DNA of 64,000 bases from Haematobia irritans (taxonomy: Eukaryota; Arthropoda; Insecta; Diptera; Muscidae), in NCBI RefSeq assembly GCF_050003625.1, contig NC_134401.1, positions 94,714,852 through 94,778,851 of the forward strand, given 5' to 3'. The translations under genes and the position numbers were made by a program. Below the pieces are notes generated by a model. That model saw only the letters and a program-made list of their open reading frames with translations, was not told the origin of the DNA and ran no database searches. Shown one piece after another: positions 1-64,000 of the stretch. Every line of letters begins with the position of its first letter. Within the stretch, counting starts at the first letter, position 1.

Positions 1-360
1 ATGCTTAGATCGACTCAGAATTTCACCAAGACCCAGAATATATGTGTTCGATGTGTTACAAACGGAATGACAAAGTTAATATACCCCCTATGGTGGAGGG
101 TATAAAAAGTGAGAGAATTAATTGCGAGCAAATGGTGTTCTACTTGAGAGACATATTTTGTTGTGGATAAGTTTTAGTACGAGTATGTGCCTGGCACATA
201 AATGATGCACATCAAAAATTTTAAATGTTTACGTCTAAACATAATTTTAAATCATAATACATTTTAACTATAGCCTATTTCGTGTGTATTTTTCCAGTGT
301 ACGCAAAATACTGTATAAACGTCATATAATCGAAGTTCCTCTTTTATTTTTATTCCCCAG

Positions 361-696
361 TATTCACTTAACCTCCGGTCAAATATGTATAAATGGTGCG
401 CCACGACATACAAAGGAATTCCGAAAAATATCTCGATACATACTGCAGGATGACTATGTTTGTCCACAATTTACAGTGATGGAAACAATGATCTATGCTT
501 CAAAATTCAAATTGCCAAACAATACTACAGATACCGAACGTCAGAATGTGATAGATGGATATTTGAAGGTATTCCTTCTTCGAGATAAAGCCAATACTTT
601 TATTTCGAATATATCTGGTGGCGAACGAAAACGTTTATGTATAGCTATGGAATTGTTGGATAATCCATCGGTATTATTTCTAGATGAACCCACAAC
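361..696 (+). CDS. Gene A exon with Q-loop, ABC signature and Walker B
   Basis: The acceptor is a pyrimidine-rich stretch ending CCAG at 360 and the donor GTAAGT starts at 697. The first base completes an Arg codon left open by the missing upstream exon, and two bases of a Thr codon are left for the next. The reading shows ICINGAP, then the ABCG Q-loop RYILQDDY, the signature ISGGERKR and Walker B VLFLDEPTT. Glu in the fourth signature position (SGGE rather than SGGQ) also occurs in White-type proteins. The open frame extends upstream to about 284, but that part is intronic. Confidence 0.92.
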
Positions 697-3600
697 GTAA
701 GTACTTTAGAAAAATTGTTTTTTTTTTTTTTTGGGAAAAATGATCAATTTTTTGAAAAAGTTGAACTAAATTTTAGACCATTTTGAACGCATTGTTAAAG
801 TAATGAAAATGTACTTACTTGCTATTTAACTATCATTTGCAAAATTAGACCCCATCATAAATGGAAAAATATACTACCTCGTGCGAAAATTGAAATTGTA
901 CTCCACTTTTTGCGAGTTGTCACTGTATATTTGTAAACATCTTATGATTTATTATATATTCTTTATTTTATTTTAGGGGGCTTGATGAATTTTCTGCTTC
1001 TCAGTGTATAACGCTTTTGAAAAGGCTTGCTACTTCTGGACGTACAATTATCTGCTCCATACATTGTCCATCGGCTAGATTGTTTCAAATGTTTGATAGG
1101 GTGACTGTGATATCCTCTGGACAGTGCATTTATCAAGGACCAGTGGATTGTATTGTCCCTTTTCTGCAAAAATTTCAATTAAACTGCCCGATTACCTATA
1201 ACCCGGCTGATTACAGTGAGTATATATATAGATTCTGCATCTTAAAAATAAGGACAAAGTCAACTAGCTTTAAATATAAATTTAAAATTACGATAAAAAT
1301 CTCATTTATCAAATTTTCGTTCTCTCTTTGCGATATATCCACAAAAGGTATTCATGTACAAATAAATGCCAGTTTAAAAATTAAAATTGTTACAGATGAT
1401 AATGATTTCCTAATTTCAAAACTTTAAACCAAAGATGCAAAATCCTCAGAATAAATATTACCGTATTTTTGAAGATTTTTTTATCTTTAATCCAAGGATT
1501 CAATATTTAGAGATTATTTCATTAAATCAAAAATGTATTTATTTACTTTAAGGCAATGTTGTCTCTAAATTGTGTATTCTAAAATTTAAATTCAATCCTT
1601 CATATTAGGTCAATATTTTTTCAGTATAGAATTCAAAGATTTTCACTTTAGGATATTGTCATTGATAGTTTCCTAATTTGAAAAGAAAATTAACCAAGGA
1701 TGCAACATCGTCAAAGTGTCTTATTAGTTACATTAAAGATTGTTTATTTAAATGAAAAAGTTTGCTTTTTCATTAAGAAAATTCTGCTTTATATGCAAAA
1801 CTCATTTCAAAGATGTACATTCTAAATACAAAGAAAAACTCATTTCAAAGATGTATATTCTAAATACAAAGAATAAAATTAGAGATTAAGAATTATCATC
1901 AAGGTTGCCACAGTTAACAGGTTGGCTGATAAGTCCCCGGTCTAACGAAGAAAAACACAAAATTGTCAAAATTCGTTTTTATTATTCAACATAGTTCCCT
2001 TCAAGAGCGATACAACGATTATAACGACCTTCCAATTTTTTGATACCATTATGGTAGTACTCCTTCCGTTTTGCCTCAAAATAGGCCTCAGTTTCGGCGA
2101 TCACCTCTTCATTGCAGCCAAGTTTTTTCCCTGCGAGCATCCTATTGAGGTCTGAGAACAAGAAAAAGTCGTTGGGGCCAGATCTGGTGGGTGGGGAAGC
2201 AATTCGAAGTCCAATTCATGAATTTTTGCCATCGTTCTCAATGACTTGTGGCACGGTGGAACAACACTTTTTATACCCACCACCATAGGATGGGGGGTAT
2301 ATTAACTTTGTCAATCCGTTTGTAACACATCGAAATATTGCTCTAAGACCCCATAAAGTATATATATTCTGGGTCGTGGTGAAATTCTGAGTCGATCTGA
2401 GCATGTCCGTCCGTCCGTCCGTCTGTTGAAATCACGCTAACTTCCGAACGAAACAAGCTATCGACTTGAAACTTGGCACAAGTAGTTGTTATTGATGTAG
2501 GTCGGATGGTATTGCAAATGGGCCATATCGGTCCACTTTTACGTATAGCCCCCATATAAACGGAACCCAAAATTTGGCTTGCGAGGCCTCTAAGAGAAGC
2601 AAATTTCATCCGATCCGGCTGAAATTTGGTACATGGTGTTAGTATATGGTCTCTAACAACCATGTAAAAATTGGTCCATATCGGTCCATAATTATATATA
2701 GCCCCCATATAAACCGATCCCCCGATTTGGCTTGCGAGGCCCCTAAGAAAGGCAAATTTCATCCGATCCGGCTGAAATTTGGTACATGGTGTCAGTATAT
2801 GGTCTCTTACAACCATGCAAAAATTGGTCCACATCGGTTCATAATTATATATAGCCCCCATATAAACCGATCCCCCGATTTTGCTTGCGAGGCCTCTAAG
2901 AGAAGCAAATTTCATCCGATCCGGCTGAAATTTGGTACATGGTGTTAGTATATGGTCTCTAACAACCGTGCAAAAATTGGTCGACATCGGTCCATAATTA
3001 TATATAGCCCCCATATAAACCGATCCCCCGATTTGGCTTGCGATGCCTCTAAGAGAAGCAAATTTCATCCGATCCGGCTGAAATTTGGTACATAGTGTTA
3101 GTATATGGTCTCTAACAACCATGCAAAAATTGGTGCACATCGGTCCATAATTATATATAGCCCCCATATAAACCGATCCCCCGATTTGGCTTGCGAGGCC
3201 TCTAAGAGAAGCAAATTTCATCCGATCCGGCTGAAATTTGGTACGTGATGTCAGTATGTGGTCTCTAACAACCATGCAAAAATTGGTCCACATCGGTTCA
3301 TAATTATATATAGCCCCCATATAAACCGATCACCACATTTGACCTCCGGAACCTCTTGGAAGACCAAAATGCATCTGATTCAGTTGAAATTTGGTACGTG
3401 GTGTTAATATATGGCCTCAAACTCCCATGCAAAAATTGGTCGATATCGGTCCATAATTATATATAGGCCCCATATAAACTGATCCCCAGATTTGACCTCC
3501 AGAGCCCCTTGGAAGAGCAAAATTCTTCCCATTCGGTTGGAATTTGGTACGTGATGTTAGTATATGGTATCCAACAACCATGCAAGAATTGGTTCCTATC

Positions 3601-6600
3601 AGTCCATAATTATATATAGCTCCCATATAAAACGATCCCCAGATTTGACCTCCGGTGCCTTTTGGAGAAGCAAAATTCATCCGATCTGCTTGAAATTTGG
3701 TACATTGTGATAGTATATGGTCGTTAACAACCATGCCTAACTAGGTCCATATCGGTCTATAGTTATATATGGTCCTCAGATAAATCGATCCCCAATCACA
3801 CAAAAAGTGGTCCATATCAAGTTCATAATTGTATATAGCCCCCATATAAGCGACCACCATATTTCAATTCTGGCTCTCTACGTACAAAAAGTCCATATCG
3901 ATTCGTAATTATTTATAGACAACTATACATAACTTTTCTGTCTAATATATACCATGTATGGACTAAATCACAATTTAGAAAACGATGTTAAGAAGTTTTA
4001 AGATACCACAACCCAAGTAACCCAAGTGGATGACAGTCTTTCGTAGAAGTTTCTACGCAATCCATGGTGGTGGGTACATAAGATTCGGCCTGGTCGAACT
4101 TGCGGCCGTATATACTTGTTTCTTCTTCATATGGGGATGTTTTGCCGCGATTTCGACCTTCAAACGCTGCAATAACGCCATATAATAGTCACTGTTGATG
4201 GTTTTAGCCTTCTCAAGATAATCGATAAAAATTATTCCATGCGCATCCCAAAACAGAGGCCATTACTTTGCCAGCGGACTTTTGAGTTTTTCCACGCTTC
4301 GGAGACGGTTAACCTGTCGCTGTCCACTCAGCCGACTGTCGATTGGACTCAGGAGTGTAGTGATGGAGCCATGTTTCATCCATTGCCACATATCGACGGA
4401 AAAACTCGGGTGTATTACGAGTTAACAGCTGCAAACACCGCTCAGAATCATCAACACGTTGTTGTTTTTGGTCAAATGTGAGCTCGCGCGGCACCCATTT
4501 TGCACAGAGCTTCCGCATATCCAAATATTGATGAATGATATGACCAACACTTTCCTTTGATATCTTTAAGGTCTCTGCTATATCGATCAACTTCATTTTA
4601 CGGTCATTCAAAATCATTTTGTGGATTTTTTTAATGTTTTCGTCGGTAACCACCTCTTTCGAGCGTCCACTGCGTTCCCCGTCCTCCGTGCTCATTTCAC
4701 CACGCTTGAATTTTGCATACCAATCAATTATTGTTGATTTACCTGGGGCAGAGTTCGGAAACTCATTATCAAGCCAAGTTTTTGTTTCCTTCCCTTCAGA
4801 AAACAGTATTTTATCAAAACAAGAAATTCCTTTTTTCCATTTTTTCACAATAACAAAAGTTGCTTCATAAAAGACGCTCTATCTCACAAACTAATTGACT
4901 TACAGACGTCAAATTTTGACACGAATCATTTGGTACTATATAAAAATAATATGCATTTAATACTAGCCACGCCATCTATGTGTCAGACCGGGGACTTATC
5001 AGCAAACCTGTTAGAATTGTGGCAAAAATGGTAGATTTTTAATGATTGGTAGATTTGTAGAATTCTTGATTTTTTAATAGATTTTGCAAAACATTCTCCA
5101 ACTAAGAGGTACTTCAATTTTCTCTATAAATGGAATTTTGAACAAATTCTCTTTGGAAAAAAATTTGTGGGAAAATTTTCTATAGAAATAAAATTTTGTG
5201 AAAATTTTCAATAATAATAAAATTTTGAAAAAATGTTCTATAGTAATAAAATTTTGAAAAAAAAGTTCTATACGATAGAATTTTGTGAAATTTTTTTAAA
5301 ATTTTGTGAAAATTTTCTATAGAAATAAAATTTTGTGAAAATTTTCTATGGAATTTAAATTTTGACAAAATTTTCTATACAAATAAAATTTTGGCAACAA
5401 ATCTTTCTATCGAAATAAAAATTTGATAAAATTTTCCATAGAAATACATTTTTGACAAAACTTTCTATCGAAATAAAAATTTGATAAAATTTTCCATAGA
5501 AATAAAATTTTGAGAAAGTTTTCTATAGAAATAAAATTGTGAACAAATTTTGACGCAAAATAAAATTTTGACAAAATTTTCTATAGAATTAAAAATTTTG
5601 ACAAAATAAAAATTTTGACAAAATTTTCTATAGTAATACAATTTTGAGAAAATTTTGGGAAAATTTTTCTATAGAAATAAAATTTTGAGAAAAATTTCTA
5701 GAGGAATATCATTTGAAAACATTTTCTATAGAAATAAAATGTTGAGAAAATTTTCTGTAGGAATAAAATTAAAAAAAAATGTTCTATACGAATCAAATAT
5801 TGTGAAAATTTTGTATCAAAATAAAATTTTGAAGAAATTTTCTATAAAAATAAAATATTGAAAAAAATTTCTATAGAAATAAAATTTTAACAAAATTTTC
5901 TATAGAAATAAAATTTTGACAAAATTTTCTATAGAAATAAAATTTTGACAAATTCTTTGATAAAAATAAAATTTTGAGAAAATTTTCTATAGAATACAAT
6001 TTTGAGAAAATTGTCTATAGAAATAAAATTTTGCTAAATAAGATTTGTTTGGTAAAATTTCCTCTGAATTTTGGTAGATTTTATTTTAAATAAAAAAGTT
6101 TTCCGTATAAATGAAATTTAGACAAAATATTCTATATAAATAAAATTTTCTGAAAAACCAAAATGTTGACAAAATCTGAAACTGAGGATGTTTAACAGTG
6201 AATCGAAACACGAAACGTGCTTCACCTGTTTAAACCAAAAAGGTAATAGCTAAAGCTTTATTTAAGACACTAATCTTTGAAATTTGCGTCCCTACGATGA
6301 AGTCGTAAGTCATTGAAGAAAGGCTATATTTCCCTAAACATTATTTCTTTGATTTATTTAAACATTATTTTTTTGATTTAAAAAAAATAATGTTTAAATA
6401 AATTGAGATATTGAATCTTTTGATTAAAGATAAACTAGCTTGAAACACAGGCTAAGACTTATATTGAGGATTTTGCATCTTTGGTTGAACGATTTTTTTT
6501 GAAATTAAGAAATCGGAAATTAAGAAACTTTTACATAACACTTGGATTTTTATACACTCCACCATAGGATGGCGGGTATATAATATTTGTCATTCCGTTT

Positions 6601-9600
6601 GTAACACATCGAAATATTGTTCTAAGACCCCACAAAGTATATATTTATTCTTGGTCGTGGTAAAATTCTGAGTCGATATACCATGTCCGTCCGTCTATTG
6701 AAATCACGCTAACGAAATAAGCTATCGACTTCAAACTTCCCTATGGGAAATTGGTGCAAACTTCCACTGACGGACCTATCACAGAACTGGTACCTGTGCT
6801 CCAGTTAGTTGCAATTTTTAAATAGTCGTAATTTATTTATTTCCGCACTCGCTTGATATTAAGATTTGAATATAATTAAGATTTTAATATCAAGCATTTT
6901 TAGCATTTTTAATTAAGATTTTAATATCAAGCATTTAGTGAAATAAAATTATCAGAATAAGATATTTTTCGACAAATTGTAAAAGTTTTTTTTTCATTTC
7001 GGGTCCAAATTGAAACAGATTTCTAAGAGTTTGTTCGAGACTGGTTCCTGAGGACCTGTCTATGGGGTGCCCCTGCTAAATTGTCCCAGGACGTGTCCTT
7101 TGGGATGAGTCCAAGACGCGTCCTAAAATGTAAATGTACCCCGTCAATGACAAACCCATGTTAAAGTGACCGGTCCCTTCCATACGTTTTGACCAGAACT
7201 GGGACTGGTCCATACACACCGAGGACTGGTCCTGTACCGGTTCTGTGGTTAATCCATTTCCTGTAGGGTTGGCACAAGTAGTTGTTATTTTTGCAGGTCG
7301 GATGGTATTGCAAATTGGCCATCTGGTTTGCTGAGCCTTTTAGAGAAGACAATTTCATCCGATCCGGTTGAAATTTGGTGTTAGTATATGGTCTCTAACA
7401 ACCTTGCAAAAATTAGTCCATATCGGTCCAAATTACACTGGTTTACAAAATATTTTTTCATGTACATTTGATGAGATGCAACTTTTCTTATTAATTTTGA
7501 TCTGCTGAATTCGAAAAATTTTTTTAAATTTTTTATGGAAATGGGGATCGGCTTATCTGGGGACTATATGTAACTATAGACTGATATGGACAAAGTTTGG
7601 CATGGTTGTAAGCGCACCGAAAAAAAAGTTTACTATTTTTTATGAAAAATGAACTAACTCATAGTAAGAATGACCATGATTTGGCGCCAAAGATTTTTTT
7701 CATCTAGATAAGTTCATGATTTTCTTATAAATTAGTTCATGTATTACATCGTATTTTAGTTCATTATTACTATGCTGTGGGAAGAATATAGTTAAACTCA
7801 TTCAAAATATTCCTGCTATCCGGAAAAATTAACAATTTTTTGGGAAACCTGTATTAAGAAATTGGTTTGAAATAAACTGTTTGTCGGTATAATTTTCAAA
7901 AAAGTAGAAAAATTGAGGAATCAAAAGTACAAAAAGCCTGTATACAACTAAGACATTTTTCGTACAAAACAAGTCAATTTTCTATAACCACCAGTATTTT
8001 ATTTCAAAGAATTATTATTATATTACACAAAACTATGGCTTATGATATACAATAAAGGAAATATTTTTATTAGAGTAATATTCAAAAGAGTAATATTCTA
8101 TGTTATTAGGACTAAACTAATTAATTTAAATTTCCATGTTTTCTATCCATATGAAAGATATATGTGGCATAAGTTGCTATATTCAATTGAATTGTCCAAT
8201 TTCATCGATTTTGGCTAACTTTTGTTGGGCGGATTTGGCTTATAAGCATCTGAAATTGCAAAGTTATACAAAATATAAGAAAAATATTATTAATTAATTA
8301 ATTCTATCGTTCATATTGATCTTTAACTTACGGTTTTCAAGAGTATTTCCTAGAGCCAATAAGGATATCAGCTTAATTAGTATTAAACAGTAAGAATATT
8401 CAAAAAATTACCATTACGAGACCTGTCTACCTGCAAGTGAAAAAAAATAATTTTTAATAAATTGAAATTTTGGTTTTATTAAAAACGGACAAAATACCGT
8501 TTACAGAAAAACTTACCACATTGAAAAATCCATCCAGTAGGTACATTATTGGAATCATATCCATGGACAAATGGGACGTTATTGAAATTATTCTCAGAAT
8601 ATATTTGAAATAAAAAATATTATAAAATTAGACATAATTTCCACTTGTCAGTATAGCATTTAGTATTTAAGGTGGATATTAAGTTCGAGTTTAGCGGCTA
8701 AAATTGCAATTTCCATGATAAGTTTTCTTTAATAATCCATTATAAAAAATAATCTTTATAAAAAACTTGATTTGGGCTATTCTCCATCAAGTTATATTTA
8801 AATTTGTATCGAAGGCGTATAATTTTATACTTTGCTTAGTGATTTATTTTTAATTTTAGCGGCTAAATTCGAACTTAGTACTCACCTGTAGGAATTGCTG
8901 TAACATAAAAAATATAGATTCAAAAAAATGGTTGCTTCTCAACCTGTGATCCAGATGTAGAATAAATCATCCTATTACCACTCATGTTGTATATTTTTTA
9001 TGTAAATCAATTTAAACTCCGCACTAATTTTAAACTAACATATTAACAGAAATATACAGTTCCTTAATCTGTTATTTGTTTTTTATCAATAAAAAGCGTT
9101 TTTGATTCCTCTAACATCACATCATTCACTTCTCAGTTTCTAAAATGTTTCGAAATAAATGTATTTTCATTAATAAACACCAATACCGCACGTACAATTT
9201 TGCAAAATTAAATCCACGTGTGCACTTCATAAATGCATCAACATAACTGAATGCAACAATAAAACTCAAAGACACAAATAGTCATAAGGGATACATACCT
9301 GCCGTAAAGAAAAACAACTCCACACACACACGATCCCTTTCTGATCTTGCTATTGCAAAAAAACAACTCTCACCACAAAAGATACCAACAACACACAAGG
9401 AACATTCCATTGCCCTTCAGTTTTTTTGGTGCCAATTGACCCCTTTTTCCAAGCAATTGGAATTTTATACCGGTCATGGGACTGGTTGTATTTAGCCAAT
9501 TGGTAGCCACTTCATGAATTTGTCTCTAGACCACAATGAACCCATCCCCTAACCGGTTCAAATGTCCCTATCACAGGGTTAATTAACACATTTCTGGCCC

Positions 9601-12600
9601 TTTTGCATCTATAACAGGGACAGTTCTATTTTTAGATTTTTTTTCAGTTATATTTTCCCTACATTTGTTCATTTTCTACCAATATCACAAACATTTAAAT
9701 TGACGTTTCAACGCTGGGTGTCCAATGGCGTTTGTGGCTGAATGCGTTAAGGCGTTTTGTTATGCTGCCAGTAAACCCAGGTTCAAAACCTGGCCGGAGC
9801 GAAAAAGTTTTTCAAATTGTAAAAATTAGATAAAATAACATAAGACAAATAAAAAAACATTGATAGAAATAAGAAGTAAAATTGGTGGAAAAATTTGTTT
9901 TTTTAGAACTGTCTCTCTAACATGTCTATTTGAACTGGTTAATTGGTGGGTTGAAAACAACCGGTTAAAGGATTGGTTTGTAGGTATCTATGTGGGGGTC
10001 AATTGACCCTTTCTATGACAACCCCATGTTAATTTCACCGGTCACCTAACCAGTTAAAGGACCTGTACCGGCTATAAAGGACAGGTGAATCGACCGGTTT
10101 GGGACCAGTCCCAAGAACTGAAGGGTGTCTAGAATCAAAACAACCAACAACAGCATAAATGACGCAATAACAAACACAAACAATCATACGAGATATACAC
10201 AAAATGTCTCTAAAAACTCCCTCGCATGATGCACTCACATTTTCCAGTAGCACGTTTATTGATTAGTAGGAATTCTATCTATAAGTTAAGGTAAAATATA
10301 TACCAAATTTATGAAGAATCTATAAAAATTATAGGATTATATTAAATAATTTTTATTCTATTTTAACTAAAATTTTCAATGTGAGTAAAAACACTCCAAC
10401 ATATAATAAAAGGGAAATAATCTGTAGGTAGTCATCGTACAAATCGGTAATGTCGTTAAGTTAATTTTTACTAAAAAAAATTGTTTTCCATACAAAATTT
10501 TGTCTTAGTAAATTGTCCACATTTCGTAGTAAGATTTTTATATTGCCCATGTATTTTTATAATAGAATCAACGATGCATTAACTACTGTGTTGGAAATTT
10601 ATTTAAGGAAAAATCCTTCCCATTTCGTAGTTAGTGAACTAAAAAACATTTACTGAATTTTTATAAGTTTTGCTTTAGCTAAGTTAATTTTCGTTGTGGT
10701 TAAGAAAAATGAACTATATTACAGTAAATTTGTTGAACTATGTGGAAGTCAAAATGGTCCTTAAATTTACAAGACACTTTTTTTTCTGTGCGACCATATA
10801 CTAGCACAATGTACAAAATTTCAACCAATTCAACCAAAATGGGGGCTACATATAAGACTAGTTTACATTGAAAATGTACATTTGATGAGAGGTGAGTTTT
10901 CTTATGTATTTTGATCTGCTGAATTCGAAAAAAAAAACTGTTATAACAATTTTTATAGGCCAGTTTTTGAGATATCCCGTTATTTTTAGTTTTTCGCCCT
11001 TTTTTCACTAAACAAATTATATCTCGAGTTAGAAATGTCCGATTATTCTAACTCGATATTTAATGAAAGGTATGGAAATTACGAATAATCGTGTGTAATT
11101 GCATTTGGATAATTTAAGTGGTTAAAAATATATCGATGCAAAAAAGCAAATTTTCAAATAAAAATCCTGTTTTACAGTGACCCTTTTCCGCCAGAAAAGT
11201 AGAAACTATATAATCGGACATTTCTAACTCGAGATATAATTTGTTTAGTAAAAAAAAACGAAAAACTAAAAATAAGGGAATATCTCAAAAACTGTTCCAT
11301 AAAAATTGTTATAACAGTTTTTTTCGAATTCAGCAGATCAAAATACATAACCTCTCATCAAATGTACATTTTCAATTTAAACTAGTGTTATATGTAGCCC
11401 CCATTTTGGTTGAAATTTTGTACATTGTGTTAGTATATGGTCGCTTAAAACCATGCCAAACTTGGTCCATATCAGTCTATAGTTACATATAGCCCCCAGA
11501 TAAGCCGATCCCCAATCACACAAAAATTGGTACATATCGGCTCATAATTGTATATAGACTCCATAGAAGGCGACCCCCTATATATAAATTCCGGCTCTCT
11601 TTGTATACTTCACTATATATACCGGTCAAGAACTGAATTACATAAGTATTTAATCTGCCTTTTTATACCCTCCACCATTTTATACCCTCATTCCGTTTGT
11701 AACACATCGAAATATTGCTCTAAGACCCCATAAAGTATATATATTCTGGGTCGTGGTGAAATTCTGAGTCGACCTGAGCATGTCCGTCCGTCCGTCCGTC
11801 TGTTGAAATCACGCTAACTTCCGAACGAAACAAGCTATCGACTTGAAACTTGGCACAAGTAGTTGTTATTGATGTAGGTCGGATGGTATTGCAAATGGGT
11901 CATATCGGTCCACTTTTACGTATAGCCCCCATATAAACGGACCCCCAAATTTGGCTTGCGATTGCTCTAAGAGAAGCAAATTTCATCCGATCCGGCTGAA
12001 ATTTGGTACATGGTGTTTGTATAATGTCTCTAACAACCATGCAAAAATTGGTCCACATCGGTCCATAATTATATATAGCCCCCATATAAACCGATCCCCA
12101 GATTTAGCTTGCGGAGCCTCTAAGAGAAGAAAATTTCATCCGATCCGGCTTAAATTTGGTACATGGTGTTAGTATATGGTATCTAACATCTATGCAAAAA
12201 TTGGCCCACATCGGTCAATAATTATATATAGCCCCCATATAAACCGATCCCCCGATTTGGCTTGCGGAGCCTTTAAGAGAAGCAAATGTCATCCGATCAG
12301 CCTGAAATTTGGTACATGGTGTTAGTATAGGGTCTCTAATATCTATGCAAAAATTGGTCCCCATCGGTCCATAATTATATATAGTCCCCATATAAACCGA
12401 TCCCCAGATTTGACCTCCGGAGCCTCTGGGAAGACCAAAGGCTCCGGATATTTGGCACGTGGTGTTAATATTTATATGGCCTCAAACACCCATGAAAAAT
12501 GTGGTCGAAATCGGTCCATAATTATATATTGCCCCCATATAAACCGATCCCTAGATATGACCTCCGGAGCCCCTTGGAAGAGCAATATTCATCCGATTCG

Positions 12601-15600
12601 GTTGAAATTTGGTACGTGATGTTGGTATATGGTATCCAACAACCATGCAGGAATTGGTTCATATCAGTCCATAATTATATATAGCCCCCTAAAAACCCAT
12701 CCCCAGATTTGACCTCCGGTGGATAAGCAAAATTCATCCGATCTGATTGAAATTTAGTACGTGGTGTTAGTATATGGACTCTAAAAACCATGCAGGTATT
12801 GGTCCATATCAGTCCATATTTATATATAGCCTCCATATAAACCGATTCCGAGATTTGGTTTTGGACCTTCTTGGAGGAGCAAATTTCATCCGAGTCAGTT
12901 GAAATTTGGTACATTGTGCTAGTATATGGCTGTTAACAACCATGTCTAACTAGGTCCATATCGGTCTATAGTTATATATAGCCCTCAGATAAATCGATCC
13001 CCAATCACACAAAAATTAGTCCATATCAAGTTCATAATTGTAGCCGCCATATTTAAATTCTGGCTCTCCACGTACCGCGCAAAAGTCCATATCGATTCGT
13101 AATTATTTGTAGACTTACCTATACATAACTTGTTTGTCTAATATATACCACGTATGGAATAACTCACAATTTAGAAAACGACGGTAAGAAGTGTTAAGGT
13201 ACCTTGCCATCGGTAAGTATTAACACAACGCAAGAAATTCGATTGTGGATGACAGTCTTTCGCAGAAGTTTCTACGCAATCCATAGTGGAGGGTACATAA
13301 GATTCGGCCTGGCCGATCTTACGGCCTTATATACTTGTTTAAAGTGAAATTTATTTGTACATGAATAGTATAGTAAATATATTGCAGAAAGAAAATAAAA
13401 ATTCGGCAAGTGAGATTTGTATCCTAATTTTAATTTTGTTGAGCTTAGATTTAAAAGCAGATAGCTCCCTAAAAATGTCTTTATTTTGAAGAATACATCT
13501 TTGGCTAGCAACCTATACCAAAATCTTTAAGAGAAGATCCACATCTTTGAATTCCCGAGGTTTTAACTTAATCGAATGTTAAATTTCCAATATTCTCCTA
13601 TATTTTTTTCAGTTATTGAAGTTGCTACCAATTTTCATGGAAATTTTCATGACAAAATGGTTTATGAAATGAACAATGGGAAGAGATGTGAGTGGGGTAC
13701 ACCATCTAAACTAGAACCGAGTGAATTGCAGTATTATGAATTTTCGTTGGGAGAAGGAGCAAGTGAAGAAAATCGGGAATGGAAAACGCACTGGTGGTCT
13801 GAATATTCTTGGATATTTTGTAGGATAATGCAACAAATGTGGAGAGATAAGGTAATGAGTTGTATATGTCAATATTTTTTTTTTTTGCGAAAATGCATAT
13901 AAATCACATATATGGTAGTTACATAATAAAAAATAATAACCACATAGATAATTAAGTATTTACAAACAAAAAATCATCACAATTAATTGAGTGCTTCTAT
14001 TCTTTTCATTTGGTACTGTGCCAATCATGAATGTTATAACATTAATTACTACTTTCCCGCTACTAATAGGTCTCTCCGTAACATATCTGTATGTTGCAAT
14101 CACGCTAAAACCTTTAATAATGGAGATACTATAACGTGCTGAATCTTGGCATAGATTTCAGTTTTTATTTTAGTATATATCTATCCTTATTTTGATATGG
14201 TTCTGTGTAGAGAGCGTGCTGTTTGGAGATTTCCGACTGTTAATCTTTATATCCCTTGCACTACCGAATTAAAACTAATGTTAAAAATTTAAAATGTTTC
14301 TACTTTTTATACCAGCCACTATTGGATGGGAGTATATTAACTGTGATATTCATTGTGTAACACAGTGAACTATATAAATTGCCAAAATTTTATTTCTATA
14401 GAATATTTTGCCAAAATTTATTTCTATAGAAAATTTTGCCACAATTTTATTTCTATAGAAATTAATTGTCCACACCCTCAAAAAAAATCGCTTCTTTAAC
14501 ATATGTTCCAAACATATTTTGCAGGAAGCACATATATTATTGCATACTGCCGAAACATTAATATGTTTGTTTTATGTGAACATATTATATGTTTGGAAGC
14601 ATTTTGAGCCAAAAATATTATATGCTTGGAAGAATTTTTCCCAAACACGATTGTGCTCATTCCCTAACATACTCGTAATTTTCAAATTTTTTAGTTATTG
14701 GCACCTTTTTCTGTAATACAAATAATGTTGAAGAAATTATTCACTTTTATAAATTTTTTAAATTTTACCTTTCGCCTGCACGGAGAATCGAACCGAGGAC
14801 CATACAGTTTGTAAGCCAACACACTATCCACTGGGCTACGTAGCTGTTATAGTCACCAGTAGATAATTATCGTTTTAAGTTACATTTATATAGCATAGTT
14901 TGCAGCGCCCACGAGCCCATGCAAACATAACATTATTTAACAGAAACATACATTTGTTTGCCACGTGGAGCAGTGGTTAGCATGTCTGCCTTGCATGCAA
15001 AGGGTCGTGGGTTCAATCCCTGCTCCGACCGAACATTTTTTTTTTTTTTTTTTAATTTACACATTTATATTTATACTATATTAATTTTTTTTAAATGAAA
15101 CTTCGATATGTGCGTTATTATAGATTTATAGTCAGTAACAGTGCTTGATATAAACGAAATTGACTGATTTTTGGATAAAATATTATTTTTTATTGCAAAA
15201 ATAACAATCTTGTAATAAAAAACTGTTTTTGTACAAAACTTTGAAATTTGGAAGGAATTCAAAAACTAACAAAAGAAGAACGTGGAGTCGAGTATAAACA
15301 TACATACATAATTTTATAATATAAACATAAATTTATTTAGGAGTGAACAGTTTTTTACTAGCATTTAACACCATCGCTCTAAAATTCCTTTTATTTTTCT
15401 TTAATAATTCATTTTAAAGAAAATAAACTTTTTAAATTGTTTTAGCTGTAAAACTCGAACTTAATGCCCGCTTTTATATTTGATGGTGTCCGTCAACTCC
15501 TCGTGGACTACTTTTTAATAAAGAGGACTAAAGTTTGTTTTTTTACATTTCACTGTGTAATTTTTCACTATTTCCTCCTTATTTCATTTTACTGTCCCAA

Positions 15601-18600
15601 CTCTAAAAAGAGTATAGTGCCCTTTCGTTATTTTTAACGCACCAAGAAAAAAATTGTGCCCATAATGCCAAAATGATAAACAAAACACATGTCCACACAT
15701 ACATAAAATGCTGCTCTCAAGGCGAAAACATAAGCTGTTTGTTTTTCAAATGTCTATTCTCTTAGTTCAGAATGTATATTCTCTTTATTCAAATTAAATA
15801 ATATTTAGACTTAAACATATCAAATTTTTGGCCTTATCATAAAACAGTTTTCCGAAACAACATACAAGCGGTTTCACAGAAATTGTTCTCTTTTGACTCT
15901 TTTGCTGTGTTATATTGATATCTTTCGTCAACTCTCCCGGTTTCCATCTCTATTTCTCTCTATACTCTCTCTGTCGCTTTGAATAAAATATCACAACATA
16001 TGTATGTTTAGTCGAAATTTGTAAATTTATATATGTTTGTATTCACACATATGATTTTTATGAAACATTGATGCCCCAAACATAATATATTCTAACATAT
16101 TAACATAGATGTCCCAAACATTTAGTGTTAGTTTAGGAACATTACATGTTCGCACTTAAATATATTGTGGTTTAAAATCGTGCCCGAAACACATTTTGTT
16201 TATATCGGAACATATGAAAAACATATTTTTCTAACAGTGCAAAAGTTTATTTCTAAGAAAATTTACCAAACTTTTTATACCCTGCGCCACACTGTGGAAC
16301 AGGGTATTATAAGTTAGTGCATATGTTTGTAACACCCAGAAGGAGACGAGATAGACACATGGTGTCTTTGGCAATAATGCTCAGGGTGGGTCCCTGAGTC
16401 GATATAACCATGTCCGTCTGTCTGTGAACACATTTTTGTGATCAAAGTCTAGGTCGCAATTTAAGTCCAATCGCCTTAAAATTTGGCACATGTTCCTATT
16501 TTGGGTCAGAATAGAACCCTATTGATTTTGGAATAAATCGGTTCAGATTTAGATACAGCTCCCATATATATATTTGGCCCGATATGCACTAATATGGACC
16601 CAGCAGCCAGAGTTTTATACCGATTTGCTTGAAATTTTGTACAAACATAACACTTAGTCGTATAGTCAAGTGTGCAAAATTTGATTGAAATCGGTTCAGA
16701 TTTAGATATAGCTCCCATATATATATTTCGCCCGATATGGACTTATATGGCCCCAGAAGCCAGATTTTTTGCAGAATTTGGTTGAAATTTTGGACTAGGA
16801 GTACAATTAGTAGTATAGTCAAGTGTGCAAAATTTGATTGAAATCGGTTCAGATTTAGATATAGCTCCCATATACATCTTTCGCCCGATATGGACTAATA
16901 TGGTCGTAAAAGCCAGAGTTTTGGCCCAATTTGGTTGAAATTTTGCACAGGGAGTAGATTTTGCATTGTAGCTATGCGTGCCAAATTTGGTTGAAATCGA
17001 TTTAGATTTAGATATAGCTCCCATATATATCTTTCGCCCGATATGCACTTATATGGACCCAGAAGCCAGAGTTTTATGCCGATTAGCTTGAAATCTTGCA
17101 CAAAGAGTACAATTGGTAGTATAGTCATGTGTGCCAAATTTGATTGAAATCGGTTCAGATTTAGATATAGCTTCCATATATATTTTTTGCCCGATATGGA
17201 CTTATATGGCCCCAGAAGCCAGAGTTTTGGCCCAATTTGGTTCCAATTTTGCACTAGGAGTACAATTAGTAATATAGTCGTGTGTGCCAAATTTGATTGA
17301 AATCGGTTCAGATTTAGATATAGCTCCCATATATATGTTTTTCTGATTTCGACAAAAATGGTCAAAGTACCAACATTTTCCTTTTCGCCACTGCTTAGTC
17401 GAAAAGTTGTAAAAATGACTTTAATTTTCCTAAACTTCTAATACATATATATCGAGCGATAAATCATAAATAAACTTTTGCGACTTAAATTTTGAGTCTA
17501 CAGATTTTGTAGAAGTCTTTCAAATTCTGTCCAGATCGAGTGATATTTAAATGTATGTATTTGGACAAACCTATATATATAGCACCCAAAAATTTTGACG
17601 GATGTGATATGGTATGGAAAATTTAGATCTACAAAGTGGTGCAGGGTATAATATAGTCGGCCCCGCCCGACTTTAGACTTTCCTTACTTGTTTTCTATAG
17701 AAAATTTTGCCAAAATTTATTTCTATAGAAAATTTTGTCAAAATTTTATTTCTTTAGAAAATTTTGTCAATATTTTGTTGTTATAGCAAATGTTGCCAAA
17801 CTTTTATTCCTATAGAAAATTTTGTCATAATATTATTATACCCTCCACCATAGGATGGGGGTATATTAACTTTGTCATTCCGTTTGTAACACATCGAAAT
17901 ATTGCTCTAAGACCCCATAAAGTATATATATTCTGGGTCGTGGTGAAATTCTGAGTCGATCTGAGCATGTCCGTCCGTCCGTCTGTTGAAATCACGCTAA
18001 CTTCCGACTTGAAACTTGGCACAAGTAGTTGTTATTGATGTAGGTCGGATGGTATTGAAAATGGGCCATATCCGTCCACTTTTTCGTATAGCCCCCATAT
18101 AAACGACCCCCAAATTTGGCTTGCGATTGCTCTAAGAGAAGCAAATTTCATCCGATCCGGCTGAGATTTGGTACATGGTGTTAGTATATGGTCTCTAACA
18201 ACCATGGACCATATCGGTCCATAATTACGTATAGCCCCCATATAAACCGATCCCCCGATTTGGCTTGCGGAGCCTCTAAGAGAACCAAATTTCATCCGAT
18301 CCGGCTGAAATTTGGTACATGGTGTTAGTATATGGTCTCTAATGACCATGCAAAAATTGGTCCACATCGGCCCATAATTGTATATAGCCTCTTAGAGGCT
18401 CCCGAGTTGAAATTTCGTCCGTGGTGTTAGTATATTGGTGTTAGTATATTGTCTCTAACAACCATGCCAAAATTGGTCCATATCGGTCCATAATTATATA
18501 TAGCTCCCATATAATCCGATCCCCAGATTTGACCTCCGGAGCCTCTTAGAGGAGCAGAATTCATCCGATCCGGTTGAAATTGGTTTTTTTCACTGTACTT

Positions 18601-21600
18601 TAAAAAAAGTCGGACAAATGGAAGGCCCCCCTCATCGACCAAATATCGAAAAATAAAGTATCTGTTCTTTGCCTAGACGCCCTCTTCAACCTTCCTTGAA
18701 AATTTCAAGCAAATCGGACAATTTGGTTACAATTTTCAAAAGGTTGGGTAAGGGGGAGGCCCCCCTTCCCGTCCAAATATTGAAGAATCCCATAATAAAT
18801 TCATAACCTCACGGCGTGTTCTCTGTAAATGTAAAACATTTTTGTCGAACATTTTCCATCTGAAACAACTAAGGAAAGTCTAAAGTCGGGCGGGGCCGAC
18901 TATATTATACCCTGCACCACTTTGTAGATCTAAATTTTCGATACCATATCACATCCGTCAAATGTGTTGGGTGCTATATATATAGGTTTGTCGAAATACA
19001 TACATTTAAATATCACTCGATCTGGACAGAATTTGATAGACTTCTACAAAATCTATAGACTCAAAATTTAAGTCGGCTAATGCACTAGGGTGGGACACAA
19101 TGTTAGTAAAAAAATATGGGAAACATTTAAATCTGAAGCAATTTTAAGGAAACTTCGCAAAAGTTTAGAAAAATTAGAGTCATTTTTACAACATTTCGAC
19201 TAAGCAGTGGCGATTTAACAAGGAAAATGTTGGTATTTTGACCATTTTTGTCGAAATCAGAAAAACATATATATGGGAGCTATATCTAAATCTGAACCGA
19301 TTTCAATCAAATTTGGCACACACGACTATATTACTAATTGTACTCCTAGTGCAAAATTGCAACCAAATTGGGCCAAAACTCTGGCTTCTGGGGCCATATA
19401 AGCCCATATCGGGCGAAAAATATATATGGAAGCTATATCTAAATCTGAACCGATTTCAATCAAATTTGACACACATGACTATACGACTGTTATGTTTGTA
19501 CAAAGTTTCAAGCAAATCGGTATAAAACTCTGGCTGCTAGGTCCATATTAGTGCATATCGGGCGAAATATATATATGGGAGCTATATCTAAATCTGAACC
19601 GATTTCTTCCAAAATCAATAGAGTTCTATTCTGACCCAAATTAGGAACATGTGCCAAATTTGAAGGCGATTGGACTTAAATTGCGACCTAGACTTTGATC
19701 ACAAAAATGTGTTCACAGACAGACGGACGGACGGAGAGACGGACATGGTTATATCGACTCAGGGACCCACCCTGAGCATTATTGCCAAAAACACCATGTG
19801 TCTATCTCATCTCCTTCTGGGTGTTACAAACATATGCACTAACTTATAATACCTTGTTCCACAGTGTGGCGCAGGGTATAAAAATAAAATTATTTTATAA
19901 CAAAAGCAACTGCGATGTATTCAAATTATTCAAATTATAAATATTTGTAATATGCGCTGTATTTAAGAAAGTATTTTCCCGCTTTTCCGTTGAAATATTT
20001 CTTGAATTTTCTTTGCTATAAACCTCACAGAGCCCGAGACTTTTCCAAGGAATGCAAAACCGTGGAAATCCGTTCGTGCGTCTGGAGTCCAACGAATTCG
20101 CGTTTGGAGTTAAAGCGTCACGAAAGAAAACCCGACTTATTATACCCTCCGTCATACGATGGGGGTATATTATTCCGTTTGTAACACATCGAAATATTGC
20201 TCCAAAGTATATATATTCTGGGTTGTGGTGAAATTCTGAGTCGATCTAAGCATGTCCGTCCGTCTGTTGAAATCACGCTAATTTCCGAACGAAACAAGCT
20301 ATCGACTTGAAACTTGGCACAAGTAGTTGTTATCGATGTAGGTCGGATGGTATTGAAAATGGGCCATATCGGTCCACTTTTACGTATAACCCCCATATAA
20401 AGGGATCCTCAGATTTGGCTTTGGTACATGGTACAACTACGCAAAAATTGGTCCATATCGGTCCATAAATATATATAGCCCCCATATAAACCGATTCCCA
20501 GATTTAGTTTGCGGAGCCTCAAAGAGAAGCAAATTTCATCCGATGCGGTTTAAATTTGGTACGTGGTGTTAGTATATGGTCTCTAACAACCATGCAAAAT
20601 TGGTCCATATGGGTCCATAATTATATACAGTAATCCCTCGATTTACGTCGTGATTGGTTCCGGAATTTGGCGACGTTAATCGAAACGACGTAAACCCAAT
20701 TAAAAATTGCTAACACCCTGCAAGTATTTGGGTGATAGTTTTATCGTCTTTCGCTAAAATGTCACTACTTCGGATCGCCTGGAAGTTTTCTGGTAGTAAA
20801 AAAATCTCAAGCACAACAACAATAAAAACAACTATCGCGTGGGGTGTTTCCGTTTCGAAACTAAATCGACTTTAAAACATAGATTCCATACGACATAGCG
20901 AATTTTTCAATAGCACCTCTTTGAGAGTACATGTGTGTAAAAAGCCACTATCAGCCAACGAGCGTGGGTAGCACAGAGAGAAAGCCTCTGACTAGAAAAC
21001 GAAAGGTTCCGAGTTCAACGCTCGGTGCGGCTGATCATCATATTTATTTTTTAAAAAATAACTATCGCTTTTTTTACTTCTTTCGGTCACTGGTTTGATT
21101 CCCTGAGAACACTATCGCGTAGTGGGACATTTGTTCTCGAACGGGGACACTAACTCGATAAGAAAATGATATCGCCTTTGAAAGTTATATCTTCCAGGGC
21201 GAAACTACTTCGATACACTTTCAATAGAAAATGTTTGCAGGGTGCTTACTCCTAAGTCCATTTATGTATGTGTGTGCGTGTACATAATAGACAACTCCAA
21301 AAATAGAGGTAATTCTTACCGAACAAGTTTGTTGTTCGGTAAGAATTTTAGAAAAAAAATGTTTCGATGTCATCATCGATGATATTTATTTTACTTATGG
21401 AAGGCATTTCTGATAAAGTGGGCAAAAAAATTGACGACGTAAATCGAATGGCGACTTAAATCGAAGTTTGATGGAAAAATAAACTTGACGACGTAAATCG
21501 AAACAACGTAAACCGAGACGACGTAAATCGAGGGATTACTGTATAGCCCCCATATAAATCTATCCCCAGATTTGACCTCCGGAACCTCTTGGAGGAGCAA

Positions 21601-24600
21601 AATTCATCGGATTCGGTTGAAATTTGGTACATTGCGCTTGTATATGGCCGCTAACAGTCATGCAAAATTGGTCCATATCGGTTTATAGTTATATATAGCC
21701 GATCGGCAATCACACAAAAATTGGTCCATATTGCCAAAAATAATCTACCAAAATTTTATTTCTATAGAAATTTTTTCAAAAATTTTATTTCTATGGAAAA
21801 TTTTGCCAAAATGTTATTTCTATAGAAAATTTTGTCAAAATTTTTTTCTATAGCAAATTTTGTCAAAATTTTATTTCAATAGAAAATTTTGTCAAAATTT
21901 TATTTCAATAGAAAATTTTGTCAAAATTTTATTTCTATAGAAAATTTTGTCAAAATTTTATTTCTATAGAAAATTTTGTCAAAATTTTATTTCTATAGAA
22001 AATGTTGTCAAAATTTTATTTCTATAGAAAATGTTGTCAAAATTTTACTTCTATAGAAAATTTTGCCAAAATTTTATTTGTATAGAAAATTTTGTCAAAA
22101 TTTTATTTCTATAGAAAATTTATTTCTATAGAAATTTTTTTCCTTCTATAGAAAATGTTGTCAAAATTTTATTTTGTCAAAATTTTATTTCTATAGAAAC
22201 TTTAAACTTAATTATATACGTATTTAATCGGCCTTTTCGAGTTTAATATATACCACGTATGGACTATGTGGCATATATTACGGTATTAGGAAGTTTTAAG
22301 ATACCTTGCCATCGGCTTCAGTAGAAGTTTCTACGCAATCCATGGTGGAGGGTACATAAGCTTCGGCCTGGCCGAACTTACGGCCGTATATACTTGTTTT
22401 GTTTAATATATACCCCGTATGGACTAACTTACAATTTAGAAGACGTTGTTAAGAAGTTTTAAGATACTTTGCCATCGGCAAGTGTTACCGCAACCCAAGT
22501 AATTCGATTGTGGATGACAGTCTTTCGTAGAAGTTTTTACGCAATCCATGGTGGGGGGTACATAAGATTCGGTCTGGCCGAACTTACGGCCTTATATACT
22601 TTTTTATTAATATTTTTTCCTTTTTTTTAGAGTAATATAAAACTTACAATGGCCACCAATGTGGGAATGTCTTTTATACTGGGATATGCTTACTTTGGCA
22701 TTGGATACGATGCTCCTTTGGGAATGTTCAATTACAATTTGGCTTTGTTATCGGTGGTGCAATTTGTTTTCCTGTCGCTACCTGCCACTTTAACATATAG
22801 TAAGTATATCGATATATTATTCATTATGCCTACACTGAAAATAATATTGGAAAATAATATTATGAAAGATTTATAAAAGTTTATAATCTTTGCTTTAAAA
22901 ATTGTTGTCTTTAAATTTACGACGTAAATTTCCCTTAAATTAAAGAAAAACATTTTTAATTTAAAGAAATATTCTTTGAATTAACTTACATATAGAATCA
23001 ACAAAAATACACACAAAAACATAATTTTTGGATTCAATCACGAAATTAATTGATCCAAATAATTTAGTCCCATTCACGCACTTTCACGCTCAAAAAAATG
23101 AACTCTCTATTTCACTAAAGCCAATTTACCTTTATTTTACTTCATGGAATTATTATGTTTGAAGAAAGTTTCCTCTACTCTAATATTTTTTTGTGTACGT
23201 TAGTTAAATTAACTAAAACGAGGAAAAAATGTACACAAATGAAGGATAAAGATTAACTAAATTCGTGTCTTCCACAAAATAGTTCAATATTTCTTTAAAT
23301 TTGTAAATTTTACTGCAAATACTTTCATCAGGAACTTCGTATGTCACTAAAGGCATTCTTGCAATTTTGAACTCCAATTTTTTTCTTCAAACTACAAAAG
23401 TTTCTTTAACAAGTGCAAAAACCTAATTATGTCTAATAAATTTTCTTGAATTTGTCGAAAAATATTTACTTATTTTTATGACATCGGCGTGATGCCAGCG
23501 TTTGTTATACTGTTTAGTTAAAATTTTCTCAAAATATTCAAAATTTTCTAAAATTAATCGAAAATTGTCTTCCTGGTGGGTTCACTGTTTTTTCAGTGCA
23601 CGAGATTCATTTTGAATTTCATTTACGACTCACGTGATTTACACGTGAGTCACATGTGTTACGCGCACACTTCCAATGCAGAGCAGACGGTATCCCGACG
23701 ATGAGACACAAAAAATAATTTTTGGATTCAATCACGAAATTAATTGATCCAATTAATTTTTATATCTTATATCTTTATATCTTCAATCACAGCAATGATA
23801 GCATGCATCACTATAGTCAATTAAAAAATTAATTGATACTATTGACTAATGTAATTGATTTTTGTTTTAATTAAAATATTTGTTGAATCAATTAAATTGA
23901 TAATTTAATATTTTTGAAAATTCAATTAAAAGTTTAATTGGAAATAGTTTGGTGAATTTTTTTACGCTAATACTTATTTCGAAGATTTTGCATCTTTTGA
24001 TTAAGTATTTTACAATTACAAGAATTGCCAATTTATTTTTTTTACATTAACACCTTTATGATATATTACAAAAAGAGAACAAAAATTCTATAAATGAAAT
24101 CTGTATCCTATTTTAAATTCACTCACGTTTACGAAAAAATTTGATTTTCATTTACGCTCACGTACGACATATTTAAATTTAGTTCCATTCACGCACATTC
24201 ACGAGATTCAGTTTGAATTTCATTTACGACTCACGTTATTTACACATGTGTTACGCGCACACTTCCAATGCAGAGCAGATGGTATCCCGACAGGACTAGT
24301 TTATGAGTCCCCCAATGTTCGGGGAATTTTCCATTTACTAGGCCTGGTTGTATTCGTAGACCGTTAGTAGTAGTTCCGGGTATTTACTACACTGTTAGAA
24401 AAATATGTTTTTCATATGTTCTGATATAAAGAAAATGTGTTTCGGGCACAATTTTTAAACACAAGTCCAAACATGTAATGTTCCTAAACTAACACAAAAT
24501 GTTTGGGACACATATGTTAATATGTTAGAATATATTATGTTTGGGGCATGTATGTTTCATAAAAATAATATGTGTGAATGTAAACATATACAAATTTACA

Positions 24601-27600
24601 AATTTCGAGTAAACATATATATGTTGTGATACTTTATTCAGAGAGCGGCAAAGTGAGAGAGAGTTAGTATAGAGAAAGAAATAGAGATGGAAACCGGGAG
24701 GGTTGAATAAAAAGATATCAACATAACACAGCGAGAGAATGAAATGAGAGCAATTTCTGTGAAACCGCTTGTATGTTGTTTCGGAAAACTGTTTTATAAT
24801 AAGGCCAAAAATTTGGTATGCTTTAGTCTAAATATTATTTAATTTGAATAGTAGAATGAGTATTCGGAATAAAGAGAATAGACATTTGAAAAAAAAAACA
24901 GCATATTTGTATTGCAGAAAAAGATGCGAAGGACTCAAAAATTTCGTGGAAGTGAAAATTATGTGAGGGAATGAACATAATCTTCTTTGGGGAATTCTTC
25001 CAAGCATATACTATTTTTGGACTCAAAATGCTTCCAAACATATAATATGATCACATAAAACAAACATATTAATGTTTCGGGGGAATCCCATAATATATGT
25101 GCTTCCTGCAAAATATGTTTGGAACATATATTAGAGAAGCGATTTTTTTTGAGGGTGTAGCTGTCTCTTTCACTACTTCTGAAGGTCTTTCGTTGGGGGT
25201 GAGATTCTTTCGAGGTTTTAACGTTGAGGCTGATGTTTTGAGATTTTTCTTCATTCAAAAAATTATTGCGATTACAAAAGAAGAGTTTAGTACCTTAAAA
25301 TTTCATTTTTTTTTGTATTATAACAAAAGTATATTTTATTAATCTTACTCATTGTCTGCCTTTTCAGTACCTCAACGCATCCAGTATTTACGCAGAGAGC
25401 ATTTCAATCAATGGTATCGTGCCAGTTCCTATTTTATGGCTCTGATAACATGTCAAATACCCAGTGCGTGTGTTACGGCAATAATCGGATCGTCTCTAAT
25501 ATATGTTCTGAGTGGACAACCGTTGCAATGGTTTAGGTTCGCTTTATTCGTTGGCATTATTATACTCACATCGGCGACAGCATCTAGTTTTGGACTGTTT
25601 ATAGGAACGAGGCTTCGTTTATTGGTAAGTCCATAGCCTTAGTACACGCACAGAAAAACCATGTTTGGACATGGTTGCCGCATCAATTTAATGCTTATCT
25701 AGAGCATGTAATTGCCGCGAAAACCATGTATTTTGTCCTTGTAAAAATAGTTTTCGAGCGGAGAAAAATGTATGGTGGCAATAAGCATTTGAATGGTTCT
25801 CAAATACCGCAAACATGTTCTATCATTTAAATGATAGAATTTGAGACCATTAAATGTCGGGAAAATCATATATCTGACCATTCAATTTTTTTTACTTTTT
25901 TACAGGGAAAAAGTATTTTTATAGGTTAAGTATAGACATGTCTAGAACCATAAAAAAATTGCGTACTCTGAAATTTAAGTCGCATAATCTTTCGTAGTAC
26001 GTCAATAATTATCAGTGCAATAGTAGCTAACATAAAAAATCGATTAGTTAATTCGATTCGAATTTGAAAATCATTCCATGAAGATTACAAAATGTCCATT
26101 TTTTCGACTTTTTATGCATAGATGGACACTGTGTACGTATATTAAGTATCGTTACACGCAGAGAAGAAACATGATTGTCACAATCATATACGAAGAGCAA
26201 AATAATATGATAGGAGCTATTTTTGCGGCGACCATGTAACATTTTAACCTGCAACCATGTTGGCTCAGTGAACATGGTTCTAAGAAAAATGTAATTGTCC
26301 TCATCTAAAATGTTATTATATTGATAAAAAGAATTTTGTTTGAATGAAAAGACAATGGTCACGATTTAAAATGTTATGGTATTCATTAAAAATGTTTTTC
26401 TCCTAGTTAAAAGAACATGGTCACAACCTAAAATGTTTTGATCTTTATGAAAAAACTTTTTTCATCGTGGAAAAAGGACGCCACTTGAGAAAAGAAAACA
26501 CAAAATTAACTTTATTTATTTGTTTTTATTTATTTATAAACTACTTCATTGTTTATTTGTATTTATAATGCCGTTCAAGCAAACATCATATATTTTTACA
26601 CACTCTATTTTATTTCAATTTCAACAATAAGTAATTATTCCATATTTACATCGTGCGCATCAAATGTACAAACGCAGACATCATGTAACTGCAAATAAAA
26701 ATAAATAATACCATATAGCAAAATGCAGAACAAAAAACCGGTACATTTTTTCAATTACACTTTCCTTTTTTGTGTTCACATAAAACCACGTGCCACTTCT
26801 GAATAAACACAAAACACAGTAAATCCGTATTCTCCGTCCATTCCAAGAAACAATCAACACACGACTGACGCGCAAAATGAAAATCGTGTGTACCTGCTCA
26901 ATGTTTTTATAAAATTCTTTTATCTGCAAACAAGTTAAAAAATTAAATGGTCACGAAAAAAATTTAAATGGTTTTTATGGTCATGTAATGGTTCTAGACA
27001 TGTCTATACTTAACCTATAAAAATACTTTTTTCCCTGTAAAAAAGTAAAAAAAATTGAATGGTCAGATATATGATTTTCCCGACATTTAATGGTCTCAAA
27101 TTCTATCATTTAAATGATAGAACATGTTTGCGGTATTTGAGAACCATTCAAATGCTTATTGCCACCATACATTTTTCTCCGCTCGAAAACTATTTTTACA
27201 AAGACAAAATACATGGTTTTCGCGGCAATTATATGCTCTAGATAAGCATTAAATGATTCGTGTCAAAATTTGAAGTCTGTAAGTCAATTAGTTTATGAGA
27301 TAGAGCGCCTTTTGTGAAGCAACTTTTGTTATTGTGAAAAAAATGGAAAAAAGGAATTTCGTGTTTTGATAAAATACTGTTTTCTGAAGGGAAAAATACG
27401 GTGGAAGCAAAAACTTGGCTGGATAATGAGTTTCTGGACTCTGCCCCAGGGAAATCAACAATAATTGATTGGTATGCAAAATGCAAGCGTGGTGAAATGA
27501 GCACGGAGGACGGTGAACGCAGTGGACGCCCGAAAGAGGTGGTTACCGACGAAAACATCAAAAAAATCCACAAAATGATTTTGAATGACCGTAAAATGAA

Positions 27601-30600
27601 GTTGATCGAGATAGCCAGAGGCCTTAAAGATATCAAAGGAACATGTTGGTCATATCATTCATCAATATTTGGATATGCGGAAGCTCTATGCAAAATGGGT
27701 GCCGCGCGAGCTCACATTTGACCAAAAACAACAACTTGTTGATGATTCTGAGCGGTGTTTGCAGCTGTTAACTCGTAATACACCCGAGTTTTTCCGTCGA
27801 TATGTGACAATGGATGAAACATGGCTCCATCACTACACTCCTGAGTCCAATCGACAGTCGGCTGAGTGGACAGCGACCGGTGAACCGTCTCCGAAGCGTG
27901 GAAAAACTCAAAAATCCGCTGGCAAAGTAATGGCCTCTGTTTTTTGGGATGCGCATGGAATAATTTTTATCGATTATCTTGAGAAGGGAAAAACCATCAA
28001 CAGTGACTATTGTATGGCGTTATTGGAGCGTTTGAAGGTCGAAAACGGCCCCATGTGAAGAAGAAAAAAGTGTTGTTCCACCAAGACAACGCACCGTGCC
28101 ACAAGTCATTGAGAACAATGGCAAAAATTCATGAATTGGGCTACGAATTGCTTCCCCACGCACCGTATTCTCCAGATCTGGCCCCAGCGACTTTTTCTTG
28201 TTCTCAGACCTCAAAAGGATGCTCGCAGGGAAAAAATTTGGCTGCAATGAAGAGGTGATCGTCGAAACTGAGGCCTATTTTGAGGCAAAACCGAAGGAGT
28301 ACTACCAAAATGGTATCAAAAAATTGGAAGGTCGTTATAATCGTTGTATCGCTCTTCTAGGGAACTATGTTGAATAATAAAAACGAATTTTGAAAAAAAA
28401 GTGTTTTACTTTGTTAGACCGGGGACTTATCAGCCAACCTGTTATATGGCTATAGAAAATTTTGTCAAAATTTTATTTCTATAGAATATTTTTGTCAAAC
28501 TTTTATTTCTATAGAAAATTTTGTCAAAATATTATTTCTATAGAAAATTTTGTCAAAATTTTATTTTTATAGAAAATTTTGTCAAAATTTTATTTCTGTA
28601 GAAAATTTTGTCAAAATTTTATTTTTATAGAAAATAAAATGTTGACAAATTTGTATTTTTGTAGAGGATTTTATCAAACTCATTAGCGTAGCTAATGGGC
28701 TATAGCACCCCTAGCTAAAAATTAATAGACTGAACTTATAGGTTCAACTAATGTTTTATTTTATAAAAATGAATAAAAAATCATACATCAACATAACTAG
28801 ACAAGTAATTTTTAATAAAGCAACTAATAGTAGTTACACACTTTTTCCCAGCAAAAATTGGGAGTTGTTCTAAAGGCACAACTTAAAGCACTTCCAAAAA
28901 TGTCCTCTCAAAGAAGTTAATTATTTGAACTACACAGGAAAATTAACTAATTAATTTTTATACCCACCACCATAGAATGGTGACGGGCGTATAATAAGTT
29001 TGTCATTCCGTTTGTAACACATCAAAATATCGATTTATGACTATATAAAGTATATATATTCTTGATCAGGGAGAAATTCTAAGACGATATAACGATGTCC
29101 GTCTGTCTGTTGTAATCACGCTACAGTCTTCAATAATGAAGCAAACGTGCTGAAATTGTGCACAAACTCGTCTTTTGTCTGCAGGCAGGTCAAGTTCGAA
29201 GATGGGCTATATCGGTCCAGGTTTTGGTATGGTCCCCATTTAAAACGACCTCCCGATTTGGGGTCTTGGGCTTATAGAAACCCTTGTTTTTATCCAATTT
29301 GCCTGAAATTTGAAATCTAGAGGTATTTTAGGGCCATAAAGAGGTGTGCCGAAAATGGTGAGTATCGGTCCATATTTTGGTATAGCCCCCATATAGACCG
29401 ATTTCCGGATTTTACTTCTTGGGCTTCTAGAATCCGAAGTTTTTATCCTATTTGCCTGAAATCTAGAGGTATTTTCGGGTCATAAAGAAAACGGTGAGTA
29501 TCGGTCCATATTTTAGTATGGCCCCCATCTCCCGATTTAACTCCTTGGGTTTCTAGAAACCATAGTTTTTATCTGATTTGCCTGAAATTGTAAATATTCT
29601 GGTATTTTAGGCTCACAAAAAAGTGTATCGGGTGAAATAGGTGAAATCTTTAAATTTATCTTCGGGAAGTGTCCTCAAGTCCTCACGCCCTCCTGAAATT
29701 TCAAAGGAAACCCTAATATTTGGTTCATGGTGGTGGGTATTTAAGATTCGGCCCGGCTGAACTTAGTGCTGTATATACTTGTTTTCTAAAGACGTTAAAT
29801 GTTTCGCGTGAGGTCGTAGTTCCTCAAATTTGGAGCTTGTCTCTGAACTCTTAAATAGTAAACAAAAGATAATTCGCCAAAAATGTAACAACGATTTCAT
29901 GATTTTTATAAATATTTTACCATTTAGTAGTTTTTCTTTAGATTGCAGCACATGAGCTTCTTCGCATTTCCTCAACATTTTGCCACAAACTTAGAAATAA
30001 AAGAATTGTACCACATATGTGATTATATGTGTTTGCATTTTCCTCTGCAAATTATATGATTTGCAGACTTTCATTATTCAGCAAGCGATTTCGAAAAATC
30101 TTGTTTCACGGGAAACCAATCAAACATTTTTGGCGGATAATCAAAGTGGAAGGTGGAATCTAGTTGAAGGGAAATCCAGAACATACCTGAATGTGTGAAT
30201 AATTTAAGGTGAAATTTTCCAAAAATTATACGTAGGCAAGATGTGCAAATAGCATTGCCATTTATACACTCTAAGAAAAGTGAACCCATCACGACGATAT
30301 GACAAAATAAGTAAATATTTTTCGCCAAATTCAAGAAATATTTTGTTTTTTACTTGTTAAAAACATTTTCGTAGTTTGAGGGAAAAAATCTTGGAGTTCA
30401 CAATAGAAATTCGGATCTATTTTGTGGGAAATACGAATTTAGTAAATCTTTATTAAATTTAATTTAAAACAAGAAATACACACATATAAATTCAGTTTTT
30501 AATATTTTTTAACAGATTTTTCATTAATTCTCGTCTATAGGTTGCTATTATCACCCGATTTTTTCTAAATGTTTAATATTTTTTTGAGTCTGAAAGATAC

Positions 30601-33378
30601 ATGTTTCGATAGTGTGTTTCAGTCCGTTTTTGTCTGGTTCAAATGAAGACATCATATCAATTTTAGTTTTTGATTTTAATTAAATATTTTTTTTTAATGT
30701 GTTTAAATAATTATTTGTTTCAATTAATTTTTTTGTGGAATTCGTTTTGTGTTTCAACTAAACTTGGAAATTAAAAAAAAAAAAAAAAACAAGTAAGGAA
30801 AGTCTAAAGTCGGGCGGGGCCGACTATATTATACCCTGCACCACTTTGTAGATCTAAATTTTCGATACCATATCACATCCGTCAAATGTGTTGGGTGCTA
30901 TTTAAATATCACTCGATTTGGACAGAATTTGATAGACGTTTACCAAATCTATAGACTCAAAATTTAAATTGGCTAATGCACTAGAGTGGAACACAATTTT
31001 AGTAAAAATATATGGGAAACATTTAAATCTGAAGCAATTTTAAGGAAACTTCGCAAAAGTTTATTTATGATTTATCGCTCGATATATATGTATTAGAAGT
31101 TTAGGAAAATTAGAGTCATTTTTACAACTTTTCGACTAAGCAGTGGCGATTTAACAAGGAAAATGTTGGTATTTTGACCATTTCTGTCGAAATCAGAAAA
31201 ACATATATATGGGAGCTATATCTAAATCTGAACCGATGTCAACCAAATTTGGCACGCATAGCTACAATGCTAATTTTACTCCCTGTGCAAAATTTCAACT
31301 AAATCGGAGTAAAAAATTGGCCTCTGTGGTCATATGAGTGTAAATCGGCCGAATTCTATATATGGGAGCTATATCTAAATCTGAACCGATTTCAACCAAA
31401 TTTAGCACGCATAGTTACAATGCTAATTCTACTCCCTGTGCAAAATTTCAACTAAATCGGAGCAAAAAATTGGCCTCTGTGGTCATATGAGTGTAAATCG
31501 GTCGAAAGCTATATATTGGAGCTATGTCTAAATCTGAACCGATTTCAACCAAATTTGGCACGCATAGCTACAATGCTAATTCTACTTCCTGTGCAAAATT
31601 TCAATTAAATCGGAGTAAAAGATTGGCCACTGTGGTCATATGAGTGTAAATCGGGCGAACGATATATATGGGAACTATATCTAAATCTGAATCGATTTCA
31701 ATAAAATTTGGCACACTTGAATACACTACTAATTATATTCCCAGTACAAATTTTCAACCAAATTGGGGTAAAACTCTGGCTTCTGGGACCGTATTAGTCC
31801 ATATCGGCCGAAAGATATATATGGGAGCTATATCTAAATCTGAACCGATTTCAACCAAATTTGGCACGCATAGCTACAATGCTAATTCTACTCCCTGTGC
31901 AAAATTTCAACTAAATCGGAGCAAAAAATTGGCCTCTGTGGTCATATGAGTGTAAATCGGTCGAAAGCTATATATTGGAGCTATGTCTAAATCTGAACCG
32001 ATTTCAACCAAATTTGGCACGCATAGCTACAATGCTAATTTTACTCCCTGTGCAAAATTTCAACTAAATCGGAGTAAAAAATTGGCCTCTGTGGTCATAT
32101 GAGTTAAATCGGCCGAATGCTATATATGGGGGCTATATCTAAATCTGAACCGATTTCAACCAAATTTGGCACGCATAGATACAATGCTTATTCGACTCCC
32201 TGTGCAAAATTGCAATTAAATCGGAGTAAAAGATTGGCCACTGTGGTCATATGAGTGTAAATCGGTCGAACGATATATATGGGAACTATATCTAAATCTG
32301 AACCGATTTCAATAAAATTTGGCACACTTGAATACACTACTAATTATACTCCTAGTACAAAATTTCAACCAAATTGGGGTAAAACTCTGGCTTCTGGGAC
32401 CGTATTAGTCCATATCGGGCGAAAGATATATATGGGAGCTATATTTAAATTTGAACCGATTTCAATAAAATTTGGCACACTTGACTATATTACTAATTGT
32501 TCTTTTTGTGCAAAATTTTAACCAAATTAGGATAAAAGTCTGGCTTCTGGGGCCATATAAGTCCATATCGGGCGAAATATATATATGGGAGCTATATCGA
32601 TTTCTTCCAAAATCAATAGGGATCTATTCTGAGACAAAAGACATACATGTGCCAAATTTGAAGTCGATTGGACTAAAACTGCGACCTAGACTTTGATTAC
32701 AAAAATGTGTTCACGGACAGACGGACATCGCTATATCGACTCAAGAGCCCACCCTGAGCATTTGTGCCAAAGACACCATGTGTCTATCTTCTGGGTGTTG
32801 CAAACATATGCACTAACTTATAATACCCTGTTCCACAGTGTGGCGCAGGGTATAAATAGTAGTAATTCTCACTGTGTATATTTTGTTATATCCTTAATCA
32901 ATTACAATTTTTTATATAAACAATTAATTTTCTTTTTTACTTTGTTTTCTTTCAGAATGCCTTGTTCATCGGTCCAAATTTTATAGCTGTCTTCATTCTA
33001 TTCTCCACCTATGCAATTGAGAGACCCAATTTGAATTTGCTCGAGCAAATTTTAATGTACAGCAGTTTTATGCGTCATTCCCTGGAGGGTGCCATCTCAG
33101 CTTTATTGAAATTTGATCGCGAAGATTTGATCTGTCCATCGGACATTATGTTCTGCTTGGGTAAAAAGCCACAGTTTATATTAAAATTGACAGGTACTTT
33201 AAATGCCGATTATATGCGGGCCGCATTCTCTTTGCTTGGTTTCTATATTCTGTTCACCATTATGGCATGGGTGACTTTCAAATGTCGCCTTAGTTCTCTG
33301 GAGTTTCTGCAAAAAAATCCCTTCTATCGTTATGGGCGATATTTCCTGTCGAAATATGTGTTCGTTAAGGCCATGTAG
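361..33378 (+). CDS. Gene A: ABCG-type half-transporter, 5'-incomplete, six exons visible
   Basis: Spliced gene for an ATP-binding cassette subfamily G half-transporter (white/ABCG1-like), a membrane pump that works as a dimer; the family moves sterols, lipids or pigment precursors, and this substrate is unknown. The six exons join in frame with GT donors and AG acceptors to give 554 residues. In order they contain the Q-loop (Q30 of the visible part), signature SGGE (86-89), Walker B DE (109-110), H-loop His142 and a C-terminal ABC2 membrane domain with about six hydrophobic segments. Exons carrying the start and Walker A lie left of the window; with some 84 residues added, as in gene B, the protein would be about 637 residues, normal for the family. 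Introns are 280 bp to 12.4 kb and full of repeats. The best guess at relatives is the Drosophila CG9663/CG9664/CG31689 type, from memory. Confidence 0.9.
697..976 (+). other. Gene A intron, 280 bp
   Basis: Short AT-rich intron with GTAAGT donor and a TTTTATTTTAG acceptor. It is the only intron of gene A in the window without a recognisable transposon. It splits the Thr codon of the Walker B / D-loop junction after its second base. Confidence 0.85.
977..1215 (+). CDS. Gene A exon with D-loop and H-loop
   Basis: Continues in frame from DEPTT into GLDEFSAS (D-loop), then TIICSIHCPS, which holds the switch histidine (His142 of the visible protein). ABCG proteins usually have CSIHQPS, so Gln is replaced by Cys here. 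The exon ends in YNPADY, the usual end of the ABCG nucleotide-binding domain, and is followed by the donor GTGAGT at 1216. The open frame reads on into the intron to 1427 but is not coding there. Confidence 0.92.
1216..1916. repeat. Intron segment with inverted, degenerate copy of element I
   Basis: About 700 bp of AT-rich intron. The part 1330-1760 matches, in reverse and imperfectly, the internal sequence of element I seen at 61429-62045 (phrases such as GGTATTCATGTACAAA and repeated AAAGATGCAA/AAGGATGCAA). No reading frame is preserved. Confidence 0.5.
1917..5011 (-). mobile_element. mariner copy 1 (Himar1-like), split by a family A element
   Basis: Tc1/mariner element on the minus strand. 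Both termini carry the Himar1-type inverted repeat (beginning ACAGGTTGGCTGATAAGTC; the 4985-5011 end is a close match with one G to T change). A TA target duplication flanks it at 1915-1916 and 5012-5013. Without the inserted element it is about 1.25 kb, the normal mariner size. The N-terminal two thirds of the transposase reads in one frame at 4848-4309 (helix-turn-helix region, then MDETWLHHY with the first catalytic Asp). The frame breaks near 4306, the 2272-4120 insertion follows, and another frameshift falls near the third catalytic Asp, giving LAPTTFSC. The copy is inactive. Confidence 0.93.
2272..4120 (+). mobile_element. Family A Helentron/DINE-1-like element A2, full length
   Basis: Inserted in a T-run of mariner copy 1. 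It begins TATACCCACCACCATAGG and ends CATGGTGGTGGGTACATAAG, then a hairpin-like TTCGGCC/GGTCGAA, CGGCCGTATATACTTGTT. Inside are a CCGTCCGTCCGTCCGTC tract (2406-2423) and about ten 153-bp units: the word TATATGGT/TATGTGGT recurs at 2646, 2799, 2952, 3105, 3258, 3411 and 3564. The long minus-strand open frame 3320-2343 is the array read through. Established knowledge: subterminal inverted repeats, a microsatellite, central tandem repeats and a terminal stem-loop are hallmarks of DINE-1/Helentron elements. The family assignment is inference. Confidence 0.85.
5120..6060 (+). repeat. 29-bp minisatellite array (TTTCTATAGAAA type), degenerate
   Basis: More than 30 imperfect copies of a 29-bp unit, aaaattttctatagaaat followed by aaaattttgac, in direct orientation. 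Each unit contains the palindrome TTTCTATAGAAA and the self-complementary AAAATTTT. It starts just after mariner copy 1. Copies are more diverged than in the 21740 or 51672 arrays. Short open frames here are artefacts. Confidence 0.9.
6060..6545 (+). repeat. Left part of a degenerate element I copy
   Basis: AT-rich sequence with element I phrases: AAATTTGCGTCC, GATGAAGTCGTAAGTC, AGGATTTTGCATCTTTGGTT. It stops at CACTTGGATTTTTA (6548), and the matching continuation (ATTTGTACATGAATAG) resumes at 13350. The block 6546-13341 is therefore inserted inside this I element. Confidence 0.5.
6739..7268. mobile_element. Element N2, word-tiled non-autonomous DNA transposon
   Basis: The ends CCCTATGGGAAATTGG and CCATTTCCTGTAGGG form an imperfect terminal inverted repeat, with a TT duplication at 6737-6738 and 7269-7270 in the uninterrupted family A word AAACTTGGCAC. 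The subterminal regions repeat GGACTGGT, GGACCTGT, GACCGGT and their reverse complements. About 530 bp, no coding sequence. It is related to N1 by terminus and word. Confidence 0.8.
9413..10125. mobile_element. Element N1, word-tiled element carrying a tRNA-like segment
   Basis: The termini CCCTTCAGTT and AACTGAAGGG are perfect inverted repeats, with a TG duplication (9411-9412, 10126-10127). Both halves are tiled with CCAATTG, AACCGGTT, ACCGGTC and ACTGGTT words in both orientations. The middle carries a type-II tRNA-like segment (9727-9801). No protein is encoded. Confidence 0.75.
9727..9801 (+). other. tRNA-like segment (Leu/Ser-like) inside N1
   Basis: The A-box-like GTGGCTGAATGCGTTAAGG is followed 29 bases later by the B-box-like AGGTTCAAAACCTGG, with a short self-complementary T arm. 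The D-arm resembles type-II tRNAs, but the anticodon stem and acceptor pairing are poor, so it is probably a tRNA-derived promoter relic and not a working tRNA. Confidence 0.45.
10792..11440. repeat. Long palindrome (arms about 220-240 bp) nested in family A
   Basis: The left arm 10792-11033 and right arm 11218-11440 are inverted copies at high identity, with a spacer of about 185 bp. They give near-identical short peptides read outward (-10700..11008 and +11241..11492), which are artefacts. The arms include both foreign sequence (TGTACATTTGATGAG, GATCTGCTGAATTCG) and family A unit sequence (TATGTAGCCCCCATTTTGG). A one-arm relative lies at 7460-7540. Confidence 0.8.
11664..13341 (+). mobile_element. 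Family A element A4, nearly complete
   Basis: Begins TATACCCTCCACCATTTTATACCC (a small internal rearrangement), followed by the conserved head, the CCGTCCGTCCGTC tract near 11786, about eight 153-bp units and the tail ending GGCCTGGCCGATCTTACGGCCTTATATACTTGTTT. It abuts the truncated end of A3. Confidence 0.85.
13342..13612 (+). repeat. Right part of the degenerate element I copy plus acceptor region
   Basis: Matches element I (TTTGTACATGAATAG, AATAAAAATTCGGCAAGTGAGAT, ATGTCTTTATTTTGAAG) as the continuation of 6060-6545. The last 40 bases give a polypyrimidine tract, TATTTTTTTCAG, used as the acceptor for the next exon. Confidence 0.5.
13613..13851 (+). CDS. Gene A linker exon between ATPase and membrane domains
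   Basis: Completes the split Ile codon and begins IIEVATNFHG; NPADxxIEVA is typical of ABCG proteins at the end of the ATPase domain. The 80 codons include an acidic, polar linker (KLEPSELQYYEFSLGEGAS) and end RIMQQMWRDK before the donor GTAATG at 13852, the position where ABCG proteins enter the first membrane helix. The phase at the end is 0. Confidence 0.9.
13852..14472 (+). other. Intron sequence with the start of a degenerate family A-like element
   Basis: 13852-14300 is AT-rich with no repeat I can name. A degenerate family A-like head (TATACCAGCCACTATTGGATGGG, then GTATATTAACTGTGATATTC) starts near 14311 and is followed by three 29-bp minisatellite units (14380-14460). Confidence 0.5.
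14774..14846 (-). other. tRNA-like segment, Val-like (E1)
   Basis: Read on the minus strand it gives an A box (TAGCCCAGTGGATAGTG), a loop containing TTACAAA and a B box (GGTTCGATTCTCC). It is homologous to 40484-40553 and 55349-55418. The acceptor stem is weak, so it is probably a mobile-element module. Confidence 0.55.
14960..15030 (+). other. tRNA-like segment homologous to the SINE head (E1)
   Basis: GTGGAGCAGTGGTTAGCATG (A-box region), CTTGCAT loop (anticodon TGC by position) and GGTTCAATCCCTGC (B box). It is clearly the same module as the head of the SINE at 52336-52704. It points away from the Val-like segment. Confidence 0.6.
16275..17692 (+). mobile_element. Family B Helentron-like element B1, full length
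   Basis: Starts TATACCCTGCGCCACACTGTGG and ends GTGGTGCAGGGTATAATA, the hairpin AGTCGG-CCCCGC-CCGACT, then TTAGACTTTCCTTACTTG. After the GTCCGTCTGTCTGTG tract (near 16410) come 153-bp units: the word GCTCCCAT or a variant recurs at 16558, 16711, 16864, 17017, 17170 and 17323. It is flanked on both sides by 29-bp minisatellite sequence, so it is inserted in that array. Confidence 0.88.
17693..17836 (+). repeat. 29-bp minisatellite, five units
   Basis: Direct units of TTTCTATAGAAAATTTTGCC type between B1 and A5, continuing the array seen before E1. Confidence 0.85.
17837..18590 (+). mobile_element. Family A element A5, truncated
   Basis: Full head (TATACCCTCCACCATAGG, CCGTCCGTCCGTCTG) and about four 153-bp units with small deletions. 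It ends abruptly in GATCCGGTTGAAATTGG without the terminal hairpin. Confidence 0.85.
18591..18865 (+). repeat. Unclassified tandem fragment (AAGGCCCCCCTC type)
   Basis: Two related stretches (GTCGGACAAATGGAAGGCC at about 18610; AGGTTGGGTAAGGGGGAGGC at about 18740) followed by CGACCAAATAT / CGTCCAAATAT suggest one and a half units of another family A/B-like array. No ends are visible. Confidence 0.4.
18866..19880 (-). mobile_element. Family B element B2, inverted and shortened
   Basis: Minus orientation: the hairpin end (TAAGGAAAGTCTAAAGTCGG) is at the left and the head (GGCGCAGGGTATA, with GACGGACGGACGGAGAGACG at about 19722) at the right. It contains three 153-bp units. The plus-strand open frame 19238-19525 is array read-through. 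Confidence 0.85.
19881..20137. other. Intron sequence without identified feature
   Basis: AT-rich, then a G+C-richer stretch (CTCACAGAGCCCGAGACTTTTCC, 20025-20130). Short open frames occur on both strands but none has codon bias, motifs or splice context that I can support. Confidence 0.4.
20628..21541. mobile_element. Element M, pogo/Tigger-like MITE carrying a tRNA-Ser-like segment
   Basis: A perfect terminal inverted repeat of 24 bp begins CAGTAATCCCTCGATTTACG, with a TA duplication at 20626-20627 and 21542-21543; excision restores the family A phrase TTATATATAGCCCCC. CAGT...CCTCG termini with TA duplication are typical of pogo/Tigger elements (established). The subterminal zone repeats GACGTAAATCGA five times near the right end. 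914 bp, no transposase. A tRNA-like segment lies at 20952-21033. Confidence 0.9.
20952..21033 (+). other. tRNA-Ser(AGA)-like segment inside M
   Basis: CAGCC at the start pairs with GGCTG at the end. The anticodon region CTCTGACTAGAAAAC resembles the fly tRNA-Ser(AGA) arm, and the T arm CCGAGTTCAACGCTCGG pairs perfectly. The 82-base length fits a type-II tRNA. The A box and D arm are altered, so it is a degenerate or repurposed tRNA. Confidence 0.55.
21740..22200 (+). repeat. 29-bp minisatellite array within A6
   Basis: About 15 units of ATTTCTATAGAAAATTTTGTC followed by AAAATTTT, very homogeneous between 21890 and 22030. It lies between the 153-bp units and the family A tail, the same place as in the inverted A10 and A12. 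Confidence 0.92.
22397..22603 (+). mobile_element. Second, isolated family A tail next to exon
   Basis: Repeats the last 200 bp of family A (TTTAATATATACCCCGTATGG ... GGCCGAACTTACGGCCTTATATACTT) directly after the tail of A6. It gives two tails in tandem and ends only 27 bases before the next exon of gene A. Confidence 0.8.
22631..22799 (+). CDS. Gene A exon, membrane segments 1-2
   Basis: Acceptor TTTTTTTTAG at 22630, donor GTAAGT at 22800. The reading SNIKLTMATNVGMSFILGYA then YFGIGYDA matches the first helix of ABCG proteins (family motif ...GLLYFGIG...), followed by YNLALLSVVQFVFLSLPATL, the second helix. Phase 0 in, one base left over out. The open frame runs into the intron to 22876 but the donor cuts it at 22799. 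Confidence 0.9.
22800..22980 (+). other. Intron start, no feature identified
   Basis: AT-rich sequence after the donor, with weak element I/Y-like phrases (TTATAATCTTTGCTT). Confidence 0.4.
22981..24300. repeat. Composite of AATTGATT-tiled (R), CACGCAC-tiled (S-like) and Y elements
   Basis: A 36-bp direct repeat (ATAATTTTTGGATTCAATCACG...) lies at 23021 and 23714. S-like words (CATTCACGCACATTCACG, TTACGCGCACACTTCC) occur at 23065-23090, 23600-23670 and 24130-24260, two of them followed by CAATGCAGAGCAGA. Element Y (CTCAAAAAAATGAAC ... CACTGTTTTTTCAGTG, about 23091-23600) splits an S-like copy. 23745-23960 tiles AATTAATTGAT and its complement. No coding sequence. Confidence 0.55.
24390..25157. 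mobile_element. Element E2, 0.77 kb, lacking the tRNA-like core
   Basis: Ends CACTGTTAGAAAAATATG and TTTTTTTTGAGGGTG with TA on each side (24388-24389, 25158-25159). It has the same ATATGTTT tiling as E1 and E3 but the middle with the tRNA-like pair is absent. Its right end is 210 bp from the next exon. Confidence 0.85.
25368..25624 (+). CDS. Gene A exon, membrane segments 3-5
   Basis: Acceptor CCTTTTCAG, donor GTAAGT at 25625. It begins with PQRIQYLRREHFNQWYRASS, matching the ABCG motif xxFLREHxxxWYSxxxYY before helix 3, then ALITCQIPSACVTAIIGSSL, LSGQPLQWFRF and VGIIILTSATASSFGLFIG. The match to the ABC2-type membrane domain is strong. Confidence 0.93.
25644..27254. mobile_element. Element L: foldback with 266-bp inverted arms
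   Basis: The left end CACGCACAGAAAAACC follows TA. The arms 25686-25951 and 26988-27254 are inverted copies differing by about one or two indels or bases, and read outward they give identical 60-residue frames (artefacts). Between them a second related start (TACACGCAGAGAAGAAACATG, 26151) and repeated ACCATG/CATGGT words occur. The right arm ends inside the 5' region of mariner copy 2. No protein motif seen. Confidence 0.8.
27251..28442 (+). mobile_element. mariner copy 2 (Himar1-like), 5' end lost, frameshifted
   Basis: The right terminus is intact (GGGGACTTATCAGCCAACCTGT, followed by TA). The left inverted repeat and about 90 bp are missing, replaced by the arm of element L. The transposase reading runs from about 27331 to 28375 but needs at least four frame changes: a one-base loss near the start, then near 27630, near 28040 and near 28190. 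First and second catalytic Asp (MDETWLHHY, HQDNAPCH) are present; the third is lost to the last frameshift (LAPATFSC). Inactive. Confidence 0.93.
28447..28676 (+). repeat. 29-bp minisatellite, eight units
   Basis: Directly follows mariner copy 2, as the 5120 array follows mariner copy 1. Units are TATAGAAAATTTTGTCAAAA type. Confidence 0.88.
28677..28962. other. Intron sequence, fragment of unnamed repeat
   Basis: Contains a short hairpin CCCAGCAAAAATTGGG (28848) typical of another small repeat. Nothing else supported. Confidence 0.35.
28963..29785 (+). mobile_element. Family V Helentron-like element
   Basis: Starts TATACCCACCACCATAGAATGG, has the CATTCCGTTTGTAACACATC head, GTCCGTCTGTCTGTTG and the tail CATGGTGGTGGGTATTTAAG ... 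TTCGGCCCGGCTGAA ... GTATATACTTGTT. The unit word GGTATxGxCCCCAT is at 29226, 29379 and 29515: the first gap is 153 bp and the second is 136 bp with two deletions totalling 17 bp. The units are well diverged from family A. Confidence 0.8.
29786..30787. other. Intron sequence, AT-rich, Y-like fragments
   Basis: 30280-30470 has element Y words (AAAGTGAACCC, CTTGGAGTTCACAATAG, TACGAATTTAGTAAATC), and 30640-30780 tiles CAATTAATT-type words. No gene is supported. Confidence 0.4.
30788..32856 (-). mobile_element. Family B element B3, inverted, long array
   Basis: Hairpin end at the left (AAGTCGG-GCGGGG-CCGACTT), head at the right (GGCGCAGGGTATA). About nine 153-bp units (GGGAGCTATAT recurs at 31211 and 31364). 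Some neighbouring units are almost identical, which points to recent array expansion. The right end lies 99 bp before the last exon of gene A. Confidence 0.88.
32956..33378 (+). CDS. Gene A terminal exon, last membrane segments and stop
   Basis: Acceptor TTTTCTTTCAG at 32955. 140 codons then TAG at 33376-33378. The reading NALFIGPNFIAVFILFSTYA is a membrane helix. LMYSSFMRHSLEGAISALL and FDREDLICP correspond to the ABCG1/4 extracellular loop motif (...RYxxEGxxxxIYGxDREDLxC). The final helix is FSLLGFYILFTIMAWVTFK, with a short cytoplasmic tail ending YVFVKAM. The phase matches the previous exon. Confidence 0.95.
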   Translation, partial: NALFIGPNFIAVFILFSTYAIERPNLNLLEQILMYSSFMRHSLEGAISALLKFDREDLICPSDIMFCLGKKPQFILKLTGTLNADYMRAAFSLLGFYILFTIMAWVTFKCRLSSLEFLQKNPFYRYGRYFLSKYVFVKAM

Positions 33379-33454
33379 TTAATGGTGTATAAAGTATTAT
33401 ATAAATTATTAAGTGTTCGACGTATGTTTATGTTTTTTAACAAGTACACCTGAA

Positions 33455-33501
33455 AATAAAGCAAAACATTTAATCAATTTAGTTACATACATTTCAATAA
33501 A
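33455..33501 (+). promoter_or_regulatory. Poly(A) signals of gene A
   Basis: AATAAA at 33455-33460 and again at 33496-33501, 77 and 118 bases after the stop codon. Either could set the 3' end. Confidence 0.55.
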
Positions 33502-33710
33502 GTATTCTTTTTTGGAAATAAATAAATCTCACATATCCTTTCCTTTTGTGTTCTTACTCAAACTGAAAATTATTTGTTGCAAGTTGCATGTGAACATTAA
33601 TATTTTTCCATCGAATTATATAGTTATTAACGACAACGATTCAAAATCACATTTTTTATAAAACCTAAACAAACGCCATTTCGATTGCATACAAACTTAA
33701 TCCTATGAAT

Positions 33711-35500
33711 TATACCCTGCGCCACACTGTGGAACAGGGTATTATAAGTTAGTGCATATGTTTGTAACACCCAGAAGGAGACGAGATAGACACATGGTGT
33801 CTTTGGCAATAATGCTCAGGGTGGGTCCCTGAGTCGATATAACCATGTCCGTCTGTCCGTCCGTCCGTCTGTCTGTGAACACATTTTTGTGATCAAAGTC
33901 TAGATCGCAATATAAGTCCAATCGCCTTCAATTTTGGCACATGTTCCTAATTTGGGTCAGAATAGAACCCTATTGGTTTTGGAAGAAATCGGTTCAGATT
34001 TAGATATAGCCCCCATATATATCTTTCGCCCGATATGCACTAATATGCACCCAGCAGCCAGAGTTTTATACCGATTTGCTTGAAATTTTGTACAAACATA
34101 ACACTTAGCCGTATAGTCAAGTGTGCAAAATTTGATTGAAATCGGTTCAGATTTAGATATAGCTCCCATATATATCTTTCGCCCGATATGGACTAATGTG
34201 GTCCTAAAAGCCAGAGTTTTGGCCCAATTTGGTTGAAATTTTGCACTAGGAGTACAATTAGTAGTATAGTCAAGTGTGCAAAATTTGGTTGAAATCGGTT
34301 CAGATTTAGATATAGATCCCATATATATCTTTCGCCCGATATGGACTAATATGGTCCTAAAAGCCAGAGTTTTGGCGCAATTTGTTTGAAATTTTGCACT
34401 AGGAGTACAATTAGTAGTGAAGTTAAGTGTGCAAAATTTGATTGAAATCGGATCAGATTTAGATATAGCTCCCATACATATCTTTCGCCCGATATGGACT
34501 AATACGGTTCTAATAGCCAGAGTTTTGGCCCAATTTGGGCGAAATTTTGCACAGGGAGTAGATTTACACTGAAAAAAACATTGTCGTGAGGTCAAAGATT
34601 TCATGTCTTTAAAATACGAATGCAAATTTTGCTTAGCATAAAAGACGCATTTCTTTAGTATAAAGTTTTTTTCCTTGACCAAAATTCGATAAACTTTTCA
34701 ATGAAGTCATTTTGTCCTTATAATTAAGCGATTTCACTTAAAAATGCGTATCATAAAATGAAAGAAAAAAAGTTTGGGCTAAGGTCAACTTGACTTTAAT
34801 AATTCAGAAAAAATCTTTAAATTTAATGAAATTGTCTTTAAATTTGTTGTCTTTTTGCATCTTGACTACAAAGCAAAAAATCGTTCAAATATAGGACATG
34901 TTTTTCAACACTTTGTTTTAAAGACGTTTTACTTGAAACACAGCATAATTTCTACTGGAAGTCGAGTCTTAATTTGGAAAATAAAGTTGTCGTTATTTCG
35001 TTTTTAAAGGACTTTGATAGCGTATGAAGAAAAAAAGCTGAAAAAGCGAAAAATTAAAATTTGCTTCCTAGAAGCAAGTACACAAAACCCGAATTTAAAA
35101 GAGAATTGTGTGTTAAAAGTATCCTTACTTGTATTCTCCGCTTCTTTGGCTCGGAATCAATACCAAAATTTTTAAAGTAAAAAAAAAAAAAAAAAAAAAC
35201 AACGGTAAAGACAAAATCTTTGGAACCGGGTATGCTTTTGCGAAGTTTCCTTAAAATTGCTTCAGATTTAAATATTTTCCCATAATATTTTACTAACATT
35301 GTGTCTATACATTTGTAGAAGTCTATCAAATTCTGTCCAGATCGAGTGATATTTAAATATATGTATTTCGAACAAACCTTTATATATAGCCCCCAATACA
35401 TTTGACGGATGTGATATGGTATCGAAAATTTAGATCTACAAAGTGGTGCAGGGTATAATATAGTCGGCCCCGCCCGACTTTAGACTTTCCTTACTTGTTT
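33711..35500 (+). mobile_element. Family B element B4 with nested I3
   Basis: Head TATACCCTGCGCCACACTGTGG, GTCCGTCCGTCCGTCTGTCTG tract, four 153-bp units, a break by element I3 (34566 to about 35228), then the B tail with GTGGTGCAGGGTATAATA, the AGTCGG/CCGACT hairpin and TTCCTTACTTG. The long minus-strand frame 34682-33957 is array read-through. Confidence 0.85.
34566..35228 (+). mobile_element. Element I3 inserted in B4
   Basis: The left end CACTGAAAAAAACATTG follows TA. The interior has the I words AAAGATTTCATG, TTTAAATTTG and AAAATCTTTGGAACC. The right end is truncated where B sequence (CTTTTGCGAAGTTTCC) resumes. Includes a poly(A) run at 35179-35200. Confidence 0.65.
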
Positions 35501-35870
35501 TCATATTAGTAAAATATACAAATTTTGAAAAATTCTAAATTATTTTGTGGGAGACACGAATTTAGTAAATCTTTACCATTGGAGGGCTAGGAAATTTAGC
35601 CATCGCACTGAAATTTTCGATTAAAAAATTCCAAAAGGAAATGATTAATAAAATTATACACGGAAAAAAGCTTCGTGTCTTATCTTTACACTAATACTTT
35701 GGCATTTTTCCCGAGTCAAAAAAGAAGAAAATTGAAGCAAGAATACAATTATGAGTTTTGAATACATGTTTCTAGGAGACAAATTTTAATTTATAAGATT
35801 TTTTTCTGGTGTACCATCCGATTCTTTAGAAACGTGTTAAGGACAACTCCTATTTTTGAACCCCTTTTTA
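35501..35870. other. Intergenic, no gene; Y-like fragment
   Basis: Contains TTTTGTGGGAGACACGAATTT as in element Y at 55965 and scattered AT-rich sequence. Nothing coding. Confidence 0.4.
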
Positions 35871-36218
35871 CACGCAAAGAAAAAAAAACGTTTGGAAAAC
35901 GTGTACCGAAAAGGTTTTTTTTTGGTTTGGTTTGGTTTTTTTTGGTTTTTTGAATTTCTTCGAAAATTTTAAACTTTTATCACCAAAAAAATTCGTTTGT
36001 TACAAAGTTTTTATTTTTTCAATAAAAACAAATATTTTTGAACCAACAACACGTTTATACGAAGCACTGTTGTTTTTTGACTTTAAGTCTTTAATAGGAC
36101 ACATTTTACAGTTTCATAGTAAAAATTTAATATAGTGGTATGTAATGTTGAACACCTTTTCGGAATCTTCCGAACGTATCTGGAATATATGTACAAAAAT
36201 AAAAACTTTTTGGTGTTC

Positions 36219-36290
36219 GGTCGAAGCAGGGATCGAATCCAGGACCCTTGGTATGCAAGGCGGACATAGTAACCACTGCTCCACGGTGCC
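36219..36290 (-). other. tRNA-like segment, SINE-head type (F1)
   Basis: Minus-strand A box GTGGAGCAGTGGTTACTATG and B box GGATTCGATCCCTGC. Same module as 14960-15030 and the SINE head. Confidence 0.55.
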
Positions 36291-36444
36291 CAACTATATG
36301 TATGTTTCTGTTAAATAAAGTTTGTTTAATCGGCTCGTGGGTGCTGCAAACTATGCTATATAAACAAAACTTATATGGATAATTGTCTATTGATGACAAT
36401 AACAGCTACATAGCTCAGTGTATAGTGTGTTGGCTTACAAATTG

Positions 36445-37720
36445 GATTGGTCTTAAAACTTCTTAACATCGTTTTCTAAATTGTGAGTTAGTCCATACGT
36501 GGTATATATTAGACAAAAAAGGTATGTATAGGTAAGTCTACAATTAATTACGAATCGATATGGACTTTTGCACGGTACGTAGAGAGCCAGACTTGAAATA
36601 TGGGGGTCGCTTATATGGGGGCTATATACAATTATGAACTTGATATGGATCAATTTTTGTGTGATTGGGGATCGATTTATCTGAGGGCTATATAGACCGA
36701 TATGGACCTAGTTAGGCATGGTTGTTAACGGCCACTGACTCGGATGAAATTTCTCCTCCAAGAGGCTCCAATACGAAATTTCGGGATCGGTTTATATGGG
36801 GGCTATATATGATATTGGACTGATATGGACCACTTTTGGCATGGTTGTTAAATATCACATACTAACATCACGTACCAAATTTCAACCAGATCGGATGAAT
36901 TTTGCTTCTCCGAGAGGCTCCAAAACCAAATCTCGGGATTGGTTTATATGGGGGCTATATATAATTGTGGACTGAAATGAACCAATTCCTGCATGGTTGT
37001 TGGATACCATATACGATAGTATATGGTAACATCACGTACCAAATTTCAACCGAATCGGATGAATTTTGTTCTTCCAAGGGGCTCCGGAGGTAAAATCTGG
37101 GGATCGGTTTATATGGGGGCTATATATAATTATGGACCGATTTCGACCAATTTTTGCATGGGTGTTTGAGGCCAAATATTAACACCACGTACCAAATTTC
37201 AAATGAATTTTGGTCTTCCAGCCGGATCGGATGAAATTTGCTTCTCTTAGAGGCTCCGCAAGCCAAATCTGGGGATCGGTTTATATGGCGGCTATATATA
37301 ATTATGGACCGATGTGGACCAATTTTTGCATGGTTGTTAGAGACCATATACCAATACTATGTACTAAATTTCAGCAAGATAGGATGAAATTTGCTTCTCT
37401 TAGAGGTTCCGCAAGCCAAACCTGGGGTCCGTTTATATGGGGGCTATACTTAAAAGTGGACCGATATGGCCCATTTGCAATACCATCCGACCTACATCAA
37501 TAACAACTACTTGTGCCAAGTTTCACGTCGATAGCTTGTTTCGTTCGGAAGTTAGCGTGATTTCAATAGACTGACGGACGGACGGACATGCTTAGATAGA
37601 TTCAGAATTTCACCACGACCCAGAATATATATACCTTATGGGGTCTTAGAGCAATATTTCGATGTGTTACAAACGGAATGAGAAAGTTAATATACCCCCC
37701 ATCCTATGGTGGAGGGTATA
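36445..37720 (-). mobile_element. Family A element A9, inverted, in F1
   Basis: Left side starts inside the tail region (CTTAAAACTTCTTAACATCG), so the terminal hairpin is missing. Units continue to 37480 and the head GACGGACGGACGGACATGC ... GGTGGAGGGTATAAAAA is at the right. Confidence 0.85.
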
Positions 37721-37816
37721 AAAAGGGGTTAAGAACTAAAAAACCTCGTGAAAGTGAGAAAGATGTGAAGGAAAATGCAATTAGCCAGAAAAGATTGTTT
37801 TTTTTTATTACTTATA

Positions 37817-38128
37817 CCCTGTTTCTGTATGTCGAACGAGAGTATTTCAAATGAAAAATAAATTATTTGGGTTTCTCTATGTCGACAGGCAAGTCACTTC
37901 ATATTTTGTTGTCGAGTACCAAACGAACATATACAATATTATCAAGAAAAAGGTAAAAACAATTTTGAAATTTGAATCGATTCTCAGGCCAAAAATTTGA
38001 TTTTTGATAATCAATGTACTCTCATACAAACGATATGAACTTTCAAAAATAGAGAAACCCAATTTGATTAGAATTCGAGTGACTGCTTTTCAGTCGGCTG
38101 GGTCTTTGTTCGACATACAGAAACAGGG
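37817..38128. mobile_element. Element G: 312-bp MITE with nested inverted repeats
   Basis: A perfect 21-bp terminal inverted repeat begins CCCTGTTTCTGTATGTCGAA, with TA at 37815-37816 and 38129-38130. A second inverted pair (TTGGGTTTCTCTAT at about 37867 and ATAGAGAAACCCAA at about 38048) resembles the terminus itself. No coding sequence. It interrupts F1 and is absent from F2. Confidence 0.88.
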
Positions 38129-38295
38129 TATTAGTCCTTATGAAATTGTTTTTACATCCAGGAAAAGAAGAAACGTTTATCACAAATAGTATATACTTTT
38201 CTTCAAAATAAACTTCCTTAAAGCAAAAAGCAAATGAGAAACGCACTTTGTTTGTCTAAAATTTCGTTTGGGAGAAAAGTATTATTTTTTGCGTG

Positions 38296-39683
38296 TAGCT
38301 TTGTGTTCAAGATATAAAAAATCAACAAATATATAATGACAAAGAATTTCATTAATTTTTAAGACTTTTTCAGAATTATTAAAGCCAAATTGACCTTAGT
38401 CCAACAAATTTTGTTTTCATGTAAAGATACCAATTGACTGACTCGAATCAGGATAAGGATATTTTTACAGTGTACTTAATTTTTAGGTAAAAAAGTGGAA
38501 ATAATTAAAGGAGAAAGAAAAGGAAAAAGGCAAAATCAGTTTTAAGTGTTAATCAGCGACGGATGCACAGGGACATAGGATCAGCGTTGCCAGAATTGTT
38601 TCACCAAAAACCGCTAGATTTGCCCAAAAAAAGCTAAAAATAGCTTAAAAAAATAAATAGATTGAAATTTAAGAAACGTAAAAGCTTTACTTCACTTAAA
38701 ATGCATATTAATTTAATTGTATTCTTTTGATTGTACTTTTGTGAGACTGTAACAATATCTAAGTCATATTAGATATTCCACAAATTTTTACTGGAAGTCC
38801 TTCGGTTACAACACAGTTTCCCATTTTTCCCAGTAAAATCTTGCAGTATGTAGCATTCAAGTATCGGCTGGTTTTAATCATCAACAAATCCAATGTGTGA
38901 TATATTGCACAATGTCTACCACGTAGAAGTGTATTAGAAAATATCAATATGTTTCGTTTTAATTGGTTTAAAACCGGTGAATTCATGATAAATTCGCCAA
39001 CGTGTACATTTTTACTTACTGTCATGCAAGTTTATACTGAATAACTTTTATTGGAAAATTACGCTACAAAACTATTGTTGTTCAATTTTCGTTAATGTAA
39101 TTCCATTCCTTAAACAATCTGCAGATTTGTTTTTATGACACTTATAATAATGTTTTGGAAAAAAGCATACCCGGTTCGAAAGATTTTGTCTTTGCACTAA
39201 TGATTTTCCAAAGTACCAATTCAAAAAGTTAATTTTCTTTAAATTAAATGAGCGGAAGTTAGTTCTAGAAGTTGCTCTTGTTATCCGATTTTCTTCCATT
39301 TTTAATAATTTTTTGAGCCAAAAATATACATGACTATGTAAGTTATATCAGAACGCTTTTGTATTATCGTTCTGCAGCATCCTACAATTGTTTGATCATT
39401 TTTATTTGCATGCACGCAAATCTTTGTTTATGGTACCCGTTTACCCTCAATGAACTTTGAGGGTAAAAACTTCTTTTGTCTAAAATATCGTTTCCCAGAA
39501 TCAGGCATTAAATATTATCGTCAGATAATATTTAATGCATTCCCCACGTAAATTATCTCTCAGTTTTACATATCTGGATCTCGATTTTTTCATTCAGAAA
39601 CTCACGTATCTCAGACTTTAATTTTTGTTCGCCCGTCCTTTAAAAATTCAACATTTTCTTACGGCAAATAAAGGCTTTCGCAT
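38296..39683. other. Intergenic, no gene; mixed AT-rich repeat remnants
   Basis: Element I/Y-like phrases near 38380-38470 and 39150-39200 (AAAGATTTTGTCTTTGCACTAATG), plus an unclassified GTTGCCAGAATTG repeat at 38585. A palindrome-like AATATTATCGTCAGATAATATT is at 39510. No frame is supported. Confidence 0.4.
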
Positions 39684-40304
39684 ACCCGAGTAAAAATTGA
39701 GAGTTCTAATTTAATACAATTAGATATGAGTAGACCCGAAAAGTGGTGAGATCTAATCATATCTAATTACTATAGAGTTAGATCTGGTCAGATCTAAATA
39801 TTGGCCTAGTTCTAATGTCTTAGATATGATTATATATCCCTATATATAGTTGGATCTGTTGTTAGATCTCGTCATAGGTGAAATTATATATAATTATATC
39901 TAATTCTGTCTCACCATATATGGGTATATCTGCTTATATCTAAAGCGGCCAATTTTGAGATCTAATGAAATCTGCACGCAAAGAAAAAAACGTTTGGAAA
40001 ACGTGTACGGAAAACGTTTTTCTTTTGTTAGAGTTTTTTGAATTGCTTCGAAAAGTATACACTTTTATCACCAAAAAAATTCGTTTGTTACAAAATGTTT
40101 ATTTTTTTTAATAAAAAAAGTTATTTTTGAACCAACAACACAGTCCATTTCGTTTATATCAAACACTGTTCTTTTCTGACTTTAGGGTTTTAATAAGACA
40201 CATTTTACAGTTCATAGTAAAAATTTAATATAGTAGAATGTAATGTTGAACATTTTTTTCGGAATCTTCCGACCATATCTGGAATATATGTAAAAAAAAA
40301 CTTT

Positions 40305-40370
40305 GGTCGAAGCAGGGATCGAACCCTTGGCATGCAAGTTGGACGTAGCAACCACTGCTCCACGGTGCCC
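40305..40370 (-). other. tRNA-like segment, SINE-head type (F2)
   Basis: Minus-strand GTGGAGCAGTGGTTGCTACG, loop with CTTGCATGCCAA, and GGTTCGATCCCTGCTTC. The middle is slightly shorter than in the SINE. Confidence 0.55.
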
Positions 40371-40483
40371 AACTAAATGTATTTTTCTGTTAAATAAACT
40401 TTGTTTAATCGGTTCGTATGCGCCGCAAGCTATGCTATATAAATATAACTTATATGGGTAATTGTCTATTGATGACAATAACG

Positions 40484-40553
40484 GCTACATAGCTCAGTGG
40501 ATAGTGTGTTGGCTTACAAGTTGCATGGTCCGCGGTTCGATTCTCCGTCCAGG
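40484..40553 (+). other. tRNA-like segment, Val-like (F2)
   Basis: TAGCTCAGTGGATAGTGTG (A box), GCTTACAAG loop (TAC by position), CGCGGTTCGATTCTCCG (B box, paired T arm). It is the best preserved of the copies but lacks a convincing acceptor stem. Confidence 0.6.
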
Positions 40554-40860
40554 TAAAAAAAATTAAATTTATAAAATCGTATAATTTCTTCTACATTGTT
40601 TGTATTACAGAAAAAGGTGAATGATGTGAGGGAAAATGCAATTAGCCAGAAAAAAACATTTTTTGAGTTAGTCTTTATGAAATTGTTTTTACATCCTGGA
40701 AAAGAATAAACGTTTATCACAAAAAGTATATACTTTTCTTCCAAATACATTTCCTTTCAACGAAAAGCAAATGAGAAACGAACTTTGTTTGTCTAAAATT
40801 TCGTTTGGCAGGAAAGAATTATTTTTGCGTGTGATTATATTCCCTAATTTTTACACGGGA

Positions 40861-41355
40861 TGTTATGTCATTGGCAGAAATAGTCTTTGTGCCAAAGTTT
40901 CAAGTGAATTAAACAGGCGGGCGAATGGACATGGCAGGTTCGACTCAGAATTTCACTACAATCATAAATAATAAAAACATGTGATGTCACAGACCTATTG
41001 TCCATAAGAAAATATTCTTGAAATCGTATTTTAAAAATCAATACTTACGATAGAATTTGATAAAAAGTATGAAAAGTACGATAGAATTTGTACGGAAAAT
41101 TTCTTAATTGTATACAGGCACATTGAAAAGCATGTCCGGTTTCAAAGATTTTGTCTTTACACTAATGATTTTGATTCAAAGAAGCGGCGAATCGAAGTAG
41201 GTTTAAGAGATAATTCTTTCAGCTTTTTTCTTCATGGGCTACCAAAGTCCATCAAAAAGGCATCTTAAATTTAACGGCATCTTAAATTTCCAAATTTCGC
41301 CTTCAAGTAGAAATTATGGTATATTTTAAGTAAAAACATCTTTGAACTAAAAAAA
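40861..41355. other. Intergenic, no gene identified
   Basis: A family A/B-like relic (GCCAAAGTTTCAAG, GACTCAGAATTTCACTAC, 40890-40970) and AT-rich element I-like sequence. Confidence 0.4.
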
Positions 41356-41733
41356 ACTTGTCAACATTTTATTTTGTCAAACTTTTATTTCTATAGAAAA
41401 TTTTGTCAAAATTTTATTTCTATCGAAAATTTTGTCAAAATTTTATCGCTATAGAAAATTTTATGAAAATTTTATTTCTATAGAAAATTTTGTCAAAATT
41501 TTATAATTTTATTTCGTTGTTGTTGTTTTTTTGATTTCAGCTTAAAACCATGCATTGACTAAACTACAAGTTTAGCTTAACCAACAGAGGAAGAGAATGT
41601 TTGTCAAATTTATTTGGGCAAAGCCCTATAGACTGCAAGATGGTTGGATGGACGCACGTTTCGGAATTACCACATTCCTCATCAGGAAAAAAATTTTATT
41701 TCTATAAAAAATTTTGTCAAAATTTTATTTCTT
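41356..41733 (+). repeat. 29-bp minisatellite with an unclassified insertion
   Basis: Units at 41370-41515 and 41690-41730, separated by 170 bp (TTGTTGTTGTTTTTTTGATTTC ... TTTCGGAATTACCACATTCCTCATCAGG). I do not recognise the family of the inserted piece. Confidence 0.7.
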
Positions 41734-41844
41734 ATATTTCATGTCAGCCTGATACCGAAACAGGCAATTGACGTCCAAATGCATTATATCTAATTATACA
41801 ATTATTTTTCGAGCCTGTTTCGGTATCAGGCTAACATGAAATAT
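41734..41844. repeat. Small inverted repeat, 32-bp arms, 47-bp loop
   Basis: ATATTTCATGTCAGCCTGAT... at 41734-41765 pairs with 41813-41844, with one mismatch. It would make a stable RNA or DNA hairpin. It could be a tiny MITE; no target duplication is obvious. Confidence 0.8.
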
Positions 41845-42078
41845 AATAAACAACGATGAGCCCGTCGTAAAACTAGGAAAAACACGACTAATGTACGCGT
41901 TAGAATTGTTGTTGTATCCTGGAAACCAGTTTCTATAAGTTGTCACATGTTGTTGTAGTTGACTGTAGAAACAATAAGCATTGTTCGACTGTTCACCACT
42001 TAGGTGAATTCTAACAAATTAGCTTTCTAAAAATAAATTTCGTGTTGTTGCATTACTATGTAACAAAACGAAATAAAA
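41845..42078. other. Intergenic, nothing identified
   Basis: Mixed sequence with CAACAA/TTGTTG words and no supported gene. Confidence 0.35.
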
Positions 42079-42304
42079 ACAAGTATATACGGCCGTAAGT
42101 TCGGCCAGGCCGAATCTTATGTACCCTCCACCATGGATTGCGTAGGAACTTCTACTAAAGGCTGTCATCCACAATCGAATTACTTGGGTTGCGATAACAC
42201 TTGCCGATGGCAAGGTATCGTAAAACTTTTTAGCACTGTCTTCTAAATTGTAAGTTAGCCCATACGGGGTATATATTAAACAAAAAAAGGCCGATTAAAT
42301 ACGT

Positions 42305-43000
42305 ATATAATCTAGTTTGACAAAATTTTCTATAGAAATAAAATTTTGACAAAATTTTCTATAGAAATGAAACCTTGACAAAATTTTCTATAGAAATAAA
42401 ATTTTGACAAAATTTTCTATAGAAATAAAAATTTGACAAAATTTTCTATAGAAATAAAAACTTGACAAAATTTTCTATAGAAATAAAATGTTGACAATAT
42501 TTTCTATGGAAGTAAAATGTTGACAAAATTTTCTATAGCAATACAATTTTGACAAAAATTTCTATAGAAATAAAATGTTGATAAAATTTTGTATAGAAAT
42601 GAAATTTTGACAAAATTTTGTATAGAAATAAAATGTTGACAAAATTTTCTACAGAAATAAATTTTTTACAAAATTTTCTATAGAAATTAAATTTGGACAT
42701 ACATTTCTATAGAAATAAACTTTTGACAAAACTTTCTATAGAAATGAAATTTTAACAAAACTTTCTATAGTAATAAAATTTGACAAAATTTTCTATGGAA
42801 ATAAAGTTTTGGTAGATTACAAAATTTTCTATAGAAATAAAATTTTGACAAAATTTTCTATGGAAATAAAATTTTGACAAACATTTGTATAGAAATAAAC
42901 TTATGACAAAACTTTCTATAGAAATGAAATTTTGACAAAACTTTCTATAGTAATAAAATTTGACAAAATTTTCTATGGAAATAAAGTTTTGGTAGATTAT
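42305..43000 (-). repeat. 29-bp minisatellite array within A10
   Basis: About 24 units of TTTCTATAGAAATAAAATTT type. A 150-bp higher-order block (CATTTCTATAGAAATAAACT ... GTTTTGGTAGATTA) appears twice, at about 42690-42820 and 42870-43000. Confidence 0.9.
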
Positions 43001-43921
43001 TTTTGGCGATATGGACCAATTTTTGTGTAATAAGTCATCGGCTATATATAACTAAAGACCGATATGGACCAATTTTTACATGGCTGTTAGAGGCCATATA
43101 TTGACAAAATGTACCAAATTTCAACCGTATCGGATGACTTTTGCTCCTCCAAGAGGTTCCGGACGTCAAATCTGGGGACGGTTTATATGGGAACTATATA
43201 TAATTATGGACCGATATGGACCAATTTTTGCATGGTTGTTAGAGACCACATACTAACACCATGTACCAAATTTCAACTGGATCGGATGAATTTTGCTCTT
43301 CCAAGAGGCTCCGGAGGTCAAATCTGGGGATCGGTTTATATGGGGGCTATATATAATTATGGACCGATATGGACCAATTTTTGCATGGTTGTTAAAAACC
43401 GTATACTAAGACCACGTACTAAATTTCAACCGGATCGGATAAATTTTGCTCCTCCAAGAGGCTCCGGTGGTCAAATCTGGGGATCGGTTTATATGGGAGC
43501 TATATATAATTATGGACCGATATGGACGAATTTTTGCATATTTGTTAGAGACCATATACTAACATCAGGTACCAAATTTCAATCGGATCGGATGAATTTT
43601 GCCCCTCCATGAGGCTCCGGAGGTCAAATCTGGGGATCGGTTTATATGGGGGCTATATATAATTATGGACCGATATGGACCAATTTTTGCGTGGTTGTTA
43701 GAGACCGTACCACGTTCCAAATTTCAACCGGATCGGATGAATTTTGCTGCTCCGGGAGGCTCCCCAAGCCAAATTTGGGGATCGGTTTATATGGGGGCTA
43801 TACGTAAACGTGGTCCGATATGGCCCATTTTCAATACCATCCGACCTACATCAATAACAACTACTTGTGCCAAGTTTCAAGTCGATAGCTTGTTTCGTTC
43901 GGAAGTTAGCGTGATTTCCAC

Positions 43922-43985
43922 AGACGGACGGACAGCCGGACAGACGGACGGACGGACAGACGGACAGACGGACGGACGGACGGAC
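43922..43985 (-). repeat. GTCY microsatellite of A10
   Basis: About 64 bp of GGAC/AGAC tetranucleotides, the longest GTCY tract in the window; other A copies have 12-20 bp. The tetranucleotide next to a conserved ATGTCCGTC block fits the dipteran mini-me/DINE-1 description. Confidence 0.9.
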
Positions 43986-44117
43986 ATGCTTAGATCGACT
44001 CAGAATTTCACCACGACCCAGAATATATATACTTTATGGGGTCTTAGAGCAATATTTCGATGTGTTACAAACGGAATGACAAAGTTAATATATCCCCATC
44101 CTATGGTGGAGGGTATA

Positions 44118-44453
44118 ATAAGATTAAGGGACGTGTAAGTTATATGAAAAGATGATGTACAGTGGGAGAAAAGATGATTCAATTTGTAAGAGGAAAAATT
44201 CCCAAATGTTTTCTCCATAAGGAGTTAGCATAAAGGGCCCAAAATTGAGTTATCATTCCCAGCCAGATCTATACTAAAGGCTGTGGAAAGGTTCATTCGC
44301 CCGAACCGAAACATGTACAGTCCAGGCGTGTATTGATTTGTATCTGGCGTTTTCTTTTCAATGGCTCTATTAACCATGTTCGTTAATCTATATCTGTCCA
44401 TAAAGCTCGAAAAATAATTGTATAATTAGATAAAATTTTATTTCTATAGAAAC
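44118..44453. other. Intergenic, no gene
   Basis: No recognised repeat until a single 29-bp unit remnant at 44430-44453 (TTTTATTTCTATAGAAAC). Confidence 0.4.
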
Positions 44454-45082
44454 TAGAGGTGTGCGCGTGAGTGAAATTTCAGTCCCACTCACGCACATTC
44501 ACGAAGCCAAATATTTATTCACGCTCGCTCACGCACGAAAAGTGTGTAGCCACTCACACTCACGCACATTCACGAAATGAAAAACAATACTCACGCACGA
44601 ACTATTTTCAAAGATTCACGCACGATTCACGACAGTTCGCGTTACTCACGACAATTTCACGAAACTCACCACATTTTCCAAAGCGTGAATCACCACCGTG
44701 GTGCAATGGTTAGCATGCCCGCCTTGCATACACAAGGTCGTGGGTTCGATTTCTGCTTCGACCGAACACCAAAGAGTTTTTCAGCGGTGGATTATCCCAC
44801 CTCAGTAATGCTGGTGACATTTCTGAGGGTTTCAAAGCTTCTCTAAGTGGTTTCACAGCAATGTGGAACGCCGTTCGGACTCGGCTATAAAAAGGACGTC
44901 CCTTGTCATTGAGCTTAACATGGAATCGGGCAGCACTCAGTGATAAGAGAGAAGTTCACCAATGTGGTATCACAATGGACTGAATAGTCTAAGTGAGCCT
45001 GATACGTCGGGCTGCCACCTAACCTAACCTAACGCGTGAATCACGCGTGTAACGACAATTTCGTGTCACGCGCACACTTCTA
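44454..45082. mobile_element. Element S: hAT-like, CACGCAC-tiled, with SINE inserted
   Basis: Ends TAGAGGTGTGCGCGTGA and (reversed) TAGAAGTGTGCGCGTGA, with the 8-bp duplication ATAGAAAC at 44446-44453 and 45083-45090; 8-bp duplications are typical of hAT elements. Without the SINE it is about 280 bp, tiled with CTCACGCACATTCACGAA-like words. The His-rich open frame here is an artefact. Confidence 0.88.
44694..45033 (+). mobile_element. tRNA-headed SINE, copy 1, intact
   Basis: 340 bp. Head: A-box region GTGGTGCAATGGTTAGCATG, B box GGGTTCGATTTC. Body: CATTGAGCTTAACATGGAATC, GGCTGCCACC. Tail: CTAACCTAACCTAAC. The 11-bp target duplication GCGTGAATCAC lies at 44683-44693 and 45034-45044. It sits inside element S. 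No open frame, as expected for a SINE. Confidence 0.93.
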
Positions 45083-46140
45083 ATAGAAACTTTTGTCAAA
45101 TGTTTATTTCTATAGAAAATTTTGTCAAAATTTTATTTCTATAGAAATTTTTTTTCAAAATTTTATTTCTATAGAAAATTTTTATTTATATTGAAAATTT
45201 TTTCAAAATTTTATTTCTATAGAGAATTTGGTCAAAATTTTATCTCTAAGAAAATTTGTTCAAATTTTTATTTATATTGAAAATTTTTTAAAAATTTTAT
45301 TTCTATAGAAAATTTTGTCAAAATTTTATTTCTATAGACAATTTTTTCAAAATTTTATTTCTATAGAAAATTTGGTCAACATTTTTTTCTCTATAGAAAA
45401 TTTGGTCAAAATTTTATTTCTATAGAAAATGTTGTCAACATTTTATTTCTATAGAAAATTTTGTCAGAATTTTATTTCTATAGAAAATTTTTCCAATTTT
45501 TATTTATATTGAACACTTTTTAAAAATTTTATTTCTATAGAAAATTTTGTCAAAATTTTATTTCTATAGAAAATTTGTTCTAATTTTTATTTATATTGAA
45601 AATTTTATCAACATTTTATTTCTATCGAAATTTTTTTTAAAATTGTATTTCTATAGAATTTGTTCTCAAAATTTTATTTCTCTAGAAAAATTTCTATAGA
45701 AATAAAATTTTGGAAAAAAAATTATCTACCAAAACATCAAGAATGTCAAGAATTGTCAAAAGCTTATTTCTATAGAAAGTTTTGTCAAAATTTTATTTCT
45801 ATAGAAAATTGTGTCAAAATTTTATTTCTATAGAAAATTTTGTGAACATTTTATTTCTATAGAAAATTTGGTCAAAATTTTATCTCTATAGAAAATTTGT
45901 TCGAAATTTTATCTTTAAAGAAAATTTATATTGAAAATTTTTTAAAAATTTTATTTCTATAGAAAATTTTGTCAAAATTTTATTTCTATGAAAAAATGTG
46001 TCAAAATTTTATTTCTATAGAACATTTCTTTTATTTCTATAGAAAATTTTGTCAACATTTTATTTCTATCGAATTTTTTTTAATTTTATTTCTATAGAAT
46101 TTTTTCTCAAAATTTTATTTCTGTAGAAAAATTTCCTACT
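45083..46140 (+). repeat. 29-bp minisatellite array, largest
   Basis: About 35 units, TTTCTATAGAAAATTTTGTC type, with variants (TTGGTC, TTTATATTGAAAATTTT). Subsets of units recur in the same order, so blocks have been duplicated. The single unit on the other side of element S shows the array was hit by S. Confidence 0.9.
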
Positions 46141-46865
46141 ATATTTTTCGTTAAATTTAAAAAATTTTACAAAACAAAAATGGTTCTAAGTACTTTATTA
46201 TCTTAAAACATGAATATGCAACGTATATAACTTAGAATATAAATTTGTATTACCACCACGGTTGCCACAGTTGGTAGAAATCTACCCAAATTAGTAATCT
46301 TTTTTGTTAAATCTCTAAAAAAAATAAAATTTTGAAAAAAGTTTCTATAAACAAATTTTTGTGAGAAATGTTTCTATAGAAATAAAATTTTGACAATAAA
46401 TTCTATAGAAATAAAATTTTGAGAAAAAATTCCGCAGAAATAAAATTTTGAGAAAATTTTTTATAGAAATAATATTTTGAAAAAAATTTCTATAGAAATA
46501 CAATTTTGACAAAATGTTCTATAGAAATAAAATGTTGACAAAATTTTCTACAGGAATAAAGTTTACCACACATTGTTAAAGATCAAGTCTTGCCGGCTTC
46601 TAATTTCCTATAGGGAATTTCCCCTACTTCTAGCAACACTGGCTGTGTTGATATTGCTCCTACGGAGTTAGTATGCCACTAATATTGAGCCCATTATTAA
46701 AAAAAGAGAAAATCGTTAAATTAGTGTGGGTAATAAATACAAATTTGTAAAAATCCAGCAATATTCTTATGTAAGAACTACAAGTACGTATAAGTACGAT
46801 CGGCTAGTACATCAAAATTTGAAATTTGAGTAACATTTGTTAATAAATAAGAGTACTATGGTCAA

Positions 46866-48334
46866 ATTTGGGAAAATCGAGCGATGCATATATATGGAAG
46901 CTATATCTAAATCTGAACCAATTCGCATAATATTTTACGGGTTTGATTAATACCACAAAAGGTTACCTTGTGCAAGATTTGAGTAAGATCAGTTAAGAAA
47001 TGAGGCCTGTATGGTCAAACATAAAGTTATTAGGGGCGAATTTTTCAAAATCGGTTGATACATATATGGGAGCTATATCTACATCTGAACCGATTTCGAT
47101 GAAATTTTGCACATATAGTTAGTACTATAGAGGACTGGATCTAGCCAACTTTTAGTAAGATCGGTTAATAAAGAAGGGTTCTATGGCCAAATTTGGGAAA
47201 ATCGGGCTATACATATATATGGGAGCTATATCTAAATCTGAACCGATTTCGATGATTTTTTGCACATATAGTTAGGCTAGGTTAGGTTATGTGGCAGCCC
47301 GATGTATCAGGCTCACTTAGACTATTCAGTCCATTGTGATACCACAGTGGTGAACTTCTCTCTTATCTCTGAGTGCTGCCCGATTCCATGTTAAGCTCAA
47401 TGACAAGGGACCTCCTTTTTATAGCCGAGTCCGAACGGCGTTCCACATTCCAGTGAAACCACTTAGAGAAGCTTTGAAACCCTCAGAAATGTCACCAGCA
47501 TTACTGAGGTGGGATAATCCACCGCTGAAAAACCTTTTGGTGTTCGGTCGTAGCAGAAATCGAACCCACGAACTTGTGTATGCAAGGCGGGCATGCTAAC
47601 CATTGCACCACGGTGGCTCCCGCACATATAGTTAGTGCTATAGAAGATTATATTTAGCCAACTTTGAGTAAGATCGGTTGATAAATAAAGGTTTTGTGGC
47701 CAAATTTGGGAAAATCGGGCGATACATATATATGAGAGCTATATCTAAATCTGAACCGATTTCTATGATTTTTTGCACATATAGTTAGTGCTATAGAAGA
47801 TTATATTTAGCAAACTTTGAGTAAGATCGGTTTATTTAGGTTTTGTGGCCAAATTTGGGAAAATCGGTCGATACATATACATGAGAGCTATATCTAAATC
47901 TGAACCGATTTGGATGAAATTTTGCAGACTTGAAGGGCGATGGGAAAGATTATCTTTTGCCAAATTTGGTGACGATCCGTTTGAAAAAAAAGCGCAATGT
48001 GACCCCATTTGTCGAAATCGGGCGATACATATATATGGAGCTATATCTAAATTTGATCCGATTTCTTCCAAATTCAATAGCGTTCGTCCTTGTGCCCAAA
48101 AAACTCCCTGTACCAAATTTCATCAAAATCGGTTAACAATTGCGACCGGAATCCTGTGAACAACAAATACATGGACAGACGGACGGACGGGCACCAAGCG
48201 CTAGATCGACTCTGGAGGTGATTCTGAGTCGATCGGTATATATTTTATGGGGTCTAAAATCAATATTTCTGGTAGGCACAGTTTTTGGCCGATCAAACTT
48301 ATTATACCCTGACCACTATGTGGTTTAGGGTATA
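46866..48334 (-). mobile_element. Family U Helentron-like element (inverted) with SINE
   Basis: Head at the right: TATACCCTGACCACTATGTGG and GACGGACGGACGGGC. The word AAAATC or GAAATC before GG/GAGC recurs at 46873, 47047, 47198, 47711, 47860 and 48014. After subtracting the SINE with its 14-bp duplication (360 bp) the gaps are 174, 151, 153, 149 and 154. Related to B in the motif GGGAGCTATATCTAAATC but distinct. The left end is not resolved. Confidence 0.75.
47276..47621 (-). mobile_element. tRNA-headed SINE, copy 2, intact
   Basis: Minus strand: tail GCTAGGTTAGGTTATGTGG at the left, head ACCATTGCACCACGGTGGC at the right. A perfect 14-bp target duplication GCACATATAGTTAG lies at 47262-47275 and 47622-47635. 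It interrupts a family U unit. Confidence 0.94.
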
Positions 48335-48440
48335 CAAATTACCTTTTTGGCAGAATTCTACCAACTGTGGCAACCGTGGTGGTAATATAAATTTATTTTT
48401 ATTTAATATACGTTGCATTATCATATGTTTTAAGATAATA

Positions 48441-48974
48441 AAGCACATAGAACTGTCTTGGTAGGGTAAACCGAAAATTTTCCCTGGAAACAATGTGCCT
48501 AACTTAATGCCGTCCTTACTTGTGATTTTTCATTGCAATCCCTATTCCCGATCATCTATAAATGGACACATATATAGATTATAAAATCACATATCACACA
48601 TGTAGATTAAAAAAGAGTTTCCAACAATAACACTAGATTAATTAATACCACAACTCACTCATGCGAGGTAAATATTTGTTTTCTTTTTCCGAAAGGTGTA
48701 ACGGGTACAGAGACCCTGGAAGTAACTCAGTTTATCTCACCTGATCACATTATAATTTTGTTTTAGCTTATTTGTAGGTCATGGGATTTTTCACTTTTGA
48801 TACTATTTCAAAAGTCCAAAATCAAGAACACCCTAATGTATTGTAAGAGTTTTGCGACTTCCATATCACAATGGAATTTTGATGACAATCTACTCGAGGT
48901 GAAGTAAATGTTTTTTAGGGTGAATAGGTTGGTAGCTATTAGGAATCCCATTTAGTTTGTATTAAGACCTAGCA
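48441..48974 (+). promoter_or_regulatory. Putative promoter and 5' leader of gene B
   Basis: The only stretch of several hundred bases before gene B without an obvious repeat. TATAAA at 48557-48562. A possible non-coding first exon ends at a donor GAG|GTAAAT (48667/48668), and a TTTTTTAG acceptor at 48917-48918 lies 56 bases before the ATG. None of these sites is proven. Confidence 0.3.
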
Positions 48975-49110
48975 ATGGCCATATCAAATCGCACAAATAA
49001 TTCAAAACACGAAGAACCACGGAATAGTGTATTTAAAGAAATACCCAAGACGAATGGAGTTAATATAAATTTTGTAGATCTAAAGTATCAAGTGAAATTA
49101 AAGAATGAAA
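48975..49110 (+). CDS. Gene B first coding exon (ABCG N-terminus)
   Basis: ATG at 48975 in context AGCAATGG, with an in-frame TAA at 48963, so this is the first possible start. 45 codons plus one base, donor GTAAAT at 49111. The polar N-terminus MAISNRTNNSKHEEPRNSVF leads into VNINFVDLKYQVKL, the usual opening of an ABCG nucleotide-binding domain (hydrophobic-x-F-x-D-L-x-Y-x-V). It joins in phase to the exon at 57493. Confidence 0.85.
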
Positions 49111-49547
49111 GTAAATACAATTGATTTTGCTATAAAATATCAGTTTTGTTAAATATATAGTTTGAATTATTACGAATATATTAGAGTGCATCCATTTTGC
49201 AACACTAAAGCACTATGTTTAACTTGCGTTAAAATTTAGCTACAGTGAAAAACGGTAAACTGTTGTATGGAAAAAATGGGAACTACCTCTTGTGAAGATT
49301 GAAATAAGTTGTAATCCATTTTTTTTTTTGAGATTTGGATTTTGACTTTTTAAAATTTTAATATAGAGTCTGTACGACTTTCACATTTGAAAAAATCGAT
49401 TTAAAATTTTGAAAATCTACTTTTTGGGGAAAATTTTCAATTAAAATTTAACTTCTTCCTTAATGGTCGATTAGACAATGTCGACTGACCAGCCACAGGC
49501 ACATACTGTCTATAATAACCCTTTTGGTTGATAAAAATAAATAAATA
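49111..49547 (+). other. Gene B intron start, no repeat identified
   Basis: AT-rich; nothing supported except short T-runs. Confidence 0.4.
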
Positions 49548-50092
49548 ATTAAACACGTATATACGGCCGTAAGTTCGGCCAGGCCGAAGCTTATGTACCC
49601 TCCACCATGGATTGCGTAGAAACTTCTTCTAATCACTGCCATCCGCAATCGAATTACTTAAGTTGCAGTAACGCTTGCCGATGGCAAGGTATCTTAAAAC
49701 CTCCTAACACCGTCTTCCAAATTGTATGTAAGTCCATACGTGGTATATATTAAATCAAAAAAGATCGATTAAATACGTATATAATTCAGTTTGACAAAAT
49801 TTTCTATAGAAATAAAATTTTGACAAAATTTTCTATAGAAATAAAATTTTAACAAAATTTTCTATAGAAATAAAATTTTCACAAAATTTTCTATAGAAAT
49901 AAAATTTTGACAAAATTTTCTACCGAAATAAAATTTTGGTAGATTATTTTTGGCTCGAGTGGCAACCAAGATTATGAACCGATATGGACCAATTTTTCTG
50001 TGATTGGAGATCGGCTATATACAACTATACTATATAACTATAGACCGATATGGACCAATTTTGGTATGGTTGTTAGCGGCCATATACTAGGT
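49548..50092 (-). mobile_element. Family A element A11, inverted, truncated
   Basis: Tail and hairpin at the left (ACGGCCGTAAGTTCGGCCAGG), 29-bp array at 49790-49950, then the first unit (GACCAATTTTGGTATGG), cut by a SINE at 50093. No A sequence resumes afterwards. Confidence 0.85.
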
Positions 50093-50382
50093 TAGGTTAG
50101 GTTAGGTGGCAGCCCGATGTATCAGGCTCACTTAGACTATTCAGACCATTGTGATACCACATTGGTGAACTTCTCTCATCATCACTTAGTGCTGCCCGAT
50201 TCCATGTTAAGCTCAATGACAAGGGACCTCCTTTTTATAGCCGAGTCCGAACGGCGTTCCACATTGCAGTGAAACCACTTAGAGAAGTTTTGAAACCCTC
50301 AGAAATGTCACCAGCATTACTGAGGTGGGATAATCCACCGCTGAAAAACTTTTGGTGTTCGGTCGAAGCAGGAATCGAATGC
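50093..50382 (-). mobile_element. tRNA-headed SINE, copy 3, 5'-truncated
   Basis: Minus strand; tail TAGGTTAGGTTAGGTTAGG at the left. It stops within the B box (GAAGCAGGAATCGAA) so the A box is missing; the other target duplication is not found. Confidence 0.88.
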
Positions 50383-51505
50383 ATTTAATCTTACGAACTA
50401 TTATATTTTATTGTCAGATGTTAGATATACATTGATCTTCAAATGTTAAATTTCTTATCCCGTTTGATTGTAATTTTGGCAGTACCTAAAATATGTGTAC
50501 AATATAATTTATATTGGATTTAATTAATTGCATGGTAAAATAATTCCCAGGTAGTTGCAGTATTACAAAAACAATAAAAACAACAAAATTCAAGTACACC
50601 CAAATGTCAGTTTTGTTTACAAATTTAATGTTAGTAAACAAAAGATACTGAATATTTTCAATTTGTTTTGTTTATATTTTAATGTTAGTTACCAATAGCA
50701 ACTTATGCAACCAATAGTTACCTATGTAACCAGTAGTAACCAGACATGTTTTTGACAATAATAAGCTGTGGTATGTAAAATGTAAATCTACGCAACCAAT
50801 AGTAACCATACATATTTTTGACAATAGTAACCTGTGGAATGTAAAATGTAACCAATAGTAACAAGACATGTTTTTGACAGTTGGATGTACTCAGCTGTGA
50901 ACATCTGACTGTGATGTAGTACCTTTAGTAGTTTTATCATGATTAATTGGGACTTCTAGAGCATTTTGAAGACGAAATAAGTATTACAAATTGTACCAAA
51001 TAGGTCATTATACTTTTGAAAAGGGAATGTACCAAATTTAGTACAATTGTACCTACTTTTCCACCCCTGATGCAGACGACGTTCAAACATACAACTCACT
51101 ATAATTTTATTGAGTGGGGTAAATTTTCGTAAGTCAAGAGATTTTTCTTGGGCAACGAGAATGCATGTGAGTTTCCAGAGTTATAAGTGAGTAATAGCCA
51201 AACCAATTTTACAGAGTTTTTACTCAAAAAATAGAAAATGCCGATTTGCCAATTTTTCCTCGAAAATTACAATATTAGCTCCGTTCGCGTAGTTAATAAT
51301 TTGTGATAATTATCACAAATTTTCACTGGAAGTCGTTCGTTTACATCAACATTTCGGCAAAGCATAGCCAGAGAGGGAGACTAAATTTGACAGTTGTCAG
51401 GTAGAGAAAATTGCAATTGTTTTTGCTAGAGTTTTTTTTACAATAAAATCTTGATAACAAACGAAGCCTTAGTCCAATGTACATTTTCCGCAATTACAAT
51501 TGGAA
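50383..51505. other. Gene B intron, unclassified; short tandem repeat
   Basis: 50686-50890 has three diverged copies of AGTAACCAGACATGTTTTTG followed by ACAATA, 56-68 bp apart, interleaved with GCAACCAATAGTAACC words. The rest is unrecognised AT-rich sequence. No gene is supported. Confidence 0.5.
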
Positions 51506-51880
51506 TTAAAACAAGTATATACGGCCGTAAGTTCGGCCATGCCGAATCTTATGTACCCTCCACCATGGACACTTGCCGATGGCAAGGTATCTTAAAACCG
51601 TCTTCTCAATTGTAAGTTAGTCCATACGGGGTATATATTCAACAAAAAAGGCCGATTAAATACGTAAATAATTCAGTTTGACAACATTTTCTATAGAAAT
51701 AAAATTTTGACAAAATTTTCTATAGAAATAAAATTTTGACAAAATATTCTATAGAAATAAAATTTTGACAAAATTTTCTATAGAAATAAAATTTTGACAA
51801 AATTTTTTATAGAAATAAAATTTTGACAAAATTTTCTATAGAAATAAAATTTTGACAAAATTTTCTATAGAAATAAAATC

Positions 51881-52164
51881 CAATGACGGACTGGGGAATT
51901 TTTCCCACTTAAATATGAGCTAAATTTTTGTACCCAAAAGAATAGCAACAACCGAATTTCAATTACACCCAACAACAACAATGCAGCAATTTTAAATTAA
52001 GCCAAACGAAGTTTCAACAACCCACAAAATGACAAAGAAAGTAACTACAGGGTTTGATGGCAACAACAACAACAACAATGATGTGAAGTGTGAGTAAGAT
52101 TTTCCACTTCCACAAAAGTTGAAGGTACCACCGGTAATCATAAGTTTTGTTGGGTATACGAGTG
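51881..52164. other. CAACAA-rich insertion in the A12 minisatellite
   Basis: Foreign 280-bp segment (CCAATGACGGACTGGGG ... GGGTATACGAGTGTAATA) with GGCAACAACAACAACAACAA. No termini, tail or coding sequence recognised. Confidence 0.5.
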
Positions 52165-52335
52165 TAATAAAATTTTGTCAAAAATTTCTATAGTTATAAA
52201 ATTTTGTGAAAATTTTCTATAGTAATAAAATTTTGTCAACATTTTCTATAGTAATAAAATTTTGTCAAAATTTTCTATAGAAATAAAATTTTGATAGATT
52301 ATTTTTGGGGATCGGCTATATATAACTATAGACCG

Positions 52336-52704
52336 ATATGGACCAATTTTAGGGAGCCACCGTGGTGCAATGGTTAGCATGCCCGCCTTGCATACACAAG
52401 GTCGTGGGTTCGATTCCTGCTTCGACCGAACACCAAAAAGTTTTTCAACGGTGTATTATCCCACCTCAGTAATGCTGGTGACATTTCTAAGGGTTTCAAA
52501 GCTTCTCTAAGTGGTTTCACTGCAATGTGGAACGCCGTTCGGACTCGGCTATAAAAAGGAGGTCCCTTGTCATTGAGCTTAACATGGAATCGGGCAGCAC
52601 TCAGTGATAAGAGAGAAGTTCACCATTGTGGTATCACAATGGACTGAATAGTCTAAGTGAGCCTGATACATCGGGCTGCCACCTAACCTAACCTAACCTA
52701 GAGA
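52336..52704 (+). mobile_element. tRNA-headed SINE, copy 4
   Basis: Complete head to tail: GGAGCCACCGTGGTGCAATGG, B box GGGTTCGATTCCTGC, ending GCCACCTAACCTAACCTAACC. Inserted in a 153-bp unit of A12; about 12 bp of the unit (GGCATGGTTGTT) are missing at the site, so a clear duplication is not seen. Confidence 0.9.
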
Positions 52705-53477
52705 CCATATACTAACACCATGTACCAAATTTCAGCCGGATGGAATGAAATTTGCTCCTCTTAGAGGCTCTGCAAGCCAAATCGGGGGATCGGTTTATAT
52801 GGGGGCTATACATAATTATGGACCGATGTGGACCAATTTTTGCATGGTTGTTAAAGACCATATACTAGCACCACATACCAAATTTCAGGCGGATCGGATA
52901 AAATTTGCTTCTCTTAGACGCTTCGCAAGCCAAATCTGGGGATCGGTTTATATGGGGGCTATATATATAACTATGGACCGATTTGGTTTTAAGAGACCAT
53001 ATACTAACACCATGTACCAAATTTCAACCGGATCGGATGAATTTTGCACCTCCAAGAGGCTCCGCAAGCTAAATCTGAGCGTCAGTTTATATGGCGGCTA
53101 TATGTAAAAGTGGTCCGATATGGCACATTTTCAATATCGTCCGACCTACATAAATAACAACTACTTGTGCTTTGTGTTTCAAGTCGATAGCTTGTTTCGT
53201 TCGGAAGTTAGCGTGATTTCAACAGGCGGACGGACGGATGGACATTCTTAGATCGACTTAGAATTTCACCACGACCCAGAATAACATATATATACTTTAT
53301 TGGGTCTTAGAGCAATATTTCGATGTGTTAAAAACGGAATACCCCTATCTTATGGTTGAGGGTATAAAAAGAACTGGATGCGTTTATTGTTTTTAATGTT
53401 TTAGAATCTGTTTTGAATATGCAAATACCTGCTGGAATAGTTACTTTCAAAAAAAAAGTTAACACTCTAGTTCACTA

Positions 53478-54133
53478 CACTGAAAAAATATTTACGTGAT
53501 ATTAAAGATTATGCAACATAAATTTTAGGATGCGAAATTTACAAAATATGAAGGACAAATTTCTTTAAAATAATGAAATTTTAATTAAAATAAAGTTTAT
53601 AATCTTTGCTTCAAAAATTTTTTTCATTAAATTTAGGACACAAATTTTGTAAATTTGCGTCCTTCCGTTAAAGTCCCATGTCTTTGAACTAAGGCTAATT
53701 TTCCTTAAAGTAAAGAAACACATGTTTTATTTAATAAAAACGTCCTTAAATTAACTAAAATATTGAAACTTTAGATTTAAGATAAAAACGCTTCAAATAT
53801 AGGCCAAGACTTATTTTGAAGATTTAGCGAATTTGGTTATTTTCTTTTTTTTTTTTAATTAAGAAAACATTTTTTATTTGAAGTATCCGTTATAATTTGG
53901 ATTTTTAAACTGGCATTTGTTAGTACGAGAATAGTTTATTAATATACCGAGAAAAAAGAGAATAAAAATTCGATAATTAAGATCTATACCTCAATCTTAA
54001 TTTTATTTAAAGCCAGATTGGTCGCTAAAAAATTTCTTTATTTTAAAGAAGTTGCATCTTTGTCTCGGAATCAATACCAAAATCCTTAAGGGAAGGCCAA
54101 AATCTTTGGATCCAAGTAAACTTTTTTTGAGTG
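53478..54133 (+). mobile_element. Element I1, intact
   Basis: Ends CACTGAAAAAATATTTACG and ACTTTTTTTGAGTG with TA at 53476-53477 and 54134-54135. The interior repeats AAAGATTATGCAA-, TTTAAATTTA- and AATCTTTGG-like words and complements. 656 bp, non-coding. Confidence 0.82.
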
Positions 54134-55169
54134 TAAAGGCAATTTAACTGTATTTTAGTTCATAGAATTATTATGTTTGGATAAAGTTTTCTTGACTTTA
54201 ATAATTTTTTCTGCACGTTAATTAAATGAACTAAAAAAATGTTTACACAAATGAAACATAACGATTTACTAAATTCATAATTCTCACAAATAGTTTATTA
54301 TTTCTTTATATTTGTAAATTTTATTACAAATGTGCCCATCTTGAACTTAGTGTGGTACATTCTGGCAATTTTGAACTCCAAGTGAAAAAAACTTACACTG
54401 TTAGAAAAATATGTTTTTCATATGTTTCGATATAAACAACATGTGTTTCGGGCACAATTTTTAAACACAATATATTTAAGTGCAAACATGTAATGTTCTC
54501 AAACTAACACTAAATGTTTGGAACACATATGTTAATATGTTAGAATATATTATGTTTGGGGCATGCATGTTTCATAAAAATTATATGTGTGAATGTAAAC
54601 ATATATACATTTACAAATTTCGAGTAAACATATATATGTTGTGATATTTTATTCAGAGAGCGACAGAGAGAGAGAGAGTATAGAGAAAGAAATAGAGATA
54701 AAAACCGGGAGGGTCGACGAAAGATATCAAATTAACACAGCGAGAGAATCAAAAGAGAGCAATTTCTGTGAAACCGCTTATATGTTGTTTCGGAAACTGC
54801 TATGATAAGGCCAAAAATTGTATATGCTTAAGCCTAAATATTATTTAATTTAAGCCTAATTATTATTTAATTTGTGTATATTATAAAATTATTTATGTAT
54901 GTTTATACTCGACCCCACGTTCTTCCTTTGTTAGAGTTTTTGAATTCCTTCCAAAATTTCAAACTTTTATACCAAAACCAGTTTTTTATTACAAAATTGT
55001 TATTTTTGCAATAAAAAAATAATATCTTAGCCAAAAGCTCAGTCCATTTCGTTTATATCAAGCACTGTTTCTGACTGTAAATCTTTAATAACCCACATTT
55101 CGAAGTTTCATTATAAAAATTTAATATAATATAAATATAAATGTGTAAATTAAAAAAAAAATGGTGTTT

Positions 55170-55234
55170 GGTCGGAGCAGGGATTGAACCCTTTGCATGT
55201 ACGGCAGACATGCTAACCACTGCTCCACGTTGCC
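55170..55234 (-). other. tRNA-like segment, SINE-head type (E3)
   Basis: Minus-strand GTGGAGCAGTGGTTAGCATG and GGTTCAATCCCTGCTCC; the middle is a few bases shorter than in E1. Confidence 0.55.
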
Positions 55235-55348
55235 AACACATGTATGTTTCTGTTAAATAATGTTATGTTTGCATGGGCTCGTGGGCGCTGCAAACTATGC
55301 AATATAAATGTAACTTATAACGATAATTGTCTACTGGTGACTATAACA

Positions 55349-55418
55349 GCTACGTAGCTCAGTGGTAGTGTGTTGGCTTACAAACTGTATGGTCCTCGGT
55401 TCGATTCTCCGTCCAGGC
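55349..55418 (+). other. tRNA-like segment, Val-like (E3)
   Basis: TAGCTCAGTGGTAGTGTG, GCTTACAAACT loop, CTCGGTTCGATTCTCCG; homologous to 40484-40553. Confidence 0.55.
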
Positions 55419-56017
55419 GAAAGGTAAAATTTAAAAAAATTATAAAATTGAATAATTTCTTCAACATTATTTGTATTACAGAAAAAGGTGCCAAGAACTA
55501 AAAAATTTCGTGGAAGTGAAAATTATGTTAGGGAATGAGCACAATCTTCTTTGGGGAAAATTCTTCCAAGCATATAATATTTTTCGGCTCAAAATGCTTC
55601 CAAACATATTATATGTTCACATAAAACAAACATATTAATGTTTCGGCAGTATCCAATAATATATGTGCTTCCTGCAAAATATGTTTGGAACATATGTTAG
55701 AGAGGCGATTTTTTTTGAGGGTGTAATTATGTGTAATAAATTTTCTTGATTTTTTCCAAAATTTTTTACTTTTATCGGCGTGATTTTATAATATCGGCGT
55801 GATATCAGCGTTTGTAATAATGTTTAGTTAAAATTTTCTAAAAATAATAAAATTGAAGTTCAAAATTGTAAATATGATGATCTTAGTGTCATAGGAAGTT
55901 CAATATTGGCGCATTATTGGTAAAATATACAAGTTAATACAAATTCTGTATTATTTTGTGGGAGACACGAATTTAGTAAATCTTTATGCTTCATTTGTGT
56001 ATAATTTTTCCCTTATG

Positions 56018-56143
56018 AGCTTAACATAGAATCAGGCTGCACTCTGTGATAAGAGAGATGTTTACCACTGTGGTATCACAATGGACTGAATAGTCTAAGT
56101 GAGCCTGAAATATCGGACTGGCACTAAATCTAACCTAATATAG
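56018..56143 (+). mobile_element. SINE fragment, 3' half
   Basis: GAGCTTAACATAGAATCAGG to ACTAAATCTAACCTAATATA; lacks the tRNA-like head. Inserted in Y2, older than the other copies by its divergence. Confidence 0.8.
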
Positions 56144-56314
56144 GAACAAATTATACAAATCAAGGAAACTTTCTCAAAACATAATAATTCCATGAACTAA
56201 AATAGTTAAATTAGCTTTAGTGCCATAGAGGGTTCACCTTGTTTTGAGTGAGGTTCTCAAAATATGTAAGAAATTTTAATTCAATTTTTGAAAGAGGTAG
56301 TCCATTTTCCCATA

Positions 56315-56640
56315 GGTTAGGTGGCATGCCAATGTATTAGGCTCACTTAGAATATTCAGTCCACAGTAGTGAACTACTCTCTTATAAATAAGTGCTGCCC
56401 GATTCCATGTTAAGCTCAATGACAATGAACCTCCTTTTTATAGCCGAGTCAGAACGGCGTTCTACATTGCAGTCAAACCACTTAGAGAAACTTTGAAACA
56501 CTCTGAAATGTCACCAGCATTACTGAGGTGGGATAATCCACCGCTGAAAAACTTTTTGGTGTTCGGTCGAAGCAGGAATCGAACCTACGTCCTTGTGTAT
56601 GCAAGGCGAGCATGCTAACCATTGTCCAGCGGTGGCTCCT
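56315..56640 (-). mobile_element. tRNA-headed SINE, copy 5
   Basis: Minus strand, tail GGTTAGGTGGCATGCC at the left, head ATTGTCCAGCGGTGGCTCC at the right. Target duplication ATTTTCCCATA (56304-56314) / ATTTTCCTATA (56641-56651) with one mismatch, so an older insertion. Confidence 0.88.
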
Positions 56641-56718
56641 ATTTTCCTATAAAAGAATTTCATTTTTGTGTGTATTTTTCTCCAAACAATTGTATTGGTG
56701 TTGACCACTTTGTATTTT

Positions 56719-57355
56719 TATACCCTCCACCATAGGATGGGGTGGGGGTACACTAACTTTGTCATTGCGTTGGTAACACATCGAAATATTGGCCTCAGAC
56801 TCCAAAATCTGAGCCGTGGTAAAGTTCTTACGCGATCTAGCGATGTCCCTCCGTCCGTCTGTTGAAATCATGCCAATTTCTGAACAAATGGACCATAAGC
56901 TACTATTGCAAATGGTCATGGAGGACCACTTTCAAGTATAGCTCCCACATATACCGACTCAGATATTTGATTTCCGGGGTCTTTTGGAAGCGATCCGGTA
57001 CAAATAAAAAAAATGTTTTTCTATTATAATATAAAGCTACTGAATTCTGAATACTAAAAATCTGTTATTTCTAAAAGAATATTATAAGAAATGGACTGAA
57101 TTACCTTTCATTGATGTTTTCCGAACATCGGCTTCGGCCAAAACACCACTTCGGTCGAGCTCTATAGGTATTAATTCTGCTTTTTTATCTAACATAGACT
57201 CCACATGGACTAATTTACAATTTAGATGACAATGTTAATACAACCCAAACAATTCGATTGTGGTTGCTAGTCTACAGTAGAACTTTATATGCAATCCATG
57301 GTGTAGGGTACATAAGATTCGGCCTGATTAAATTTTCAGCCGTATACACTGGTTA
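56719..57355 (+). mobile_element. Old, degenerate family A-like element
   Basis: Head TATACCCTCCACCATAGGATGG and tail CATGGTGTAGGGTACATAAG are clear; the units and hairpin (TTCGGCCTGATTAAA) are decayed, and the 153-bp array is reduced to one partial unit. It ends 137 bp before the Walker A exon. Confidence 0.75.
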
Positions 57356-57492
57356 TTTTATTCATACATTATCGTAATTGCTTAGAGGGCATTGCCATCA
57401 AGTTGTTGAGTGTGGTCATATGCGATAAATATTGTATACAAGAATATATTAAACCCTTTTCTTTGTTCCATTCTTTTGTTTTGATTAATCAG

Positions 57493-57607
57493 CAAAGATT
57501 ATATTGAATTCCGTAAGTGGAGAATTCCAGGCAGGTGATCTTTCGGCCATTATCGGTCCATCTGGGAGTGGAAAAAGCACCCTAATAAATCTCTTGGCTG
57601 GATATCG
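57493..57607 (+). CDS. Gene B second coding exon with Walker A
   Basis: Acceptor after a long pyrimidine tract (TTTTGATTAATCAG), donor GTAAGT at 57608. It completes the split Thr codon and reads [20 protein letters not shown], then the P-loop GPSGSGKST (57555-57581) and LINLLAGYR, the ABCG signature after Walker A. Two bases of the Arg codon remain open, the phase that gene A's exon at 361 needs. The next exons are not within 57608-64000. Confidence 0.93.
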
Positions 57608-57960
57608 GTAAGTAATAAAATTTTATTTTTTTTGGGGGGTGGGCGTGTGAATTATTGCTCAAAATGTAAAATATAGGTTACGGAATTTTGTAGCACATGT
57701 GGCGATCTCTGCATAAATCGCCAAGTTAAATTATATTATTATGGGTATTTCGGGTAATTCGAGTCATTTTTTATTATAATTGTATACAATGTACATAGGA
57801 TGGGGGGTATATGGAGTTTGCATTCCGCTTTCAATGGTTAAAACCTCCGATGTAGCGATGTCCGTTCGTGGATGTGGGTAACCATCGTATAAAGATGGTT
57901 TCCCACATTTTGAAAAGGTACACAAAAATGCAAATTTTTTTCACTATACGGTTTCGATTT
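57608..57960 (+). other. Gene B intron, family A-like relic
   Basis: Degenerate head-like phrase (ATAGGATGGGGGGTATATGG, 57797) with GATGTCCGTTCGTGG; otherwise AT-rich. Confidence 0.4.
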
Positions 57961-58384
57961 TTATACCCTGCGCCACACTGTGAAACAGGGTATTATCAGG
58001 GCTGTGGAGCCGGAGTCGGAGTCTTGGAGTCGGAGTCTGAAGATTTTGCTGGAGTCGGAGTCGTAAAAATTTTGCTCGACTCCGACTTCGGCTAAACCAA
58101 ATTTTTTAAAGCACTTCACACTTTTGTAACTAAGCAAGTTTTTACACAAATTTGTTTCCATTGCGTTATTCATTCGATCAATGTACAGCATGATTGCAAA
58201 TGAAAATCAACTTCCAATTACGGCTATCTTTTTATGTTTCCTAGAATGTTAGACTAGCAGATGGGCTGGATCGATCCAGTTTAATGCCCATATCAATTTA
58301 TTTGAAATATTTCGAACAATCGAAATTATTTTTTTTTTTTAATTTTATTTTGAGGCCATATATATGTGGAATATTGACAGAAAT

Positions 58385-58880
58385 TTTTTTCAAAGTTGTT
58401 TTTATAGAAAATTTTGTCAAAATGTTATTTCTATAAAAAGTTTTGTCAAAATTTTATTTCTATAGCAAATTTTGTGAAAATTTTATTTCTATAAAAAATT
58501 TATTCAAAATTTTATTACTATAGAAAATTTAGTCAAAAATATAGAAAATTGAGTCAAAATTTTGTTTCTATAGAATATTTTGCAAAATTTTATTTCTATA
58601 GAAAATTTTGCAAAATTTTGTTTGTTACACAAAAATTTTTTTCAAAATTTTATTTCTATTGATAATTTTATTTCTCTAAAAATTTAAGTCAAAATTTTAT
58701 TTCTATAGAAAATTTTGCCAAAATTTTATAGTAATAGATTTTTTTATTAGAAATTTGGTAAAAATTTTATTTTTATAGAAAATTTTGTGAAAATTTTATT
58801 TCTATAGAAAATTTAGTCAAAATTTTGGTTCTGTAGAATATTTTTATTGATAAAATTTTATTTCTAAAATTTTTATTGAT
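58385..58880 (+). repeat. 29-bp minisatellite, degenerate, inside H
   Basis: About 16 decayed units (TTTCTATAGAAAATTTTG type). Continues at 59825-60385 on the other side of F3, so F3 was inserted into it. Confidence 0.8.
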
Positions 58881-59219
58881 AATTTTTTCATTTTATTTCT
58901 ACACACACAAAAATAATTCTTTCCTCCCAAACGAAATTTTAGACAAACAAAGTTCGTTTCTCATTTGCTTTTCGCTGTAAGAAAGTGTATTTGGAAGAAA
59001 ATATATTCTTTTTGTTATAAACGTTTATTCTTTTCCAGGATGTAAAAACAATGTCATAAAGACTAACTCAAAAAAAAACATTGTTTTCTTGCTAATTGCA
59101 TTTTCCCTCACATCTTTCTCACATCCACGAGGTTTTTCAGTTCTTAACACCTTTTCCTGTAATACCAACAATGTAGAAGAAATTATACGATTTTATAAAT
59201 TTAAATTTTTTTACCTTTC

Positions 59220-59291
59220 GCCTGGACGGAGAATCGAACCGCGGACCATGTACTTTGTAAGCCAACACACTAACCACTGAGCTATGTACCT
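59220..59291 (-). other. tRNA-like segment, Val-like (F3)
   Basis: Minus-strand B box GCGGTTCGATTCTCCGTCC and A-box region TAGCTCAGTGGTTAGTGTG with one change. Confidence 0.55.
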
Positions 59292-59404
59292 GTTATGGTC
59301 ATCAATAGATAAATATCCATATAAGTTATATTTATATAGCATAGTTTGTGGCGCCCACGAACCGAATAAACAAAGTTTATTTAACAGAAACAGACAGTTA
59401 GTTT

Positions 59405-59476
59405 GACACCGTGGAGCAGTGGTTGCTACGTCCGACTTGCATGCCAAGGATCGTGGGTTCGATCCCTGCTTCGACC
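59405..59476 (+). other. tRNA-like segment, SINE-head type (F3)
   Basis: GTGGAGCAGTGGTTGCTACG, CTTGCATGCCAAGG, GTGGGTTCGATCCCTGC; full length with a paired T arm. Confidence 0.6.
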
Positions 59477-60399
59477 AAAGTTTTTTTTTTGTTTTTTTTT
59501 TTTTTACATATATTCCAGATATGTTCGGAAGATTCCGAAAAAATGTTCAACATTACATTGTACTATATTAAATTTTGAACTGTAAAATGTGTCTTATTAA
59601 AGACCTAAAGTCAGAAAAGAACAGTGTTTGATATAAACGAAATGGACCGTGTTGTTGTTTCAAAAATAACTTTTTTTATTGAAAAAATAAAAATTTTGTA
59701 ACAAACGATTTTTTTTTGGTGATAAAAGTTTAAAATTTTCGAAGCAATTCAAAAAATTCTAACAAAAGAAAAACGTTTTCGGTACACGTTTTCCAAACGT
59801 TTTTTTTCTTTGCGTGTATAAGAAAAAATTGTCAAATTTTATTTCTATAGCAAGTTTTCTCAAAAATTTTTTTCTTACTGATGATCACTGATACTCACTG
59901 CTATAAAAATGTATTTATTACTATAGAAATATTTTTTTTCTATATAAAATTTAGTCAAAATTTCGTTTCTATAGAATATTTTGTAAAATTTTATTTCTAT
60001 AGAAAATTTTGCAAAATTTTGTTTGCTACACATTTTTTTTAAATTGTATTTTTATTGAAAATTTTTTAAACTTTTCTTTTCTATAAAAAATTTTGCCAAA
60101 TTTTATTTCTATAAATTTTTTTTTTTTTTTCTTAAAATATAATTATTAAATTATTGTGTAAAATGAATTCATTCAAACAATAAAAATAGTATAGAAAAAA
60201 AAAAAATAAAATAAAAAAAATTTTATTTCTATATATTTGGTAACAATTTGATTTCTATAGAACATTTTGCCAAAATTTTATTTCTATAGAAAATTTAGTC
60301 AAAATTTTGTTTCTGTAGAAAATTTTGCAAAATTTTATTTCTATAAAATTTTGCAAAATTTTATTTACTAGACAAACAGTTTTCCAAAATTGTATGCTC

Positions 60400-60645
60400 A
60401 CTGATACTCACTGCTAAGTCGAAAACTTGTAGAAATGACTCAAATTTTCAAATTTTTCAATGAATGAATCATAAATGCATTTTTGCGAAATTGTCTAAAC
60501 AATTATAAATATTTCCCAAATATTGCCCGAGATTTTGTAGAAGTCTGATTTGAGATTTTATCAAAATGTAGATCTAAATACAAAGTTGTGCAGAGTATAT
60601 TATAATCGGCCCGCCCGACTTTAGACTTTCCTTGCATTTTTATTT
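60400..60645 (+). mobile_element. Family B tail fragment inside H
   Basis: Contains the B interior (CACTGCTAAGTCGAAAACTTG) and the hairpin end (AATCGGCCCGCCCGACTTTAG, TTTCCTTG). Internal units are gone; a second degraded B piece follows to about 60830. Confidence 0.65.
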
Positions 60646-61428
60646 TTTTTTTAAATTGTGTTACGTCCCATAACGTTAGATTTAAATTTTAAGTACATAG
60701 ATTTTGTAGAAGTATATACATCGATTCAGATTCAAATTCATGCATATGGGAATATAAACCTTTATATAGCTCGCAACAAATTTAAAGAATTTGAGATAGT
60801 ATCAATAATTTTGGTTCACAAATACATATACTGTTGGTATCTTCTCATATTATGATGGGTATTTATATCATTATTTTATTTATTAAACATTGCCATAAAT
60901 TTGAAATATAGAGTTCAATTGGCATCTAATGTGAAATTAAGACCTTTTTTTGCACACATAAATAAATACGATACTTTATATCGATCCACTTACGGTACCC
61001 CCACAATAGAACTACAAATTAGTGGTATTAAATAAAATGAGATTTAATTATATTACCCGGAGTCGACTCCGGAGTCGGAGTAGAGCTGATGAAAAATGCT
61101 GGAGTCGGAGTCGAGCAAAATTGGCTCGACTCCACAGCCCTGGGTATTATAAGTTAAGGCATATGTTTGCAACATCCAGAGGGAGACGAGATAGACATAT
61201 GGTGTTTTTGGCAATGATGCCCTGAACCGATCTAGCCACTTCAGTCTGTCCGTCTGTCTGTGCTCAATGTATAGGTCGCAGCTTTAGTCCAATCGACATC
61301 AAATTTGGCAATAGTTTGCGTTTTGGGGGTCAGAACAGAACCCTCCTATATATATCTTTAGCCCGATATGCACTTATATGGCTCCAGAAGCCAGAGGTTT
61401 ACTTTGATTTAAGTGAAATTTTGCATAC

Positions 61429-62045
61429 ACTGAAAAAAATATTGACCTAATATGGAAGATTATGCAACTTAAATTGTAGGACTCGAAATTTACACAATGC
61501 TAAGGACAAAATTCTTTAAAATAATGACATTTTAATTAAAAGAAAGTTTATAATCCTTGCTTCAAAAATTTTTTTCATTAAATTTAGGACACAAATCTTG
61601 AAATTTTGCGTCTCTGCTGAAGTTGTAGATCTTTGAATTAAGGCAAATGTTCCTTAAAATAAAGAAAAACATTTTTAATTTAAAGAAATCGTCTTTAACT
61701 CAACTGACATACTGAATTTTTAAATTTAAGATAAAAAACTTCAAATATAGGCTAAGAATTATTTTAAGGAATTAAGAAAACAGTTTTTACTTTGAAGTAC
61801 TTGGCATAATTTGGATTTTGAAACTGGAATTTGTTTGTACATGAATACCTTTATTAATATATCGCAAACAGAGAATAAAAATTCGATGAATGAGATCTGT
61901 ACCAATTATAATTTTATCGATCCTAGATTTAAAGCCTGGGAGGTCTGTAAAAAATGTCTTTATTTTAAAGAAGCCGCATCTTTGGCTCGGAATCCTTAAA
62001 GGAAGGTCAAAATCTTTGGATCCAAGTAAACTTTTTTTTGAGTGG
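61429..62045 (+). mobile_element. Element I2
   Basis: The left end CACTGAAAAAAATATTG follows TA; right end AACTTTTTTTTGAGTG. Close relative of I1 throughout. Inserted in a family B unit (TTTTGCATA / GAGGGAGTACAATT); the duplication is imperfect. Confidence 0.8.
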
Positions 62046-62327
62046 AGGGAGTACAATTAAGATTCTTACTGTGCGTGGTAAATATGATTGAAATCGGTTC
62101 AGATATATATAGATGCTATATATATCCTTCGCCCGATTTACACTCATACGACCACAGAGGACAAAGTTTTACCCCGATTTACTGCCGGGGCATTAGCCGA
62201 TTTAAATGTTGAGTCTAGAGATTTTATAGAAGTCTGAAAACATTTGGTCCAATCTTCTTATTCTTATTTGAATATATGGGAACATATACCTTTATAGCAG
62301 CCAAGAAATTTGGAGAATTAGAGATTT

Positions 62328-62708
62328 AAGGTTGGCTGATAAGTCCCCGTTCTAACAAAGAAAAACACATTTTTTTTTTGTCAAAATTCGTTTTTATTAT
62401 TCAACATAGTTCCCTTCAAGAGCGATACAACGAGTATAACGACCTTCCAACTTTTTGATACCATTTTGGTAGTACTCCTTCGGTTTTGCCTCAAAATAGG
62501 CCTCAGTTTCGGCGATCACCTCTTCATTGCAGTCAAATTTTTTCCCTGCGAGCATCCTTTTGAGGTCTGAGAACAAGAAAAATTCGCTGAGGGCCAGATC
62601 TGGAGAATACGGTGGGTTGGGAAACAATTCGAAGCCCAATTCATGAATTTTTGCCATCATTCTCAATGACTTGTGGCACGGTGCGTTGTCTTGGTGGAAC
62701 AACACTTT
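62328..62708 (-). mobile_element. mariner copy 3, 3' part, joined to family A
   Basis: The inverted repeat at the left (AGGTTGGCTGATAAGTCCCC, first bases decayed) follows TTTA. The minus strand encodes the C-terminal transposase part in one clean frame (HQDNAPCHKSLRMMAKIHEL to EGNYVE). The third catalytic Asp is replaced by Glu (LALSEFF instead of the family's PSD). At 62708 it is interrupted by a family A element at the same mariner position as copy 1. The rest lies beyond the window. Confidence 0.9.
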
Positions 62709-63593
62709 TTTATACCCTCCACCATAGGATGGGGGTATATTAACTTTGTCATTCCGTTTGTAACACATCGAAATATTGCTCTAAGACCCCATAAAGTATA
62801 TATATTCTGGGTCGATCTGAGCATGTCCGTCCGTCCGTCCGTCCGTCTGTTGAAATCACGCTAACTTCCGAACGAAACAAGCTATCGACTTGAAACTTGG
62901 CACGAGTAGTTGTTATTGATGTAGGTCAGATGGTATTGCAAACGGGCCATATCGGTCCACTTTTACGTATAGCCCCCATATAAAGGGACCACCAAATTTG
63001 GCTTCCGAGGCCTCTAAGAGAAGCAAATTTCATCCGATCCGGCTGAAATTTGGTACATGGTGTTAGTATATGGTCTCTAATAACCATGCAAAAATTGGTT
63101 CACATCGGTCCATAATTATATATAGCCCCCATATAAACCGATCCCCCAATTTGGCTTGCGGAGCCTCTAAGAGAAGCAAATTTCATCCGATCCGGCTGAA
63201 ATTTGGTACATGGTGTTAGTATATGGTCTCTAACAACCATGCAAAAATTGGTCCATATCGGTCCACTTTTACGTATAGCCTCCATATAAACGGACCCCCA
63301 AATTTGGCTTGCGATTGCTCTAAGAGAAGCAAATTTCATCCGATCCGGCTGAAATTTGGTACATGGTGTTAGTATATGGTCTCTAACAACCATGCAGAAA
63401 TTGGTCCATATCGGTCCACTTTTACGTATAGCCCCCATATAAACGGACCCCCAAATTTGGCTTGCGATTGCTCTAAGAGAAGCAAATTTCATCCGATCCG
63501 GCTGAAATTTGGTACATGGTGTTAGTATATGATCTCTAACAATCATGCAGAAATTGGTCCATATCGGTCCATAATTACATATAGCCCCCATAC
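62709..63593 (+). mobile_element. Family A element A13, continues past J
   Basis: Clean head (TATACCCTCCACCATAGGATGG, CCGTCCGTCCGTCCGTCTG) and five 153-bp units with high mutual identity. Broken at CCCCCATA by element J. Confidence 0.88.
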
Positions 63594-64000
63594 ACTGGTA
63601 GAAAAAGTTTCGTTAATACGATGAATTTCTACGTTTTATTAACGAAATTCTTCATTAAAAGTCAGCCAACGTAGCATTTCGTTATAACAACGTAATTTTA
63701 CGTTATATTTACGAAATCCTTTACGGAATATATTTCGTAGTATTAACGAAGAATTACGTTGCTATTACGTAGCCTTTTCGTTGTATTAACGAATATTATT
63801 CGTTGTATGAATGAAATTTATTCATTGTATGGATGCAGCTTATACGTTGTATGAACGAAAATCATTCATTGTATTAATGAAACCCAACCAATTATTGCAT
63901 TTGAGTGTAGTTATTGGTAGTGTATTATTTTGTGTTAAGATCTTTGAAATAGGTTTTATATTCTGGTACAGTAGGAGATAATATTTATTGATAAATTAAG
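63594..64000 (+). mobile_element. Element J (left part), CGTTGTAT-tiled
   Basis: Begins CACTGGTAGAAAAAGTTTCG after TA (family A ...CCCCATA). 63600-63890 repeats TTAACGAA, CGTTGTAT, ATTCGTT and ATTCATTGTAT with their complements about every 15-25 bp. The right end is beyond the window. Confidence 0.65.

Follow-up and report, generated by a model that had tools for sequence, protein, structure and literature searches.

The analysed stretch, a window of 64,000 nt from the horn fly, Haematobia irritans, contains ten elements with CAC...GTG termini (E1-E3, F1-F3, Q and I1-I3), two CCC-ended elements (N and K) and two elements seen by their left ends (J and L), as well as pogo-type and hAT-type elements used as controls (Table 1). 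The letters E, F, J, K, L, N and Q are those of an initial annotation of the window and were assigned to loci via the short words that it had listed for each element; "I" is our own name for the CACTG/CACTC group. Element R of the initial annotation corresponds to a pair of incomplete copies (at 23010 and 23707) in which only one end was resolved, and no locus was matched to its element Y.

Table 1 Elements of the window, their ends, flanking duplications and subterminal words
Element	Ends or description	Position	Strand	Duplication or flanks	Words and remarks
E1	CAC-ended, CACTGTTAG... / CACCCTCAAAA...	14473..16239	-	CA	word AAACATAT; ends common to three copies
E2	E copy with core deleted	24390..25157	+	TA	ends from copy alignment
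E3	holds the E/F core	54396..55723	+	TA	empty site in another repeat copy
E/F core in E3	two divergent tRNA-like units	54917..55535	+		homologous to F3 body 59103-59776, inverted
F1	CACGCAAA ends, inside I1	35871..38295	+	TA
F2	inside K	39975..40831	+	TG	ends from copies
F3	inside hAT-type element 57997-61142	58902..59816	-	TA	empty site simple repeat, weak
Q	CAC(C/A)GAAAAAAAAGT ends	7615..10790	+	CG	word TGAACTA
N	CCCTTCAGTT ends, inside Q	9413..10125	+	TG	words ACCGGT and CAATTG; single copy
I1	CACTGAAAAAA/CACTGTAAAAA ends	34567..38472	+	TA
I2	CACTGAAAAAA/CACTCAAAAAA ends	53478..54133	+	TA	two further repeat copies with empty sites (82%, 84%)
I3	I2 copy (77%)	61428..62044	+	TA/GA	satellite empty site
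K	CCCG(A/T)GTAAAAATT ends	39685..40859	+	TA/AT	words AGATCTAA and ATATCTAA
J	left part, CACTGGTAGAAAAAG after TA	63593..64000	+		word TTAACGAA; right end beyond window
L	left end CACGCACAGAAAAACC after TA	25645..27258	+		word ACCATG; right end lost beside mariner fragment
Control	pogo/Tigger-type, CAGTAATCCCTCG ends	20628..21541	+	TA	word GACGTAAATCGA, z 14
Control	hAT-type, TAGARGTGTGCGCGTG ends	44454..45082	+	8 bp, ATAGAAAC	word GCGTGA
Control	hAT-type, CAGGGCTGTGGAG ends	57997..61142	+	8 bp, GGTATTAT	word GACTCC

Ends and target duplications

The class is defined by its CAC or CCC ends and 2-bp duplications. CAC...GTG termini are present in all ten CAC elements listed, in Q and I1 by selection, and nine of the ten have identical 2-bp flanks. 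Thus, the proposal of the initial annotation that CAC ends go together with a TA, CA, TG or CG duplication was borne out for E, F, I and Q with the exception of I3, and for J and L it extends to a left end after TA. The CCC ends proposed for N and K were found in both, although only N is flanked by a duplication (TG/TG); K, with its TA/AT flanks, was kept out of the class because its CCC ends lack the 2-bp duplication. Identical flanks thereby occur in 10 of the 12 CAC and CCC elements, and every one of these ten is a YR step, against a YR background of 23.5% of the dinucleotides in the window. No 8-bp duplication of the hAT kind was seen in the CAC-class flanks, whereas both hAT-type controls have perfect ones.

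Copy alignment, and not the duplication, fixed the termini of the eight E, F and I2/I3 copies, and seven of the eight have matching flanks, compared with 9.3% expected by chance for a CAC pair. Blind pairing of CAC...GTG sites by end similarity and equal flanks yielded, at 9 or more matches out of 13, six equal-flanked pairs among 24 (~ 2.2 expected); this excess is weak, and the end calls therefore rely on copies and empty sites. For seven of the 12 elements, another stretch of the window spans the empty junction. The empty sites of Q (spanned at 90% identity by 11511-11381), E3, F1 (the other arm of I1, 74%) and I2 are other repeat copies, while those of E1 (a simple repeat), F3 and I3 are weaker because they lie in simple-repeat or satellite DNA. 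No empty site was found within the window for E2, F2, N, I1 or K. Beyond CAC, the inverted repeat matches at 14 of 15 positions in Q, 10 of 11 in I1 and I2 and 8 of 8 in F1/F2; the termini of E and F3 have CAC alone in common, followed by scattered matches.

Subterminal words

The words listed in the initial annotation were counted against 300 dinucleotide shuffles, with P values left uncorrected. The E3 word ATATGTTT occurs seven times (shuffle mean 0.33, maximum 3), and AACGTTT is present in 4, 6 and 6 copies in F1, F2 and F3 (shuffle means 0.8-1.2; P 0.04, 0.003 and 0.017). An 8-mer redundancy measure that leaves the word open was applied to the terminal 600 bp, to the whole length of K and J and to two left ends of L. 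It gave z values of 5.5, 7.4 and 7.2 for the E copies, 9.0 for K, 8.4 for J, 5.9 for L, 5.1 for N, 4.0 for I1 and 3.5 for Q, followed by 2.2 for I2, 0.8 for I3 and -0.1, 0.3 and -0.4 for the F copies, in which the word copies are few; tiling is not shown by this measure for F and I2/I3. The idea that each element repeats a word of its own above shuffled expectation consequently holds clearly for E, J, K, L and N and weakly for Q, but F has few copies and I2/I3 show little.

Among 37 control stretches, 11 reached z of at least 3 (median 1.1), and three of these 11 overlap the two hAT-type elements. The latter and the element at 20628-21541, which we take to belong to the pogo/Tigger superfamily, tile words of their own; thus, tiling does not define the class, and subterminal tiling alone is no basis for classing a non-autonomous element.

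The words lie within 300 bp of an end in 5/6, 6/6 and 7/7 cases in the E copies, 6/6, 7/7 and 7/7 in the F copies, 6/6 in Q, 9/9 in N, which is short, and 4/8 in L, which has lost its right end. Binomial probabilities for this position were 0.02 for E1 and 2e-4 for both F1 and Q, in a test that is partly circular because the words had been picked after the sequence was viewed. In E1, E3, F2 and N, the two ends have more 7-mers in common than an end has with any part of the interior, whereas F1, F3 and Q each contain an interior stretch that matches an end in as many 7-mers as the opposite end does. Ends from different families have 9-50 7-mers in common. Family-specific subterminal repeats are seen in E and N, by position only in F, weakly in Q and at the left ends only in J and L, but not throughout the class, as I1 and I2 lack words specific to their ends.

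A word forming a small hairpin just after the terminus had been described for E, F and L. Compared with shuffles, hairpins are modestly favoured in E (z -1.6 to -3.5) and L (-2.4), as well as in J (-3.1), but the left end of F is no better than its shuffles (-0.7 to -1.4; right end 0.0 to -2.7). Palindromic words as a general rule were rejected: z of at least 1.8 was obtained only for N (2.7), K (2.5), I2/I3 (2.0) and E (1.8), and J, L and L2 fell below the shuffles.

A common core under different ends

E and F have a common core of ~ 640 bp with an identity of about 75%, while their ends and words are unrelated, which indicates that body and ends are separable. This sharing of a core is what is new here, and it implies that the body and ends of these families have been recombined or nested. 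The core carries two divergent units that we regard as tRNA-like, a reading based on A/B boxes, on the similarity of one unit to a SINE head and, for N and the SINE, on Rfam scores below threshold. A loose search found 28 A/B boxes in the window, compared with an average of 13.9 in 20 shuffled windows; both units were recovered in E1, E3, F2 and F3 and one in F1. One unit resembles a SINE head, and hand-picked stretches reached sub-threshold Rfam scores of 21.2 bits (N) and 19 bits (SINE); the second unit of E3 had no Rfam match, and neither ARAGORN nor Rfam reported a tRNA gene anywhere in the window. The further, unrelated tRNA-like unit of N hints at repeated recruitment by the non-autonomous elements of this fly.

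A tentative and rather unlikely possibility is that the E/F pair records re-ending, in which a ~ 640-bp core with two Pol III-type units came to travel under two CAC end and word sets unrelated to each other. Families might in this way escape or change transposases by keeping a body that is perhaps of use and exchanging the recognition modules that surround it.

The Pfam search covered ten of the stop-free stretches, of which nine lie within E1, L, I1 and Q and one in the unassigned region at 50675; among these ten no transposase was seen, none scored above the cut-off, and two gave chance-level matches below it.

Placement among known transposons and a possible mechanism

The CAC-ended elements and N are probably non-autonomous cut-and-paste transposons of the Chapaev-Mirage-CACTA (CMC) superfamily and of its 2-bp (animal CACTA/TRC) type, with family words that would be bound by a protein of their own; they fit the CACTA group, which is already known, and not some novel type of system. 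Against this placement speak the absence of a transposase from the stretches compared with Pfam, the shortness of the terminal inverted repeats, the lack of end-specific words in the I group, the F copies, untiled by redundancy, the interior 7-mer matches of F1, F3 and Q, the 7-mers common to ends of different families, the word positions in L and the missing duplication of K. CMC elements are reported to combine CAC/GTG ends with a 2-bp duplication, as do CMC-NA_1/2 of wasps and polydnaviruses and ENS1_Cis of Ciona (PMC6004678). CMC-NA is likewise described without coding capacity and without an autonomous partner found, but the ten MITEs of that report measure 116-422 bp, whereas in the horn fly the CAC elements and N measure 0.6-2.5 kb once nested elements are discounted and have family words and the E/F core; subterminal words for CMC-NA are not mentioned in the available text (PMC6004678). 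Exact patterns for the E end, the F end and the second tRNA-like unit had no match among viral contigs, and phage records compared with positions 7615-30000 gave none.

TRC elements (SmTRC1, copies in Tribolium and Aedes, and Spongebob of Hydra and insects) are described with CCC ends and a 2-bp duplication, like N (PMC1636069, PMC4298943); K resembles them in its ends but lacks the duplication. SmTRC1 is reported to encode a Transposase_21 protein, while the longest stop-free run of N is 55 aa. Chapaev3 has similar CAC/GTG ends (PMC4079192) but differs by reported 3-bp TWA duplications, which were not found here, all duplications being 2 bp. Two elements of the "Chapaenov" family are reported from a blowfly region (PMC3630058) and CACTA MITEs with 2-4-bp duplications from Helicoverpa (PMC9033116), with no mention of subterminal words in the available text of either source. 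Among the literature matches listed, none dealt with CACTA-type elements of the horn fly, the stable fly or the house fly.

In plants, the CACTA elements En/Spm, Tam1 and Tgm are described with CAC ends and family-specific subterminal repeats, as in the horn-fly class, although Tgmt* is flanked by 3 bp of duplicated target (ATA) and has CACTA inverted repeats of 13 bp (PMC2613891), whereas the fly elements duplicate 2 bp and have ends that are rich in A and for the most part shorter. TNPA is reported to bind the subterminal repeats, and conserved ends are paired with a conserved transposase while divergent subterminal repeats are paired with divergent TNPA-like proteins, with which they may coevolve (PMC2613891).

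In this reading, a transposase encoded elsewhere would cut at CAC or CCC and use a flexible YR step as the joining site, producing the 2-bp duplication. The subterminal words would be binding sites for the DNA-binding protein of each family, either the binding domain of the transposase or a TNPA-like partner, which would bring both ends together and confer family specificity. Families would then diverge as word and protein change while the cleavage end stays fixed; that one body can bear different ends is shown by the E/F pair. The initial annotation had proposed one mechanism with interchangeable recognition words. The CAC class, with its uniform ends, YR duplications and family-specific words, and the separable E/F core agree with this proposal, but the tiling of the hAT and pogo controls, the lack of a duplication in K and the F and I2/I3 copies, untiled by the redundancy measure, do not. 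For the CAC class, the proposal matches in essence the account given of plant CACTA elements (PMC2613891). The presence of several CACTA-type families with different words in one fly genome makes the plant idea, that ends remain fixed while words and binding proteins co-evolve, testable within a single animal, in which the E/F pair would be a natural domain swap.

Could the words serve another purpose? They might be recognised by an anti-silencing or regulatory protein that the element itself encodes, instead of serving end synapsis, a reading that we consider rather unlikely. Its model would be the VANDAL elements of Arabidopsis, although these are MULEs of a plant that methylates its DNA. 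The targets of their anti-silencing protein VANC are described as tandem short motifs in non-coding regions, family-specific and fast-diverging (PMC10398659), and the horn-fly words also differ by family and extend past the TIR, up to 200-300 bp inward; no VANC-like gene was seen in the horn-fly elements. In E, F and Q, however, either end carries the words, and the first word begins 14-17 nt inside the left terminus for E, F, L and J and 21-36 nt inside it for N, Q and K; this placement favours a role in end recognition.

It is quite unlikely that the words are by-products without any binding function, generated as local slippage, gene conversion and foldback repeatedly multiply short motifs where non-coding DNA is rich in AT. 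Such an origin would be in line with the tiling of unrelated superfamilies and control stretches, with the 99% identity of the inverted arms of L and with the mobility of the I group, since end-specific words were absent from I1 and I2 in the 7-mer comparison of ends; against it, the words of E1, F1 and Q cluster at both ends and not in the interior, and those of E are kept across three diverged copies.

We disfavour as very improbable the assignment of the elements to the Tc1/mariner type with non-TA cases as errors: TA accounts for six of the ten intact duplications and mariners are reported to be abundant in Haematobia irritans (PMC5940159), but the remaining four are CA, TG, CG and TG, of which those of E1 (CA) and F2 (TG) adjoin ends set by copies and that of Q (CG) an end set by an empty site, and the termini read CAC, unlike the CAG of the pogo-type element in the window.

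Ends and target duplications

The sample comprises 12 elements listed with both ends in the 64 kb; these ends are CAC in ten (three each of families E and F, Q, I1, I2 and I3) and CCC in two (N and K). The 2-bp flanks are identical in 10 of the 12, the exceptions being I3 (TA/GA) and K (TA/AT). The duplications of the CAC elements are CA, TA, TA, TA, TG, TA, CG, TA and TA, and that of N is TG; all ten are pyrimidine-purine (YR) steps, which make up 23.5% of window dinucleotides (5e-7 if independent). In eight E, F and I2/I3 copies the ends are set by copy alignment, and seven of these have equal flanks, against 9.3% expected per CAC-site pair (4e-7). The initial annotation had described CAC ends with TA, CA, TG or CG duplications, which is confirmed for nine of the ten CAC elements; the duplication that it also assigned to the CCC ends was found in N but not in K. 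A 153-bp candidate MITE at 35659-35811 has CAC ends (CACGGAAAAAAGC / CACCAGAAAAAAATC) and TA flanks; it is outside the class count.

Tc1/mariner duplications are TA only and the hAT duplication is 8 bp, whereas the CAC class has 2-bp duplications that also include CA, TG and CG. The best reading of these sequences is that the class would represent non-autonomous elements of the Chapaev-Mirage-CACTA (CMC) superfamily, of the 2-bp type. The YR step may be favoured at insertion through easy bending, as general knowledge of DDE transposases suggests. In the literature, target DNA is reported to be severely distorted by Mos1, which inserts at TA (PMC5481204); CMC MITEs have CAC/GTG termini and 2-bp duplications (PMC6004678), as do nine of the ten CAC elements studied here; TRC elements, which N resembles, combine CCC ends with a 2-bp duplication (PMC1636069, PMC4298943); and Chapaev3 differs from the 2-bp window class in its 3-bp TWA duplication (PMC4079192). 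In plant CACTA elements, according to PMC2613891, the transposase is conserved together with the ends, the divergent subterminal repeats are bound by TNPA-like proteins, and co-evolution of repeats and proteins has already been proposed, which makes the earlier idea of fixed ends with differing words probably sound, but not new.

Word tiling and word position

Another important question is whether tiling, the dense repetition of short family-specific words, is a sign of one mechanism, as was initially supposed. Two hAT-type elements and one pogo-type element, names that we take from duplication length, ends and general knowledge, also tile their own words. The tiling z was 14.0 for the pogo-type element, 11.6 for the stretch over the first hAT-type element and 4.3 for a stretch covering the second only in part; GACTCC occurs 13 times in the latter element versus 0.14 in shuffles. 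Thus, word tiling is a habit of non-autonomous DNA elements in the window rather than the signature of a single mechanism. What defines the class is the combination of CAC/CCC ends and 2-bp YR duplications.

Coordinates of the elements and of the shared E/F core
Feature	Position	Characteristics
E1	14473-16239	core 14687-15283
E2	24390-25157	
E3	54396-55723	core 54917-55535
F1	35871-38295	core in body
F2	39975-40831	core in body
F3	58902-59816	core 59103-59776
hAT-type	44454-45082	perfect 8-bp duplication ATAGAAAC; own tiled words
hAT-type	57997-61142	perfect 8-bp duplication GGTATTAT; own tiled word GACTCC
pogo-type	20628-21541	TA duplication, CAG ends; own tiled words

The words had been chosen in the initial annotation with the sequence already seen, and 8-mer redundancy was computed as z against dinucleotide shuffles. 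High values were obtained in E (5.5-7.4), K (9.0), N (5.1) and the left parts of J (8.4) and L (5.9), and moderate ones in I1 (4.0) and Q (3.5); z was low in I2 (2.2) and I3 (0.8), and in F redundancy over the shuffles was absent (-0.4 to 0.3), simple counts of the F word (4, 6 and 6 versus 0.8-1.2 in shuffles) being somewhat higher. The 37 control stretches (median z 1.1; z of at least 3 in 11) are not clean because the two hAT-type elements, overlapped by three of the 11, had not been excluded.

Word position is more telling than redundancy. Words lie at most 300 bp from an end in 5/6, 6/6 and 7/7 cases in the E copies, 6/6, 7/7 and 7/7 in the F copies and 6/6 in Q, and in only 4/8 in L, the right end of which is lost. 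Measured from the left terminus, the nearest word begins at 14-17 nt in E, F, L and J, and at 21-36 nt in N, Q and K. The word hairpin reported near the terminus in E, F and L is modest in E and L, and in J too, but the F left end is not exceptional. The 200-bp ends of E1, E3, F2 and N have more 7-mers in common mutually than with any interior stretch; in F1 and F3 this is true of the left end, not the right (F1 interior stretch 28 vs 16). End-to-end sharing in Q equals that of the best interior stretch, and I1 and I2 display nothing special relative to interior stretches. Since ends of different families have 9-50 7-mers in common (over 400 bp), such sharing alone is not family-specific. At 25645-27258, inverted arms of L, 99% identical, are joined to a mariner fragment, and a second left end of L-like type is located at 26155.

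Host locus, empty sites and nesting

A 553-residue query joined from six window exons is 100% identical, over the query, to a Haematobia irritans ABCG transporter (next-best match: stable fly, 70%); the remainder of the window consists of introns and repeats (satellites, mariners, one SINE family and many nested DNA elements). Joined flanks matched an empty-junction stretch within the window in 7 of 12 elements: Q (90% over 140 bp), E3 (86% over 63 bp), I2 (82-84%), F1 (74%, within the other arm of I1), and E1, F3 and I3, whose matches sit in simple-repeat or satellite DNA. For E2, F2, N, I1 and K, no empty junction was found in the window. Four elements are nested: N inside Q, F1 inside I1, F2 inside K and F3 inside a hAT-type element. 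An AT-rich repeat group (CACTC... GTGAACCC...; 23083-23600, 30267-30480 and 53446-56258) is interrupted by I2 and E3, as seen by eye with computed support; the copy near 23085-23598 is inside a repeat, with an ambiguous junction of 0 or 4 bp.

The shared E/F core and tRNA-like units

E1 and E3 have some 520-680 aligned bp in common with F at 72.5-75.7% identity (core ~640 bp), peaking at 90% in one 50-column bin; outside the core, identity drops to about 0.3-0.55 at the left ends and over the final 150-200 bp. The ends and words of E and F are unrelated despite the common core. E2 is without most of the core yet retains its right edge (66 bp, 79% to F3), which makes it a deletion derivative, not the empty ancestor. 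Two histories may explain the common core: an exchange of ends around it, or insertion of an F-like element in an E ancestor followed by loss of the ends of the inserted element.

The core contains two divergent tRNA-like units, facing apart, both present in E1, E3, F2 and F3 and one in F1; one unit resembles the SINE head (86-88% in E1 and F1; 74-82% in E3, F2 and F3). A further tRNA-like unit inside N (9728-9801) has an Rfam tRNA score of 21.2 bits, under the curated cut-off of 29. Copies of the tRNA-headed SINE with a ACCTAACCTAA-type end are located at 44693-45031 (inside a hAT-type element), 47278-47616, 50087-50379, 52353-52700 and 56313-56639. At 50401-50930 there is tiling by ACCAATAG/GGTTAC-type words, with a z of about 8; by eye, this stretch seems to start at a SINE-copy breakpoint.
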